From Cloeon dipterum (taxonomy: Eukaryota; Arthropoda; Insecta; Ephemeroptera; Baetidae), in contig NC_088789.1 in the NCBI RefSeq assembly GCF_949628265.1, forward strand, positions 32,295,883 to 32,359,882: a DNA stretch of 64,000 bases, given 5' to 3'. Below the pieces are notes generated by a model, which was given only the letters and a program-made list of their open reading frames with translations, was not told the origin of the DNA and ran no database searches. Positions 1 through 64,000 of the stretch are shown here, in pieces. A program made the translations under genes and the position numbers. Position 1 is the first letter of the stretch. Each line of letters starts with the position of its first letter.

Positions 1-1193
1 CAAAACGTTCATAATTGTTGGCTTTTGAAAAGCTCTTCTCTACATTTATTATTAGAAATAAACTGTGTGACAAAATGCAGCAAACTGAACCTTATTTTCG
101 CTCTACAAAAGCGGTCGACTGGTTGTTTCCAAAAATGAATTTGTGCTGAGAGCTGTGCAAACGGGCGCGCGTTTCTCGGCTGGCCGACCAGTAATTTGAT
201 AATGGAGTGCCGGCGAGCACTATGAAAAAAAAGCGGCGGCAGCTTTTATTTCAATTCGACACACCGAGTGCGCATCGAAAAGCCATCTGCGCCGCAATTT
301 TCCGCGCAAAAGCGAAAAACGGCCGAATTTAATGGGAAACATGCTGCTTCCGAGTTCCGACACGTTCCCTTAATGGATACTATTGAAAAATATAGGCGTT
401 AATTGAACGCACTGATTCGTTTTAATCGCACAATTTAATTTCCTCCCAAAGAGCTTAATGGTGTTCAAGGAAATGCATGCTTTTTATTTTGTAAATGTAT
501 TTAAATAAAAAATAATAATTTAAAATATGAGAAATGCCGATGGTAAAAATATGTAATGCCCTTTTTTATATTTTAAAATTATTAATCGAAACTTAAGTCT
601 TAAATCTAATTCGGTCTTCTGGTCCTTAGCAATAATTGCAGCTTCGTTGATTGCGAGACTTGCGAGAGGCCGGCAATAAATTAAGAAGAGAGCCGCTCCA
701 ATTCTCCGTTTGCCGCTCGTGAATATTCGTGTGCGTGAATGCGAGAGTGCGGCTGCAGAAAGCAATAAATCACAATCCGAAGCTGGCTGTGCGCTGCCAC
801 CGGCTTGCAAGGGTGTCGACGGCTGTCGTCATTACACACACGTTTCGCTCGCAGACTAATAACCGAGGAAAGCAGGCCACCGGAAAAGGTCGCTCGACCA
901 TCAATTCTAAAACACCAATTAACAATTATTTTTTCTCGAAGAGCAGAATATGAAATTGTATTGTTCTTTTGTTATCTATACTTTTGCTATAAAAGAGAAG
1001 AAAAGATTAATTTAAATAAATCAACAATTAGCGAAGAAGCAAAACAATTTAATAGTTACTTTACAACGGTCACTTGTTTAAATTCTACCACGCAAACTAA
1101 TGTTTCGATCTTTGCTCTAAGAGTGGCGCTTTCATCGACCTGTTTCACCTGCAACCTTCCATTTTCCATTCAGGCTCAGGTGGTCCATTAGAA
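1..1193. other. 5' intergenic region, no supported gene
   Basis: I see no convincing gene here. The short open frames lack recognisable domains and splice context. The only ordered feature is at its right end (1159-1180), a motif shared with the paralogous genes at 20.6 and 35.0 kb and described separately. Confidence 0.5.
1159..1180 (+). promoter_or_regulatory. conserved leader motif / probable 5'UTR splice acceptor
   Basis: The pattern CCATT-TTCCATTCAGG-CTCAGG ends exactly 13 nt before the ATG at 1194. Near-identical copies end 13 nt before the ATG of the paralogues at 20599 (20564-20585) and 35065 (35030-35051). The pyrimidine-rich TTCCATTCAG looks like a 3' splice site of a leader intron. 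An initiator-type promoter element is the alternative. Confidence 0.45.
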
Positions 1194-2694
1194 ATGTCGT
1201 TGCAAAAGGCGTTGTGCTTGATTTGCGAGCGTCCGACGGCGGACGGCGCTGTCCTTGCTGTCCACGTGGACAAGGAGAAGCTGCAGGAGTGGTTTCTCAA
1301 TGTCTGTGGACACGAGTTGGCCGAGGAAGTCGAGGATCACGACCAGATTTGCTACTTTTGTCTTTGGGACGCCGAGTGAGTTCAAAAGAATTCAGGAATT
1401 CTTCCATTTTTATTTCAGGAATTTATCTAAAGGTTTCTTTGGAAATTCGACGAAATGGCGGACGAGACTTTGGTTTGGTGGCCCAGGAATTCAGATCATT
1501 TGGACGATGCGGCAAATGAGCTGCGAAGGAACTATTTTGGTGAATATGCTTGCCTGGAAAATTAAAGCTTTATTAGTTTAATTTTTTATTTGCATTTTAG
1601 AGGGAAAATTAGAGCAGTGTTGGGTGCAGTTGGAGAAAATTAAACTGCCAGAAAGTGAGAGCAATGATAATAGCAGACCAACTGAAGCCAAAAAACATTC
1701 ACGCCTATGGAACTGCTTCTACTGCAAGATGAAATTTAAACGTTGCATTCAATTGTCCACACATCTGAAGAAAAATCACAAAAAAGCCATCAGATGTGAA
1801 AATCAGAAATGTGCAACTTATTTCCACACTCTTGAAGAAAAAGAAGAGCACAACAAGAACGTCCACGAAAAACCAAAGGAACGAGAAAAAATAAACTGCA
1901 GCTTTTGTGGGAAGGACTATGAGGGATTACAAAACTACAACCATCATATTCGCAGAGTTCACAAAGATTTTCCTGTGAAATGCTTTCATTATGGTTGCAT
2001 TTCATTCTTCAGATCAAAAACGGAAATGGAAACACACTTTGACTCTGCTCACAAAAGTGAACACGAGGATAAAAGATTCGAATGCAACGACTGTGGCTAC
2101 AGAGCAAGGCTTAAATCTTGTTTGAAAAAGCACATCATTAGAAAACATGTACCAAAATCAAGTGAGTGCCACATATGCGGAAAATCTTTTTCCTCTGAGA
2201 GTTTACTGAGATCTCATATCAGGCAATCGCACACTTTCAAAGTTTGTTCATTGTGCAAATTGAGTGTTTCCCTGATGAACCTCAAACGGAGTTCCCACTT
2301 AAGTGTTAAAAATTGCCATCGCTGCAAGAATAAGTTCCAGTGCTCAGGACTCTATCAGTCACATTTGAAATCATGCAAGAAAACTCTGTTGAAGTGTGAC
2401 AAGTGCCAAAAGACATTCACTCAAAGTTATTTGTTGAATTGCCACATGAAAAGAAAGCACAGGACGCGCGGGATTCAGCACAAACAGCTTGGTTTCAAGT
2501 GTGAGCCCTGCAAAAGGTACTTCAAAACTGAAAAAATCTTGAAAGAACATTTGAAAAGAATCCACAGCAACGCCAACTTGAAGTACTGCGCTCACTGCTC
2601 CAAAAATTTCCATGATTTCTCTGCTTTGAAACGCCATCTCGCTGTAAAGCATAACTTTCCATTGTCCGGATTGCAACAAGACACTTCGAAATAA
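1194..2694 (+). CDS. ZAD-like C2H2 zinc-finger protein 1
   Basis: Probable nuclear DNA-binding protein of 460 aa. Three exons fit splice signals and phase: 1194-1375, 1433-1539 and 1601-2694. Exon 1 encodes a small ZAD-like module with LCLIC near its start and ICYFC near its end. Exon 2 carries a Trp-Trp motif (LVWWP) and the DAANELRRNYF helix. Exon 3 opens with QCWVQLE, then has about 11 fingers: fingers 2 and 4 have Cys-x4-Cys spacing and finger 8 ends SHLKSC (Cys2-His-Cys-like). Finger family and order match the paralogues at 20.6, 35.0 and 46-56 kb. The stop at 2692-2694 results from a frameshift; remains of two more fingers lie downstream. ZAD domains are known to mediate dimerisation in insect zinc-finger proteins; that this short version does so is inference. 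The ATG is supported by alignment with the paralogues. Confidence 0.85.
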
Positions 2695-2822
2695 TCATCA
2701 TAAAGATGTTCATGCAAAACAAAGTCCGTGAAAGTTGTGACATTTGTGGAAAATCGATGTTCTTCAGTTGCATGCGAAAACATTTACTGCTAATTCAAGG
2801 CAAAACGTCAGTCCGTCAGTAA
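2663..2822 (+). pseudogene. Frameshifted C-terminal fingers of the preceding gene
   Basis: Directly after the ORF stop, the next frame reads CPDCNKTLRNNHHKDVH (from 2663), a decayed finger 12. A third frame (2706-2822) reads CDICGKSMFFSCMRKH and ends in a stop. The latter matches the terminal finger of the family (CRICGKSCFTRFLKVH in the gene at 46.4 kb), but its last His is replaced by Gln. At least two frame changes therefore truncated this gene. Sequencing error is possible for one of them, but the lost His argues for real decay. Confidence 0.65.
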
Positions 2823-5649
2823 ATGCTTTCTCTTTTCATTTTGTGTATAATTTTTAATATCAGGTACTCTGCAGAGTTGTAAACTATTCTAAGTAAATTT
2901 TCGACGCGCCGTTTGAATCACACGCTAATCCGATTTCATCAGATGCACAAATTTCATTGTTGAAAGACACTGTTTCGCAAAGCACATCAGCAATTAATGC
3001 CTATTGCATAATTTTGATGAAAATAAAAATAATCGTTTTGATCTTTGTCAACAGTCTAAATATGATTCATATAAAAAAGTTAATAAATTTCTTTGTTCAA
3101 AAATAAACAACTGCTTTTTCATGATTATTTTTAACCCCCTTAAAAAATTTTAAAATAAAAAATCCCGAAAAAAGAAGAGGGAATCTCATTCTCAAAAGCT
3201 GATCCCGAAAATAAACACAGAATTCGAGTCGAAAGCAATGCCGGGAAGAGCAATTGTGCAAGTGGCGTGTGAAATCAATTTTCCATGCTTCGGAAAAAAC
3301 TATTTTTTCGCGTCTCTCTTTTTCTCTGTGCTCGCGACTACTTGAATGAAAATATTTGCAGCACACGTGCCTTTATTTCACCGTTTTCATAAGTCCTGCC
3401 GTCGTTTTTCCGTCCAATTGGATAATTATCCGTTGTTTGCTTTGTCTGCCTGCTAAGAGGATGTTTATTATTGTTATTATTTTGTTGTGCTGCCGTTTAT
3501 TCTCCGCTCATGTTTCTTTTCCTCCAATTAGACCAAGGGGATTTCCTCTGCTGACTTTTGTAGGCTCTTTTGACGAGACGAATCGATCGCAGTTGGTTTA
3601 AAAAATAGTTTACTGTCTAGTTAAAAGTTCCAGATGTCAAACTGACTTGACTATGATTAAAAATTTTAATAAATAAAATCTCTATGGAACCAGTATCCGA
3701 TTTAAATTAAATTAAATGTAATTAAACTAAAAATTGTTAGCTCATATAATAAACTTAATTTTGAGACTAAATTAATTTTTATCATTCCCTGTTTTTTATG
3801 GCGCAGTGTTGCCAACATTTTAACATTTAACTGCTCGATTAAAAGTCGTAAATCCAAATGCGACGAAATGTACGTGCGTTGCGATCGCGGCCGACAGGAA
3901 AAGGTAATGGAGACGAATCGGCCGACGACGAAGTTTGTTCGCGTCCAAGTTGCCAGCTAGAGCGAGGTCATCCCGCTGAGTGGACGGCCCGAATGGAGCG
4001 GCACCCGGCTTTTTGCCTCGGCAACAACAAACTTCGCAGCTGTTGACGCTCCAGATAAAAAGCCGACCCGGCAATTCCGCTTTGCCGACGCGCAAAAAGC
4101 TTGCCAAACTCGCCGTGCAAACAGAAACAGAGAAAATGGCGAAAAAGAGGCGTTTCTTGGAACTTTTGTTAAATATAGAAATTTAAATTTGAGTATGGAG
4201 TAAAAAATTGACGGAAAATAATTTTTATTTTGAATTTAAGAATCAAAAATCAAATTGCAGAGAAATTTAAAACAAATTAAACTTTGTTTCGATAGTAATA
4301 AAAAAGCTTCTGACCAAAAAACTTATCTTTTAAAATAATAATAAAAAAATACTGCTTTATTTGTGCAAAATTGATCTTAATAATTTTTTTAACTATTTTA
4401 TTCTACTTTCTAAATAAAAAATCATTCTATTTTCTAGAGGAAAACGGCCTATAGCTACCTTGGCGGTTGAAACAGCAAGCAAAAGAAGAGAGCAGAAACA
4501 AAAGAGAGAGGGAAAAGGAACATTTTAAGTGTACTTGTGTAATGAGAGCTCATTGTTGATGAGAAAAGTTGGCAATTGCCGAGAGTGCCGAGGCAAATAT
4601 AAGAAAAGAAGCAAGTAAGCGGCGCAATTTACTTTGCAATTCCCCTGCGGCGGCGGCCTGCAAATAAAACTTGTGTGCGCGCGAGAAATAGTGCCGGCTC
4701 GCGCGGAGACAAATGCACAAAAGTTTTGCAGATAAATGTGTACACACTTCTTGCAACCTGCTGCGGCCCAACCAACCGACTGATGCACAAAACTTTTCAG
4801 CACACTTAAACACGAGTAAAATTTTAATTTCCGCAAACCGCGCGTGCACGTCAGATTAGAATTTACGGCGGGAATAATAATCAAGCACTCTTGCTTGTGG
4901 GGAGAAGGGCTGAATTTTAATGACGTCTAACTCGGAACAAAGTTTGATGAAACTGTTGAGAAAGGAGGTCAACAAAATAATTGCAAATTTAAGAAAAGAA
5001 ATTTCATTTTTCTTATTTTGACGAAAAAAGGCGCTTCCAGGACAACGCACTCTATAATTTCCACTTAAGCGTATAAATGTAATGTTTTGGTTCGAAATAA
5101 ATGTTCGCTCAAATTAATTATCGTTGTAATTTATAAATCCATCAAAATTAAGCAGAGAAATACGTAGAAACAAATGTATATAAACAGAGCTGGTCGAACC
5201 AAACTTAAATTCAAAAGAAATTCCATCAGCAGTTCCCCGATTTTACTCCTCACTCCGCGCGTTGGAAAAGGCGCGTGCTCGGGTTGCGGGTGGCCGGCTG
5301 CGAGGAATGGCCGCGAGGAATTTCCCATTAGGCCCTGATGCTCACCGGCGCTGCACCGCTCTATTAATCATTTTCCCGTTGTTCTGTGTTCTCCCGAGAT
5401 GCAAATTGGATTATTTGCTCGGCGCACACTTCATCACTCTCCGCTCAATTGGAAGAACGCCGGCAAAGCTCGGCGAACGGACATTCCTCGCCGCATGATT
5501 GCACCCTCTGCCACGCGATGGGATTAAATTAAAAACGTTTGAGCCGAGTTTCTTTGTTGCTTTTCAATACTGGATTTGAAAATGGGAAAAATGAAGACAA
5601 GACATGTTCTAATCTGGTCAAGAATTTTTTAAAAATCCCTCATAATTCT
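2823..5649. other. intergenic, AT-rich, no supported gene
   Basis: There are no domain-bearing open frames. Short GC-richer islands occur near 3860-4110 and 5230-5500 but show no codon or splice structure I can support. Confidence 0.5.
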
Positions 5650-6050
5650 CCAGAGTTGTATAAGCCTTTATAGTGTTTGCAGCCTCCAGCAGATGGTGCC
5701 AAAGTATACTTTTGTAATAAATTTAGTTTTAAAGCTCTTTTCGCTGTGATTATTGACTCAATCCTGACACTGTGCATTCTTCACTTATAGTGTTTTCATT
5801 TTAAGAGCTGAAAACCAAAATTGATTGACCCAAATCACCGTTTTTTTAAACTGTAAAATATTTCCCTGCATTTCTACAGCGAATTGCTGGACTGATTTTG
5901 GTTTTCAGCACGTCAAAAGAAAGCATATTAAGTTAAGAACGCACAGTGGCAGGATTGAGTCTGAAATAGCAGTGGAAGTGCCTTAAAATTATTTTTATTA
6001 CGGAAAAATACGGTGGCGCCATCTGTTGGTGGTTTGAGCCTATAAACTGG
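5650..6050. mobile_element. MITE-like foldback element, unit 1 copy
   Basis: About 400 bp starting CCAGAGTTGTATAAGCC and ending GAGCCTATAAACTGG. Inner parts are inverted (CAGATGG...GCC near the left end, GGCGCCATCTG near the right). Related copies sit at the same place in units 2 and 3. It has no coding potential. It looks like a diverged relative of the 427 bp foldback elements at 15788 and 56829. Confidence 0.6.
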
Positions 6051-6314
6051 TGTATTAAAAATGAAATTGCTCCTACAGTCGGAAATGTAACAATGGTTAT
6101 TTCCAAAACAGAGTGCAATCGTTTAGGCAGTAAAAATTAATTTAATTAATAAATATCATTGCATTAACTACAAAATTTTATTATTTTTCGAGTGATTAAA
6201 TTTTAAATTAAAAAAAGAGACGCCAATTGAAGATGATTTATTTCCGAATCAAAATCCTACACTAATTTTTAGTAGTCCACTAAAAGTTCAAAATCTCGCG
6301 GGCTTGGAAAAAGT

Positions 6315-7415
6315 TCATTTGTTTATTTGAACTCCGATGATCATGGATCGAGTTACACGCCTGTTGGATAAGTTGGGATGGTTGTACTTCATGTGCAAAT
6401 CTCTGCAATTTCGAGAGAACCATTTTTGGCAAACGTCGCACTGCTCCATGTGCGCCACTCGCACGTGTTCCACGAGATGCTGTTTGTACCAAAACTTGTT
6501 GCCGCACGTCGCACACCCGAATTTGAACCCGATCAAATCGTGGGCGCTCAAAAGGTGCTCCTTCAAATCTCTGAAACGGCGGAAACTGGCTGAGCAATGC
6601 GCGCAGTGTTTCAAGCAGACCTCCTCCTTCTTCGCAGCCTCGACCTTCGAATGGAATTTCGATCTCAAACTTCTTTTCACGGAACAGGAATCCTTCGAAA
6701 TCGTCGATTTTTGGCACTTTCCGCTTTTGCTTTTCTTCGCGGCTTCAACCTTTGAATGCTGGACGTTGGCGGATCTCGGATTTCTTTTCGCCCGGCCATT
6801 TTCCTGTTCCTTCGTAATCATCGATTTTTGGCACTTTCCTCCTCTGCTTTTCAAGTGACTGTTCAAGCGAAATTTCAATAGAAAGGTTTTGTGGCAAACG
6901 TCACACCTGAACGGAGTTTGTAAGCAATGATCCAGATGCTTTTGATAGCTTCCCAAGCACTTGAACTTCTCTTTGCAACGCTTGCAGTTCTTCTCAAACA
7001 AGTGCCGAGTTCTGTATCTCCTAACAGTCACGTATAATTCGCAAATACTGCACCGCCTCTTAATGACACAATCATACATGTGGTTCGCTATAGCCGTCCT
7101 GGAGCGAAACCATTTCTTGCAAAAATCACATTGGAGATTTTCTGTTCCGTGTTTATAATTGGTGTGTTCTGTCAAATTGCTCTTGGTTTTAAAAGAGGAA
7201 TTGCATGTTCCGCATTTAAATTTTCGGGATTCTTCTTCTGCTCTATGAACAGAGTCAAAGTGGTTTTTCAAGTCTTCGGGTGTTTTGAAGTAACCATAGC
7301 ATCCACGAGCAGAACATTTTTCAGAGTATTCCTTATGGGCACGACCAATGTGTTTTCTGTAATTGTTGGTCTTTATCTTCTCTTCACAAAAGCTGCATTG
7401 CCGCTCTCTAGACAT
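6315..7415 (-). CDS. C2H2 zinc-finger protein, triplet copy 1 (N-terminally truncated)
   Basis: A single open frame of 366 aa from the ATG at 7415 with about nine zinc fingers. Order: QCSFCEEKIKTNNYRKH, EKCSARGCYGYFK (Cys-x4-Cys), several more, and the terminal CDVCQKWFSRNCRDLH. Compared with the copies at 13.2 and 16.4 kb, the upstream part with MCENYYC is lost: one base is inserted near 7471-7476 and the ATG used by the others is destroyed. A three-codon deletion follows MSRER. Between fingers 9 and 11 there is a Lys/Ser-rich linker with two SKVEAAKK copies instead of finger 10. No ZAD exon was found upstream. The protein may still be made, but this is the most degraded copy of the triplet. 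Confidence 0.65.
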   Translation of the reverse strand: MSRERQCSFCEEKIKTNNYRKHIGRAHKEYSEKCSARGCYGYFKTPEDLKNHFDSVHRAEEESRKFKCGTCNSSFKTKSNLTEHTNYKHGTENLQCDFCKKWFRSRTAIANHMYDCVIKRRCSICELYVTVRRYRTRHLFEKNCKRCKEKFKCLGSYQKHLDHCLQTPFRCDVCHKTFLLKFRLNSHLKSRGGKCQKSMITKEQENGRAKRNPRSANVQHSKVEAAKKSKSGKCQKSTISKDSCSVKRSLRSKFHSKVEAAKKEEVCLKHCAHCSASFRRFRDLKEHLLSAHDLIGFKFGCATCGNKFWYKQHLVEHVRVAHMEQCDVCQKWFSRNCRDLHMKYNHPNLSNRRVTRSMIIGVQINK

Positions 7416-8043
7416 ATTTTTCTTTTCTTCAACTCTGTGAAAATAAGAAACACAATAGTAATTTTCACACCTTAACTGCGTATTTGTGTGTCAACCTTAC
7501 ATGTTAATTGGCGTTTAGAATTAAATCCTTTTTCTCATGATATGCAGAGCCGATTTTAGATTTTCAATTTCTCTTAATCTTCTCCTTCTTTTTTCCTTTA
7601 GAAATTTTTCTCCAAGCTTGATTACTAATTAAAATAATAAATATTTCACATAGAAACGTTAAATTTAAAAATTCTTACGTGAATTCACTCTCCTCTGCTG
7701 CCTGATTCACGAAAATCTATAAAATGGCTGGCCTTTCTTTTGATGTATAAAGAAAAATTGTCAATTTTTTAAACATATAATAGAGTGAGAACTTACAAGC
7801 TCAACAAGAATTGGAATTCGGTTCGTCTAATTTCGAGATGTGTGGTCTTCAACCTCCCAATTCCGACACTCGAATGAGAATGAACAAACTGGAAGTATGC
7901 GCTTGGAGATAAAGCAGAAAAAGGGAGAAAAGTAAAAAGAACGGAATTCTTACCCTTCTCTCGCATTTTCAGAATACTTTGTTATATACAGCAGAAAAAT
8001 TCAGAAAATGTTCTTTGTGAATAGAAGCAAAGGATTTTAACGC

Positions 8044-9377
8044 TAGGGTTGTGCAAAACCGATTTTCGTTTTTTTTCTTTTGCCTCTATGATGTCCGGAC
8101 TATCAAATGAGTACGAATCATCAATTTTTAAGCATTTTGGCAGATTTTAGAAATCGATTATTTTCGATTATTTCATCCAAACCGACTATTTTTCGATTAT
8201 CTCCCATAAAAAAGCGATTATTGTCTGATTTCTTAAAAAGGGGTTATTTTCCACTATATTTTGTCGAAAACCACGCAATCCGCGAACGTGAAACAGTGTT
8301 TTAAGCATCAGAGAGGTTGCCAAAGCAATTTTTTAAAGGAATCTTACAAAACAGATCATTTTTAAACAATGAATCATTTAAATATACAGTAGTGATTGCT
8401 TTAATAGATCAAATTTTAACATTTTTATCTTTTAACAGTAATGTACGTGAGCAATGATTGATTTGCAATGTAATAATTTGTAAGGATCGCATGAGGTAAC
8501 CAGTTGCAGAAAGTTGTTGTTACTCAGAGTAACAACAAGAATTACTTAAAGTAACAAAAAGAACAAATTATTTTTAAATTTACCCAAAATTTGAGAAAAG
8601 ATTAATTTTTTTCCAAATTTTCGAGAAAATTGGCTATTAAAAGATCGCATGTTAGTCATATTGCGAGTCTAATCAATATCTTGATTTGAAATCATAATTT
8701 ATTTCACCAGAAGAGAAATTTAGATCATAAATCACATACCATTAATTAGACAGATTGTGACGAAAGGAATCAAAATCAAGCGAAAAACTCTTTGACAAAC
8801 TCTATAATTTGTCAAGCAGTTAGGCAATATCTGAACTTTAATTGTTTGACAGACCTGATTTCATAATTGCTCAATCTAGAAGTTGATTAATTCCAAAAAC
8901 AATTAACAAAATGAACGACTTGCTACAGCCAACAATGCAAAAATATTTTTAATCTTTAGCGGACTGTTAATTGTAAGTTCTACTTCAACTTTTTCACTCA
9001 AACAATTATTTTCGTTTAAGTATTTTGACCTATCACTGCAACTTAAATTAAATTTTAACTGTCTAAATATACTTGAACACGATTGAAACATTCCACAAGA
9101 GCTAATAGTGATATGAAAATTTAAAATTGTTTTCGGCAAAATGTTACAAATTTTAATATCCTTAACGAACTTCTTTTGATTTTGCAATAAAAAAATGTAT
9201 AGATAGAAAAATATATAATTTATCGCCTATATAGGTGCAGGAAACCACATATGAAACTGATTATTTGATAGATTATTTGACTAGAAACCGATTATAAAAC
9301 CGATTATTTGCCTCTGAATTTCCGACTATAATAATCGATTATTTCTTTGCCAAATCGACTATTTTTGCACATCCCTA
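8044..9377. mobile_element. hAT-like non-autonomous DNA transposon
   Basis: A 1334 bp insertion with terminal inverted repeats TAGGGTTGTGCAAAA (left) and TAGGGATGTGCAAAA (right, reverse complement). It is flanked by an 8 bp target duplication, TTTAACGC (8036-8043) and TTTATTGC (9378-9385). The other two tandem units hold the empty site (TTTATTGC once, near 15095 and 18105). Subterminal CGATTATT repeats cluster in both ends, as is usual for hAT transposase-binding regions. No transposase ORF is visible. Confidence 0.85.
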
Positions 9378-9613
9378 TTTATTGCTTTGACATTTTTTTA
9401 AATCATCTATGAAATTTGTTTAAAACTCTTTGCTGTCGCTGTATAAAATAAAAGCAGGGAGTGGCGGTTAACATTTTGCATAATAAAATAAAACGCGAAT
9501 AAGATGAATGAAATTAAGCGAAAAAGCAGTTTTCGGGGGGCTGTGTTCTAATCTGGTCTCGAATTTTCTTAAAATCCTTCATTATTCTCCAGAGTTGTAT
9601 AAGCCATCTGTGG

Positions 9614-12534
9614 TAGCGACTATTGACTCTAATTACGCTTGGTAGCGAGCGCAGAATGACTGGTAATTACAATACCTCCGCAATTTTGACCTCTATATAA
9701 TTGCACTTCGCTACCAAAGACATTTTCGCGCGAATTTTGAATTTTTGATCCATTATACACAACATAGCAAAATTTTACATCGTTTTGATGATGGGAAGCA
9801 AGATTTTTATGCCATCTAGTGTAATCCTTGCAATTATTTCTACCCAATCTGCCCTATAGTGTAGTAGTATAGAGAAATGTCACGACCAATTAATTTCTTG
9901 GACTAAAAAGGCAATACTTCATCCAGAATCATTACTTTTGTTTACAATTAGATAAAAAAAATCATCTATTTCGTTCCCGATGTTCATGCACACTCTGTGC
10001 TGAGTTTGAACACAGCAAATTGTTGTCGATGGTTTTTAATGAAAATTTTGTTGCGTGAACTTTGCCCTAATTGAACTACAAAACAGTTGAGAAAACTCTG
10101 ACTTTCCATTTTTGCGGGTTTTGCGGGCGTTCAAATGTAAAAAAATCTGGGAATTTTGACTACTTCATAACTTTGCTCAGGGTAGTCATAGAACGAAAAT
10201 TAAAAAACCGTATAACTCGACTCAAGAAGGCAAACAACTTTTACATTGACCTCAAAGTGGTAGGTCAAAGGTCAAGGTCACAAAAATTAATTTTTAGATT
10301 TTAAACTCAAATTTGAAAATGAATATATTGAAATTTTTTATTTTTTTCGTAGCCACTATGTAGAACACAAAAAATTAAGTTTGGAATGTTAAAATTTGGA
10401 ATGACACTTTGCCTCATTTTTTAATAAAAAATGAAATCTTCGAAAAACCTTGTTTTTCGAGGTTGGTAAAAAACGATGATCAACTAAATCTCGACTTGTA
10501 ATCATCCGATTTTGAAAAATCACATACCGTTAGACTCGTCTCGACGTCCCCAAGTGCACTAAAGGGGTATGGAATCTACCAACCCCAACCCCTTTTTTAA
10601 CTCCCTTAATAACGTGAAATTTAGAATTTTTCGTCCGTTTCAACACCTTAGCATGACGTTGACGAGTAATTGTCTTCTTCAAACCAATTCAGTTACTTAG
10701 TTCACTCAAAGACGAGTCAAACGGAACTAATATTTTGTAAATAGGACCACCACAACCTGAGATTCGGGTGCACAAAGTTTTTTTAATCGAGGCGGATGCA
10801 ATAGGATGCTTGATGAGCACGAAATCTCGAATTCTGCACTAAATGAAATGGGTTGATGGTTCTGGGAAGCTAGAAGTCAAATATGGATATTTGGGGTCTC
10901 CATTTCTGTTGTCAGTGTCTCGGAAGTGGTTAAAATACAATTTTCCGAACAAAAATGGATACAAAAATAAACGCGCTCGGGATGGGGTTTGTATTAGGTG
11001 TTTAATGGGATTGCACCCTTTAATCCCGAAATGGATGTTAGGGCATGTTGAGTGGTGTGCTGTTTATTTTATAATTGCGACGAGATTTTTAGTGCAGAAT
11101 TCGAGATTAGGTGCTCATCAAACATTTTATTGCATCCATCTCGATAAAAAAAACTTTGTGCACCCGAATCTCCGGTTGTGGTGGTTCTATTTACAAAAAA
11201 TTAGTTTCGTTTGACTCGTCTTTGATGGAACTAAGTAACTGAATTGGTTTGAAGAAGACAATTACTCGTCAACGTCATGCTAAGGTGTTGAAACGGACAA
11301 AAAATGCTAAATTTCCCGTTATTGAGGGAATTAAAAGGGGGTAGGGGGTTGGTGGGTCTCATACCCCTTTCGTGCACTTGGGGATGTCAAGACGAGTCTA
11401 ACGGTAGTCGGTTTTTCAAAATCGGATGATTACAAGTCGAGATTTAGTCGATCAACGATTTTTAGCAACCTCGAAAAACAAGATTTTTGAAGTTTTCATT
11501 TTTTATTAAAAAATGAGGCAAATTGCCATTCCAAATTTTAACATTCCAAACTTAATTTTTTGTTCTCTACAAAATGGCTATGAAGGAAATAAAAAACTTG
11601 ATATCTTTCATTTTCAAATTAGAGTTCGAAATCAAAAAATAAATTTTTATGACCTTGACCTTTGGCCTACCATTTTGAGGTCAATATAAAAGTTGTTTGC
11701 CTTGTTTAGACGAGCTTACGGGTTTTTTAATTTTTGTTCTAGGACCACCCTGAGCAAAGTTATGAAGTACTCAAAATTCCCAGATTTTGACATTTGAAGG
11801 CCCCTAAAACCCGCAAATTTTGGAAAGCCATTTTTTCGATCATACTGAGTCCTCAATAATTGAAAATTTTTGAATGAAACAATTGGAAAAATATGAAAGA
11901 ATGGAAAATAATTTTAACGCACCAATTAGGAACATATAATATATAAAATCGAAAAAATACTTCCTTGGAATGTTTTGAAAGCTGAAATATTTTTTTCTGA
12001 GCATAATACATATGGTGTGGACTCAGTAAAGTGTTCAGGTATTTTTTTTTTTGTGACTCAAGAAGAGCTGTTTTGGTAAGTCTTTTAATGAACGAAATTT
12101 GGGCAAATGCGTCGTCACTTATCGAACCTGAGGGCTTGATAATTCACCATCACAGTAGGTCCTTTATCCCTCAAATAATATTCCACGACATTATTGTTCA
12201 TTACAACTAAAATTCGTGCGTGGAAGTCTGCATTATTACGTGGTAACGAATTAAAAAATAAAGCTACCACAGATGTTGCCATGTTTGAGTGAGAATAGGC
12301 AACAGAAACGGGCCAATAGATAATCGGTAAGACATATGAAAATAACCGGATGATAATGTAGATTCATAATACCAATTACCATTTGTCTAACTTTAAGAGG
12401 ATATTAATAAACCGGTTTTTTGTTGCTCCTGTAAAATCGAATTCTGTGCAATTAGAGGTAAAAATTGCGGAGGTATTGTAATTACCAGTCATTCTGCGCT
12501 CGCTACCAAGCGTAATTAGAGTCAATAGTCACTA
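9614..12534. mobile_element. 2.9 kb DNA transposon with ~95 bp TIRs
   Basis: Both ends carry the same inverted sequence, TAG(C/T)GACTATTGACTC followed by about 80 nearly identical bases, to CAATTTT(G/T)ACCTCT...AATTGCAC. The element interrupts the unit 2 MITE; the uninterrupted MITE is seen at 5650 and 15306. A clean target duplication is not obvious. No transposase ORF is seen, and the interior is dominated by a large palindrome (10065-11835). Superfamily not assigned. Confidence 0.75.
10065..11835. repeat. Giant imperfect palindrome (arms ~770 bp)
   Basis: The left arm (about 10065-10845) and right arm (about 11090-11835) are inverted copies. Examples: AGGTCAAGGTCA near 10265 pairs with TGACCTTGACCT near 11655; GTGCACAAAGTTTTTTTAAT (10769) pairs with its inverse at 11140-11160; the arms meet around a 240 bp spacer. 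A transcript across it would fold into a very long hairpin. Divergence between arms appears modest and includes small indels. Confidence 0.8.
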
Positions 12535-13154
12535 GTGTTCGCAGCCGCCAGCAGATGGCACCATAGTATACTTTTGTAATAAATTTAATTTTAAAGCTCT
12601 TTTCGCTGTGATTATTGACTCTATCCTGACACTGTGCATTTTTCACTTAGTGTTTTCTTTTTAAGAGATGAAAACAAAAATTTATCGACCCAAATCACCG
12701 TTTTTTGAACTGTAAAATATTTTCCAGCATTTCTACAGCGAATACCTGGACTGATTTTGGTTTTCAGCTCGTCAAAAGAAAGCATATTAATTGAAGAACG
12801 CACAAGTGGCAGGATTGAGTCTGAAATCGCAGTGGAAATGCCTCAAAATTTAATTTATTACGGAAAAATACGGTGGCGACTTCGAACACTAAATCTTACA
12901 GTCGGAAATGAAACAACGGTTATTTCCAGCACAGGGTGCAATCGTTTAGGCAGTAAAAATTAATTTAATTAATAAGTTTCATTGCACTAACTACGAAATT
13001 TTATCGACTTTTCAAGTGATTGATTGTTAAATTAAAAGAAGAGACGCCAATTGAAGATGATTTATTTCCGAATCAAAATCCTACACTCATTTTTAGTAGT
13101 CCACTAAATGTAAGTTCAAAATCTCGCGGGCTTGGAAAAAGTTCATTTGTTTAT

Positions 13155-14306
13155 TTAATCTCCGATGATCACGGATCGAGTTACACGCCTCTTGAATAAT
13201 TTGGGATGGTTGTACTTCATGTGCAAATCTCTGCAATTTCGAGAGAACCATTTTTGGCAAACGTCGCACTGCTCCATGTGCGCCACTCGCACGTGTTCCA
13301 CGAGATGCTGTTTGTACAAAAACTTGTTGCCGCACGTCGCACACCCGAATTTGAAGCCGATCAAATCGTGGGCGCTCAAAAGGTGCGCCTTCAAATCTCT
13401 GAAACGGCGGAAACTGGCTGAGCAATGCGCGCAGTGTTTCAAGCAGACCTCCTCCTTCTTCGCAGCCTCGACCTTCGAATGGATTTTTGATCTCAAATTT
13501 CTTTTCAAGGAACAGGAATCCTTCGAAATTGTCGATTTTTGGCTCTTTCCTCTCTTGCTTTTCTTCGCGGCTTCAACCTTTGAATGGACGTTGGTGGATC
13601 TCGAATTTATTTTCACCCGGCGATTTTCCTGTTCTTTCAAAAGCTTCGATTTTTGGCACTTTCCTCCTCTGCTTTTCAAGTGTCGATCTAAATCAGATTT
13701 TTTAATGAAGATTCTGAGGCAAACGTCACACTTGAACGGAGTTTGTTTGCAAAGCTTCAGATGCTTTTGATAGTGTCCCGAGCACTTGAACTTCTCTTTG
13801 CAGCGCTGGCAGTTCGTCTCCAACAAGTGCCCATCTCTGTATTTCCGGACAGTCACTTTTGATCTGCAAAATCTACACCGCCTCTTAATGACACAATCAT
13901 ACGTGTGTTTCCTTATGGCCGTCCTGGAGCCAAACCATTTCTTGCAAATATCACATTCAAGATTTTCTGTTCCGTGCTTGATATCGATGTGTTCTGTCAA
14001 ATTGCTCTTGGTTTTAAATGAGGAATTGCATCTTCCGCATTTAAATTTTCGGGATTCTTCTTCTGCTCTATGAACAGAGTCAAAGTGGTTTTTCAACTCT
14101 CCGGGTGTTTTGAAGTAACCATAGCATCCACGAACAGAACATTTTTCAGAGTATTCCTTATGGACATCACCAATGTGTCTTCTGTAATTGTTGGTCTTTA
14201 TCTTCTGTTCACAAAAGCTGCATTGCAATGTTTTCCGCTCCCTAGGCATATTCTTCTTTTCTTCAACTCTGTGAAAATGAGAAACACAATAGTAATTTTC
14301 ACACAT
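13155..14306 (-). CDS. C2H2 zinc-finger protein, triplet copy 2
   Basis: An open frame of 383 aa from the ATG at 14306 (MCENYYC). Upstream, the frame stays open for a few codons reading HVRLTHKNAV, the end of a former finger 1, then meets a stop. Fingers follow the family order: SHFH remnant of finger 2, CSFCEQKI, Cys-x4-Cys CSVRGC, CGRCNSSF, CDICKKWF, a Cys2-Cys finger, CQRCKEKF, CDVCLRIF, then a basic linker with duplicated SKVEAAKK, CAHCSASF, CATCGNKF and the terminal CDVCQKWF. Probable nuclear DNA-binding protein. Copy 3 at 16.4 kb is very similar over the last third. No ZAD exon is visible; spliced leader exons with conserved donors may exist at 14460-14830. Confidence 0.7.
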   Translation of the reverse strand: MCENYYCVSHFHRVEEKKNMPRERKTLQCSFCEQKIKTNNYRRHIGDVHKEYSEKCSVRGCYGYFKTPGELKNHFDSVHRAEEESRKFKCGRCNSSFKTKSNLTEHIDIKHGTENLECDICKKWFGSRTAIRKHTYDCVIKRRCRFCRSKVTVRKYRDGHLLETNCQRCKEKFKCSGHYQKHLKLCKQTPFKCDVCLRIFIKKSDLDRHLKSRGGKCQKSKLLKEQENRRVKINSRSTNVHSKVEAAKKSKRGKSQKSTISKDSCSLKRNLRSKIHSKVEAAKKEEVCLKHCAHCSASFRRFRDLKAHLLSAHDLIGFKFGCATCGNKFLYKQHLVEHVRVAHMEQCDVCQKWFSRNCRDLHMKYNHPKLFKRRVTRSVIIGD

Positions 14307-14861
14307 TACTGCGTTTTTGTGTGTCAATCTTACATGTTAATTAGTGTTTAGAATTAAATCCTTTTTCTTATGATATGCAGAGCCGATTTTAGATTTTTAA
14401 TTTCTCTGAATCTTCTCCTTCTTTTTTCCTTCAGAAATTTTTCTCCAGGCTTGATTACTAATTAAAATAATAAATATTTCACATAGAAACGTTAAATTTA
14501 AAATTTCTTACGCGAATTCACTCTCCTCTGCTGCCTGATTCACGAAAATCTATAAAATGGCTGGCCTTTCTTTTAATCTATAAAGAAAATTTTTTAATTT
14601 TTTAAACATTTAATAGAGTGAAAACTTACAAGCTCAACAAGAACTGGAATTCGGTTCGTTTTATTTCGAGATGTGTGGTCTTCAACCTCCCAATTCCGAC
14701 ACTCGAATGAGAATGAACAAACTGGAAGTATTCGCTTGGAGATAAAGAAGAAAAAGAGAGAAAAATAAAAAGAGCGGAATTCTTACCCTTCTCTCGCATT
14801 TTCAGAATACTTTGTTATATACAGCAGAAAAATTCAGAAAATGTTCTTTGTGAATAGAAGC

Positions 14862-15081
14862 TGATACACAGCGGCTGCTAGTCTTATTCGAGAGATTCGC
14901 CGCTGTTGTCTGGATTCCTTCGTCGGACGTCCAGACTAATACTTTTACTTACTATGATTTTAGGCGTAATAGGGAGGAAAAATTAAACGAGTGTTTTCCC
15001 TTATTCAGCATCATTGTTAAACTAAACTTTTATTTACGGCAGGGCTGCCAACTAGTGGCGTGCCAACATAACATTATATCA
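14862..15081. mobile_element. Solo LTR candidate
   Basis: A 220 bp insertion that starts TGATACACAG and ends ATTATATCA, i.e. TG...CA termini. It is flanked by the 5 bp direct repeat GAAGC at 14857-14861 and 15082-15086. Units 1 and 3 have the uninterrupted site (near 8026 and 18092). The TG..CA ends with a 5 bp duplication are the hallmark of an LTR-retrotransposon solo LTR. A short DNA transposon is the alternative. Confidence 0.65.
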
Positions 15082-15787
15082 GAAGCAAAGAATTTTATTG
15101 CTTTGCCATTTTTTTAAAATCATCTATTAAATTTCTGTAATACTCTTTGCTGTCGCTGCATATAATAAAAGCAGGGAGAGACGGTTAATATTTTGCATAA
15201 TAAAATAAAACGCGTATAAGATGAATGAAATTAAGCGAAAAAGCAGTTTTCGGGGGGCTGTGTTCTAATCTGGTCTCGAATTTTCTTAAAATCCTTCATA
15301 ATTCTCCAGAGTTGTATAAGCCTTTATAGTGTTCGCAGCCGCCAGCAGATGGCGCCATAGTATTTTTTTTGTAATAAAATTAATTTTAAAGCTCTTTTCG
15401 CTGTGATTGTTGACTCAATCCTGAAACTGTTCATTTTTCACTTAGTGTTTTCTTTTTAAGAGATGAAAACCAAAATTTATTGACCCAAATCACCGTTTTT
15501 TGAACTGTAAAATATTTTCCTGCATTTCTAGAGCGAATATCTGGACTGATTTTGGTTTTCAGCTCGTCAAAAGAAAGAATATTAAGTGAAGAACGCACAA
15601 GTGGCAGGATGGAGTCTGAAATCGCAGTGGAAGTGCCTTAAAATTTGATTTATTACGGAAAAATACGGTGGCGCCACCTGGTGGCGACTTCGAAGTTCGA
15701 ACACTAAGTCCTACAGTCGGAAATGAAACAATGGTTATTAACAGAACAGAGTGCAATCGTTTAGGTAGTAAAAATTAATTTAATTCA

Positions 15788-16214
15788 ATAGTTGCATAAA
15801 CCCTAAGTGTTCGAAGCCGCCAATTAACAGATGGCGCCACCGTAGACTTTCGATTTTAAGGCACTTCCGCTGCGATTTCAGACTCAATCTAGCTATTGTG
15901 CAATCTTCAATTAATTTGCTTTTTTTTTGACGTGCTGAAAACATAAATCGGTTCAGCCAATCGCCGTAGAATCGTGAAAAACTATTTTTTGAAATAAAAA
16001 AATATTTTCCGACGTTTCTACGGCGAATGGCTGAACCGATTTTGGTTTTCAGCACGTCAAAAAAAAGGAAATTAATTAAAAAAAGCAAAATAGCTAGATT
16101 GAGTCTGAAATCGCAGCGGACATTCCTTAAAAACGCTTAAAACAAAATTTTTAAGAAACTTTGTGGTTGCGCCATCTGTTGGTGGCTTCAATAACTAAGG
16201 GTTTATGCAGCTGG
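15788..16214. mobile_element. 427 bp foldback MITE, copy A
   Basis: Near-palindromic: GTTGCATAAACCC at the left pairs with GGGTTTATGCAGC at the right, and the centre pairs TCAGCCAATCGCCGTAGAA with its inverse. A TCA target duplication flanks it (15785-15787 and 16215-16217). A second copy with the same ends and TCA duplication lies at 56829-57253. Confidence 0.8.
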
Positions 16215-16393
16215 TCAATTAATAAATTTTATTGCATTATCTAAAAAAATTTAATCGATTTTTCAAGTGATTGATTGTTAAATTAAAAGAAGAGACGCCA
16301 ATTGAAGATAATTTATTTCCGAATCAAAATCCTACAGTCATTTTTAGTAGTCCACTAAATGTAAGTTCAAAATCTCGCGGGCTTGGAAAAAGT

Positions 16394-17539
16394 TCATTTC
16401 ATGGATCGAGTTACACGCCTGTTGAATAAGTTAGGATGGTTGTACTTCATGTGCAAATTTCTGCAATTTCGAGAGAACCATTTTTGGCAAACGTCGCACT
16501 GCTCCATGTGCGCCACTCGCACGTGTTCCAGCAGATGCTGTTTGTACAAAAACTTGTTGCCGCACGTCGCACACCCGAATTTGAACCCGATCAAATCGTG
16601 GGCGCTCAAAAGGTGCTCCTTCAAATCTCTGAAACGGCGGAAACTGGCTGAGCAATGCGCGCAGTGTTTCAAGCAGACCTCCTCCTTCTTCGCAGCCTCG
16701 ACCTTCGAAAGGATTTTTGATCTCAAATTTCTTTTCAAGGAACAGGTATCCTTCGAAATCGTCGATTTTTGGCTCTTTCCGCTTTTGCTTTTCTTCGCGG
16801 CTTCAACCTTTGAATGCTGGACGTTGGCGGATCTCGGATTTCTTTTCACCCGGCGATTTTCCTGTTCCTTCAAAAGCTTCGATTTTTGGCACTTTCCTCC
16901 TCTGCGTTTCAAGTGTCTGTTCAAGTGACATTTAAACATAAAGGTTTTGTGGCAAACGTCACACCTGAACGGAGTTTGTAAGCAATGATCCAGATGCTCT
17001 TGATAGAGTCCCGAGCACTTGAACTTCTCTTTGCAACGCTGGCAGTTCGTCTCCAACAAATGCCGACTTCTGTATGTCCCAACAGTCACGTCTAATTCAC
17101 AAATTGTGCACCGCCTCTTAATGACACAACGATACATGTGGTTCCTTATAGCCGTCCTGGAGCGAAACCATTTCTTGCAAAAATCACATTCGAGATTTTC
17201 TGTTCCGTGTTTGACACCGATGTGTGTTGTCAACTGGTCCTTGGTTTTAAATGAGAAACTGCATGTTCCGCATTTAAATTTTTTGGATTCTTCTTCTGCT
17301 TTATGGACAGAGTCAAAGTGGATTTTCAAGTCTTCGGGTGTTTTGAAGTAATCATAGCATCCACGACCAGAACATTTTTCAGGGTATTCCTTATGGACCT
17401 TAAGAATGTGTTTTCTGTAATTGTCGGTCGTTATCTTCTGTTCACAAAAGCTGCATTGCAATGTTTTCCGCTCTCTAGACATATTTTGCTTTTCTTCAAC
17501 TCTGTGAAAATGAGAAACACAATAGTAGTTTTCACACAT
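16394..17539 (-). CDS. C2H2 zinc-finger protein, triplet copy 3
   Basis: An open frame of 381 aa starting MCENYYCVSHFHRVEEK at 17539. It has the same finger order as copies 1 and 2: CSFCEQKI, CSGRGC (Cys-x4-Cys), CGTCSFSF, CDFCKKWF, CTICELDV, CQRCKEKF, CDVCHKTF, basic linker with two SKVEAAKK repeats, CAHCSASF, CATCGNKF, CDVCQKWF. Finger 10 of the wider family is missing and replaced by the linker. The protein stops three residues after VTRSMK, slightly earlier than copies 1 and 2. Probable nuclear DNA-binding protein; partner and target unknown. Confidence 0.7.
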   Translation of the reverse strand: MCENYYCVSHFHRVEEKQNMSRERKTLQCSFCEQKITTDNYRKHILKVHKEYPEKCSGRGCYDYFKTPEDLKIHFDSVHKAEEESKKFKCGTCSFSFKTKDQLTTHIGVKHGTENLECDFCKKWFRSRTAIRNHMYRCVIKRRCTICELDVTVGTYRSRHLLETNCQRCKEKFKCSGLYQEHLDHCLQTPFRCDVCHKTFMFKCHLNRHLKRRGGKCQKSKLLKEQENRRVKRNPRSANVQHSKVEAAKKSKSGKSQKSTISKDTCSLKRNLRSKILSKVEAAKKEEVCLKHCAHCSASFRRFRDLKEHLLSAHDLIGFKFGCATCGNKFLYKQHLLEHVRVAHMEQCDVCQKWFSRNCRNLHMKYNHPNLFNRRVTRSMK

Positions 17540-18265
17540 TACTGCTTTTTTGTGTGCTATCGATCTTACATGTTAATTGGCGTTTAGAATTAAATCCTTT
17601 TTCTCATGATATGCAGAGCCGATTTTAGATTTTCACTTTCTCTGAATCTTCTCCTTCTTTTTTCCGTAAGAAATTGTTCTCCAGGGTTGATTACTAATTA
17701 AAATAATAAATATTTTATATAGAAACAAAAAATTTAAAATTTCTTACCCGAATTCACTCTCCTCTGCTGCCTGATTCACGAAAATCTATAAAATGGCTGG
17801 CCTTTCTTTCGGTCTATAAAGAAAATTTTTTAATTTTTTAAACATAATAGAGTGAAAACTTACAAGCTCAACAAGAATTGGAATTCGGTTCGTCTAATTT
17901 CGAGATGTGTGGTCTTCAACCTCCCAATTCCGACACTCGAATGAGAATGAACAAACTGGAAGTATTCACCAGGAGATAAAGCAGAAAAATAGAGAAAAGT
18001 GAAAAGAACGGAATTCTTACCCTTCTCTCGCATTTTCAGAATAATTTTGTTATGAACAGCAGAAAAATTCAGAAAATGTTCTTTGTGAATAGAAGCGAAG
18101 GATTTTATTGCTTTGACATTTTTTTTAAATCATCTATTAAATATTTCTGTAATACTCTTTGTGTTTGCTGTATAAAATAAAAGCAGGGAGAGACGGTTAA
18201 CATTTTGCATAATAAAATAAAACGCGAAGATGAATGAAATTAAGCGAAAAAGCAGTTTTCGGGCT

Positions 18266-19111
18266 GTGGGTCGAGGAGGAGTAAGATTTTTCTCATTTAA
18301 AGGCAAAGTTTAATTAATAGAAAGCAAGCACGGCCGGCGGGGGGTTAATTTATTTTAATGGCATGTGCGCGTGGCGGCGGCTGCGGCGCGGCCGGAATAT
18401 TTATGGAGCTGCTCACCAGATTATTGCACATTCTGCCGGCTTTATTGAGTGTGAAATTCGCCGCACTCTGCGGAATTTTAAGCTGCTTTTTCCTTGGGCT
18501 TTGCAGAGAGTGACTTGCATTTCCTTGTAAATAAATCATCGGGTCGACTTTCATTTTTGGCCGGCCGGCGTGTGGCGTGGCGCGGCGCCGCGCGGCACAC
18601 ACGAGCGCGTTTAGCCAAATGAGCAGCAGCTCTGCTGCCCTCGGTGATTTCCTCGGGGAAATTCTGGCCTGAATTAAAAATTCACTCTCGCACCCGCTCT
18701 GCTTCTGCTGCTCGCCCCCGGCCGGCATTGATGCCCAGTCACATCATGCCCATTACCAGCCATTACTCATAATTACCCATCTCGAATTCAGCAGACAAAA
18801 CACGCTGCCATTACATTTCCTCCAAAACACCGAGACTCAAATAAGACAGTTTTCAGCAATGAAAGTTTGAATAAAAATTTAGGAAAACAAAAAAAATTTA
18901 CTCTAATTAATAATTTTATAATTAATATCCTTCATTCTCAAATACGGCTCTTAATAACTTAGACACTTTAAATGCCTACATAGATCAACGGGAAGGATTT
19001 CGCGCCTTTACTTTTGGTTTTACGTACAAATATCTGGCGTTTCAATTAAAGACCTCGGTGCGAGGAGGCGAGAAAATGGCCAATTTGGGCTCAATTTATA
19101 ATTGTTTTAAT
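18266..19111. other. intergenic, no supported gene
   Basis: A GC-rich stretch at 18320-18730 has a long minus-strand open frame but no domain, codon pattern or splice support. The remainder is AT-rich. Confidence 0.45.
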
Positions 19112-19620
19112 ATTCGACCATTTTGAAGCTGCGCACTAAATTTGTGCGCATATTAAGCATGCGCAGAATGTTCAGATCGCTTCTTCATCTCACAGGGCAG
19201 CTGAAATTCATCACTGCGCATGCGTGACCCAATTTAAAACCTTCTGCGCAGACGAAATTCCCACCGGGATCCGAGTTGCGATCTGTGTTTGGTTCCTGCT
19301 GGTCAGAAGTCAATATGGCGTCGAAATAATGGAGGCCAGTCAGGAGACAGTCCAGCGGCCAATCAGAAGCGTCAAAAAAGAGGCGTGCTGACCTAAAAAT
19401 TTCATTCCCGCGTATTTTGTTGCATTTCCATCAGCCTGATGTGCCATCTAACGGTCGATTCACCAACTACCGGGGTAATCAGCTCTTAGTAAAGAAATAA
19501 CAACAAAAATATTCATTGTTCTGAAGCAATTTTCATGATAAATTTTCCAAGTCAATTTCATTTCACGTTTGTAACTTTCCGCCATATCTGCGCGTCACAT
19601 TAATCCGGCCCCAGTGGTGA
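19112..19620. mobile_element. Repeat with CCAAT box and GCATGCGC palindromes, solo copy
   Basis: Homologous to 38926-39317 plus 41233-41345, where a LINE interrupts the same sequence. It includes GGCCAATCAGAAGCG (CCAAT-box-like), repeated GCATGCGCAG motifs, and the tail AAGAAATAACAACAAAAATA. No ORF. This copy gives the empty site for the LINE insertion. Confidence 0.65.
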
Positions 19621-19639
19621 TTTCCTCATGTCATCCGCT

Positions 19640-20598
19640 CGCAAGATGTTATTTAAAATGACAAGCAGAGATGTTATAAAAAAATGACCCTCCTTCACAC
19701 TTATTTCCAATTAAGTAAAAATACCAGATAAATGAATAGCGTCCAGCACACGTGTGTTACGGGGCTTTTGAAGCATCGAATTAAGCCAATTAACTGGAGC
19801 TTGATTTAGCAGCTTGGCTCGAGTGAGGGGTTTGTTAATTAATCAGCAGAGGTAATAAGAGTGTTTACCGGCGATGAATGCGACCGCCGCCCGGCGGCGC
19901 AATTACACCGCCTGCGAATGCCCTTTGCACAATTAGCCGCGCGCTGTATACACACTCTCTCTCACACACATATAATAAACTCTTTATTAAATTTTGATCC
20001 AATTCCGGCTTAATCAGTGCGATAATTGGCTGCTGGCCTTGCGAGCTCCAACAGGTATACACACACATTAAAATTGATTTTCGCGCCGCAATCTCGCGAA
20101 TACACAATGCACTGCTTTGTACTATTAATTGCATTTTCGTCCTTGAAAAAACTGAATATATAAAAAGCAAAGCTTATTCATATAAAGAAAAGGCGAAAAC
20201 AATTTTTAAAATGATCTCAGAAATTTTGGGGGGAAAAAATAAAAATTTCCCTGCTTCAATTTTAAATTTGTGAGAAGATTGAGTCAAAAGTTAGAGGTTT
20301 GGCAAGCGATTAGCACTGTTCCCTTCTGTAAAACCACGATTTATATTACAATTAAGGGATGTATTCCTAAATATTCGAACACCAATGAATATATCGCGAT
20401 GAGGGGGATCGTATTCATGCAAAAATCATTGATTTTTCGAGAAATTGGTAATTTTTTCACTTTTGACCTAAAAAAAAGCGCTTCTAGGTTTTGAATTTGA
20501 AGGTAATTGACGTCTCTCTCCTTCAGAGCAGCGCTGCCATCGCCAAGCCACCTTGATCCTCTACCATTTTACACTCAGGTTCAGGACGTTCACCTGAA
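19640..20598. other. intergenic, upstream of split zinc-finger gene
   Basis: No gene is supported. The leader motif at 20564-20585 (CCATTTTACACTCAGGTTCAGG-like, 13 nt before ATG) matches those at 1159 and 35030. Confidence 0.5.
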
Positions 20599-23500
20599 AT
20601 GTCGTTGCAAAAGGCGCTGTGTTTGATCTGCGAGCGTCCGACGGCGGACGGCGCTGTCTCCGCTGTCCACGTGGACAAAGAAAAACTGCAGAATTGGTTT
20701 CTCAACGTCTGCGAGTACGAAATGGACGAAGAAATCTACGACGACGACCTGATTTGCTACTTTTGCGCCTGGCACGCCGAGTGAGTTAAGGAATTGAAGG
20801 AATCTCCTTTTTTTATTTTAGGAATTTTCCCATATTTAGGTTTCAATGGAAATTCGACGAAATGGCGGACGAGGATTTGGTTTGGTGGAATTTGGATTTG
20901 GACGATGCAGCCAAGGAGCTGCGGAAACATTACTTTGGTAATTTTTTTAAAGTGACTCTAAGAAATTTATTCATTTCTGCCAAATATTTTTCTAAAGGAG
21001 GACAAGTTGAGCAGTGTTGGGTGACATTAGAAAAGGTGAAACTATCTGAAAGTGAACCCAGGTAGCACACAAAGTCACTCAGACATCACTATGATGTCAT
21101 AATTTGACTTTCGTGATATCAGAAAATGACATTTGCAATAAAAACCAAATTAGAAGTGAGAAATAATTTCCAAATAGGTTTTGAGACTCTTTTGTGCTCT
21201 AAAAAGAACGTCCAGTCAGAATTTTTCAAAAAATCAATAATTTTGGAAAATCAATTTCTGACATCTGACTGACATCACTGTGATGTTGGTTTGACATCAC
21301 TATGATGTCAGACACTTGAAAATTGAAAATGGCCTTAAAAGTTCAGAAAATGTATAATTCGCGCACATCCGAGACAATTTTTTGAAAATTTTAATTTTTT
21401 TGGCCCACCTCATTTTCTGACATCTGTGTGACATCACTGTGATGTTTGTCTGACATCACTATGATGTCAGACAGTCCAAAATTAAAACTGGCCTCAAAAG
21501 CTCTAAAAATGAATAATTCGCGCTCATCTGAAACAATTTTTCGAAAATTTTAATTTTCTGGCCCACTCGCAAGCTAAGTACTTGCGATGTGGACTTAGAA
21601 AAATTTGACGCGCGCGGTTTCCCACATTCAAGCGCTCGGCCACCAGGCGGCAGCATCGGCAGCACCGACGATACAGCGAGCTGAGCGATCAAGAGCCAGA
21701 AGTTGCGCGGCCATGTTTGATTGTGCGAACGTTTTGTTTTCAACGGATAGAACATTTTTAGCGCTTTAAAAAGTGACGGTTAGGTCGTGTGGCGTTCCGA
21801 AATTGCAGCAGCTAACAGACTACAGGACATCCTTGCCGTTTAGCACCTGGATTTTGCACCAAGCCGTCACAAAAGGTGAGTTAGGCGTTAGGCGGCTCAA
21901 GCGAATATGTTTTGCAAAGTTGAACACGCTTTTTGGTGTCAAACTTCAAGTTTTGATCGGGCTTTCTTAGAATAACTTCACGTTGAGGAATTTTTATAGT
22001 GCGTGCATTTAATTTTAGGTTAATTTTGAGACTAGCATCGTCATGAGCGGCCCGAGATCTAAACTGATGGTGTCAACTTCTCGTCAACCAACACGTCAAT
22101 CACACTTCCCGGACCCTTTTCAACCTTCAGAAGGACGATCGAGGACCAGGGAGCCTGTCTGTGTCCTGTAACTCAGCATGGACACCTCCGCTTGCCCGAT
22201 TACACATTTTCAACGCAGCCGTGAGTGAAATTTTTCGATTATTTCATACTTTTTTCACTAAATAAGAAGTTTAATGCAGAAAAAATGTATAACTTTTGTC
22301 AATGTTCAAAGGAAGGAATGAAATTGTTTTTTTTTATTTTAAGGCTAAGACTGACAACGTGATGAGCCGCCCGTCATCGAAATTGACGCTGTCCGCCTCC
22401 CTTGTCAACCACTCATCACTCGAGAAGCTTGAATGTCCGGGATTTTTGAGATTGATTCTAACTTATGGGTACGGTAATCAAATTATTTAAATCAGAGCAC
22501 GCCAACAGATGTTTTCAAATAATAAGAATATTTAGAAAATATTTTTTTCTTTATTTTGCAGAGCAAATTTAAATTTTTTTAACTTTTTATTAAAATGTTG
22601 GGAAGCTTAAAGTTTCCTTTATCTAAAAAAATTTGTTTTTGATTGAAATTTCAATATTCCTGATAATTTAAAATTAAAGTTACTATTTATGAGAATAAAA
22701 AAAATTGAACATTTTATTCGATCCCGAACTACTCACGTATCACCCTCAAAAGCATCTTTTGAGATGTAATCGGGCGAAGTGATTTCTGGCAGCCGCGAGT
22801 AAGGTGGCCACTACCCGTAGCTGTGGGCAAGGCGGCCACGACCGTAGTGGTCGACTTTCATGCGGCCACTACCCTAGTAACCAAGCAACGTTGATTGAAC
22901 GTTGAATCAACGTTGAACGTCAACGACGTCAACACAGAATCAACGTTGACGTCAACGTTCAATCAACGTTGAGAATGGTCACTGCGGTGTCGTTGATGCA
23001 ACGTTGACGATCAAATTTCGTCGAAAAAATCGCGGTATACATTATCTCAGCAGATCGCTTTATTTTTACTTAATTCGTGTTTTTTTTATAGTGTCGATCA
23101 CCGAAATTTATATCGTTGTTGACGATCAACAACGCATCAACGTTGCTGCGTTGTTGATGTAAATGAAAATTTTTTTGGGTTCTATTAATTGGAATTTATT
23201 TCTTTAATCAAAGATCACACATTACAAAATGTTCTGGTACATTTCCTATTAAGAATTTATTATATAACGCTCGTCTAGGTGTTATTTGCTTAATTTCACG
23301 ACTGTCTGGAGTGGCTTAAAAAGAGCCAGCTGACAGATTTGCCTGTTCTGTGTTATTTCTTGCGTGGGAGTTCCTGAAATATGACTTGAACTGAACACCT
23401 TTAACAGGTCTTCACCACTCAGTGCCGGACTCTCACTTGGTTCGCTTTCGTGGCCGAGATGCGGCATCCCCGAACTCCGTAATTGTCTTAACCGACAGGG

Positions 23501-26500
23501 TCAAAATACGAAGACTTGTGTTTATTAGATTGTTTAAGTTAAACTTGCATATTTCCAGTGGGGATCTCAAACAATCAATACGCAATACGACGCGGGTGAT
23601 GGTCGTCTCTATCGTATAACATAAGCTCGAGTGTTAAAATAGATGGAAGTCGTATTGATTATTTGAGATCCCACTGGAAATAAGTAAGTTGTTTGACTTA
23701 AAACAATCTAAAAAACGTAAACCTTCATATTTATAACACTGTCCGTCTGACAGTTGCAGATTTCGAAACACCACTTAATTATTCGAGCGAACCAGGCGAG
23801 TGACCAGCTCTGGGTGCTGCAGACCGGCCAAAGGAGTTAAGTTAAATTACGGGAACACCCACGCGAGAGTCCCAACAGCAGCCCAAGACAAGAGACAAAT
23901 CTGGCAGTTGGCTCTTTGAGCCACTCTTAAAGTAAATCAAAGCAATTAACTCCAAAGACGAGCGTTACAATACATAAATAAATTTTTAAATTAATGGCAC
24001 CCGCTAAAAAGCCATTTAATAGAAATTACATTACTTTTAAATAAATAATTATTAGTTAAAAATTCCCATGATAGTAGTTCCTGTTTTCTTTTTTACAATT
24101 TACAATGACATATATGGTGGGTAATATTCTTCAATTGAGAGCTGCTATTTTAATTTAAGGCACAATAGTATATTTATAATTAAATTATCACGTTATCGTA
24201 TCGTGCAGCAGCTTTTTTGGTCCCACAAAGGCCACAAACCCATTAAAATAGTACATAACATCCAAAATACTGGCGGCTTAAAACATTAAGGGCTTGAGTG
24301 ACTGGTGAATTGAGTTGTTTTTTCATTTTCTTGCTCTTCCGGCCTCTGCTATTCACATTTTGCCAACGACGCAGAAGAACCATATCTTTGGCAGCTTCTC
24401 AGGATGCCCTTGTTGCTCATGAGAGATCTGTGGACATCATGAATTATATAAATTACTTTCTAAATTCTACTCATATCTTTAAATTTTACAAATTAATGCG
24501 CAAATTTTTACTGTGAGAGACATACTTTGACATACGCATGTCAAGGTTAGTAAGGTACTATTCAGTCTTACTAATAAATCATCCCTTTTTCTTCACCCCT
24601 AAAATCAAAGTACTTCAACTTAGAGCTACATAAGATTAAACTATGTAACAAAACCGTTTTTTAACATGAAATTTAACTAATATATTTTACTCATTCAAAA
24701 CATGATTGGAAGTACAATAATAAATCAAGGTTATTGCAATTCAGAGTGGAGAAAAGGGGATATCTTTCCCTATCAACTTGAAATCGGGTGTTTTTAAATT
24801 ATTCAGACGGTAATTTATTCAAGTTAATGGCTTTCAACCAGTTAAAGATGATTTTTTCAAACTTGTTGGTCCATTAACAAGGGGTCATGACACTATTTTA
24901 CAGCTTTTGGTAAATATTTGGCCAAAATAATGACTTAACCTTTGAGAAATTTTTGAAAATCTGATGCTTATGCCAAAATTGAACGTAATTTACTGCCAAA
25001 TAATTAAATCTGAGTTAAATAAATTACCTAAATGCCAAGGCTGCAAGTTTGGTCCATCTCCAAGATCGACGATAACTCAGCAGCGACACATACCAGCAAA
25101 GATTCTTCTCTTTTCTATAGAGAAATGACGCGCATCCTGAAACGGGGAAAATACTAGTATTCTGCATGCAAATTTGAATATTACAATATTCATGACAAAT
25201 AATCAAGCCGATAAACACACTAGATTTACAACGAGTCTCAAATTACATATAACTGATACTATATTTTAATTAGTTTTAATTCAAATTTCAAAAGATACAG
25301 GAAAGCAGCAAAAAAAAACGAATAAATTATAATTATTATTGCATCAATCACACTATGAAAAAATTTGATATATGCTCAGAGACGTTTCAGTCTAATAAGG
25401 GGTCAGTAATGAAATCAAATTGTAAAAAGGATATATTTTTCAAATCAATCAGACAATTTTCAGAAATGACAAATTATAATGCGCATTTCTCCGTAAAATT
25501 TAAGGTAAATTGTACGCGGTTTTAGAGTTGAAATTTATAGAAGACACTTATTTGCTTTCAGGTCTTGTTAATAGATGGTGAAATTCCAAGTTTGGAGCTT
25601 GAGAATGGGAGCGTTCCCTATTTTTCAGTATCTCAAAAATCCCCGAGCAACGAATTCTGTTAATGAATTCTTAACTGTTACTCTTGACTGATTTGAGATA
25701 ACGCTTAGAAAATTTCACTACCCGACCCAGTTTTCGATCCTGAAAAACTTTTCTATTTGCAAAAATTCCCAGGTCGAAGGTCAAGGTCACTTTTTGCAAC
25801 CTTTTTTTTGAAAATTCAAAATTAAGGGATGATATCCCTATTCGATTATTTGTGGTTCAGGGTTTAAATGTAGCCCGTGCAATTCTGCACAAGCACACCA
25901 AGTTTCATAGGTGCAATCACGATAGTTTTGCTGCAATTCGAATATGAAAATTAAAAACCGGCTCAAGGCTGCTCGGCCGCGCATGGCCTTTGGGCAGCGA
26001 GTTCGCCTCTCGTTTTTGAACTATATATTTTATTGCATTTAATTTTCGTATAAAAACCAAGAGGCCTAATGAAGGTAGAAATCGACGTTAAGGGTCTGTC
26101 CCTGACGGGCCCCAGAGATAAAAAATTCGAAAATTTCCAATTTCATCGAACTCGCTGTCATTTCATAGGTTTTCAACGCTGTAAAGTTCAAATTCAAAGC
26201 CTAAACTGCTGAATGATAGTCCTGAAACCGGTCCTTGAGATAATTGTGGTAGCCATTAACTCTGACATAATACTAAAATATATGAAAATATTAAAATCTT
26301 TAATTTATGATAAGAACCTTCTGTTTTGAACACATGAAGTTCATATTGAATGTTGAAAATTGCGATTTTATTATTATTTCATTGTAAAAATGAGCAATGT
26401 AGCAAATAAATTACTTTCTAAAATTTTTGACTTAATAATTTAGGGAAACAAAAGGGTTTCATTTTTAAGATTAGCTTAATTGATATTGCATTTAAAAACA

Positions 26501-29500
26501 TTTTGACAAAGCATTAAGGAAAAGATTAATCAAAAATTAATATGAACTTCATGTGTGCAAAACAGAAGTATATTTTCATAAATTAAAGATTTCAAAATTT
26601 TAACCATCACATCTCAGGATTTATAGATTCCAAAATAATTATTTCAAGGATCGGTTTCAGGACTCTCATTTGGCAGATTTGGAATTTTATTTGAGCTTTA
26701 CAGTGGTGAAAACCAATGAAAAGACACCAAGTTCGATGAAATTGAACTTTTACGACATTTTAACTCAGGGTCACGTCAGCGACAGACCCTGAAGGTCGAG
26801 TTCCAGCTTTCTATGGCTCTCTTGTTGTGTCTAAGCAAAGTAAATTAATGCGAAATAAATATATTGACGAACGAGAGGTGAACTCGCTGCCCTGGCCAAT
26901 CTGGCCATGCGCTGTCGAGCGGCGTCGGGCTGGATTTTGATTTTCAAATTCAAATTGTAGGAAAACTTTCGCGATCGCAACTATGAAACACGGTGTGCTT
27001 ATGTATAATTGCACGGGTTACATTTAAGCTCCTAACTCAGAAAATCGAAGAGGCTTTTATCATTCCTTAACATTAAATATTCAAAAAAGGACGCAAAAGG
27101 GGACCTTAGATTTGCGCTTTTTTGTAAAATGAAAAATTTTCAGGATCAAAATCTAGGTTGGGCAGTGAAAATTTCAGATGATCTACGCAGTCAAAGAGTT
27201 ACAGTCCACATTTCAATAACAGAGTTCATTTTTTTGGGGATTTTCAAGATAACGAAAAAATAGGCAGCTTTAATTTTGGAATTTGAACGTCTTTTAGCAA
27301 GTACGGTACTTAAAGCAAATATAATTGTCATCTAAAAATTTTAATGTTAATAAATCATGTCCGATCGACTACCAATCTTGCGGAGAACTGCCAATATTCT
27401 TATTAACATATTTATGTTGGATAAAAGAGGATCCTTATCAACATGTAGTTTAATTTCTGTATATTAGGAAGTGCAGAAAGCTGTTTGAAAGGCTTGCACC
27501 TTAAAGAAATATATTTGGAAAATACGAAGTCCTGACAGAGACTGAAAAAGTAGAATTATTTAATTTTTAGGCATCAAAACATTTGATAAAAATTCCAAAA
27601 TCGCTTCAAAATTTTTAATTTTCATTTTTTTAAATTATTTCGTTAAAACCTTATATCAGATTTGTACGTTGATAACATAAAATATTAACTATACAAGATG
27701 ATTACATCAATATTAATAATCTGTAATGATTCCGTTTGAATTAAATTCAATTTCCATTTAAAAAAATTAAAAATATGAGAACCAGTTTTATAACCTGTCA
27801 TTTCCGAGTCTTCAGGAAAGTTAATTAGCCAAGACTGTGGAAAAGTTTGTGTTTTCTCAAAGAAGCATTCTCAGTCAAGTTTAACTTTGTCATTTTTTAA
27901 AAACCTTATTGAAGAAAAATAAAATTATTTTCAAATCAGTCACAATATTTGCCCAAAATAATCGAAATGGAATTAGAATGCAAAATTAATGCTCATCGAT
28001 TTCCGAATGCATATTAGTAATATTTTAAAATAACCTAATTTTTTTGACAGCGTAGTGATCCGAAACATGTTGTCATTTGAGTAGAGGAAAAAATATCCTA
28101 GCTGGCAACAAATTTTTATGTCAAAGACAATGATAAAAAAACTTAACTTCAGTCGGTAAGCAAAACATTAGTGCTGAAAAGCATGATTCATTCATTCAAT
28201 TATCTAAATTTTCAATGCTCTGTGACACTCAACGTTCCAAGAGTGCTGGTTTTTAAAATAATTATGAGCAAGCCAGTTTTATCCCAAATTTGCCGGCTAA
28301 ATTGGAAAAAAGTGGCTATAGTAAGACACTTCAGTACTAAAATTCTGGTAAACTATTAAATTCCACCTTGAATTTAAAATTTTTTAAACTTTCTAATCAT
28401 TAAAATTTTATATTGAACATAATTATTATATAAATTATATTATCATGCAAAAGACAATCTATTATAGCTACAAACTTTAACCGATTAAAATCCCCATGAT
28501 GCCGATAACAATTGCCTGCGGTTTTAACTTTTAAATTTTAAACACACTCTGGCTAAAACCGGCTGGTCCTTCAGTGTCCAAAGTTCCAAATTTTGATCAA
28601 AATTCGGAACTTTGGGAACTTGCTGATGTTCGCTGCTAATATGGAAAATAATTTAAATATAAAATATATTACCTAATTGAAGATTGCCAGGCCAAGATGT
28701 TCATTCAAACCGTCCAACTGCGAGAGTTCGAAGTCAGATCAAAGCTCGTGCAATCAGGAAAAGGGCATTCCAGGAAATTCGGCAAAAATTCATTCTTTGC
28801 CCAGGAAAATGACACCTCCTGAAACGTAAATAAACAAAATCAACTAAACTTTCTCATGAATGTGTGTGGAAAAAATACTTTCCACCAGGTCAAATTCTTA
28901 TGAGAATATCCCATAAAGGTATGGGTGCCGAAAATTGTAATCTACGGCGAAATATGTAATTTTTCCCTACATAAAAAATCCATGTTAACTAAACAACTGA
29001 TAAAAATAAAAGTAAAACAACTTTAATACACGTATCCTACTCGTAAATTATCTCTCTAGCCAAAATTATGATTAAAAATTAATGTTTGATAGCTGATTCA
29101 ACAAAAGAACGAATGATAAAATAAAATTTCATCACTAATTTAACGCAAAAGTTGATCAAAACACACATAAATTGAGGAAATCGAAAATCTTGGCTTGTGT
29201 TTTTTTTGGTACTTTACCAAAACAAATCAAACTTTGTGCTTATCTCCCGTAAACCCCTGCGGCCAAAATCGGGTCAAACTAGCGTCCTTACCTTTTAGAA
29301 ACATCCAGAACACGATTATGGGTCCGTTCAGGCACTTAATCTGTCAAAAACCACCGAAAACAAGGAGATCAACGCGGGCGGCTAGGATGATGCAATCGCG
29401 TGCCGGTCCGTCATGTTGTTTTTATACACAGCGCCAGCAGCTGTTGCTTGCTGCTGCTGGCAGTGGCGAGTGGCGCTACGCGCGCCACGCACGGCCAGCG

Positions 29501-32307
29501 AGGTAAACACAGAAAGCGCGCGCGCGCGAACATGCTGAATTAGCACTAACAATAAGTGCTCAGATCGAGTTAATTGAAAAGTTAATATTTATTCAAGCAT
29601 TAAAAAAATAACGAAATTTTTAATTAATAATTTTGTCTCAAGACAAACTCGCAGAAAATTTGATCTTCAACGTCGCATCAACTTCACATCAACGTTGATT
29701 GACGAAAATCCTTGAAGAACGAGTTAATTGAAAGAAAAAATAAAAATTGCTAATTTTAGAATTAAAACTTTTAAAAATTTTAAGAAATTATCGTTTCATG
29801 AAACACTTCTACGCGCAGAAAAATTTTATCTTCAACATCACATCAACGTTGTTCAACGTTGATTGAAAAAAATACTTTAAGAACGGGTTAATCGGAAGAG
29901 AAAAAAAATATTGCTAATAAAAGTATTAAAACTTATAAAATATTTAAGAAAAACACTATTCATGACACACTTAACCGATTTGAAAATTTTGATCTTCAAC
30001 ATCGCATCAACGTTGTTTAACGTTGACTGACAAAAAATTTGGAATTTACAAATTTTATCTAATCTGATTGCACATATAAGTTGGAAAGAGTGAAAAAAGG
30101 TAAATTTTTCATTTTCCATATTACAAATTAATCATAGAGTGAAAGTCATGGTGATCGTTGACGTTCAACAAAAAATCAACGATGCCAAAAATGGTACTTT
30201 CAGACAAGTATTGAAATTGAAAATAGTATGAACAGTTTAACAATAATATAGTCTTCAATTTCCAATTAAAATTTAGTTCATTTTTTCACTTTTGACCATT
30301 GTTGACGTTCAACGATAAATCGTCAGAGCGTTGCTCAACGTTGATGGTTACTAGGGATACGGTCGTGGCCGCGGGAAAGTCGACCACTACCAGCGGCTGC
30401 AGGCAGGGTGGCCATGAAAGAGGCGGCCACCCCCGATGGCCGTGGGCAAGATGGCCACCAGCGGTGGCCGCGGGATAGGCGGTCAATGGCAAGGCGGCCA
30501 CCACCAGCGGTCATGAGCAAAGCGGCCACCAGCGGCGGCCGCGGGAAAGGTGGCCAATGGCAAAGTGGCCACCACAGGCAGCCGTGAGCAAGGCGATCAC
30601 CATAGACGGCGGTGAGCAAGGCGGCCACCACCAGCGGTCGTGGGTAAGGCGGCCACCAGCGGCGGCCGCGGGAAAGGCGACTACAAACAGGGCGGCCACG
30701 GTGGAGGTGGCCACCACAGGCGGCCGCAGGCAGGGCGGCCACGGAGGAGGCGGCCACCACCGGCGGCCACGATGAAGGCGGCCGCGGTGGAGGCGGCCAC
30801 CACCAGCGGCCACGGTGGAGGCGGCCACCACCAGCGGCCACGGTGGAGGCGGCCACCAGTGGCCACAGGCAGGGCGGCCACGGGCAGGGCGGCCACGGGC
30901 AGGGCGGCCACCACCGGCGGCCATTTGTCTATATGATATATGGGTGATTTCAGGAAGACATCACCCTGACATCAGGGTGATGTCAAATAGATGTTAGAAA
31001 ATGATATCAGAGTGACATGAGAAAAGTGGACATTTGTACCTAAAAATGATATCACTGTGACATATTCTGATGTCATACAGACATCATAGTGATGTTCGGT
31101 ATGACATCACAGTGATGTCTGGGTGACATTTCGTGCTACCTGGGAAGAAGAGAATGATGAATTTCAAGAGGACTCGATCTCAGTCAATGAGAAGCAGACC
31201 AACTTGGGTTCAGAAAAGAAAAAATGTTTCTACTGTGGTAAACCTTTTAAAAACTTAAAAAACCTCTCAGAACATGTGAAGAGAACACACAAGAATGCTA
31301 TCAGATGTGAAAATTATCGTTGTGCCACTTATTTTCACACAATCGAGGAAAGGGAAAAACACAACGATGAAGTCCATGAAAAACCGAAAGAACGGAAAAT
31401 ATTCATATGCGAATTTTGTGGCAAGGAATTCAAAGGAAATGGAAATATCAACATTCATGTTCGTCAGGTCCATCGTGAATTTCCAGTCAAGTGCGTTTTT
31501 CGTGGCTGCGTCTCGTTTTTCAAAACTAAAACTGAAATGAGAGCTCACTTTGACTCTCTTCACAAAACAGATAACGCAAAAATGATTGATTGTGAATATT
31601 GCGATTACAAAACAAGAAAGAAAAGTCATCTAGATCATCATGTTGCTAGAAAACACAGAGCAGAAAAGAAATTCAAGTGTGACAAATGCAACAAAATGCT
31701 CCCAACCAGTTTTGATTTACTAAGGCATGTGACGTACGCGCATAAATTCAAACGCTGCAAATTTTGTACATTAGATGTTTCTGTCGGTTATTTCACTCAA
31801 CACATCCGAAAGTGTACCTGCGTTCGCTGTAAAAAAGAGTTCCGGTGTTCAGGTTTGTACCAATCGCACCTGAAAAAGTGCAGAAAAACTTTGTTGAAAT
31901 GTGTCAAGTGTCCAAAGAGCTTCAAAATGCCTTCTTTACTTGTGTACCACATGAATAGAAAACATGGAAGTCGTGAATGGCGTGGATTGGAGCACAAATC
32001 TCTCGGATTTAAGTGTGAACCCTGCAAAAGGTACTACAAAAGTGCGATTATATTGAAACAGCATTCTAACAGGATGCACAAGCAAGCCAAATTGAAGCAC
32101 TGTGCCCATTGCCCAAGGAGTTTCTATTCCACTTTTAATTTGAAAAATCACCTCGCAGTGAAACACAATTTGCTAGCACTTCAATTTGAATGCAACGAGT
32201 GCAAAAAACAATTCATTTATAAAAGTTCCCTTTATGAACACATGAAGCGTAAACACATGTACAAGCCAAAATGCTTGAATATTATAAATTATGTAAATTA
32301 TGTGTAA
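20599..32307 (+). CDS. ZAD-like C2H2 zinc-finger protein 2, exon 3 split by a transposon
   Basis: Exon 1 (20599-20780) encodes the ZAD-like module (LCLICE...ICYFC). Exon 2 (20840-20937) carries LVWWN and DDAAKELRKHYF. Exon 3 starts at 20998 (GQVEQCWVTLEKVKLSESE) but is interrupted at 21056. The same frame resumes at 31144 (EEENDEFQED) and runs to 32307 with 12 fingers, CFYCGKPF to CNECKKQF. Removing 21057-31143 gives about 500 aa with a continuous frame, so the insertion hit an intact gene. The terminal finger 13 is absent; the C-end reads CLNIINYVNYV. The 388-codon finger part remains free of stops. Expression now would need the insert to be spliced out or the fingers to be read from a new promoter. 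Probable nuclear DNA-binding protein, or a recent pseudogene. Confidence 0.75.
22043..22171 (+). CDS. 42-aa ORF in outer transposon, copy 1 (unrecognised)
   Basis: Starts MSGPRSKLMVSTSRQ. A second 42-aa ORF 190 bp downstream starts MSRPSSKLTLSASL, so the pair looks like a duplicated small exon or gene. An exon-like stretch with a GTGAGT donor lies just upstream (about 21800-21873), and AG acceptor-like sequence precedes each ORF. No known domain. It may be a coding exon fragment of the transposon's gene rather than a complete protein. Confidence 0.3.
   Translation: MSGPRSKLMVSTSRQPTRQSHFPDPFQPSEGRSRTREPVCVL
22362..22490 (+). CDS. 42-aa ORF in outer transposon, copy 2 (unrecognised)
   Basis: Starts MSRPSSKLTLSASLVNHSS and matches the first ten or so codons of the ORF at 22043 (MS-x-P-x-SKL-x-x-S-x-S). 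Homology fades towards the C-terminus. Both are exactly 42 codons plus stop. Function unknown; a decayed exon of a transposon gene is the main alternative. Confidence 0.3.
   Translation: MSRPSSKLTLSASLVNHSSLEKLECPGFLRLILTYGYGNQII
23250..23975. repeat. ~725 bp foldback inside inner transposon
   Basis: Inverted arms meet near 23605. ATTTCCAGTGGGGATCTCAAA near 23550 pairs with TTTGAGATCCCACTGGAAAT near 23660, and outer parts pair ACGCTCGTC (about 23270) with GACGAGCGT (about 23960). The interior differs by small indels. No coding potential supported. Confidence 0.7.
25530..27345. repeat. Second giant imperfect palindrome (arms ~850 bp)
   Basis: Inverted pairs run from the outside in: AAAGCAAATA near both ends; CAGGATC(G/A)AAA; GTGCAATT...CACACC near 25890 with its inverse at 26990; GGGTCTGTCCCTGACG (26092) with CGTCAGCGACAGACCC (26774); GAACACATGAAGTTCATA (26318) with its inverse at 26545. 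The centre is about 26440. Arms are more diverged than those of the palindrome at 10.1-11.8 kb. It carries no ORF that survives on both arms. Confidence 0.75.
30357..30930. repeat. GC-rich minisatellite (~27-30 bp units)
   Basis: Tandem units of the type GGCGGCCACCACCAGC plus GGCCACGGTGGA, more regular towards the right end. It produces long low-complexity open frames in several phases on both strands, which is a compositional artefact. It belongs to the outer transposon and is split by the inner one; its left stump is 22790-22871. Confidence 0.85.
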
Positions 32308-35064
32308 ATTCAAAGTTCATTTCAATATAAGAAAAACCTTGGTATTCAAGAAACATAATAAAATGATCTCAAATTTGGAAATGTATGAGATATGCTCTAT
32401 AATTTTCCTCTGTTGCAAAAATGTACTCTTTTGATTCGAAATAAATTACAATATTATAGATAGTGTATCATATTCTTACTTGAACAGAAATTTCCTGAAA
32501 GAAACCAAATAAATTTAAAAATATAACAATCTTTATTGAACTAAGAGAAAAAAATTTTACCCTACCTGATGAAATCTCTGAAAGATGGAAAAAACCTAAA
32601 AGTTTCCCATGTTTTGTATTTAAAATTTGTGAGAAAATTCGCTAACAATTTTACATACTTATCAAGTTTAAGAAGCCAAATATTGTCTCCTGCTTACGGT
32701 GAATTCCCAATTTATTTCACAACATTGTTAAATGTTCTTTGAAATATGCGCACCATTGGAGGATCAAAATCAAGACCAAAAATATTTTAAGTTTTCGAGC
32801 AATTTGACCAAATCTGAAATTTAAGTTAGTCATTTTCATTTATCATTGTTGTTGCTCAAAGTGGAATGAAACTGCAAAAGCCTGGAAAGTGCTTGTTGTC
32901 AATGCATAAACTCATCCCTTAGGATTCAGTTAAAGTCTAAATTGACCAAAGAAGCACTGTAATTTTTCGAGAAAATTGGCTGGAAAGTTAGCGTGCTTTT
33001 CGAATTGCAATGGCTGTCTCCTTACTTAAAATCCGATTTAATTTCAAAACCAAGAGTTTCCCCAATTAGTGGCATACACCGTTGGACAGATCTCGACGAG
33101 AGGAATCGGAATATGCCAAGAAAAGATATTCAAGTACTCTAAATTTTGGATAAAATTGGCAAAATTTGAAATTTTACTGTAGGAATGGCCTTTTTATTAT
33201 TGCAAATTGTTCGTCGATCAATTGTTTACGGCATCCAACAATTGAGATAATTGTCAATTGTTGCCCTGTGTCATTCCAGTTTAATTTCACAAACAAAAAG
33301 CTCAAAACGAAATTCTTTTTATGGTCAACAATGATTGTTTTTTTAATTGTTTGTCTGGAATGCTTTACTTCATCTATTTAATAATTTTTACAATCAATAA
33401 ATTTGTTGTAATTTACTTAAAAAGCTGTTAAACTGATAATAGAACATGAATTTGCACCTGTAATAAATGATAAATTAATTTTAGGGTTTGTTCTTGTTTT
33501 GTCTCTTTTGCATAGACCAACTTTCCAGTGCCTTCTGCCTACGTACAAAGATTTTAACACTGCCCTTGGAGTGTCTGTGTGCGCAGGAAGGGAAGGAAAA
33601 CGCAGCGGACGCGTGAGTTTCCCTGCCCTGCGGCGGCCCCGGAGAGCGAAATATGGAAATATATTTTTTATGCATGAAACAAGAAGGCGCGTGAGTGAAT
33701 GCGAAACTCGAGCCGCGCAGCCCACAAATCTCTTTTGCGACGTGTGAATATGCGGCAACGGCGGCGGCGGCGGCAGCGAGAGTCGCAAAACTCGCAAAAG
33801 AAAGCCTCAGGTGGCTAAATTTGCGTTTTATGCACCGCTAAAAGCGCTGCGCAACACACTCTCCCGATCTTACTCGCCGCCACCCGCCACTGACGCATCG
33901 CATCCCAAAAAAGATGAACTCGTTATTTCTATACCGAAGCTGCATTACATCAAATGTTTTATGCTTAGAAATAACAAATAAAAAAATGGGAAGGATACAA
34001 GCAAAAATATTATTTTTGCGCCTGTAAAAAACTCGTTACTAAAATTTTTCTTTGAACTGCAAATGAAAAAGAAGAGCACACCCAACTAACTTGACACATT
34101 AAATTTAATTTATTTGCAGTTTTCAGCTGCTATTTCCTTTAAAAATAAATTATTTTTCCATCTCTGTTGTTTCAATTTTCCCTATTTTCGTGATATTTGT
34201 TGTATTCTTTCCCATTTTTAACCACGATCGAATCCTAAAAAAGCAATAGTAGGTTCATCTGTACTTAAACGTAAAAAATTGTATTTTGGACGGTCACAAT
34301 TTCGTCAAGCTTTTCCTGCAAAAGAAAAACGTGAAATTGGTTAACATCATTTCCGAATTAAAAATGTGCTAACTAAAATAAGATGACAAATTAACATTAA
34401 TGATGCATTCATTCTCATTTTTTCAACTTCTTTCCTTACAAATCAACTCCAAGCACAAAAATTAGCTCTCAATTAATGTTTTAATTAAAAGGCGTCAGCG
34501 AATAAATTTAGACTTTGGCGCGACTAATTAAAAAGCAGAGAGAATTTACGACGGCAACAGATGGACCAAAGTCGGTTCTGCGCCAATTTCTTTCAACTTT
34601 ATTATCGCTGCCGCGTCAGTTGCATGCAATCCAGGTGGATCTGACAAAGTCTGTGGTCGCCCGCCGCACTGAATAAATAATTAATCTCGCCTGTCGTGTG
34701 CGTATGTATTCATCCGCCAAAAGCCAAACAGGTGGACCAACCGAGAGAAATCATGCAGCTTTTCTCCTTTTTTCACGGAAAGTGGAAAGCTGGAAAGTCG
34801 CAGTATTTTCTTCTCCACAAATAAAGCCTTATTCTCTGATCTGTCAGCGTGAAAACCAGTTTTGTTTTGAAACCAATTTGATTTTTATTACAAATTAATG
34901 ATTTACACTATTGCCGCTTTTTCCGTTAGTCTGTTTATATCTTGCTGCTCTCCAATTTTTCTTCTATTAGTTCTACTCCTCGAGAGTAGCGCTGCAATCA
35001 ACTATTATAGCCACCTGGAACCTAAGCTTCCATCTTCCATTCAGGTTCAGGTAGCCTTGCTGAT
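32308..35064. other. intergenic, no supported gene
   Basis: AT-rich except for a GC-rich stretch at about 33540-33900 containing a (GGC)n run near 33760. The GC-rich part could be regulatory, but nothing specific is recognised. The leader motif of the next gene is at 35030-35051, 13 nt before its ATG. Confidence 0.45.
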
Positions 35065-36325
35065 ATGTCGCTTCAAAAGGCGCTGTGTTTGATTTGCGAG
35101 CGTCCGACGGCGGACGGCGCTGTCCTCGCTGCCCATGTGGACAAGGAGAAACTGCAGGAGTGGTTTCTCAACGTCTGTGGAAACGAGTTGGCCGAGGAAA
35201 TCGAGGACGAGGACAAAATTTGCTACTATTGCGTCTGGCACGCCGAGTGAGTTCTTAAATGGAATTCAAGGAATTTTCTTTTAATTTGGGGCTTTTCCCT
35301 GATGTAGGTTTCAATGGAATTTCGACGAGATGGCGGACGAGGAGAATTTGGTTTGGTGGAATTTGGATTTGGACGAAGCAGCAAGAGAGCTGCGGAAATA
35401 TTATTCTGGTGACAAATCACGCTATATAGTGAAAACTAAATTATTTTGATTTAATATTTTAGAGGGTCAAGTAGAGCAGTGTTGGGTGCAGTTGGAGGAA
35501 ATTGAACTTCCGGAAAGTGACAGCGAGGGAACACAAAATGTTGAAGCTGAAATACTGCCGAGGCGATGGAAATGCATCTACTGTGGGAAAAGATTTAAAT
35601 ATACTGGTGATATGTCAAGACATGTGAAGAAAATGCACGAAGAAGCCATCAGATGTGAAAATCACATATGTGCTACTTATTTCCACACTCTTGAAGAAAA
35701 AGAAGAGCACAAAAAGAATGTCCACGAGAAACCAAAGGAACGAGAAAAATTGAAGTGCAGTTTTTGTGGAAAGGAATTTGATGGACCAAAAAACTACAAC
35801 CAACATGTTCGCCAAGTTCACAAAGATTTTCCTTTAAAATGCTCTCGTCATGGCTGCATTTTATACTTCAAAACAAAAAATGAAATGAAAACTCACTTTG
35901 ATCATGCTCACGGGGAAGATGACGAAGCAAAAAAGTTTCAATGCAATGATTGCGATTACAAAGCAATGCAAAAACCTACTTTGGAAAAGCACATAGCTTG
36001 CAAGCATTTTCCGAAATATTTGAAATGCAAAATGTGTGAAAATATGTTCTCGACTGAATTTAGCCTAAGGAAACATGTTAATCAAGTCCACAAATTCAAG
36101 GTTTGTACACATTGCAAATTGGGTGTCTCTATCAATCGTATGACGAGTCATCACCTGAAAATTACAAAATGCATTCGCTGCAAGAGAAATTTCCAATGCT
36201 CTGGTTTGTACCAAACACACTTGAAATCATGCAGAAAGACGCGATTTAAATGTGACAAGTGCTCAAAATCATTCCACTTTCCTAGCCGTCTGGCTTATCA
36301 CATGAAATTAAAACACAAACGGTGA
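35065..36325 (+). CDS. ZAD-like C2H2 zinc-finger protein 3 (shortened)
   Basis: Three exons: 35065-35246, 35308-35408 and 35463-36325, giving 381 aa with consistent phase. Exon 1 encodes LCLICERPTADGAV...ICYYC; exon 2 FQWNFDEMADEENLVWWN; exon 3 begins GQVEQCWVQLEEIELPE. Nine fingers follow: CIYCGKRF, CENHIC (x4 spacing), CSFCGKEF, CSRHGC (x4), CNDCDYKA, CKMCENMF, CTHCKLGV, CIRCKRNF (Cys2-His-Cys-like) and CDKCSKSF. The protein ends just after finger 9 (LKHKR, stop 36323), where the family normally has four more fingers. No remains of those are seen downstream, so a 3' deletion is likely. Probable nuclear DNA-binding protein. Confidence 0.85.
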
Positions 36326-37204
36326 GTGGTGCAGTACCCCAAGAACTCAGTTATTACATAATCAATCAGTTCAGTACAATTTTATACCGCAATTTTGTTA
36401 TTGGTCTTGCTCAATCCATCGATATCAAATAAAATTAAAATTGTATAATCGAATTCAATATTATTAAAAAACAAGAATTAGAAAAATCTGGCTTAATTTC
36501 AGTAAATAGACCTATGTTGAACTTTTTAACTGTAAAAACAAACATTGAACTGGCTCACTCCGCATATCAATTGATTGCATCAACACAAACGTAATTTTAA
36601 TTTAACTGGAAGAAATAAGAAAAAACTGCACAGCAATTATGTCAGAAAACGAGAGCCGCGAATAAGAACTTCTCGAGATAATATAGAAAATCAGCTGCAA
36701 GCAATCGGCGAGATTGCCATTTGATCGGAACAAGGCTTCTGCTGCTGCTGCTGCTTCCATTCGGGCTAATTCGCGCCGGATCCAAGCCAGAGACCGCAAA
36801 AAGGCCTCGGCAATTTCCGAAATGCACTTTGCTGACGAGCTGCAGGTCAGAAAAGTATTCGAGAATCGAGCCCCAAGACCAAACAGCATAAAAGCAGTAG
36901 TCGGAAAAGGGTGAAATACTCAATCAATATTTCAAACCTCATGCTTCAGGGTTTGGGATTTTAGTCGGGAAAAGAATATAACATGGGTATATAGCTGCAA
37001 ATAAAGAAAGGAAAATAGCTTTAAATAAATTGCCTTGAAAATTAGTGCTAAATGTGCAAGAGAATAGCGTTGCATAGAAATTTCAAGTTTCTGAGAACTG
37101 TTTTACAGTATTTAGGAAAATATTTTAAAGGTTTTTTTAATTGAAATCTTTTTCTTTTGATTTTGCAAATGAATTAAATAGGTCAACTTCAAAAGCAACA
37201 TTTT
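36326..37204. other. intergenic, no supported gene
   Basis: No coding evidence. A short GCT-repeat patch lies near 36735-36755. Confidence 0.5.
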
Positions 37205-37596
37205 AAAGACCGTCTTTGACGAAGTTTCTGAGCCCACCAATCGATTCCTGAGGGTCGAATTAGTTTAACTGGATATTTTCCCGATGAAAAAGTCCAGCGC
37301 GACGTGCGAACTTTTTTCCCGCCAAAACTAAATTAACGTATTTGCGAGGACTGCGCATGCGTGAGAGCTGGTTTGAGCACTTGCAGAGAGATCACAGCTG
37401 TACGAATGACTTCTTTGTCAGATCCAACCAGCTCTGACGCATGCACAGTTCTCGCATTTACGCTCGTATTGTTTTGGCGGGAAAAAAGTTCGCACGTCGC
37501 GCTGGACTTTTTCATCGGGAAAATATCCAGTTAAACTAATTCGACCCTCAGGAATCGATTGGTGGGCTCAGAAACTTCGTCAAAGACAGTCTTTAA
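37205..37596. mobile_element. Foldback MITE of the GATTCCTGAGGGTCGAA family, copy 1
   Basis: Long inverted arms of about 190 bp each. The outer end is AAAGAC-x-GTCTTTGACGAAG, then CGATTCCTGAGGGTCGAA and GCGCGACGTGCGAAC, then TTTTTTCCCGCCAAAA. A near-identical copy is at about 61134-61510. The centre holds GCATGCG half-palindromes. No ORF. Confidence 0.8.
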
Positions 37597-38744
37597 AAAT
37601 TCCGACATTAACAAGAATAATTTTTCAAGAAACATTTTAATTTTTAACTTCTCCTTTTCGTTTATTAGTACTTTTCGATCAAATTAAATTTGTTCAAAAT
37701 CAGCAACCCTATAGCAAATGCAAAAGGTATAAACCAACAGAGAGCGAGCAAAAGGTTTTATCTTTTTTATTTGATCGGCACACCGTGTTTTTCCGCTGCC
37801 AGCAGTTCGCGTAAAACAAACATTATTTAGAAGTTGCACCACACACTCTAGTATGTATAACAGAAGTATGTGCTCGCACTGCGAGGAAAAATAAACTCGC
37901 GCAGCGAGATTGATTCATTGCCATTCGGACCCGAGTTTCTTCGCCGGCGCTGCTTTTGTAATCGCGAGTCAATCCGAATGATTGATTCTCCGCTGGACAC
38001 ACGCCGATAAACGCGTTTTCCAACGGACGAAAAATAATTGCTTGCCTTAAACTTGCCGTTAGGATATGGAAATAAATTTACAGAACAAATAAAAAATAAG
38101 TCATTGTTCTAAAATTTCTCAATATAAATTAATTAAAACTGTTCAAATGTTTTCTTTTTTAATTTCCAAACAATCTTAACAAAAATGAATTCAATCTTTG
38201 TAACAAAAAGGTATTTTTGCAGTGCTGCGCGGACATTACCAGCAGAAACTCATAATTCTCATCTGAAATGCTGAGAGAGTGAGATAGAGAGGAGCGAGAG
38301 AGAGAGAGAGAGAGAAACTAAATGCTGGTAACATTTGCTGGCGATGTAAAAAGCTGTGTCGCAGTCAAAGGAGAGAAATCGTTTCAAAGGCGAGAGATAA
38401 ATCAAAGAAAGCGCAGACCTTTTTGCCAACCAACCAAGCCAGGCTCTTTTTCCGCCAACTGCTGTGAAATGCGGGTTTGCTTAATTAAAAGAGGCCGCGC
38501 GGCTCCACATGTGTCGCGACATCCACGCCAAAAATTATGCTCCTCTGCTGGCCTCACCCACTGCATCGAGAAATGAATGAGTTTTATCACTTTAAATTTT
38601 ATTTTCTTTTAATTAAATAAAATAAATTGAGACAGGAATTTATATTTAATCTGGTTTTTTTAAACTCTGCTATAAATTTGAAAATGTTTCTTTCAACGGG
38701 CGATCTGTGCCGGTTAGAAGTAAAATGACGTGTAAAGAATTGAG
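37597..38744. other. intergenic with GA microsatellite
   Basis: No gene is supported. A (GA)n run occupies about 38291-38316. Confidence 0.5.
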
Positions 38745-39317
38745 GAAAATCAGGAGACAGTCCAGCGGCCAATCAGAAGCGTCGAAAAAGTGGCGTGCCG
38801 ATCTAATAATTCCATCCATGCGTATTTTGTTACAATTCCGTCAGCCTGATGTGCCATCTTAACGCCAATTACCGGGATAATCAGCTGTTACTAAAGAAAT
38901 TACCAACAAAAATATCAGTCAGCTTAAAAAGTTCGCCGATTTTGAAGCTGCGCAGTAAACTTGTGCGCATCTGAAGCATGCGCAGTATGTTCAGATCGCT
39001 TCTTAATCTCACAGGGAGGCTGAAACTCATCACTGCGCATGCGTGACCCAATTTAAAACCTTCTGCGCAAGCGTAATTCCCACCGGGGACTTAGTTGCGA
39101 TCTGTGTTTGGTTCCCGCCGGATAGAATTCAATATGGCGTTGAAATAATGGAGGCCAATCCAGTCGGCCAATCAGAAGCGTTGAAAAAGAGGCGTGCCGA
39201 CCTAATAATTTCTTTCCCGCGAATTTTGTTACATTTCTATTGGCCTGATTTACCATTTATTGGTCGATTTGCCAATTATCGGGATAATCAGCTGTTAGTA
39301 AAGAAATAACAACAAGA
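38745..39317. mobile_element. CCAAT-box repeat, 1.5 tandem copies, 5' of LINE
   Basis: The segment 38926-39317 is homologous to 19112-19505. Its right third is also present upstream as 38745-38915, each ending AAAGAAAT-x-ACCAACAA-like. Both contain CCAATCAGAAGCG. The repeat continues beyond the LINE at about 41233-41345. Confidence 0.65.
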
Positions 39318-41087
39318 ATGCAAGGCAATGGTGGAATTCTGACGGATCCTGAGGATATCGCTAAATTGTTGAATGAGGCGTTCATTGAGCCACCACCATA
39401 TCAAACTGGACGTCCAGTTCAGAATTTGGAGCCTGCGGGAGAACGATTTCAACTCCTCCCCGTGGGTACTTTTGAAGTAGAACTGTGGATTAAACGTCTG
39501 CCGTCAAAGCGATCCAGAGGCTACGATGGTATTCCAATGTTTTTGGTGAAGCGTGTTGGTCCTGCTGTGGCTGCTCCTTTGGTTAAAATTATCAATGCTT
39601 CTTTTGAACAGGGCGAGTATCCCTTAGCTCTGAAGAAGGCGGTCGTAATACCACTTTTTAAAAAAGGAGACAGGAAGAATCCCAAAAATTATCGCCCTAT
39701 TTCAAATTTGCCTGTATTTTCCAAAATCCTTGAAAATTGTTATCTAATGCGACTCATGAATTACTTGCAGGAGAATCAGTTGCTTCCGCCTTCGCAGCAT
39801 GGTTTTATAAATGGTAAAGGTACTACGACGGCGTTGTTTGAATACGTGAGATCTTTGGCAGAGGCTTTGGATAAAAATCAAAAGGTGCTTGGGATGTTCT
39901 TTGATTTGTCGAATGCATTTGGGACAGTTTCACCCGAATTGATATTGAGAAATTTTGAGCACCATGGGGTGCGAGGGTCTCCACTCCTCTGGCTCCAATC
40001 TGCCTTCACAGACCGATTCCAGTGCGTCAAGCTTGAGCGAAGAGATGGCAAGTGGGAGCGTGAAATTTTTTCAGACTACTTGCCAGTTTCGCGAGGAACT
40101 CCACAAGGAGGAATTCTGTCTCCACTTATGTTTGATTTGGCAATTTTTGATTTGGCAGTTCGTGTAACGGCAGATTTTCTTGTGAGCTACGCGGATGATG
40201 CGAGCTTGTTGATCTGTGACTCGCGTCCGCAGGAGTTGGTGCCGAAGGCAGGCGTTGCAGTGGAAACGATGCGGGACTACTGTGCTGAAAATTTCTTAAG
40301 GATGAACGTCGACAAGACAGTGGTAATTTCATTCAGAAAGCCAGGTTCCCGACTTGTAGCAGATAATCTGAAGGAGTTGAGTTTGAACGGTTTCCAGGTT
40401 TCGTTGGCGGCAGAGGTTAAAATTCTAGGTCTCCGTTTCACAGCGGATTTTTCCTGGAAGCGTCATGGAGAGTACGTCGTTGAAAAGCTGCACTCAGCGA
40501 CGTTTATGGTGACTTCGCTTTTAAAAATTGTTGATTTCAAACAAGTGCTTAATGTGTACTATGCTTTCGCGTACTCCCATCTCCAGTATGCTGTGATTTT
40601 TTGGGGTTCATGCCCCAAAGTACGTCAGGAAGTGTTTGTTGCGCAGAAGCGTCTCATTCGGGCGATGGCTGGAGTTCGTTATTGGCGCTCTCCTGTGCCG
40701 CTTGAGTCAGCGAAACCATGGTTCGAGAAGTTTGATTTGTTGCCTGTCTTTTCCATATTTCTATTGCAATGTTGCAAATTTGTGCGTCGTCATCATCACT
40801 ATTTTCAGCTAGTTAGGGAGGTGCACGGATACAACACTCGCTCCAGAGATAATTATTTTGTGCCCTCCCAGGTGTCAGCGGCGGCTTCTCGAAATCCAAA
40901 AATTTACATGCTAAATTTGTATAATAAACTTCCTGAGCAGATTCGGGGCGAGCAGCAGTTAGACGAATACGAAAAGCAGTTAAAGAATTTTGTTTATGCT
41001 AACAAATTTTATACTTATGATGATTATCTCAATTTCAGAGCATCAAATGTAGCAAAACACACACACTCGCTTGTTACACAAACATAA
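39318..41087 (+). CDS. Non-LTR retrotransposon reverse transcriptase (5'-truncated)
   Basis: An intact 589-aa frame. It begins inside the N-terminal part of a LINE RT domain (ILTDPEDIAKLLNEAF), so endonuclease and ORF1 are missing. RT motifs in order: PSKRSRGYDGIP, KKGDRKNPKNYRPISNL, QHGF, FFDLSNAF (motif A, catalytic Asp kept), GTPQGGILSPL, YADDASLL (motif C, catalytic Asp pair kept), LRMNVDKT. A C-terminal region with HLQYAVIFWGS and RAMAGVRYWRSP is typical of jockey/CR1-like elements; the clade is not certain. It would copy RNA into DNA at the target if active, but without an endonuclease this copy should be immobile. The first ATG is simply the first in the truncated copy. Confidence 0.85.
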   Translation: MQGNGGILTDPEDIAKLLNEAFIEPPPYQTGRPVQNLEPAGERFQLLPVGTFEVELWIKRLPSKRSRGYDGIPMFLVKRVGPAVAAPLVKIINASFEQGEYPLALKKAVVIPLFKKGDRKNPKNYRPISNLPVFSKILENCYLMRLMNYLQENQLLPPSQHGFINGKGTTTALFEYVRSLAEALDKNQKVLGMFFDLSNAFGTVSPELILRNFEHHGVRGSPLLWLQSAFTDRFQCVKLERRDGKWEREIFSDYLPVSRGTPQGGILSPLMFDLAIFDLAVRVTADFLVSYADDASLLICDSRPQELVPKAGVAVETMRDYCAENFLRMNVDKTVVISFRKPGSRLVADNLKELSLNGFQVSLAAEVKILGLRFTADFSWKRHGEYVVEKLHSATFMVTSLLKIVDFKQVLNVYYAFAYSHLQYAVIFWGSCPKVRQEVFVAQKRLIRAMAGVRYWRSPVPLESAKPWFEKFDLLPVFSIFLLQCCKFVRRHHHYFQLVREVHGYNTRSRDNYFVPSQVSAAASRNPKIYMLNLYNKLPEQIRGEQQLDEYEKQLKNFVYANKFYTYDDYLNFRASNVAKHTHSLVTQT

Positions 41088-41232
41088 CGAAATGTTAACA
41101 CTATGTTTCTTCTTTATTGTTATTAATTATTTTGTTGTTTAAGACTCATTTGTAAATGCGCGGACAGAAATGGAGAAGCTTCGATTTTTGTACCGCTGTG
41201 TAATGCAAATAAAGGAAATTAAATTAAATTAA
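39318..41232 (+). mobile_element. 5'-truncated LINE copy
   Basis: The insertion runs from the junction with AACAACAAG (39317) to an AT-rich tail after AATAAAGGAAATT (41208-41232, repeated AAATT). The homologous repeat at 19112 lacks it: AACAACAAAAATATTCATT is continuous near 19500. The target duplication is short and A-rich and cannot be separated from the tail. Confidence 0.75.
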
Positions 41233-42618
41233 ATATTCATTATTTTCATGAAAAATTTTCCATGCCAATTTTATTTTACTTTTTTAACTTTCCCGCCGTA
41301 CTCTACCAGACGCCATTTATTTTATTTGCGCGTCCCCGGTGAAAACAACTTACCCAATTTACTCAAACACGAAATCTTCAGGTTTCCCTCATTTCCGAAT
41401 GTGAAACAATCGATTCGGGAGGTGAGACAGCCGCCAGCATAAGTGGTAATAATGCATCTGTCTGTGGGGCGCGATTCGTTCGCTCCGTACGTCTCCGGAT
41501 CTCGTGTTCGGTAAGCCAGCGGAATATGAGATGAGATTAAAGTTGTAAAAAGTTATTCGGCTCGGCTGGCGCTCTGGCTTTTTCCTCGCACGCTGCGCTT
41601 TTATTACGGCCGACTAGCTTACTCGCGCGGCGTAGATTGGAAAGGAAATTTAGTATTCTAAAAAGTCGCGCGTGTAATAAAATCAGGGGCGGAAAACTGG
41701 AAAGCCATGACGCACCCCCAAGGATTGTCTGCGTGTTTCCAACTAATTTTAATCGACAAAACTCTCTCACACACCCGAACATTTTAAGGATTCAATTGCT
41801 GGATAGGAAACTCGATCCTTTTTATTACATTTCTGCCCGGCATTTGGTCAGCTTCAATTTCCAATTAGTTGGCTATTTTCTGTTGGCAAACTGCTACATT
41901 CGTTCTATAGGATTTTGCTCACCTACATGCATGTGCATGAAACATAATCACATTTCTAGTTTTATTCGCAGAGTTCTGGCTTCCTTCTAATCAATATTTG
42001 CAATTAAATCTCGCAATAGCGACATCGATTTTTTGCTTCGAGACAATATTAATCTACACTAAACAATGAATATTGCGAAAGAAAACGAAATCATCATTTC
42101 CATTAAATATGTCACTTTGTTACGTCATAGCAGCACATTCTGAGAATTATCAAAGCCTTCCCGCTTCCCGCTCAACAGCGCTGGCCGAATTTAGCGCCAA
42201 CTTGTAATCAGCCAATCAGAATCCAGGCGCCTGGAAGTGCGTGCGCAATTGGCAGCAACTGTTCAAGGAGAGTAAGATTAGGAGTAGAACTTAACAAGCT
42301 TAAATTTAAGTCTTATTCGCCGAATATACTATTATCTTTACAATAATGTTCGAGAATTAATTATGATTTCCAGTGGAATATTCTAATGTATTAAAAAATA
42401 AAAAAATTTAGTTGATTAAATCTTCTAGACTTAGCTCCAGTTCTCACTCACTTTAAGAATTCTTTTGTGTTGGTGGCTTTTGTCTTCCGTTCCGGCAGCC
42501 GGCGGAAATTCTCGAAATTCTTATTGTTTTAGTGTTTAATTTCATTTTAAACACAAATTCACCAATTTTTTCGGATTTATCTCACATAAAGCAGTGATCA
42601 GAACTCTCCACAAAAGAA
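41233..42618. other. remainder of host repeat, then intergenic upstream of SPO11
   Basis: 41233-41345 continues the repeat seen at 19511-19620. From there to 42618 I see no gene. The SPO11 promoter should lie in the right part, but no clear core element is recognised. Confidence 0.5.
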
Positions 42619-44677
42619 ATGGCGTCGTTTCTTGACCAGAGAAGATCTCGCAGATACACGATTGGCAGCAGCCCAAGGAATGCTCAGTTTGGGGATGAGT
42701 TGAAAGCACTGAAAATCCAAATTTGGGGCGAAGGGCCGAAGCCCCCGAGATTCGTCGCGGTAAGATAATTCTTTATATTTTAGAGCTGATAAAATTCATT
42801 TCTAAATTGGCAGTTTGAAGATTACGTTGCTCAATTGAAGGGATTGCCTGTTGCTCCGCCTCCGAAGAAAAAGAAAATCGATGATGAACCCAGAAAGTAT
42901 GTATTTTTTACTGATTAAGTGTCGATTTGTATCTAACCACGCCCCATCTTGTACAGGAAACTCCTCCAGAAAATTGAAGAAATAATGTTTGAAATCATCA
43001 CAAGCTTATTCCGCAAGGAACCAATCTCCCTGACGCACCCCCCTGTTTCTTGGAAGCAAGTGCACTTCACCAACAGGTAAAAAAAATATAAATTCATCTC
43101 AAAAATTCAACCTTTAATTAATCATAATCAGGTTGGAGTACGGGCCTCGCGTTCCGCGGAAAAACCAGGTGGTCTCGATCACCCGAAAGCGAAGCCGGCG
43201 CAACCTTTCCCTTCTGGTGCGATTGCTGGAGAAGGCGCACTATCTGCTCTCCACCAACACAACCGTCACGAAACGCGAGCTGTACTACCAGTTCCTGCTG
43301 AGGAACCAGGCCATGCTGGACAGGGGCGTGCTGGTGGTGAGCCACATTCTCGACACGCCACCCTGGCAGCTCGGATTTCTGTCCTCGGGCAAGGGCGTCG
43401 TCGTCGGAGACCTCACTATCCACTTTGATGAAGACAGCGTCCAGTGCAACAGATGTAAGCGTGAAAATCTAGTTTGTGCCGCGGAGATTTAGCCAATCGT
43501 TCGCCCCGCCCACTTTTACGTAGTCCTAGAGCTGACTTCGCGCCGATCAGCTGACTCATGTGGGTGATGCGGAGATTAAATATGATGGGTGGGGCGAACG
43601 ATCGGCCATATTTCCGCGGCATGAAATTCTCATTTACAATTTATTTCATAAATATTTTACATGGAACCATTTGTTAAAGAGTTTTAATATGAAGAACCAC
43701 GCCTTTTTATGCGCCACACCCCCTTTTAAATTCAGCATAAACCAGGTCTTTTCCAGGAACCACGCCCGAAGCCACGCCCCCTTTTTAATTCTTCAGAAAG
43801 GACGTTTTCCGCGATAACCCCACCCCTAGCCACGCCCCTTTTTAATTCATCAGAAATGACTTTTTCTGCGGGAACCACACCCCCAATTTTAAATAATCAT
43901 TAAAAATGACATTATTTATGTTTTTTTAGACTTGATGGTCCCAACGGACATTCACCGTGCTACGAGTCTCACTTCCGGCGCACTCTTTGTCTTGATCGTG
44001 GAAAAGGAGGCGATTTTCCACCAGCTCTGCGAAGAGGATCTCCTCTCGCATCTCGGATCAAACATCCTGATTACTGTAATAACTCATTTCAAATCCAAAA
44101 TTATTTCTTAAAAACAATTCAAATCGCAGGGCAAGGGCTACCCTGACATGTGCACTAGGCAGCTGGTGAAAATGATCGCGGACCAGTTGAAAATTCCCAT
44201 CCTGATTTTGGTGGACGCCGATCCGCACGGAATCGACATCATGTGCACCTATCGATTTGGCTCTTTGGTGAGTATTTTTAATACATTTTAAATCATTCTC
44301 TTAATTAATTTAATTTTTAGGCCATGTGCAAGTTTTCTCAGCAGTTGGCCGTGCCTGAAATTCGTTGGATGGGCGTGCACCCAACCGATTTCGACTTCCT
44401 CAACCTGGACAAGAGAGGCCTGGTTCCTCTCACTGCCAGGGACATGACTTTGGCTAAAAACCTGCTGAAAAGAGACTACATTAAGCAACATTCCCAGATT
44501 AAAGAACAGGTATTAATTTTTTAAATTCGATTATATTAAATTAATTGTGTGCGATAGGTGGAACTTCTTGTGAAGAAAAAGGTCAAGGCTGAGATTGAGG
44601 TGATTGTCGGTAAAGCAAAATATTTCCTGACCTACTTCTACATGGAATGGAAAGTGATTCAAAAGAAAAGCATTTGA
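42619..44677 (+). CDS. SPO11: SPO11, meiotic topoisomerase VI A-like protein
   Basis: Makes the programmed DNA double-strand breaks that start meiotic recombination, by covalent attachment of a tyrosine to the 5' DNA end; acts in the meiotic nucleus. Eight exons with GT..AG borders and continuous phase: 42619-42759, 42814-42896, 42957-43076, 43132-43454, 43930-44075, 44130-44267, 44321-44509, 44558-44677; 419 aa, slightly longer than the usual size. Winged-helix 5Y-CAP motif TKRELYYQ has tandem tyrosines 166/167, the second being the expected catalytic one. Toprim metal ligands are Glu247 (VEKEAIF) and Asp300/Asp302 (LVDADPHGIDI). GKGYPDMCTR precedes the Toprim Asp motif. All key residues are present, so the gene appears functional. 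The N-terminal 47-aa exon 1 and basic PPPKKKKI are less conserved in the family. Intron 4 carries a MITE and iterated repeats. Confidence 0.95.
43480..43622. mobile_element. Small foldback MITE in SPO11 intron 4
   Basis: TGCCGCGGAGATTTAGCC at the left pairs with an inverted copy at 43600-43622, and CGTTCGCCCC pairs with GGGGCGAACG. It is about 140 bp long with a central region matching CAGCTGA/TCAGCTG. No coding capacity. Confidence 0.75.
43690..43890. repeat. CCACGCCC-rich tandem iterons in SPO11 intron 4
   Basis: About three imperfect ~60 bp units of the type CCACGCCCCTTTTTAATTC, then CAGAAA-GAC-TTTT(C/T)CGCG. They lie between the MITE and the exon 5 acceptor. Confidence 0.6.
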
Positions 44678-45809
44678 TTTCATCTGTAAAGGTAGGAGGA
44701 ATTTTAATAAATTCACAGCCATCTTGGTTACAATTAGAAACAAAAGGGATTTTTTTCTTGGAAGCAAATTCACAGCTGCCTCTTCTTTCTCTCTCCCTCA
44801 AGAAGTCAAAGGCAATCGGCGTGCAGATGCAGACTAATTGGCAGAAACAGATTCGGACAGAGAGAAGTGGGCGTAAATCAGAGCGCGCGGCAAGAAAACG
44901 AGGATTTATTCGGGCATGTTTTATAATCTGGTTAGGCGCTGCGGAGAGACGAATGTGCATGGCTGCTGGCTGCCGCTCGCGCGCGGCGCGCATCCCAGGT
45001 GAACGTCGCCTCGAGAGTCGAGAGCCGCCGCCCCGCGGGACGCATAACTTCATTTGCAGCAGCCAGCACTCGGGCAATATTCCGAAGACTCATATTTCAC
45101 GCCTGCTCCTCGAGGACACGCCAAACTCCCGAGGCAGGTCTGCGCGCACTCGAAATGTCACGCGACGAAAAGCAGAAACGCCGTGCGTGGTTTTTGGAAT
45201 GATTTACTATGAAATTATTATATATGTACAATAATTGCGGGGGACACAGCTGGGAAGAGCCTTTTATTTTTTTATTTAATTTAAATTAATTTTTTTGTTG
45301 GCAGCTGAGAGAATGGAAAATGAGAGTTTGGAAGACAGGAAGGAAAGTTTCTCGCTGTGTTGCATTTTCGAATAATCCGAGACGCTCTGAGGAACGCGAG
45401 ATGCTTTTCCATTTGGCGGCTTATTCCCTTAGGCCTTTCCTTTGAAGAAGAATTCTCTCAAAAGTATGTGTACGCTGCGAAATTCGTCGGCAAGAGTCGG
45501 CGCAAAAGAGAAAAAAACGAAACAAAAGCAGCGGGAACTGAAGAAATTTTTATCAAAGAAAACAAAAAATGAAATTCAAAAGTGGAAAATAAAAGAAAAT
45601 CCGTTGTAAAATTATTAGGCTATGCGCAAAAAAACTAGTTTTGGTTTTTTGCCCGACAAATTTCGCGCCAAAAATGTCCGACGACCGGTGGGCTTTAAAA
45701 AAATCTATTTTTATGGGAATTTTTGATTTTCAATAAAAACAAAAAATGCGCAAAATTGCACCAAAAAGGCAAAAGGTTTTTTCCGAAAATTGGCAAGCCC
45801 TGAAAAGTT
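44678..45809. other. intergenic downstream of SPO11, no supported gene
   Basis: A GC-rich stretch at 44880-45190 has overlapping open frames on both strands with no recognisable domain or splice support. Confidence 0.45.
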
Positions 45810-46055
45810 AAAAAAATGTATTGCGACGCGCAAGCAGAGGAGCAAAGAAAAAACTCACTTTGCTTCGGCGCGAACAACTCATTCATATTTTGGTCGCTAC
45901 TGCGCACGCGTCACACCTCTGACGTCACAGCCAAGCACGAAGCATGGTTGTGACGTCAGAGGGGTGACGCATGCGCAGTATAGTAACCAACAGATTTGTA
46001 CGTTTCGCTTTGTGCCTCTGCTTGCACGTCACAAAACGTTTTACGATCGGAAAAA
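45810..46055. mobile_element. Foldback with paired TGACGTCA sites
   Basis: Arms invert around 45925-45950. CGCAAGCAGAGG (45828) pairs with CCTCTGCTTGCACG (46015), and CTCTGACGTCACAGCC pairs with TTGTGACGTCAGAG. It is related to the arms of the element at 57918-58606. A single-arm fragment may occur at 50740-50880. Confidence 0.7.
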
Positions 46056-46433
46056 TTATTGGAACACTCGAATATGTAGTTTCAATTGTTGTTTAATTAA
46101 ATATTTCAGGTTTCACACTTGAAACGACCTTTCTCCTTTCTATTTGCCTGCGTGCCTCAAATGTATTCAATTCAGTTGACGCTCAGGGCATTTTATCAAA
46201 CGACTACGTTGTCAAATCAGGATCTTGCGAAGTAATGCTATGGATGAAAATATAATTATGAAACCTTTTGCATCACTGAAAACTAAAAGAGATTTTATGA
46301 TTCCTTCGATAGGTGGTTCATTTAAATTTCCTAATACGGAGAAAACAAAAAACTGCCTTTTTTTCTTATGAATTCCCCTTGTACCTAATTTTATTTCAAA
46401 ATAAGCATGAAATTGCTTACAGAAGTCCAACGC
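46056..46433. other. intergenic, 3' flank of minus-strand zinc-finger gene
   Basis: No gene is supported. It is the downstream flank of the gene ending at 46434. Confidence 0.5.
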
Positions 46434-49020
46434 CTATTTTACATCGTGTATGTTGAGCATGTGAACCTTGAGGAATCGTGTGAAACACGATTTGCCACAA
46501 ATCCTACATTCAACTCGTTTCATGCTTTTCAAATGCGTTTTCAACTGGTGATACCTTAAGGCATGCTTCGAGCCAAAAGATTTTGGACAATCCGCGCACT
46601 GCAGATTCTTCTCAATCAAATCGTGAACCTTAGCGAGATGATCTTTCAGGTAAGCAAGATGGAAATATTTCCGAGGACAGTGCGCGCAAAACACGTATCT
46701 GCGATTAGTGTGTGTTAAATTTATATGTCTTTCCAGACTAAGATTGGAATCGAAGTAATTTCTGCACAGCTCACACTGGAACCCAAGGTGCTTGTACTTG
46801 CATGCGTGACACCTTTTCATGTGGTATTGCAGTACACTTTGCCACTTGAACTGTTTGTTGCATCCACTACATTTCAGAATCTTATTCTGGTCAGTGCAGT
46901 GTTTCAAGTGTGTCTGATACAAATCTGTAGAGGTAAAGATTTTCCTACAAAATTTACACTTACTCCTACAAGCATGCGCAGCAAATCTATAAACTTTGAC
47001 CTTACAATTGCATTTAGGACAAACTTTAAACACGTGTACAAATATCATATGGATTCTCATAACCGAAATCGTGGCAAACATTTTCTTGCAGATGTCACAC
47101 TCCAAAACTTTTGGCAAATGCTTTTTTTCAATGTGCAACCGCAAGTTTCTGGCCGTACATGTTCTAACTGGGCATTTTTCACATTTGAATGGTTTTCTCT
47201 TCTCAAGCAGGTCTTTGATGATCTTGTGCTCCGATGAATTGTGATTCTTCAACTCGATTTCAGTCTTGAAATACTTCAAACAGCCTTTAAACTCGCATCG
47301 GGCACTGTATTCTGCGTGGTGGTTTTTGACGTGTCTTCGGTAGTTTGAGAGTTCTGTGAATGTCCTCTTGCACAAGGGGATGACACATTCAATTTTTGTC
47401 CTCCGGACTTTTACTTTTTCTGTCCCTAAAAATTTCCAGTCAGGGTGAGCTAGCTTCATGTGTTCCTTCTTCTCTTCTAGAGTGCGAAAATACGTGGCAC
47501 ACTGCTTTAAATCACATCTCATTGCATCTTTATGATTTAGCGTTATGTGTTTTGTCATTTCTTTTACTGATTTTTTGCAATAGATGCATTCTTTTGCCTT
47601 TTGAGTCTCCGGTTCGGACTTTTCGTCATCACTTTGATCGCTGTCTGCATTTTCAGGCAGAGCGATTTTCTCCAACTGGACCCAGCACTGATCCACTTCT
47701 CCCCCTATAACATAAATTTTTGAAATTAAATAAATCAGGTAGTGCAATAAAATCCGGTTTTGCCTCAAGGACGGTAGTTTAACAAAGGTTTGTCATTTTT
47801 TTTATGTTTTTAGATTTGAGCAATAAAATTAGAATTTTACATAAGGATGATAGGTTGACAAAGGGCCTATTTTTAATTTTTTGGAATGACGTCTTTGCCT
47901 GTAATAGAAATATATCTTTTAAAATTATTCTGTCCACGGGAAAAATGATCCTTCCAAATTAAATGAAGCTATATAAGATTGCATGATTCGAAAATTTTGC
48001 AATGCGCAAAAATGCATCCTTGTTTTAGGGCTCTGAAAAAACAACCTGGAAAAACCCCACCAGTGTTTGGTATTTCGCAATTTTCCAAACTTACCCCAAA
48101 AAAGATCAAATTTCGCACCAAAATGGTCCGAAATTTTGGTGTATTACGATATGAATAACTTTTGCTCTTTCGATGAAACCAATATTGTCTTTCACACGGT
48201 TTTCTTAAATCCCCTATTTTTGGCAGAGTTCACAAGTATATTTACCAAGTGGTCTATTGATAAACCACCAAAAAATGTTTGCTGGGTATTTATCAGGAAA
48301 GGGAAATTCTTAGCATAGAGTAAGATAATATGTAGTCGAAAGTGGACCCTTCAGCAAAAATACTTGACATACAACTGGTAAATTCCGCGGCAAATACCAG
48401 GAATAACCGCTGCCTGGGATTGTAAAAATAAATTCCAACCCGTGAATTTCGGTCAGCCATCTTAAGAAGTTTTATCTTTTATAAAAACGTCTTTATATTG
48501 CAGAACACCCGCACATGCATTTTCTAATGCAGTAGGTTTTTCTTGAAACATAAGGTTATTTCAAATTCAAAAACTTTGATCCAAATCAAATCATTTTTGG
48601 GCAAGGATTTAGGACAGAAAAAATAGTCCAGACGGACACCTCTGTAATAAATAGATTTTTACCGAAAAAATTCTTCCTCAGCTCTTTAGTTGCAGCATCC
48701 AAGTTCAGTTTTTTCGGCCACCAAGCCAAAGACTCGTCCACCGCGCAGTCGTGACGTGACATAAATCTGCAATTTCTCCCTTTTTAGAGGAGATTTGTAG
48801 AAAAAAAGGAAAGAAAAACCTACTGGGACTGCCAGATGCAAAAGTAGCAGATCAAATCACTGTCTTTAATCTCTTCGTTCAGCTCGTCTTTACACCCGTG
48901 TGACTCTAAACTCTTCAAGGCCCAATTCCGGAGTTTAACTCTGTCCACTTGGGTGGCCCGGACGGCACCGTCCGCCGTCGGACACTCGCAAAGCCGGCAA
49001 AGCGGCTTCCAAACCGGCAT
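46434..49020 (-). CDS. ZAD-like C2H2 zinc-finger protein 4 (complete 13-finger archetype)
   Basis: 523 aa from three exons (transcript order 49020-48824, 48766-48663, 47704-46434), all phase-consistent. Exon 1: PLCRLCECPTADGAV...LICYFC, ZAD-like. Exon 2: SRHDCAVDESLAWWPKKLNLDAATKELRKNFF (Trp-Trp module). Exon 3: GGEVDQCWVQLEKIALPE, then 13 fingers: CIYCKKSV, CDLKQC (x4), CVIPLC (x4), CEFKGC (x4), CEKCPVRT, CDICKKMF, CPKCNCKV, CKFCRKIF (Cys2-His-Cys-like), CSGCNKQF, CELCRNYF, CAHCPRKY, CADCPKSF and terminal CRICGKSCFTRFLKVH. This is the best reference for the family. Intron 2 (about 960 bp) is longer than in the paralogues. Probable nuclear DNA-binding protein. A CACGTG E-box lies upstream. 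Confidence 0.9.
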
Positions 49021-49079
49021 GCTTGTGGCCAGTGTTGGCTTCCGAATGTGAATGAAAATAACACCCAACAAACTATGAT

Positions 49080-49100
49080 CAATGATGATCACGTGGGGCA
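49080..49100 (-). promoter_or_regulatory. CACGTG E-box upstream of zinc-finger protein 4
   Basis: ATCACGTGGGG on the plus strand (CCCCACGTGAT on the gene strand) lies about 70 bp before the ATG at 49020. The two neighbouring paralogues carry the same block (CACGCG in one). Possible binding site for bHLH-zip factors. Confidence 0.4.
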
Positions 49101-49760
49101 GCGGTAAAATTGGTTCCTACTGCGCAGATGTAAGATGGCGTCTGAACGTGGGAAGCAAAAAGCTCTCTTTGGATTGCCGTGCGAGTGTCAAGAGTTTGTT
49201 TTTACGATCCAAAAGGCACAATTAGTTAAGAGTAATGCAAATTATATGTCACAATGTTGAACAAATCTTCGTTCTTTTCGCGCATTTTCACGTGGCCATC
49301 TTTTCGCGCCATACTCCACCGGACATTATATCTGCGCGTCGCACGAATCTGGCCCCCGCTGCTTAGGGGCGGAGGCTAAACACCCCTAACCTCTTCAGCT
49401 GGTTAAGGGGAGGTCGAGACGAGTTCAACAGTGCGGTTAGTTTTTAAAATTCTGATGGTTAGAACCCAATATTTCAAGTTTAAAAAATTCTTTTTTCGAT
49501 TTTAATCTTCTTATAAATTCCTAAAATGGAAATATTTAGCAAATGGAAGTAAGAAAAACTGCTCTTATTTTTAATTATTTTTTTATCAATGTTTATTCAT
49601 TAGATTTAGTTACAAAATATGCATGAAATTACACAAAAATATCATACAGCTATTTAACAACATGCATGTTGATCTTTCGAGTGAAACAAGACATATAACA
49701 CAAATCCTACTTCGCGACTCGAGCTGTGTGTTGCACCAACTATAGTAAACATTTAAGAAT
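49101..49760. other. intergenic between zinc-finger gene 4 and the pseudogene
   Basis: 49110-49205 is an inverted copy of sequence at about 53145-53225 (shared GTCAAGAGTTTGTTTTACGAT-type sequence on opposite strands). 49300-49370 resembles the end of the CCAAT repeat at 19580. No gene. Confidence 0.5.
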
Positions 49761-50564
49761 TTAGAGTCGTGTGCCGCGTGTGCATTGTTTTAAGTGCGGT
49801 TGATACAATCCTGAACAGGCAAAGTATTTCCTGCAAGATTTACACTTACTCCTAGAAGCATGCTGAGAAAATTCAATAATTTTCACCTTATAATTGCATA
49901 CACGACAGAATTTGTACGTGTGAGTACGTAACATATGACCTCTTATAACCGAAATCGAGGCAAACTTTTTCTTGCAGATGTCACATTCCAAAACTTTTGG
50001 CAAATGAAATTTATCATTGTGCAATTGCAATCTTTTGGCCGTAGATGTTTTGAATGGGCATAATTCGCATTTTAACGGTTTCCTCTTCTCAAGCAGGTCA
50101 TTATTGGCGTTGTGCTCTGAAGAGTTGTGTTTTTTTAATTCGAATTCAGTCTTGAAGTACATCAAACAGCCCTCTTAAACCTGCATCTAGCAGTGTAGTC
50201 TACGTGGTGTTGTTTCACGTGTTTTCGGTAGTTATAAATTTCCGAGTATGTCCTCTCGCACAAGGGGATGGTACATTTAACTTTGTCAGTCCGGATATTT
50301 ACTTTTTTTGTCCTTAAGTAATGACAGTCAGTGTGGGCTTCCTTCATTGTGCTCCTTCTTTTGTGCCGTAGTGTGAAAAAACGTGGAACACCGGTATAAA
50401 TCACACCTTATTGCATCTTTATGCTGTAGCCTAATGTGGTGTCTCATTTCTATCACTGATTTTTTACAATATATACATTTTCTTGTCTTTTGAGTCTCCG
50501 GTTTTGACTTCTCGTCAGCCCTACGATCGCTGCCAGCATTTTCAGCCAGAGTGATTTTCTCCAA
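49761..50564 (-). pseudogene. ZAD-like zinc-finger pseudogene
   Basis: Homologous to exon 3 of the flanking genes but broken. MEKITLAENAGSD...CIYCKKSV...CDLYRC starts at 50564, shifts frame near 50340 to CTIPLCERTYSE...ARCRFKRAV, and shifts again near 50162 to MYFKTEFELKKHNSSEH...CKSCRKYFACSGLYQPH, ending at 49761 after finger 8. The start of exon 3 (QCWVQLE) is replaced, and no ZAD exon was found between it and the next gene upstream. At least two frameshifts plus loss of both ends argue for a dead copy. Confidence 0.85.
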
Positions 50565-51225
50565 CTCCTGACCAGGTCCATTCCGGCTCTGCCCTTCCGG
50601 GTAGAGTTTTAGCGAGATGTTTGCAAGGAATGGTGCCTTTTCTCAATTAGTTTTTTTTTTTAATTTTTGACGAACTGTTATTTAACGTGTGTAAATTTTT
50701 TATGGTGAGAATAAACAAACAAAGACGCGTCTCTATGTTCCGAAAAATATATTGTGATTCGCGAGCAGCGGCGTAAAGCCATGTTGATTAGGCGCGCAAT
50801 ACGCAAGCGCACCGATTCAATCACTACTAACTTCTCCCCTCTGACGTCACTGCTCTATCAGCTGCCAAAAGTTAGCACATTTATCATATTTCACTCATTA
50901 TTTATCACCACTGTCTTTCCAGGTGACTTAATTTATGGAAAGTCCGAGAGCTAAATGATGGAGAAACTTCAAATTGACGGCTGTGCACTATTTTTTGGTA
51001 ATGCTCGCTGCAGTTTCACTCTGGAAACAACTAAGGAAGTTTCTCAAATGTGTATACGCGTTTAATATGTTCTTAAGAATTCCGAAAATTCCCTAAAATG
51101 TAACAATTTAAACTAATGTGGATGCGATAGTTTAAAATTCTTTATTTTTCCAATGTTCCTTGCAATTTTTTTGTATATTATTTACAATATATGCATGTGT
51201 GTTTGCCCACAAAGCCACAAAGGTC
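50565..51225. other. intergenic, with a foldback arm fragment
   Basis: 50740-50880 resembles one arm of the TGACGTCA foldbacks (CCCCTCTGACGTCACTGC). The rest is AT-rich 3' flank of the next gene. No gene. Confidence 0.45.
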
Positions 51226-53790
51226 CTAGCTCAATATAACATCATGTATGTTGATCATGTGTGACTTGAGTAATCGTGTGAAACAAGATATGCCACAAAT
51301 CGTACATTCAACTCGTTCCATGCATTTCAGATGCGTACGCTTCACGTGATACCTTAAGGCATACTTGGTGCAAAAAGATTTTGGACATTCCGCGCACTGC
51401 AGATTCTTCTCAATCAAATCGTGAGCCTTAGCGAGGTGATCTTTCAGGCGAGCAATATGAAAATATTTCCAAGGACAGTGCGCGCAATTCACGTACTTGC
51501 GTTGAACGTGTGCATATTGATCATGTCTCTCCAGACTGAATTTGGATTTAAAGTACTTTCTGCACGGCTCACACTGGAATCCAAGGTGCTTGTACTTGTA
51601 TGCGTGACACCTTTTCATGTGGTATTGCATTAAACTTTGAACCTTGAACTGTTTGTTGCATCCACTACATTTCAGAATCTTCTGGTCAGTGCAGATTTTC
51701 AAGTGTGACTCATACAAACAGGCACATGCAAAGTATTTACGGCAAAATTGACACTTAATCTTAGCAGCCATTCCATTAATTTTGGTTTTACTTTTACATC
51801 CACTACATTTCAGATTCTTATTCTGGTCAATGCATTGTTTCAAGTGTGAATAATACAAACCAGTACAATCAAAGTATTTACTGCAATATTGACACTTAGT
51901 TTTAGCAGCATGCCGAGCCATTCTATAAATTTTGATTTTACGATTACATAACCGACACACTTGGTAAGTGACTGTAGCGTGAGCACCTAACATGTGGGTT
52001 CTCATAACCGAAATCGAGGCAAATTTGTTCTTGCAGATGTCACATTCCAAAACATATGACACATGCTTTTTTGCAGTGTGAATATTCATTTCGACGGCCG
52101 TATCTGCTCTGAACGGACAATGTTCACATTTGATCGGTTTCCTCTTCTCAAGCCGGTATTTGTCGATCTTGTGCTCCAAAGAGTTGTGTTTTTCTAACTC
52201 GATGTATGTCTTGAAATACATCAAACAGCCCTTAAACCTGCATTTCGCAATGTATTCTACGTGGTGTTGTTTGACGTGTTTTCGGTAGTAGTAGGGATTT
52301 GCGTATGTCCTCTTGCACAAGGGGATGGCACATTCCACTGTTCGAGTCGTCGCATTTGCTTTTTCTTTCTTAATGTATTGCTTGTCGGCGTGAGCTTCCT
52401 TCAAGTGTTCCTTCTTCTCTTCTAGAGTGTGAAAAAACGTGGCACACAAGGGAAAATCGCACCTTATTGCATCTTTATGCATAAGCCTTATGTGTTTTGT
52501 CATTTCTTTTACTGATTTTTTGCAATAGACGCATTCATCCCCTATATTATATTGCTGGTCAGCGTGAGCTTCCTTCATGTGTTCCTTCTTCTCTTCTAGA
52601 GTGAGATAAAACTTGGCACACATGGGAAAATCGCACCTTATTGCATCTTTATGCATAAGCCTGATGTGTTTTCTCACATTTGCTAACGATTTTTTGCAAT
52701 ATATGCATTTGTTTGGATCTAGAGTCTCCGGTTCGGACTTTTTGTCAGTCTTTTGATCGCTGTCAGCATTTTCAGGCAGAGTTATTGTCTCCAATTGGAC
52801 CCAGCACTGATCCACTTCTCCTTCTGTAACATTTATTTTTTAACATTTAATAAATAGTTCATTCTGTACCACAATAAATATAGGAGTTGACAAAATGAGG
52901 TTAAGTTAAAAAAAGGTTTTTTTTTCTTTAATAGCTGTTTTATAACTAAAAAAAATTATCAAAGGGAAAAACGTGACCCTCCCACATTAAATTAAGCTTA
53001 CAATTTGTAGTGCAAGACAGTAGGGGTCAGATTCGTGCAACGCGAGAAAACGGTGTCGTAAAAATGCGTGAAAAGAAGCAAGTTTTGGCCAATATTGTGA
53101 CGTAATTTGCATCACTTGTACTAATTGTTTCTTTAGGATCGTAAAACAAACTCTTGACACTCGTACGGCAATCCAAATAGAGCTTTTTACTTCCCACATT
53201 CAGACACCATCTTGGATCTGCGCACTAGGATCCAATTTTATCGCAAATATCTGGCCCCCGCTGTTGCAAAAGAAAGTATGTCTTCCGGCTCTTCGCTTCG
53301 AGCCGTTAAGCACCATCAAACTTCACGTTTGAAAGATTTTCAGCCGGGCAAGAAATTCGACACTAAGCCGTCCCGCCAGCCACCGCTTTAAATTTAAATC
53401 TCGCTGCTAACACCTCAAGTTTAATGTTTACCGAAAAAATTCTTCCTCAGCTCTTTTGCTGCAGCATCCAAGCGTAGTTTTTTCGGCCACCAAGCCAAAG
53501 ACTCGTCCACCGCGCAGTCGTGACGTGACATAAATCTGTAATTTTTCCCTTTACAGAGGAGATTTGTAGAAAAAAAACGAATGAAAAACCTACTGGGACT
53601 GCCAGATGCAATAGTAGCAGATCAAGTCATCGTCTTTAATCTCTTCGTTGAGCTCGTCTTCGCACCCATGTGACTTTATAGCCTTCAAGGCCCAATTCCG
53701 GAGTTTAGCTCTGTCCACTTGGGTGGCTCGGACAGCGCCGTCCGCCGTCGGACACTCGCAAAGCCGGCAGAGCGGCTTCCAAACCGGCAT
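51226..53790 (-). CDS. ZAD-like C2H2 zinc-finger protein 5 (expanded array)
   Basis: 632 aa from exons 53790-53594, 53535-53432 and 52823-51226 (transcript order), phase-consistent. Exon 1: CRLCECPTADGAV...LICYYC; exon 2: SLAWWPKKLRLDAAAKELRKNFF; exon 3: EGEVDQCWVQLETITLPE. About 16-17 fingers. Fingers 1-2 are duplicated in tandem (CIYCKKSLANVRKHIRLMH with CDFPMC, then CVYCKKSVKEMTKHIRLMH with CDFPLC). A second internal duplication repeats the finger 8 region (CQYCSKYF and CQFCRKYF, each followed by LKCSGC). The C-terminal part matches protein 4, with terminal CTICGISCFTRLLKSH. Probable nuclear DNA-binding protein with altered site length compared with its neighbours. Confidence 0.9.
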
Positions 53791-53824
53791 GCTTGTGGCT
53801 TCTGAATGTAAACAAACGGCACAT

Positions 53825-53842
53825 GGAGATCACGCGGGGTAT
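53825..53842 (-). promoter_or_regulatory. E-box-like block upstream of zinc-finger protein 5
   Basis: GATCACGCGGGG at the position matching GATCACGTGGGG upstream of the gene at 55891. One base departs from CACGTG. The wider region (53800-54330) is homologous to 55900-56290, so this is a duplicated promoter. Confidence 0.35.
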
Positions 53843-54339
53843 GGGTGTAAGGAAAGGATGTGAGGTTCTTGACTAAATTACTTGAAGTTAATCACTTTGG
53901 TCTCTTTGGCGATTGCTTATTTTCGAAATTTATCGATACTTTGAATAAATAATAGCAGAGGTTTGGTCCGTGATTCATAAATTCATGCCATAATTTTAAT
54001 ACACTTTAACTCCTAATTGTACACTCTTTTTTTCACCAGAGCAGAGCAAACGACACGATCGATTGGTTAAGCGGGGCGGTAATAGACGTAAAAAGAAAGA
54101 CGCATTCATACTAATCATAGTTTTTTCTCTCATTTCAGACGAAAACTGAAGGTCTTAAGAGCTTGCTTCGAGTTTATAATTCGAATTATCCTATTTACTT
54201 GGAAAACCGGACATGAAAAATTGCAGAATTGTGCTGGTAAATTGCATCATTTTATTTATGGTCTTTTTTAGAAAATGATCATGAAATTTCCAACAAATTT
54301 TCATAACCTATTTTACATACAAGGAATTACTCATTGGAA
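53843..54339. other. intergenic, duplicated upstream region
   Basis: Diverged homologue of 55940-56290 (shared GTAAGGAAAGGATGT, CTTTAACTCCT, GCGGGGCG blocks), consistent with tandem duplication of gene plus promoter. No gene. Confidence 0.55.
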
Positions 54340-55891
54340 TTAACGCCGCTTGTTTTTGCAAAATTGACACTTTCTTGTGTGGCATTGCAGAGTAGTCTTC
54401 TTTTCCAACGGTTTGTTGCACCCGCTGCATTTAATTACGCCGAGGTGTTTACCACGCTTCATGTGTAACTTAAACAAACCTGAACAGGCAAAGTGTTTTC
54501 CGCAAGTTCTACAGTTACTCCCAAAATTATGCTCAGAAATTCTTGCAGCTCTGACCTTACACTTGCATTTGCGACACACTTTGACCGTGTGCTCACCTCT
54601 CATATGGATTTTGATAGCCAAAACTGTGGCAAACATTTTCTTACAGATGTCACACTCCAAAACTTTTGGCAAATGCTTTTTTGCCGCGTGCATTTGCAAG
54701 ATTGTGGACGTACTGGTTCTAAATGGGCAATGGTCACATTTGAACGGTTTTTTCTTCTCAAGCAGCTCTTTGTTGACCTTGTGCTCCGACGAATTGTGAT
54801 TCTTCAACTGGATTTCAGTCTTGAAATACTTCAAACAGCCCTTAAACCCGCATTTGGCAGTGTATTCGGCGTGGATTATTTGGACGTGTCTTCGGTAGTG
54901 CTTGAGTCTCGAGTATGTCCTCTTGCACAAGGGGATGGCACATTCAATTTTGGTCCGCACCTTTACTTTTTCTGTCCCCAAAAATTTCCAGTCAGGGTGA
55001 GCTTGCTTCATGTGGGCCTTCTTCTGTGCCACAGTGTGAAAAAACGTGGAACACTGGTATAAATCACACCTTATTGCATCTTTATGCTGTAGCCTCATGT
55101 GTTTTCTCATATCTGTTACTGATCTTTTACAATAGATGCATTCATCCCCCATTAGATTTTGCTTGTCAGCGTGAGCTTCCTTCAAGTGTTCCTTCTTCTC
55201 TTCTGGACTGAGAAAATACGTGGCACACAGTCGGTGATCGCACCTGATTGCATCTTTATGATATTTAATTATGTGCGCCCTCATGTCTGCCACTGATTTT
55301 TTACAATAGGTGCATTCTTTTGCCTTTCGAGTCTCCGGTTCGGACTTTTCGTGAGCACTTCGGTCGCTTTCAGCATTTTCCGCATTTTCAGGCAGAGTGA
55401 TTTTCTCCAACTGGACCCAGCACTGATCCACTTCTCCTTCTGTAACATATTTGTTTAGTATAATATAATCAGGGTTCACCAATGTGGCAAAAAGAAAAAG
55501 CCTGAAAATAAAATTAAATAAATTGGATTTTTACCGAAAAAATTCTTCCTGAGTTCTTTAGCTGCTGCATCCAAGTACAGTTTTTTCGGCCACCAAGCCA
55601 AAGACTCGTCCACCGCGCAGTCGTGACTTGACATATACCTGTAATTAAGCCCTTTTTAGAGAAGATTTGTTGAAAAAAATATATAAAAACCTACTGGGAC
55701 TGCCAGATGCAAAAGTAGCAGATCAAATCACTGTCTTTAATCTCTTCGTTCAGCTCGTCTTCGCACCCGTGTGACTTTATAGCCTTCAAGGCCCAATTCC
55801 GGAGTTTAATTCTGTCCACGTGGGTGGCCCGGACAGCGCCGTCCGCCACCGGACACTCGCAAAGTCGGCAGAGCGGCTTGCAAATCGGCAT
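54340..55891 (-). CDS. ZAD-like C2H2 zinc-finger protein 6 (C-terminally shortened)
   Basis: 466 aa from exons 55891-55695, 55638-55535 and 55439-54340 (transcript order), phase-consistent. Exon 1: CRLCECPVADGAV...LICYFC; exon 2: SLAWWPKKLYLDAAAKELRKNFF; exon 3: EGEVDQCWVQLEKITLPE. Fingers 1-2 are duplicated as in protein 5 (CTYCKKSV/CDHRLC then CIYCKRSV/CDLYQC), followed by CAIPLC, CGFKGC, CDHCPFRT, CDICKKMF, CRKCKCKV, CRTCGKHF and a degenerate CSGCNKPL. The protein stops after QFCKNKRR, where full members continue into four more fingers, so the end has been lost. The shared finger 1-2 duplication and homologous promoter tie it to protein 5. Probable nuclear DNA-binding protein. Confidence 0.88.
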
Positions 55892-55927
55892 CGTCGTGGT
55901 TTCTGGATGTAAACAAACGGCACATGG

Positions 55928-55942
55928 TGATCACGTGGGGGC
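55928..55942 (-). promoter_or_regulatory. CACGTG E-box upstream of zinc-finger protein 6
   Basis: GATCACGTGGGG about 40 bp before the ATG at 55891, conserved at 49085 and, with one change, at 53830. ACATCCAG on the gene strand between E-box and ATG resembles the ACATTCAG in the paralogue and may be a leader splice acceptor. Confidence 0.4.
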
Positions 55943-56828
55943 ATGAGTGTAAGGAAAGGATGTAAGGTTCTTAACACAAGTACTTTGCTTTAATCGCTTT
56001 GTGTTTTCATGAAATTAATATTTTTAGTAATTTACTAAAAATCATAAATAAAAGCTATGGTTTGGTGCCAGATTAATAAATCGTACCATTTGTTTAGATA
56101 ATACCTTAACTCCTTTTTGTACACCTTTTTTACAAGAAGAGTAGAGCCAAAGGCGCAATGAATTGGTTATGCGGGGCGATAGAAGACGTAAAAAAGACAC
56201 GGATATATTATAGTTTTGGCTTCTATTTCTTCTTTGATTGACAGAAAGAACTTTTTCTTTAATATTTCGTATTTTAGCCGAAAACAATTCATCTAAATAT
56301 CCGATTTATTTGGCAAAATGGCAGTGACAAAATGCTAACAAGTGCCACGCGGCCGGAATGATTTTATTTTATCATTTCGCGCCGCTGCTATTACAAGAAC
56401 TCAGCTGGTTAATTGCATCATTTTGTTTTGCTCGCCGTTTGTTTGACACAAACAAATGGACACACGAGCCACCGCGTTTGTGAAATATGCTCGCGCGCGT
56501 GTGGTCGCAAAAATGTTTATTTACGCCGCACAGCCAGATGAGAGCAGGTTGCCTTGTAAAATTATGAATGACATCGATTTGCGTCCCTGCGGAGCGCGGC
56601 CTGCGCTCGCTGCGGTTTCCAGCACCAACAGCAGCGCGTTTGTCACTCAATCCATAGCTGAGTTTTTTTTTCGGTAAAATAACAAATTGGAATTTATTTC
56701 GATGTTGCCTTTCGGAGAGAAATTACCTCTGCGCTCCTAAAATGGATCGATATAATAAAACTTGGGTCTGTATAGGAATTAAAAATTAAAATGTTACAAA
56801 AATCAAATATTTTTTAGACTCAAATTCA
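55943..56828. other. intergenic, no supported gene
   Basis: The right half (56370-56660) is GC-richer with short open frames on both strands but no domain. The left half is the duplicated promoter region shared with protein 5. Confidence 0.45.
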
Positions 56829-57253
56829 CCAGTTGCATAAATCCGAAGTGTTCGAAGCCGCCAATTAACAGATGGCGCCACCGTAGACTTTCGATTTTAA
56901 GGCACTTCCGCTGCGATTTCAGACTCAATCTAGCTACTGTGCATTCTTCAATTAATTTGCTATTTTTTGACGTGTTGAAAACCAAAATCGGTTCAGCCAA
57001 TCGCCGTAGAATCATGAAAAACTATTTTTTGAAATAAAAAATATTTTCCAACGTTTCTACGGCGAATGGCTGAACCGATTTTGGTTTTCAGCACGTCAAA
57101 AAAAGCAAATTAATTAAAGAAAAGCAAAATAGCTAGATTGAGTCTGAAATCGCAGCGGAAATGCCTTAAAACCGCTTAAAACAAAATTTTTAAGAAAGTC
57201 TGTGGTTGCGCTTTCTGTTGGCGGCTTCAATAACTAAGAGTTTATGCAACTGG
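56829..57253. mobile_element. 427 bp-family foldback MITE, copy B
   Basis: Perfect terminal inverted repeat CCAGTTGCATAAA / TTTATGCAACTGG with TCA target duplication (56826-56828 and 57254-57256). Interior closely matches the copy at 15788-16214, including the TCAGCCAATCGCCGTAGAA inverted block. Confidence 0.85.
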
Positions 57254-57917
57254 TCAATTAATTTAATTTTATTTAAAATCTCAGATTTTTAATAACAGCT
57301 GCTTTTTTCAGTTTGTTTTAAAGATTTTTTTCAATAAATTTGCATCATAGCAATTTACAAAATTTATTTTTCACTTTGAAAAATTAAATTTCCGTGCCTT
57401 TGAAGTAAAATTTGCATCACAACGGTGCTGCAATGGCGTGTCGGCACAAATTAGCGATTATTATTCTGCCTTCGCGAGGGAAACTTTTTGTTGATGCGCA
57501 CGGCGGGCGTTTATTGCGCTGATCGCGGCGGCAGCATGATTGATGACGTGCACTTAATGAGCTCTTGGCGACGAAACTTCAACGCCCGGCTGCTAATCTC
57601 GGATGTGTAGTGGCAAAAAAATCGGCTCGAAACTCTCTTCTTCTTATACTTTGTTCCTCTCACAGCGCCGCCTGTTATCGTCTCGCGCGCTTAATGAAGT
57701 ATAATTATTATTCCGACTCGTCGCGGCGCGATAATTAACAATTATTATATTATTCTCGCGTGTGCTGTCGAGCGGAACGAGATTAATCTGAACACCCACG
57801 CTTTTGTGTTATTTTATCTTTTCTTGCTTTGTTATTTAATCAGAGAAGAGAGAAGAGAGAGGTGGAAATCAACAACTAATTAAAGAGGCGCAGTGAAACT
57901 AATTTTTGTATGATTAA
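57254..57917. other. intergenic, no supported gene
   Basis: Mixed composition, with a GC-rich part at 57420-57780. No gene or repeat is recognised. Confidence 0.45.
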
Positions 57918-58606
57918 AATCGATTCCTGAGGGTAGAAATAGGTGGGGAAAATAGTTATTTAAATTAAAAAATGTTTTGTGACGTCCGAGCAAAGGCGGA
58001 AAGCAAAACGCACGTTGCTTTAGCGCGCAAAACACTTGAATTTGTTGGTTGCGCCTGCGCATTCGTCACCCCTATGACGTACCAGCCATTAGCAGCTGAT
58101 AGAGCAAGCGACGGCAGAGACATCTGCTCATACCCAGTGAAGCACACGCTGTAGGAGCAGTCACGTGACTAAATCCCGCAATCTCATTGGCTCTCTCCCT
58201 TCCACTCCCTCTAAGCAGTAGCACGCGCACTCTGCTGCGCATGTCACACTCCTCAGAGTGGGGGTATTACAAGAGGAGGGGGAAGCAAGAAATGTGTGCG
58301 CCTGCTCTTAGCCAATGAATTGGCGGGATTGAGTCACGTGATTGCTGGAACTGCGTGAGCTTCACTGCTCTTGCTCGTTTTGCGCAGATGTCGCTACTGT
58401 CGCCAGCTCCAGCTGCAGCTGAGAGAGAGAGAGAGCTGTGACGTCAGAGGGGTGTGACGCTTGCGCAGTCGCAACCAAAGGATTCATACATTTCGCGCGC
58501 GCTAAAGCAAAGTGTGTTTCGCTTTGAGCCTCTGCTTGCGCGACAAAATAAATTTTTTGATCGAAAAATAATTTTTCCCACCTATTTCGACCCTCAGGAA
58601 TCGATT
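57918..58606. mobile_element. ~690 bp foldback MITE with TGACGTCA sites
   Basis: Left and right arms of about 180 bp are inverted: AAATCGATTCCTGAGGGT at 57918 pairs with ACCCTCAGGAATCGATTT at 58589-58606, then GCTTTAGCGCGC, GCGCCTGCGCA and CACCCCT-TGACG pair inward. The centre is GC-rich and includes GTCACGTGA twice (58158, 58334). Outer CGATTCCTGAGGGT is shared with the elements at 37205 and 61134. Confidence 0.8.
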
Positions 58607-59408
58607 TGGACATACGAAAATGGGGTTTCAGCGGATGAAAATCATGTTTTAAGAACTTTCATAGAAAATCTCTCCTTTTTTAATTTTTAAAAATCACCAA
58701 AACTGGATTAATATTTAAAAAAATAATTAAATACAGCCGTTTAAGGGAAGCAAATTAATGAATGTTAGATTCTTGATAATTACGTTTATTTAGCTGATAA
58801 AATGTGGGTCTAACGAAGGCAAATTTTAATGCAAACAGGAATTCATAGGGGGAAGAGTCGCGGTTGCGTGTCGCGGCGTTGATTGCTCCGCCGCTAATGG
58901 AGCCGCAGCTGATTAAAACGCAATTTGGCGGCGAGAATACATATAAGGCAGGCGCAACACACCGTCCTGCCTCTCTGCTTGTCGCCGCGGCTGCCTCGGA
59001 GCGACTTCAAGGAAAGTAATTTAAAACGAGAAAATGAGAACGCGCAGCGCACGTTTTACAGAATTTTAACGAGCACGAAAAACTGAGAAGCGGAACAAAA
59101 TTTTAGGGCTGCGCGAAAATTGGAAAAAGGTAAATGAATATTGAGGGGAAGGAAATGAAACTCCGGCATAAATAAATTAGTCAAATTAGTCTTTTATTTG
59201 CAGCAATTAATTATTAAATTAATTAATTATTCCAAACTTTTGCAGTCTTACAAAGCTTTACGTCGATTTTGTTTTATTTTACACGAATCGAAAACGCTGA
59301 CTAAGAGTTTTAAATTTTAAAATTCAACTGTGAAACTCCAGAAATAATACAAATAAACCGGAAATTACAGCAAACCAATCTTTTTAAAATTTATCTTAAA
59401 TAGTCGAA
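58607..59408. other. intergenic, 3' of coiled-coil gene
   Basis: No gene is supported. It contains the 3' flank of the minus-strand coiled-coil gene. Confidence 0.5.
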
Positions 59409-62400
59409 TTATTTGCTGGATCCGGATTGGTATCCAGACTGGTATCCGTTGTCGCCGCGGCCTTCGACGCCGTCCTCGTCCTCCTCGTCGTCGTCGTCGA
59501 CCGGCCAGCTCTGCGTGCGGCGCCGGACGCTCTCGATCTCCTGGTCCACTTCGTCCAGCTGCGTCGTCCAGTGCGAGCTCTGCGACAAACCCAGAAAGAA
59601 ATTAAAAATTATAGACGCGCGGGCGTGTGATTGGAAAACTTTCTCCGTGCTTGATTGGGACGCGGATCAATGAGCCGGCGCGACGAACAGCAAATCGGGT
59701 CATTATGCCAAATTGCCTTTTCAATTGGAAGCTGGATTAAATTTGCCGAATTGGACTTGAGCTCCGTTTGGGAGATTTTTTATATTTTAGCAAAAATTGG
59801 ATATTATAAAAGTCTTGAATTTTAAAGCTCACAGCGAGTTAATTTAAGAGTTAATAATGCTATTAAAGCATTAAAACACTTTAATACTTTAACTCGCTGT
59901 TTATTTGATCTTCATCCTTGAATCAACGTTGATTGAAGAAAGAGTAAATTGAAAGAGGAGACAAATAATGCTAATTAAATTATTAACACTTATTTTTTAA
60001 TAACACACCTTTTATGGACTATTTGAAGGACATAAAATTTATATCTTCAACCTTGAATCAACGTTGAATGACTAAAATTCTTGAATTTAAAAAGTTTAGC
60101 CAATCCGATTTCACGACTAAAAGTTGGAAATAGTGAAAATATGTTCCTCTAAGGTAAATTTTCCAATATCCATATTAAAAATTAAAATATTTAGTGAAAA
60201 CCGCGATCGTTGACGTTCAACCAAATATCAACGATGTCAAAAATGGCACTTTCTGACAAATAATGAATTTTAAAATGGCAGGAACAGTTAACAAACAATA
60301 GAGTTTTCAATTTCTGATTAAAATTGAGGGTTTCTTTCATTTATCCTCAATGTTGACGTTCAATGTTAAATCGAAAGAGCATTAATCAACGTTGATAGAT
60401 GCTAAATCATACGCTGTTGGACTGATCTTGATGAGAAAAATCAAAATCTACCAACAAAATGTGGTCACACGCTGGAAATCTGGGACAAAATTTGAAATAT
60501 TTGAATTTGTACTGTAGCAAATTCATTTTCATTTATAATATTTCACATTTTAAGAAAAAAGAACCAAATACACTAACCCAAAATCCCGATTCCTCGCGGT
60601 CTACGAGTCCGCAGTCCCAGGGGTTGAGCATGGAGGTGGTCTGCACCCTGGAGCGGAGGCGCAGGGCGTTGTTCTCCTTGAGCAGTCGTCTGTCGGCGGA
60701 AAAATTTAATGAGACGTGCATGCACGCGCTTAGCTCTTTTTCATCTAGCCCGCGCGCGCCTTTGAAGTTCATATTTATATCATGCATATTTCGTCACCCG
60801 CGGCTTTTCTCCAAATTGTAATTTTAATGAGCACACACGCGCGCCGCTTTGACATTTTACACCTGCAGCTTGGCCAACGAGCCGCAGCCGGATAATGTTT
60901 CGACAAAGCAGGAAAGCAGCACTTCGCGGAATATTCTGCTACTACTCCACGCCTTCAGTTCTAATTTAGCGGGAATTTAATATTCGTGCAATTTTGTAGA
61001 TGAGAGACCGTGCGCTAATTGCGGAAGGATTTAATGGTCAAATCTAACGGTGCATTTTTAACTCTAATGATTGATTAATTAAAAATAATAAAATAAATTA
61101 TTGTTCCAATTTTTTTTTAATTTAAGACCTCTTTGACGAATTTTCTGAGCACACCAATCAATTCCTGAGGGTCGAATTAGGTAATGAAGACATTTTTCCC
61201 GCCCAAAAAGTGCAGCGCGACGTGCGAACTTTTTTCCCGCCAAAACTAAATTAACGTATTTGCGAGAACTGCGCATGCGTGAGAGCTGGCTGGATCTGCC
61301 AAAGAAGTCATTCGTACAGGCGGTCTCTCTGCAAGTGATCAAATCAGCTCTCACGCATGCGCAGTCCTCGCAAATACGTTAATTTAGTTTTGGCGGGAAA
61401 AAAGTTCGCACGTCGCGCTGCACTTTTTGGTCGGAAAAAATCTCCACTTTACCTAATTCGACCCTCAGGAATCGATTGGTGAGCTCAGAAACTTTGTCAG
61501 AGACGGTCTTTGAAAATTAAAGGGGAAAATAACTTTCCACGAAATAGAATTGAGACAAAATCTTTCGACTAATTTAATTTTTAATTTTTTTAGTATGAAT
61601 ATAGTGACGATTTTATTTAAAATATTCGGGAGATAAACAAAATCAGTTAATTAAACTGTCACTATATAGCCAAAAACATATTAAATTGATTTTAATTAAA
61701 ATATTCTACAATTAAATAAACTTTAAATAATATTTTAAGAATTTTGTCCTTTCCCTAACTTAAATTAAATTTTTATTTGCAAATGATCTCACTCTCTTTC
61801 TGCCTTGAGTTGCTGGAGTTGCACGGCGTGGGCCCTGTGCTCGACGAGCCACTCGCGGGCCACGGCCAGCACCTGCCTCGCCTCCTCGCACATTTGCGTC
61901 CTCTCCGCCGCCGCCTGCTTCAGCCCGCGCACGTATTTTTCCCGCTCGTGCCGCTGACCACCCAACTGAAAACAAAACAAAAATAAATCGAGTCTTGATT
62001 CGACCCGGGAAGAGGCAGGAAGCCGCTCAAACTGCGTTAATTGGTCTCGCCAACGCCGAAAAAGGGCGCAAAAATACAAATATAGACTCGAGTTTGCCGG
62101 GCCAGCGAGCAGACGGAGGAAAATGGGTTTGTAATTAATTCTAAAAATGGAACTAGATTTTTTACGGCAAACGGCAAAAAGGAAAGAGAATAATTGTTTC
62201 CTTGTGATTTTCCTGAGCGTAAATTAAATGTTGCAAAATATAAGCCTTTAATATTGTGTCTTTCTAGGCGTTAGGCGTCAAAATTTTAAATTCCCCACAC
62301 ATGACCCCCCTGTACTACTGGAAGTCTTGATGTTATTTTAAGCATTTTGTGACATTCCAGGGGAATTCTTTTACATTTTCCAGGTCGTTAATAACTCAGC

Positions 62401-63983
62401 AAAAGGCTTATGAATTTTTTATTCGGTTTTAGATGAAAATTAAAGCATACCTCCAGTAGTAGAGCGGGGGCTAAGTGTGAGGGAAAGTGAAATGTGGCTA
62501 CAATTCAACTTAATCATTTTTTAAACTCAATAAGGAGCTAATTAAACACATCCCATGCATTCTAAAAGCTGAAAAACCCGAAACTCCGGTCTGGGAGAGG
62601 GGGCCAAGTGTGTGTAAATTATTAAATTTAAGGAATTTCAGCCAACCTGTGCTGAAAGCGTCTTGCAGAGCTCCTCCAGTTGAGCCTGACTGCGCTCGAG
62701 GTGTTGCTTTTCCAGCTGTTGTTCGTGCAGCTGCGCGGCCAACTCTGCCCGTTCGGCCTGCTGCACGGCCAGCTGCGCGGCCAGGGCGGCCGCCTCGTCG
62801 GCCGCCTGCTGGCGCTGCTGCTGCGCCTGCGCGAGCTGCGTCTGCAGCTGCGCCGCGTGCTCCGCTGCGGCCGCGAGCTCTGCGCGGAGGCGCGCCAGGT
62901 CGTCCCTGGCGGCCGTGGCCTCCCGCCTGGCCGCCTCCAGCTCGCGACCGGCCTCCGCGGCGGTTGCTTCCAGCTCGCGCACCCTCCCCTCCAGCAGGTC
63001 CGCGGAGCCCGCCCTGAGCTGCAGGTCGTGGTTCAGCGCCTGCAGGTGCTGCACGTTCTCGCAGCTCAGACGCAGAAGCCGCTTCATTTCCGCCTCGCGC
63101 GCTTCCTGCCCGCTGCTCATGCTCGCCATTTCTGCCTCCAATTGCTCCAGTTTCTTGGCCTGAAAATTGACGAAATCGGGAAAATTAATTTTAAATTACA
63201 ATTTAAAAACGGTATCTTAATAAAAATATTATTTTTTAAGGTTTTTTTAAAATTAAATTTAAAAATTAGAAAAATATAAATTTAAGTGCGGGTGTTAATA
63301 CTTTCTTGCTGTTTAATTTTTTAATTAAGATAAATTTTCACCTGTTTATCCGCCTGTTGGGCGAGATTTCTGGCTTCCTCGCGGCTGTTCCGGAGGTCAA
63401 GCGCGAGTTTGTGGGTTTCGGCGGCGGCCGCGCGGCACCTGGCCTCGCTCTTGGCCAGCTGGGCCGTGGCCTGGGCGAGCTGGGCGCGCAGAGTGTGCGC
63501 GTCGGCCTCGACGGCGGCCAGGGTGCGCAGGTCGACCGTCTGGGCCATCGCCTGGCTCGTCTCCTCTTCGTGGCGGCGCCGCATTTCCTCGATGGCGCCT
63601 TCCTTCTGCTCCAAATTCCGGCTGATGATCTCGTAGCGCTGCCTCCACGCGGACACCTGCTCCTCCGCCGCACGCAACCTGGGCTCCTGCTGCTGCTGCA
63701 GGGATTCCAGCTGTTGCAGCAGGCCGTCCCTGTGCGTCCTGGCGTGCCGGAGGTCCTCCTCGAGCGCCGCCAGGGAGAGGTTGGTGGAGGCGAGCAGGCG
63801 GCTCTGGTTCTCGGCCTCGCGGCACACCTCGTCCAGCTTGGCCTGCAGCTGCCCGATCCGCGCCTCCTTCTCGCGCAGCATCTCGTGCCCCTGCTCCACG
63901 CACTTCTGCAAACTCGAGATCTGCTCCGTGCACGTCGCGTGAACTGCAGATGACCGCGATGCCTCGCAACGCAGCTCACTCTC
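59409..63983 (-). CDS. Coiled-coil protein, C-terminal part (gene continues beyond window)
   Basis: Five exons in transcript order: 63983-63342, 63159-62647, 61965-61793, 60689-60578, 59579-59409 (stop at 59409-59411). All GT..AG borders and phases agree; 536 aa are visible. The first three exons are almost continuous heptad-type helix rich in Glu, Gln, Ala, Leu and Arg (e.g. EMLREKEARIGQLQAKL, QQQRQQAADEAAALAAQL). Exon four reads NALRLRSRVQTTSMLNPWDC. The C-terminal exon has DEVDQEIESVRRRTQSW, then an acidic DDDDEEDED tract and a Gly/Ser tail with GYQSGYQSGSS. This is a structural or scaffold-type protein; I do not recognise the family. Third positions are GC-rich compared with the zinc-finger genes. 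The exon beginning at 63983 is internal (acceptor TTATAG), so the start lies outside the window. Confidence 0.85.
59930..60410. mobile_element. 3' fragment of the inner transposon family
   Basis: Lies in the last intron of the coiled-coil gene. Shares with 29690-30350 the sequence of TCAACGTTGA motifs, GTTGACGTTCAAC and AAAATGGCACTTTC blocks, ending ATCAACGTTGAT. Only the right end of the 7.5 kb element is present. Confidence 0.7.
61134..61510. mobile_element. Foldback MITE of the GATTCCTGAGGGTCGAA family, copy 2
   Basis: In an intron of the coiled-coil gene. Near-identical in plan to 37205-37596: outer CTTTGACGAA, CCTGAGGGTCGAATTAG, GCGCGACGTGCGAAC, TTTTTTCCCGCC arms, inverted at the right end. 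The centre contains GCGCATGCGTGAGAGCTG and its inverse. Confidence 0.8.
61966..62646. other. intron of the coiled-coil gene
   Basis: AT-rich, with no features recognised beyond the flanking splice sites. Confidence 0.6.
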
Positions 63984-64000
63984 CTATAATGAAATCTGGA

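Follow-up and report, generated by a model that had tools for sequence, protein, structure and literature searches.

Insect ZAD-ZNFs, the KRAB-ZNFs of tetrapods and the FiNZ-ZNFs of cyprinid fish are the closest described counterparts of the genes reported here. The fly set of ZAD-ZNFs amounts to about 91 genes, a figure summed from the numbers given in the available part of that report (PMC7655104). In the portions of two reports at hand, selection on Drosophila ZAD-ZNFs lies mostly in the linker, with three genes showing it in the finger domain, and these proteins do not appear to target transposons (PMC7655104, PMC10547256). For FiNZ-ZNFs, the available portion describes contact enrichment in two of the seven clades tested (PMC10547256). 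A further insect group, the ZF271-like or APEZ proteins of Hemiptera, has 3–45 tandem repeats joined by a penta-peptide linker, with the fingers as the sole domain, according to the part of the source at hand (PMC6444547).

Here we describe a zinc-finger family of Cloeon dipterum. Like the insect ZAD-ZNFs, it carries a four-Cys module at the N terminus, ahead of a C2H2 array, and has expanded greatly, and in its C-x2-C...TADG motif it resembles a canonical ZAD of the same genome (L001). Unlike them, its module falls under the Pfam cut-off and is accompanied by an invariant Trp-Trp exon. The family is several times larger than that of Drosophila, and selection acts on finger contacts where in Drosophila it acts mainly on the linker. 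With KRAB-ZNFs and FiNZ-ZNFs it shares hundreds of clustered copies, a conserved N-terminal tag and positively selected base-contact residues; it differs from them in its N-terminal module and in arrays of fixed order with held irregular fingers and without TGEKP-type linkers. The ZF271-like/APEZ genes, as far as the available part of their description goes, have likewise expanded recently in insects as tandem C2H2 genes, with turnover and pseudogenes (PMC6444547), whereas the present family combines a ZAD-like module with a scaffold that is fixed and non-repetitive.

Results

A three-exon gene family

The window, the whole 64,000-nucleotide stretch of DNA that was analysed, is part of one chromosomal cluster among several that carry the three-exon zinc-finger gene (Table 1). 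Six genes in it have ZAD-like and Trp-Trp exons, with GT donors at all six Trp-Trp exons, and three further arrays are divergent. The initial annotation had counted nine loci and assigned a ZAD-like exon and a separate Trp-Trp exon to six of them; we found all six of each, and the count of nine agrees when the 31.1-kb array is taken together with the 20.6-kb gene.

Table 1. Features of the window. The ZAD-like first exons start at 1194+, 20599+, 35065+, 49020-, 53790- and 55891-.
Feature	Positions	Strand	Remarks
Gene 1 exon 1, ZAD-like (C-x2-C ... C-x2-C)	1194..1375	+	donor GTGAGT, phase 2
Gene 1 exon 2, Trp-Trp / DDAA-ELRR exon	1433..1539	+	
Gene 1 exon 3, CWVQLE + fingers 1-11	1601..2694	+	out of frame thereafter
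Related array, divergent subfamily	6315..7490	-	ZAD/WW exons not detected
Related array, divergent subfamily	13155..14336	-	ZAD/WW exons not detected
Related array, divergent subfamily	16394..17572	-	ZAD/WW exons not detected
Gene 2 exon 1, ZAD-like	20599..20780	+	
Gene 2 exon 2, Trp-Trp exon	20840..20937	+	
Gene 2 exon 3, first piece	20998..21056	+	VEQCWVTLEKVKLSESE
Element with terminal inverted repeats	21057..31144	.	10,088 bp, inside gene 2 exon 3
Gene 2 exon 3, second piece	31145..32307	+	bears fingers
Gene 3 exon 1, ZAD-like	35065..35246	+	
Gene 3 exon 2, Trp-Trp exon	35308..35408	+	
Gene 3 exon 3, fingers 1-9	35463..36325	+	end point common to L015 and L061
Gene 4 exon 3, 13 fingers	46434..47702	-	open through end; 5' edge approximate
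Gene 4 exon 2, Trp-Trp exon	48663..48766	-	
Gene 4 exon 1, ZAD-like	48824..49020	-	5-codon insert
Finger-exon fragment, fingers 4-8	49761..50174	-	by reading
Gene 5 exon 3, array with additional finger 1-2 and 7-8 copies	51226..52824	-	5' edge approximate
Gene 5 exon 2, Trp-Trp exon	53432..53535	-	
Gene 5 exon 1, ZAD-like	53594..53790	-	
Gene 6 exon 3, fingers 1-9 + additional finger 1-2 copy	54340..55440	-	truncated; 5' edge approximate
Gene 6 exon 2, Trp-Trp exon	55535..55638	-	
Gene 6 exon 1, ZAD-like	55695..55891	-	

The fingers of gene 2 are located at 31.1 kb, past an inserted element. The two 45-nt ends of this element are inverted repeats of each other that agree at 40 of 45 positions; AA lies on either side of the element, and the exon-3 flanks stay in frame across the insertion site. 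Given these inverted-repeat ends and in-frame flanks, the 20.6-kb exons and the 31.1-kb array form a single gene whose exon 3 is interrupted. The element's ends were found at 20 genomic sites, 16 of which make up eight facing pairs.

A motif scan of the window found no ZAD, WW or CWVQL motif for the arrays at 6.3, 13.1 and 16.4 kb. By reading, Met replaces the first His of finger 2 in these arrays and a linker stands in place of finger 10. They form one clade in the tree (support 1.0) and, with just 12 regular contact codons per pair, are uninformative on selection.

Genome-wide (190 Mb), the exon-1 DNA motif occurs at 480 sites, compared to none for the reversed control, far more than chance would give. 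The view that the loci form one family was borne out, and the family extends well beyond the window. The exon-3 start motif occurs at 539 sites, compared to one in its control. The family thus comprises roughly 500 loci, and the sites among the matches listed cluster at 28.8–32.95 Mb (C4), 1.7–4.85 Mb (C2) and 38.7–39.75 Mb (C1). One C1 stretch holds three copies with exons 1, 2 and 3 and, by reading, fingers 1-9; one of these copies is cut off at the stretch edge. A run of three exon-1 matches recurs ~60 kb away.

Our sample of 61 loci, counted after 11 duplicate loci were dropped, is non-random: it consists of the six window loci, the best C4 protein matches, one more C4 region, copies that chanced to lie in the same stretches and 20 C2 regions obtained through exact DNA-motif matches. 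In 55 of the 61, exon 1 is followed by a short phase-2 intron and then by the Trp-Trp exon, and the conserved splice sites support the predicted exon pairing. The exon-2 end of L049 is odd. The finger exon exceeds 340 residues in 34 of 61 loci, and many loci are truncated or frameshifted. The exon-3 alignment contains 53 sequences; L037 and L048, which lack a CW/SW start, and one sequence of fewer than 200 residues were left out. In the tree, which is fit for coarse grouping alone and has the 31.1-kb leaf translated out of frame, the C1 copies and the minus-strand group each form one clade (support 1.0 each); C2 and C4 copies are not monophyletic by chromosome, with partly low support.

The N-terminal module

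Once spliced, the ZAD-like and Trp-Trp module comprises about 97 residues. It has the C-x2-C ... C-x2-C arrangement with ~40–50 residues between the pairs by which a ZAD is recognised. The Cys pairs are 41 residues apart in 58 of 61 loci and 46 in the other three, compared to 40, 40, 42, 42, 42 and 53 in six canonical ZADs from the same genome. The module is thus not shorter than canonical ZADs, as had been proposed; the conserved Trp-Trp exon described alongside it was borne out. In Pfam searches, exons 1-2 gave matches to zf-AD (PF07776), none of which reaches the curated cut-off of 28 bits (best 18.2 bits, E 0.003). zf-AD matched 5 of 18 members at E<=1 and Cys_rich_CPCC matched 6 of 18; zf-AD was also matched by two of four longer constructs and by neither of two C1 members. 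Cys_rich_CPCC, NDUFB10, DUF3069 and zf-HC5HC2H were rejected as identities for exons 1-2, being below cut-off where bits are shown and differing between members.

Aligned to ZAD with hhalign, the module scored 23.9, compared to a maximum of 17.3 for 40 shuffles that kept the Cys columns, but the probability is only 30–32%, over 13–21 columns by default; a relaxed setting gives 53 columns. No ZAD was among the PDB profile matches of the module, and an AlphaFold2 model of exon 1 alone (pLDDT 57.5, pTM 0.34) was too weak to use. Together, these sequence comparisons lend modest support to ZAD homology of the N-terminal module.

There is no support for gene conversion having homogenised exon 1, whose dS of 0.293 is close to the 0.276 of exon 3 in the same pairs. 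Synonymous-codon identity between subfamilies reaches 0.82–0.90 over codons 11-20 of exon 1, versus 0.34–0.79 in the rest of the exon. A few exon-3 windows match this level, however, and the C2 loci were chosen by that motif. The idea that these codons contain a shared DNA element or an overlapping frame is therefore noted only.

Finger order and irregular fingers

A full array contains 13 fingers, always in the same order. The C-x4-C type is seen in fingers 2 and 4, as well as in finger 3 of the minus-strand group, and fingers 7-8 form a Cys-rich C2HC-type pair present in 49 of 54 exon-3 proteins. The fixed finger order claimed for all nine loci, with C-x4-C fingers 2 and 4 and the 7-8 pair, was confirmed, except that the full order is not shared by the 6.3-, 13.1- and 16.4-kb arrays. 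It is further qualified by an additional finger 1-2 pair in the 51.2- and 54.3-kb arrays, an additional 7-8 module at 51.2 kb, and early ends after finger 11 (1.2 kb) or finger 9 (35.0 and 54.3 kb).

The held irregular fingers would suit arrays that bind RNA or protein through their variable helix positions, and so would the absence of a TGEKP-type linker from all 54 exon-3 proteins and matches to zf-met and zf-C2H2_jaz, of which one array has two above cut-off. We regard this as improbable. The top Pfam match is zf-C2H2 for two of the three arrays scanned and zf-C2H2_4 for the third, with zf-C2H2 E values of 1.3e-16, 2e-21 and 2.1e-6 in the three, and selection is highest at helix positions 2 and 6 and next at -1 and 3, which is the base-reading set, while it is low at 1, 4 and 5. 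The AlphaFold2 model of a 417-residue array is too weak to use (pLDDT 64.7, pTM 0.24), with the finger-8 region largely below 50.

Selection at finger contacts

Positive selection acts on the DNA contacts of most fingers; the initial annotation had missed this, and also that the family is of genome scale. In 24 independent gene pairs, the base-contact codons of regular fingers have a dN/dS of 1.51 (1.26–1.81), compared to 0.48 (0.31–0.78) for the pooled contacts of fingers 2, 4 and 8. Regular contacts differ from other finger codons (Fisher p 1.6e-11) and remain elevated under a second parse (1.40, 1.17–1.71), in nine C2 pairs (1.45, 1.15–1.88), in 15 C4 pairs (1.36, 1.05–1.85) and in the 12 pairs in which both genes are full-length (1.49, 1.23–1.88). 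The two C1 pairs give a ratio of 1.66 without reaching significance (p 0.20), and 1.10 at irregular contacts; in C4 the upper bound for irregular contacts is 1.11. The exon-2 dN/dS covers the 11 of 24 pairs of equal length.

By helix position, dN/dS in regular fingers is 1.38 at -1, 0.68 at 1, 1.62 at 2, 1.15 at 3, 0.19 at 4, 0.46 at 5, 1.95 at 6 and 0.00 at the first His. The lower bound exceeds 1 only at positions 2 and 6 (-1, 0.86; 3, 0.69). Values are likewise raised at two positions outside the classical contact set, 8 (1.11) and 10 (1.42). Among single fingers, the lower bound exceeds 1 only for 1, 5 and 13; fingers 6 and 12 are unremarkable (1.19 and 0.84).

Contact entropy is 2.27 bits versus 1.60 at other finger positions (0 of 10,000 permutations). 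It spans 1.65–3.59 bits in eight of nine regular fingers and 0.84–3.36 in finger 9, compared to 0.40–1.40 in finger 2 and 0.14–1.81 in finger 8. Among 53 genes, finger 5 shows 51 different contact quadruplets; among 51 genes, finger 8 shows seven. The proposal that the irregular fingers are not variable DNA readers is supported by low contact entropy in fingers 2 and 8 and by the low pooled dN/dS, but finger 4 is only half conserved (positions -1 and 3 conserved, 2 and 6 variable). Finger 2 alone has a dN/dS of 1.18 (0.58–4.56), owing to few synonymous changes there, and C-x4-C falls within ordinary C2H2 spacing. Since the contacts of most fingers are positively selected, the principal theme is DNA reading, and the difference between 1.51 and 0.48 indicates that the DNA targets of most fingers diversify while the scaffold stays fixed.

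The family could instead be mostly a graveyard, in which segmental duplication leaves recent tandem duplicates and pseudogenes and few working genes. Stops or frameshifts in several of the 61 loci, the split of gene 2 by the inverted-repeat element and the repeated exon-1 run would fit this. Set against these are dN/dS values of 0.01 at zinc ligands, 0.00 at the first His and 0.23 in exon 1, and a contact signal that persists in full-length pairs. Neutral decay would not leave such a combination of constraint on ligands and exon 1 with the contact signal, and we consider this explanation very improbable.

Discussion

We think it probable that the ~500 loci encode sequence-specific DNA-binding proteins with a fixed scaffold, whose targets were diversified by duplication and whose likeliest use concerns selfish DNA. 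Zinc ligands, finger order, the ZAD-like and Trp-Trp module and the irregular fingers (2 and 8, the 7-8 pair and, in part, 4) are conserved. In the remaining fingers, helix positions -1, 2, 3 and 6 diversify under positive selection. The N-terminal module may pair the proteins, recruit a common partner or both, as ZADs do; the held fingers may preserve the shape of the array or form an invariant contact; and the diversified fingers would give each copy its own DNA target. The likeliest use would be to recognise and silence changing repetitive or selfish DNA. Because the KRAB and FiNZ families likewise duplicate and then change their targets, silencing of selfish DNA appears the likeliest use, but this role is the least certain step and we put it forward tentatively.

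Ordinary regulatory or chromatin-architecture roles, in which contact changes would provide new functions after duplication with no conflict with selfish DNA, seem to us rather unlikely. They would agree with the conserved ZAD-like module and with Drosophila ZAD-ZNFs, which, in the portions of the reports at hand, organise heterochromatin and reportedly do not target transposons (PMC7655104, PMC10547256). However, ~500 loci and a contact dN/dS above 1 in two clusters seemingly exceed the needs of a stable regulatory set, and the family resembles the zebrafish FiNZ-ZNFs (~700 in the available part of that report; PMC10547256).

The arms-race reading can be taken further. It is possible, though somewhat less likely than not, that the family is an independently evolved arthropod genome-defence repertoire of KRAB-ZNF scale, with a divergent ZAD-like and Trp-Trp module and a scaffold of irregular fingers that preserves the frame, on which only the base contacts of the other fingers are replaced. 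Its array would then rarely shuffle, and its diversification, different in mode, might be likened to that of complementarity-determining regions on an antibody framework.

In conclusion, a ZAD-like family of several hundred loci bears the contact-residue signature of vertebrate arms-race families, unlike fly ZAD-ZNFs. A single array separates fingers with changing read-out from fingers that do not vary, and the family allows a direct test of whether arthropods engage in zinc-finger arms races with selfish DNA.

A conserved three-exon gene plan

All six ZAD-like first exons reported in the initial annotation were located in the window (table), and each is followed ~55 bp downstream by the separate Trp-Trp exon described there, which carries D-A-A-x-E-L-R-K or near variants. 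In these six genes the GT donor of exon 1 follows the second base of a codon; exon 2 supplies the third base, and its next residue is F or Y. Intron 2, phase 1 by reading in the window genes, leads into QCWVQLE, where the finger exon (exon 3) begins. We searched 190 Mb in 10 contigs, five of them 33-43 Mb long. A single splice rule recovered the exon 1-exon 2 plan at 55 of 61 loci on contigs C4 (which carries the window) and C2, and by reading it was also seen in three copies of one stretch of contig C1. Since splice sites and phase are conserved among loci, the sequences argue for the proposed exon pairing. Within exon 1, the subfamilies use nearly the same synonymous codons at codons 11-20 (identity 0.82-0.90), which hints at a DNA or RNA element in common, but a few windows of exon 3 score about as high.

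Coordinates of features (window positions unless a contig is named)
Feature	Position	Strand	Remark
Window	C4:32295883-32359882	+
First exon, 1.2-kb gene	1194	+
First exon, 20.6-kb gene	20599	+
First exon, 35.0-kb gene	35065	+
First exon, 46.4-kb gene	49020	-
First exon, 51.2-kb gene	53790	-
First exon, 54.3-kb gene	55891	-
Exon 1 codons 11-20	1224-1253		near-fixed codons, also in other members
Inserted element	21057-31144		10,088 bp; longest frames within it short, or GC-rich repeat frames
Open frame, 599 residues	39288-41087	+	resembles non-LTR retrotransposon reverse transcriptase (by eye)
Open frames near window end	61789-63983	-	resemble exons of a long coiled-coil protein (by eye)
Canonical ZAD L004	C1:39621972-39622178		48.7 bits to zf-AD
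Repeated stretch, copy 1	C4:28898839-28907692		three consecutive exon-1 matches
Repeated stretch, copy 2	C4:28959059-28967924		the same three, identical scores

The N-terminal module

The suggestion that the module is shorter than canonical ZADs fails, because its Cys-pair spacing (41 or 46) falls within that of canonical ZADs of the same genome (40-53). An extra Cys lies between the Cys pairs at 60 of 61 loci. On the proposed kinship of exons 1-2 with ZADs, Pfam ZAD scores were below the cut-off and confined to a minority of members, and hhalign placed the module against ZAD above all 40 Cys-preserving shuffles, albeit at a probability of only ~30%. The Trp-Trp exon gave no match of its own above the cut-off in Pfam and none in PDB profile searches. 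We regard the sequence evidence for ZAD membership as modest, and we call the module ZAD-like, withholding the name ZAD. The genome contains 16 zf-AD matches, which make an insect or a near relative its probable source; one canonical ZAD, L004, lies within the C1 cluster of the family and is a possible link to its origin, and another, L003, lies ~9 kb past the window end.

Finger anatomy and window loci

The consensus of 53 aligned finger exons has C-x4-C in fingers 2 and 4, at the fixed positions that had been described, and C-x2-C in the others; finger 3 is C-x4-C in the minus-strand group. Fingers 7-8, annotated as Cys2-His-Cys-like, form an eight-ligand module, C-x2-C...H...C-x2-C-x(4-6)-C...H-x3-C, in 49 of 54 exon-3 proteins, with ligands given in order rather than in assigned pairs; the predicted structure is poor here. 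A TGEKP-type linker was absent from all 54. An extra finger 1-2 pair occurs in the 51.2- and 54.3-kb genes and an extra 7-8 module in the former. The C1 copies keep fingers 1-9, followed by a repeat of a block resembling 5-8 (by reading).

The single finger order claimed for nine loci does not extend to the arrays at 6.3, 13.1 and 16.4 kb, where finger 2 lacks its first His and finger 10 is replaced. These arrays form their own clade in the tree, and a motif scan of the window found no ZAD, WW or CWVQL exons for them. Their whole-array dN/dS values (0.81, 1.56 and 0.85), based on few changes, are compatible with weak constraint.

The 20.6- and 31.1-kb loci are a single interrupted gene, because the inserted element splits the finger exon after SESE and the reading frame resumes at its far flank and runs into the 31.1-kb array. 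The 45-nt terminal inverted repeats of the element match at 40 of 45 positions, and its end motif has 20 genomic sites (control 0); eight facing pairs, with 2.4-10 kb between partners, account for 16 of these.

Genome-wide scale

A protein search with the 61-residue exon 1 gave at least 150 matches, all listed on C4; this is a lower bound (150 of 150 scored, from 564 first-look candidates), and the scored candidates are biased to close kin. The 29-base exon-1 motif (≤3 mismatches) has 480 genomic sites (reversed control 0) and the QCWVQLE DNA motif (≤2 mismatches) 539 (control 1), counts of sites rather than of working genes. Among the matches listed (approximately the first 100 per motif), most lie at 1.7-4.85 Mb on C2 and 28.8-32.95 Mb on C4, with a C1 cluster at 38.7-39.75 Mb among those of QCWVQLE. 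The two copies of the repeated C4 stretch, ~60.2 kb apart, point either to a segment duplicated recently or to an artefact of the assembly.

Finger exons exceeded 340 residues in 34 of 61 sampled loci and were shorter in 22; five had none within the examined stretch, which for some ends before it. Short exons with a common end after finger 8 (L013, L022, L034, L038, L062, L065) or finger 9 (the 35.0-kb gene, L015, L061) may be real short classes. Others, for example L019, L021, L025, L026, L033, L035 and L057, break off inside an otherwise continuing array.

Positive selection at finger contacts

We assessed variation at the contact positions (-1, 2, 3 and 6, with the first His numbered +7). 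Mean entropy was 2.27 bits at contacts, compared to 1.60 at other finger positions and 1.66 in linkers; none of 10,000 permutations was as high. In 24 independent gene pairs (Nei-Gojobori; dS 0.13-0.42), dN/dS peaked at the contacts and was lower at the positions between. Pooled over regular fingers, contact dN/dS was 1.51 (1.26-1.81), and at the contacts of fingers 2, 4 and 8, an irregular class defined by zinc spacing following the initial annotation, 0.48 (0.31-0.78). The ratio for finger 2 alone was 1.18, within a very broad interval; finger 4 is mixed, with -1 and 3 conserved and 2 and 6 variable. Values elsewhere were 0.65 for the whole of finger 7, 0.53 for exon 3, 0.23 for exon 1 and 0.45 for exon 2. 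The contact result held up under a second parser, for two clusters taken one by one and for full-length genes alone; in the C1 pairs (n = 2) it was not significant. However, dN/dS was also raised at positions 8 and 10, and most single fingers, as well as positions -1 and 3, were not individually above 1.

Discussion

The family combines a conserved N-terminal module and a fixed array plan with positively selected DNA contacts. Titles and abstract openings in the open-licence literature yielded no prior description of such a family; PMC10547256, PMC7655104 and PMC6444547 provide comparison zinc-finger families. Since ZADs promote protein-protein interactions, according to a passage in this literature, the N-terminal module may serve in pairing or recruitment. 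Each copy would bind its own DNA target in a sequence-specific manner and, by analogy with KRAB- and FiNZ-ZNFs, the family might silence repetitive or selfish DNA.
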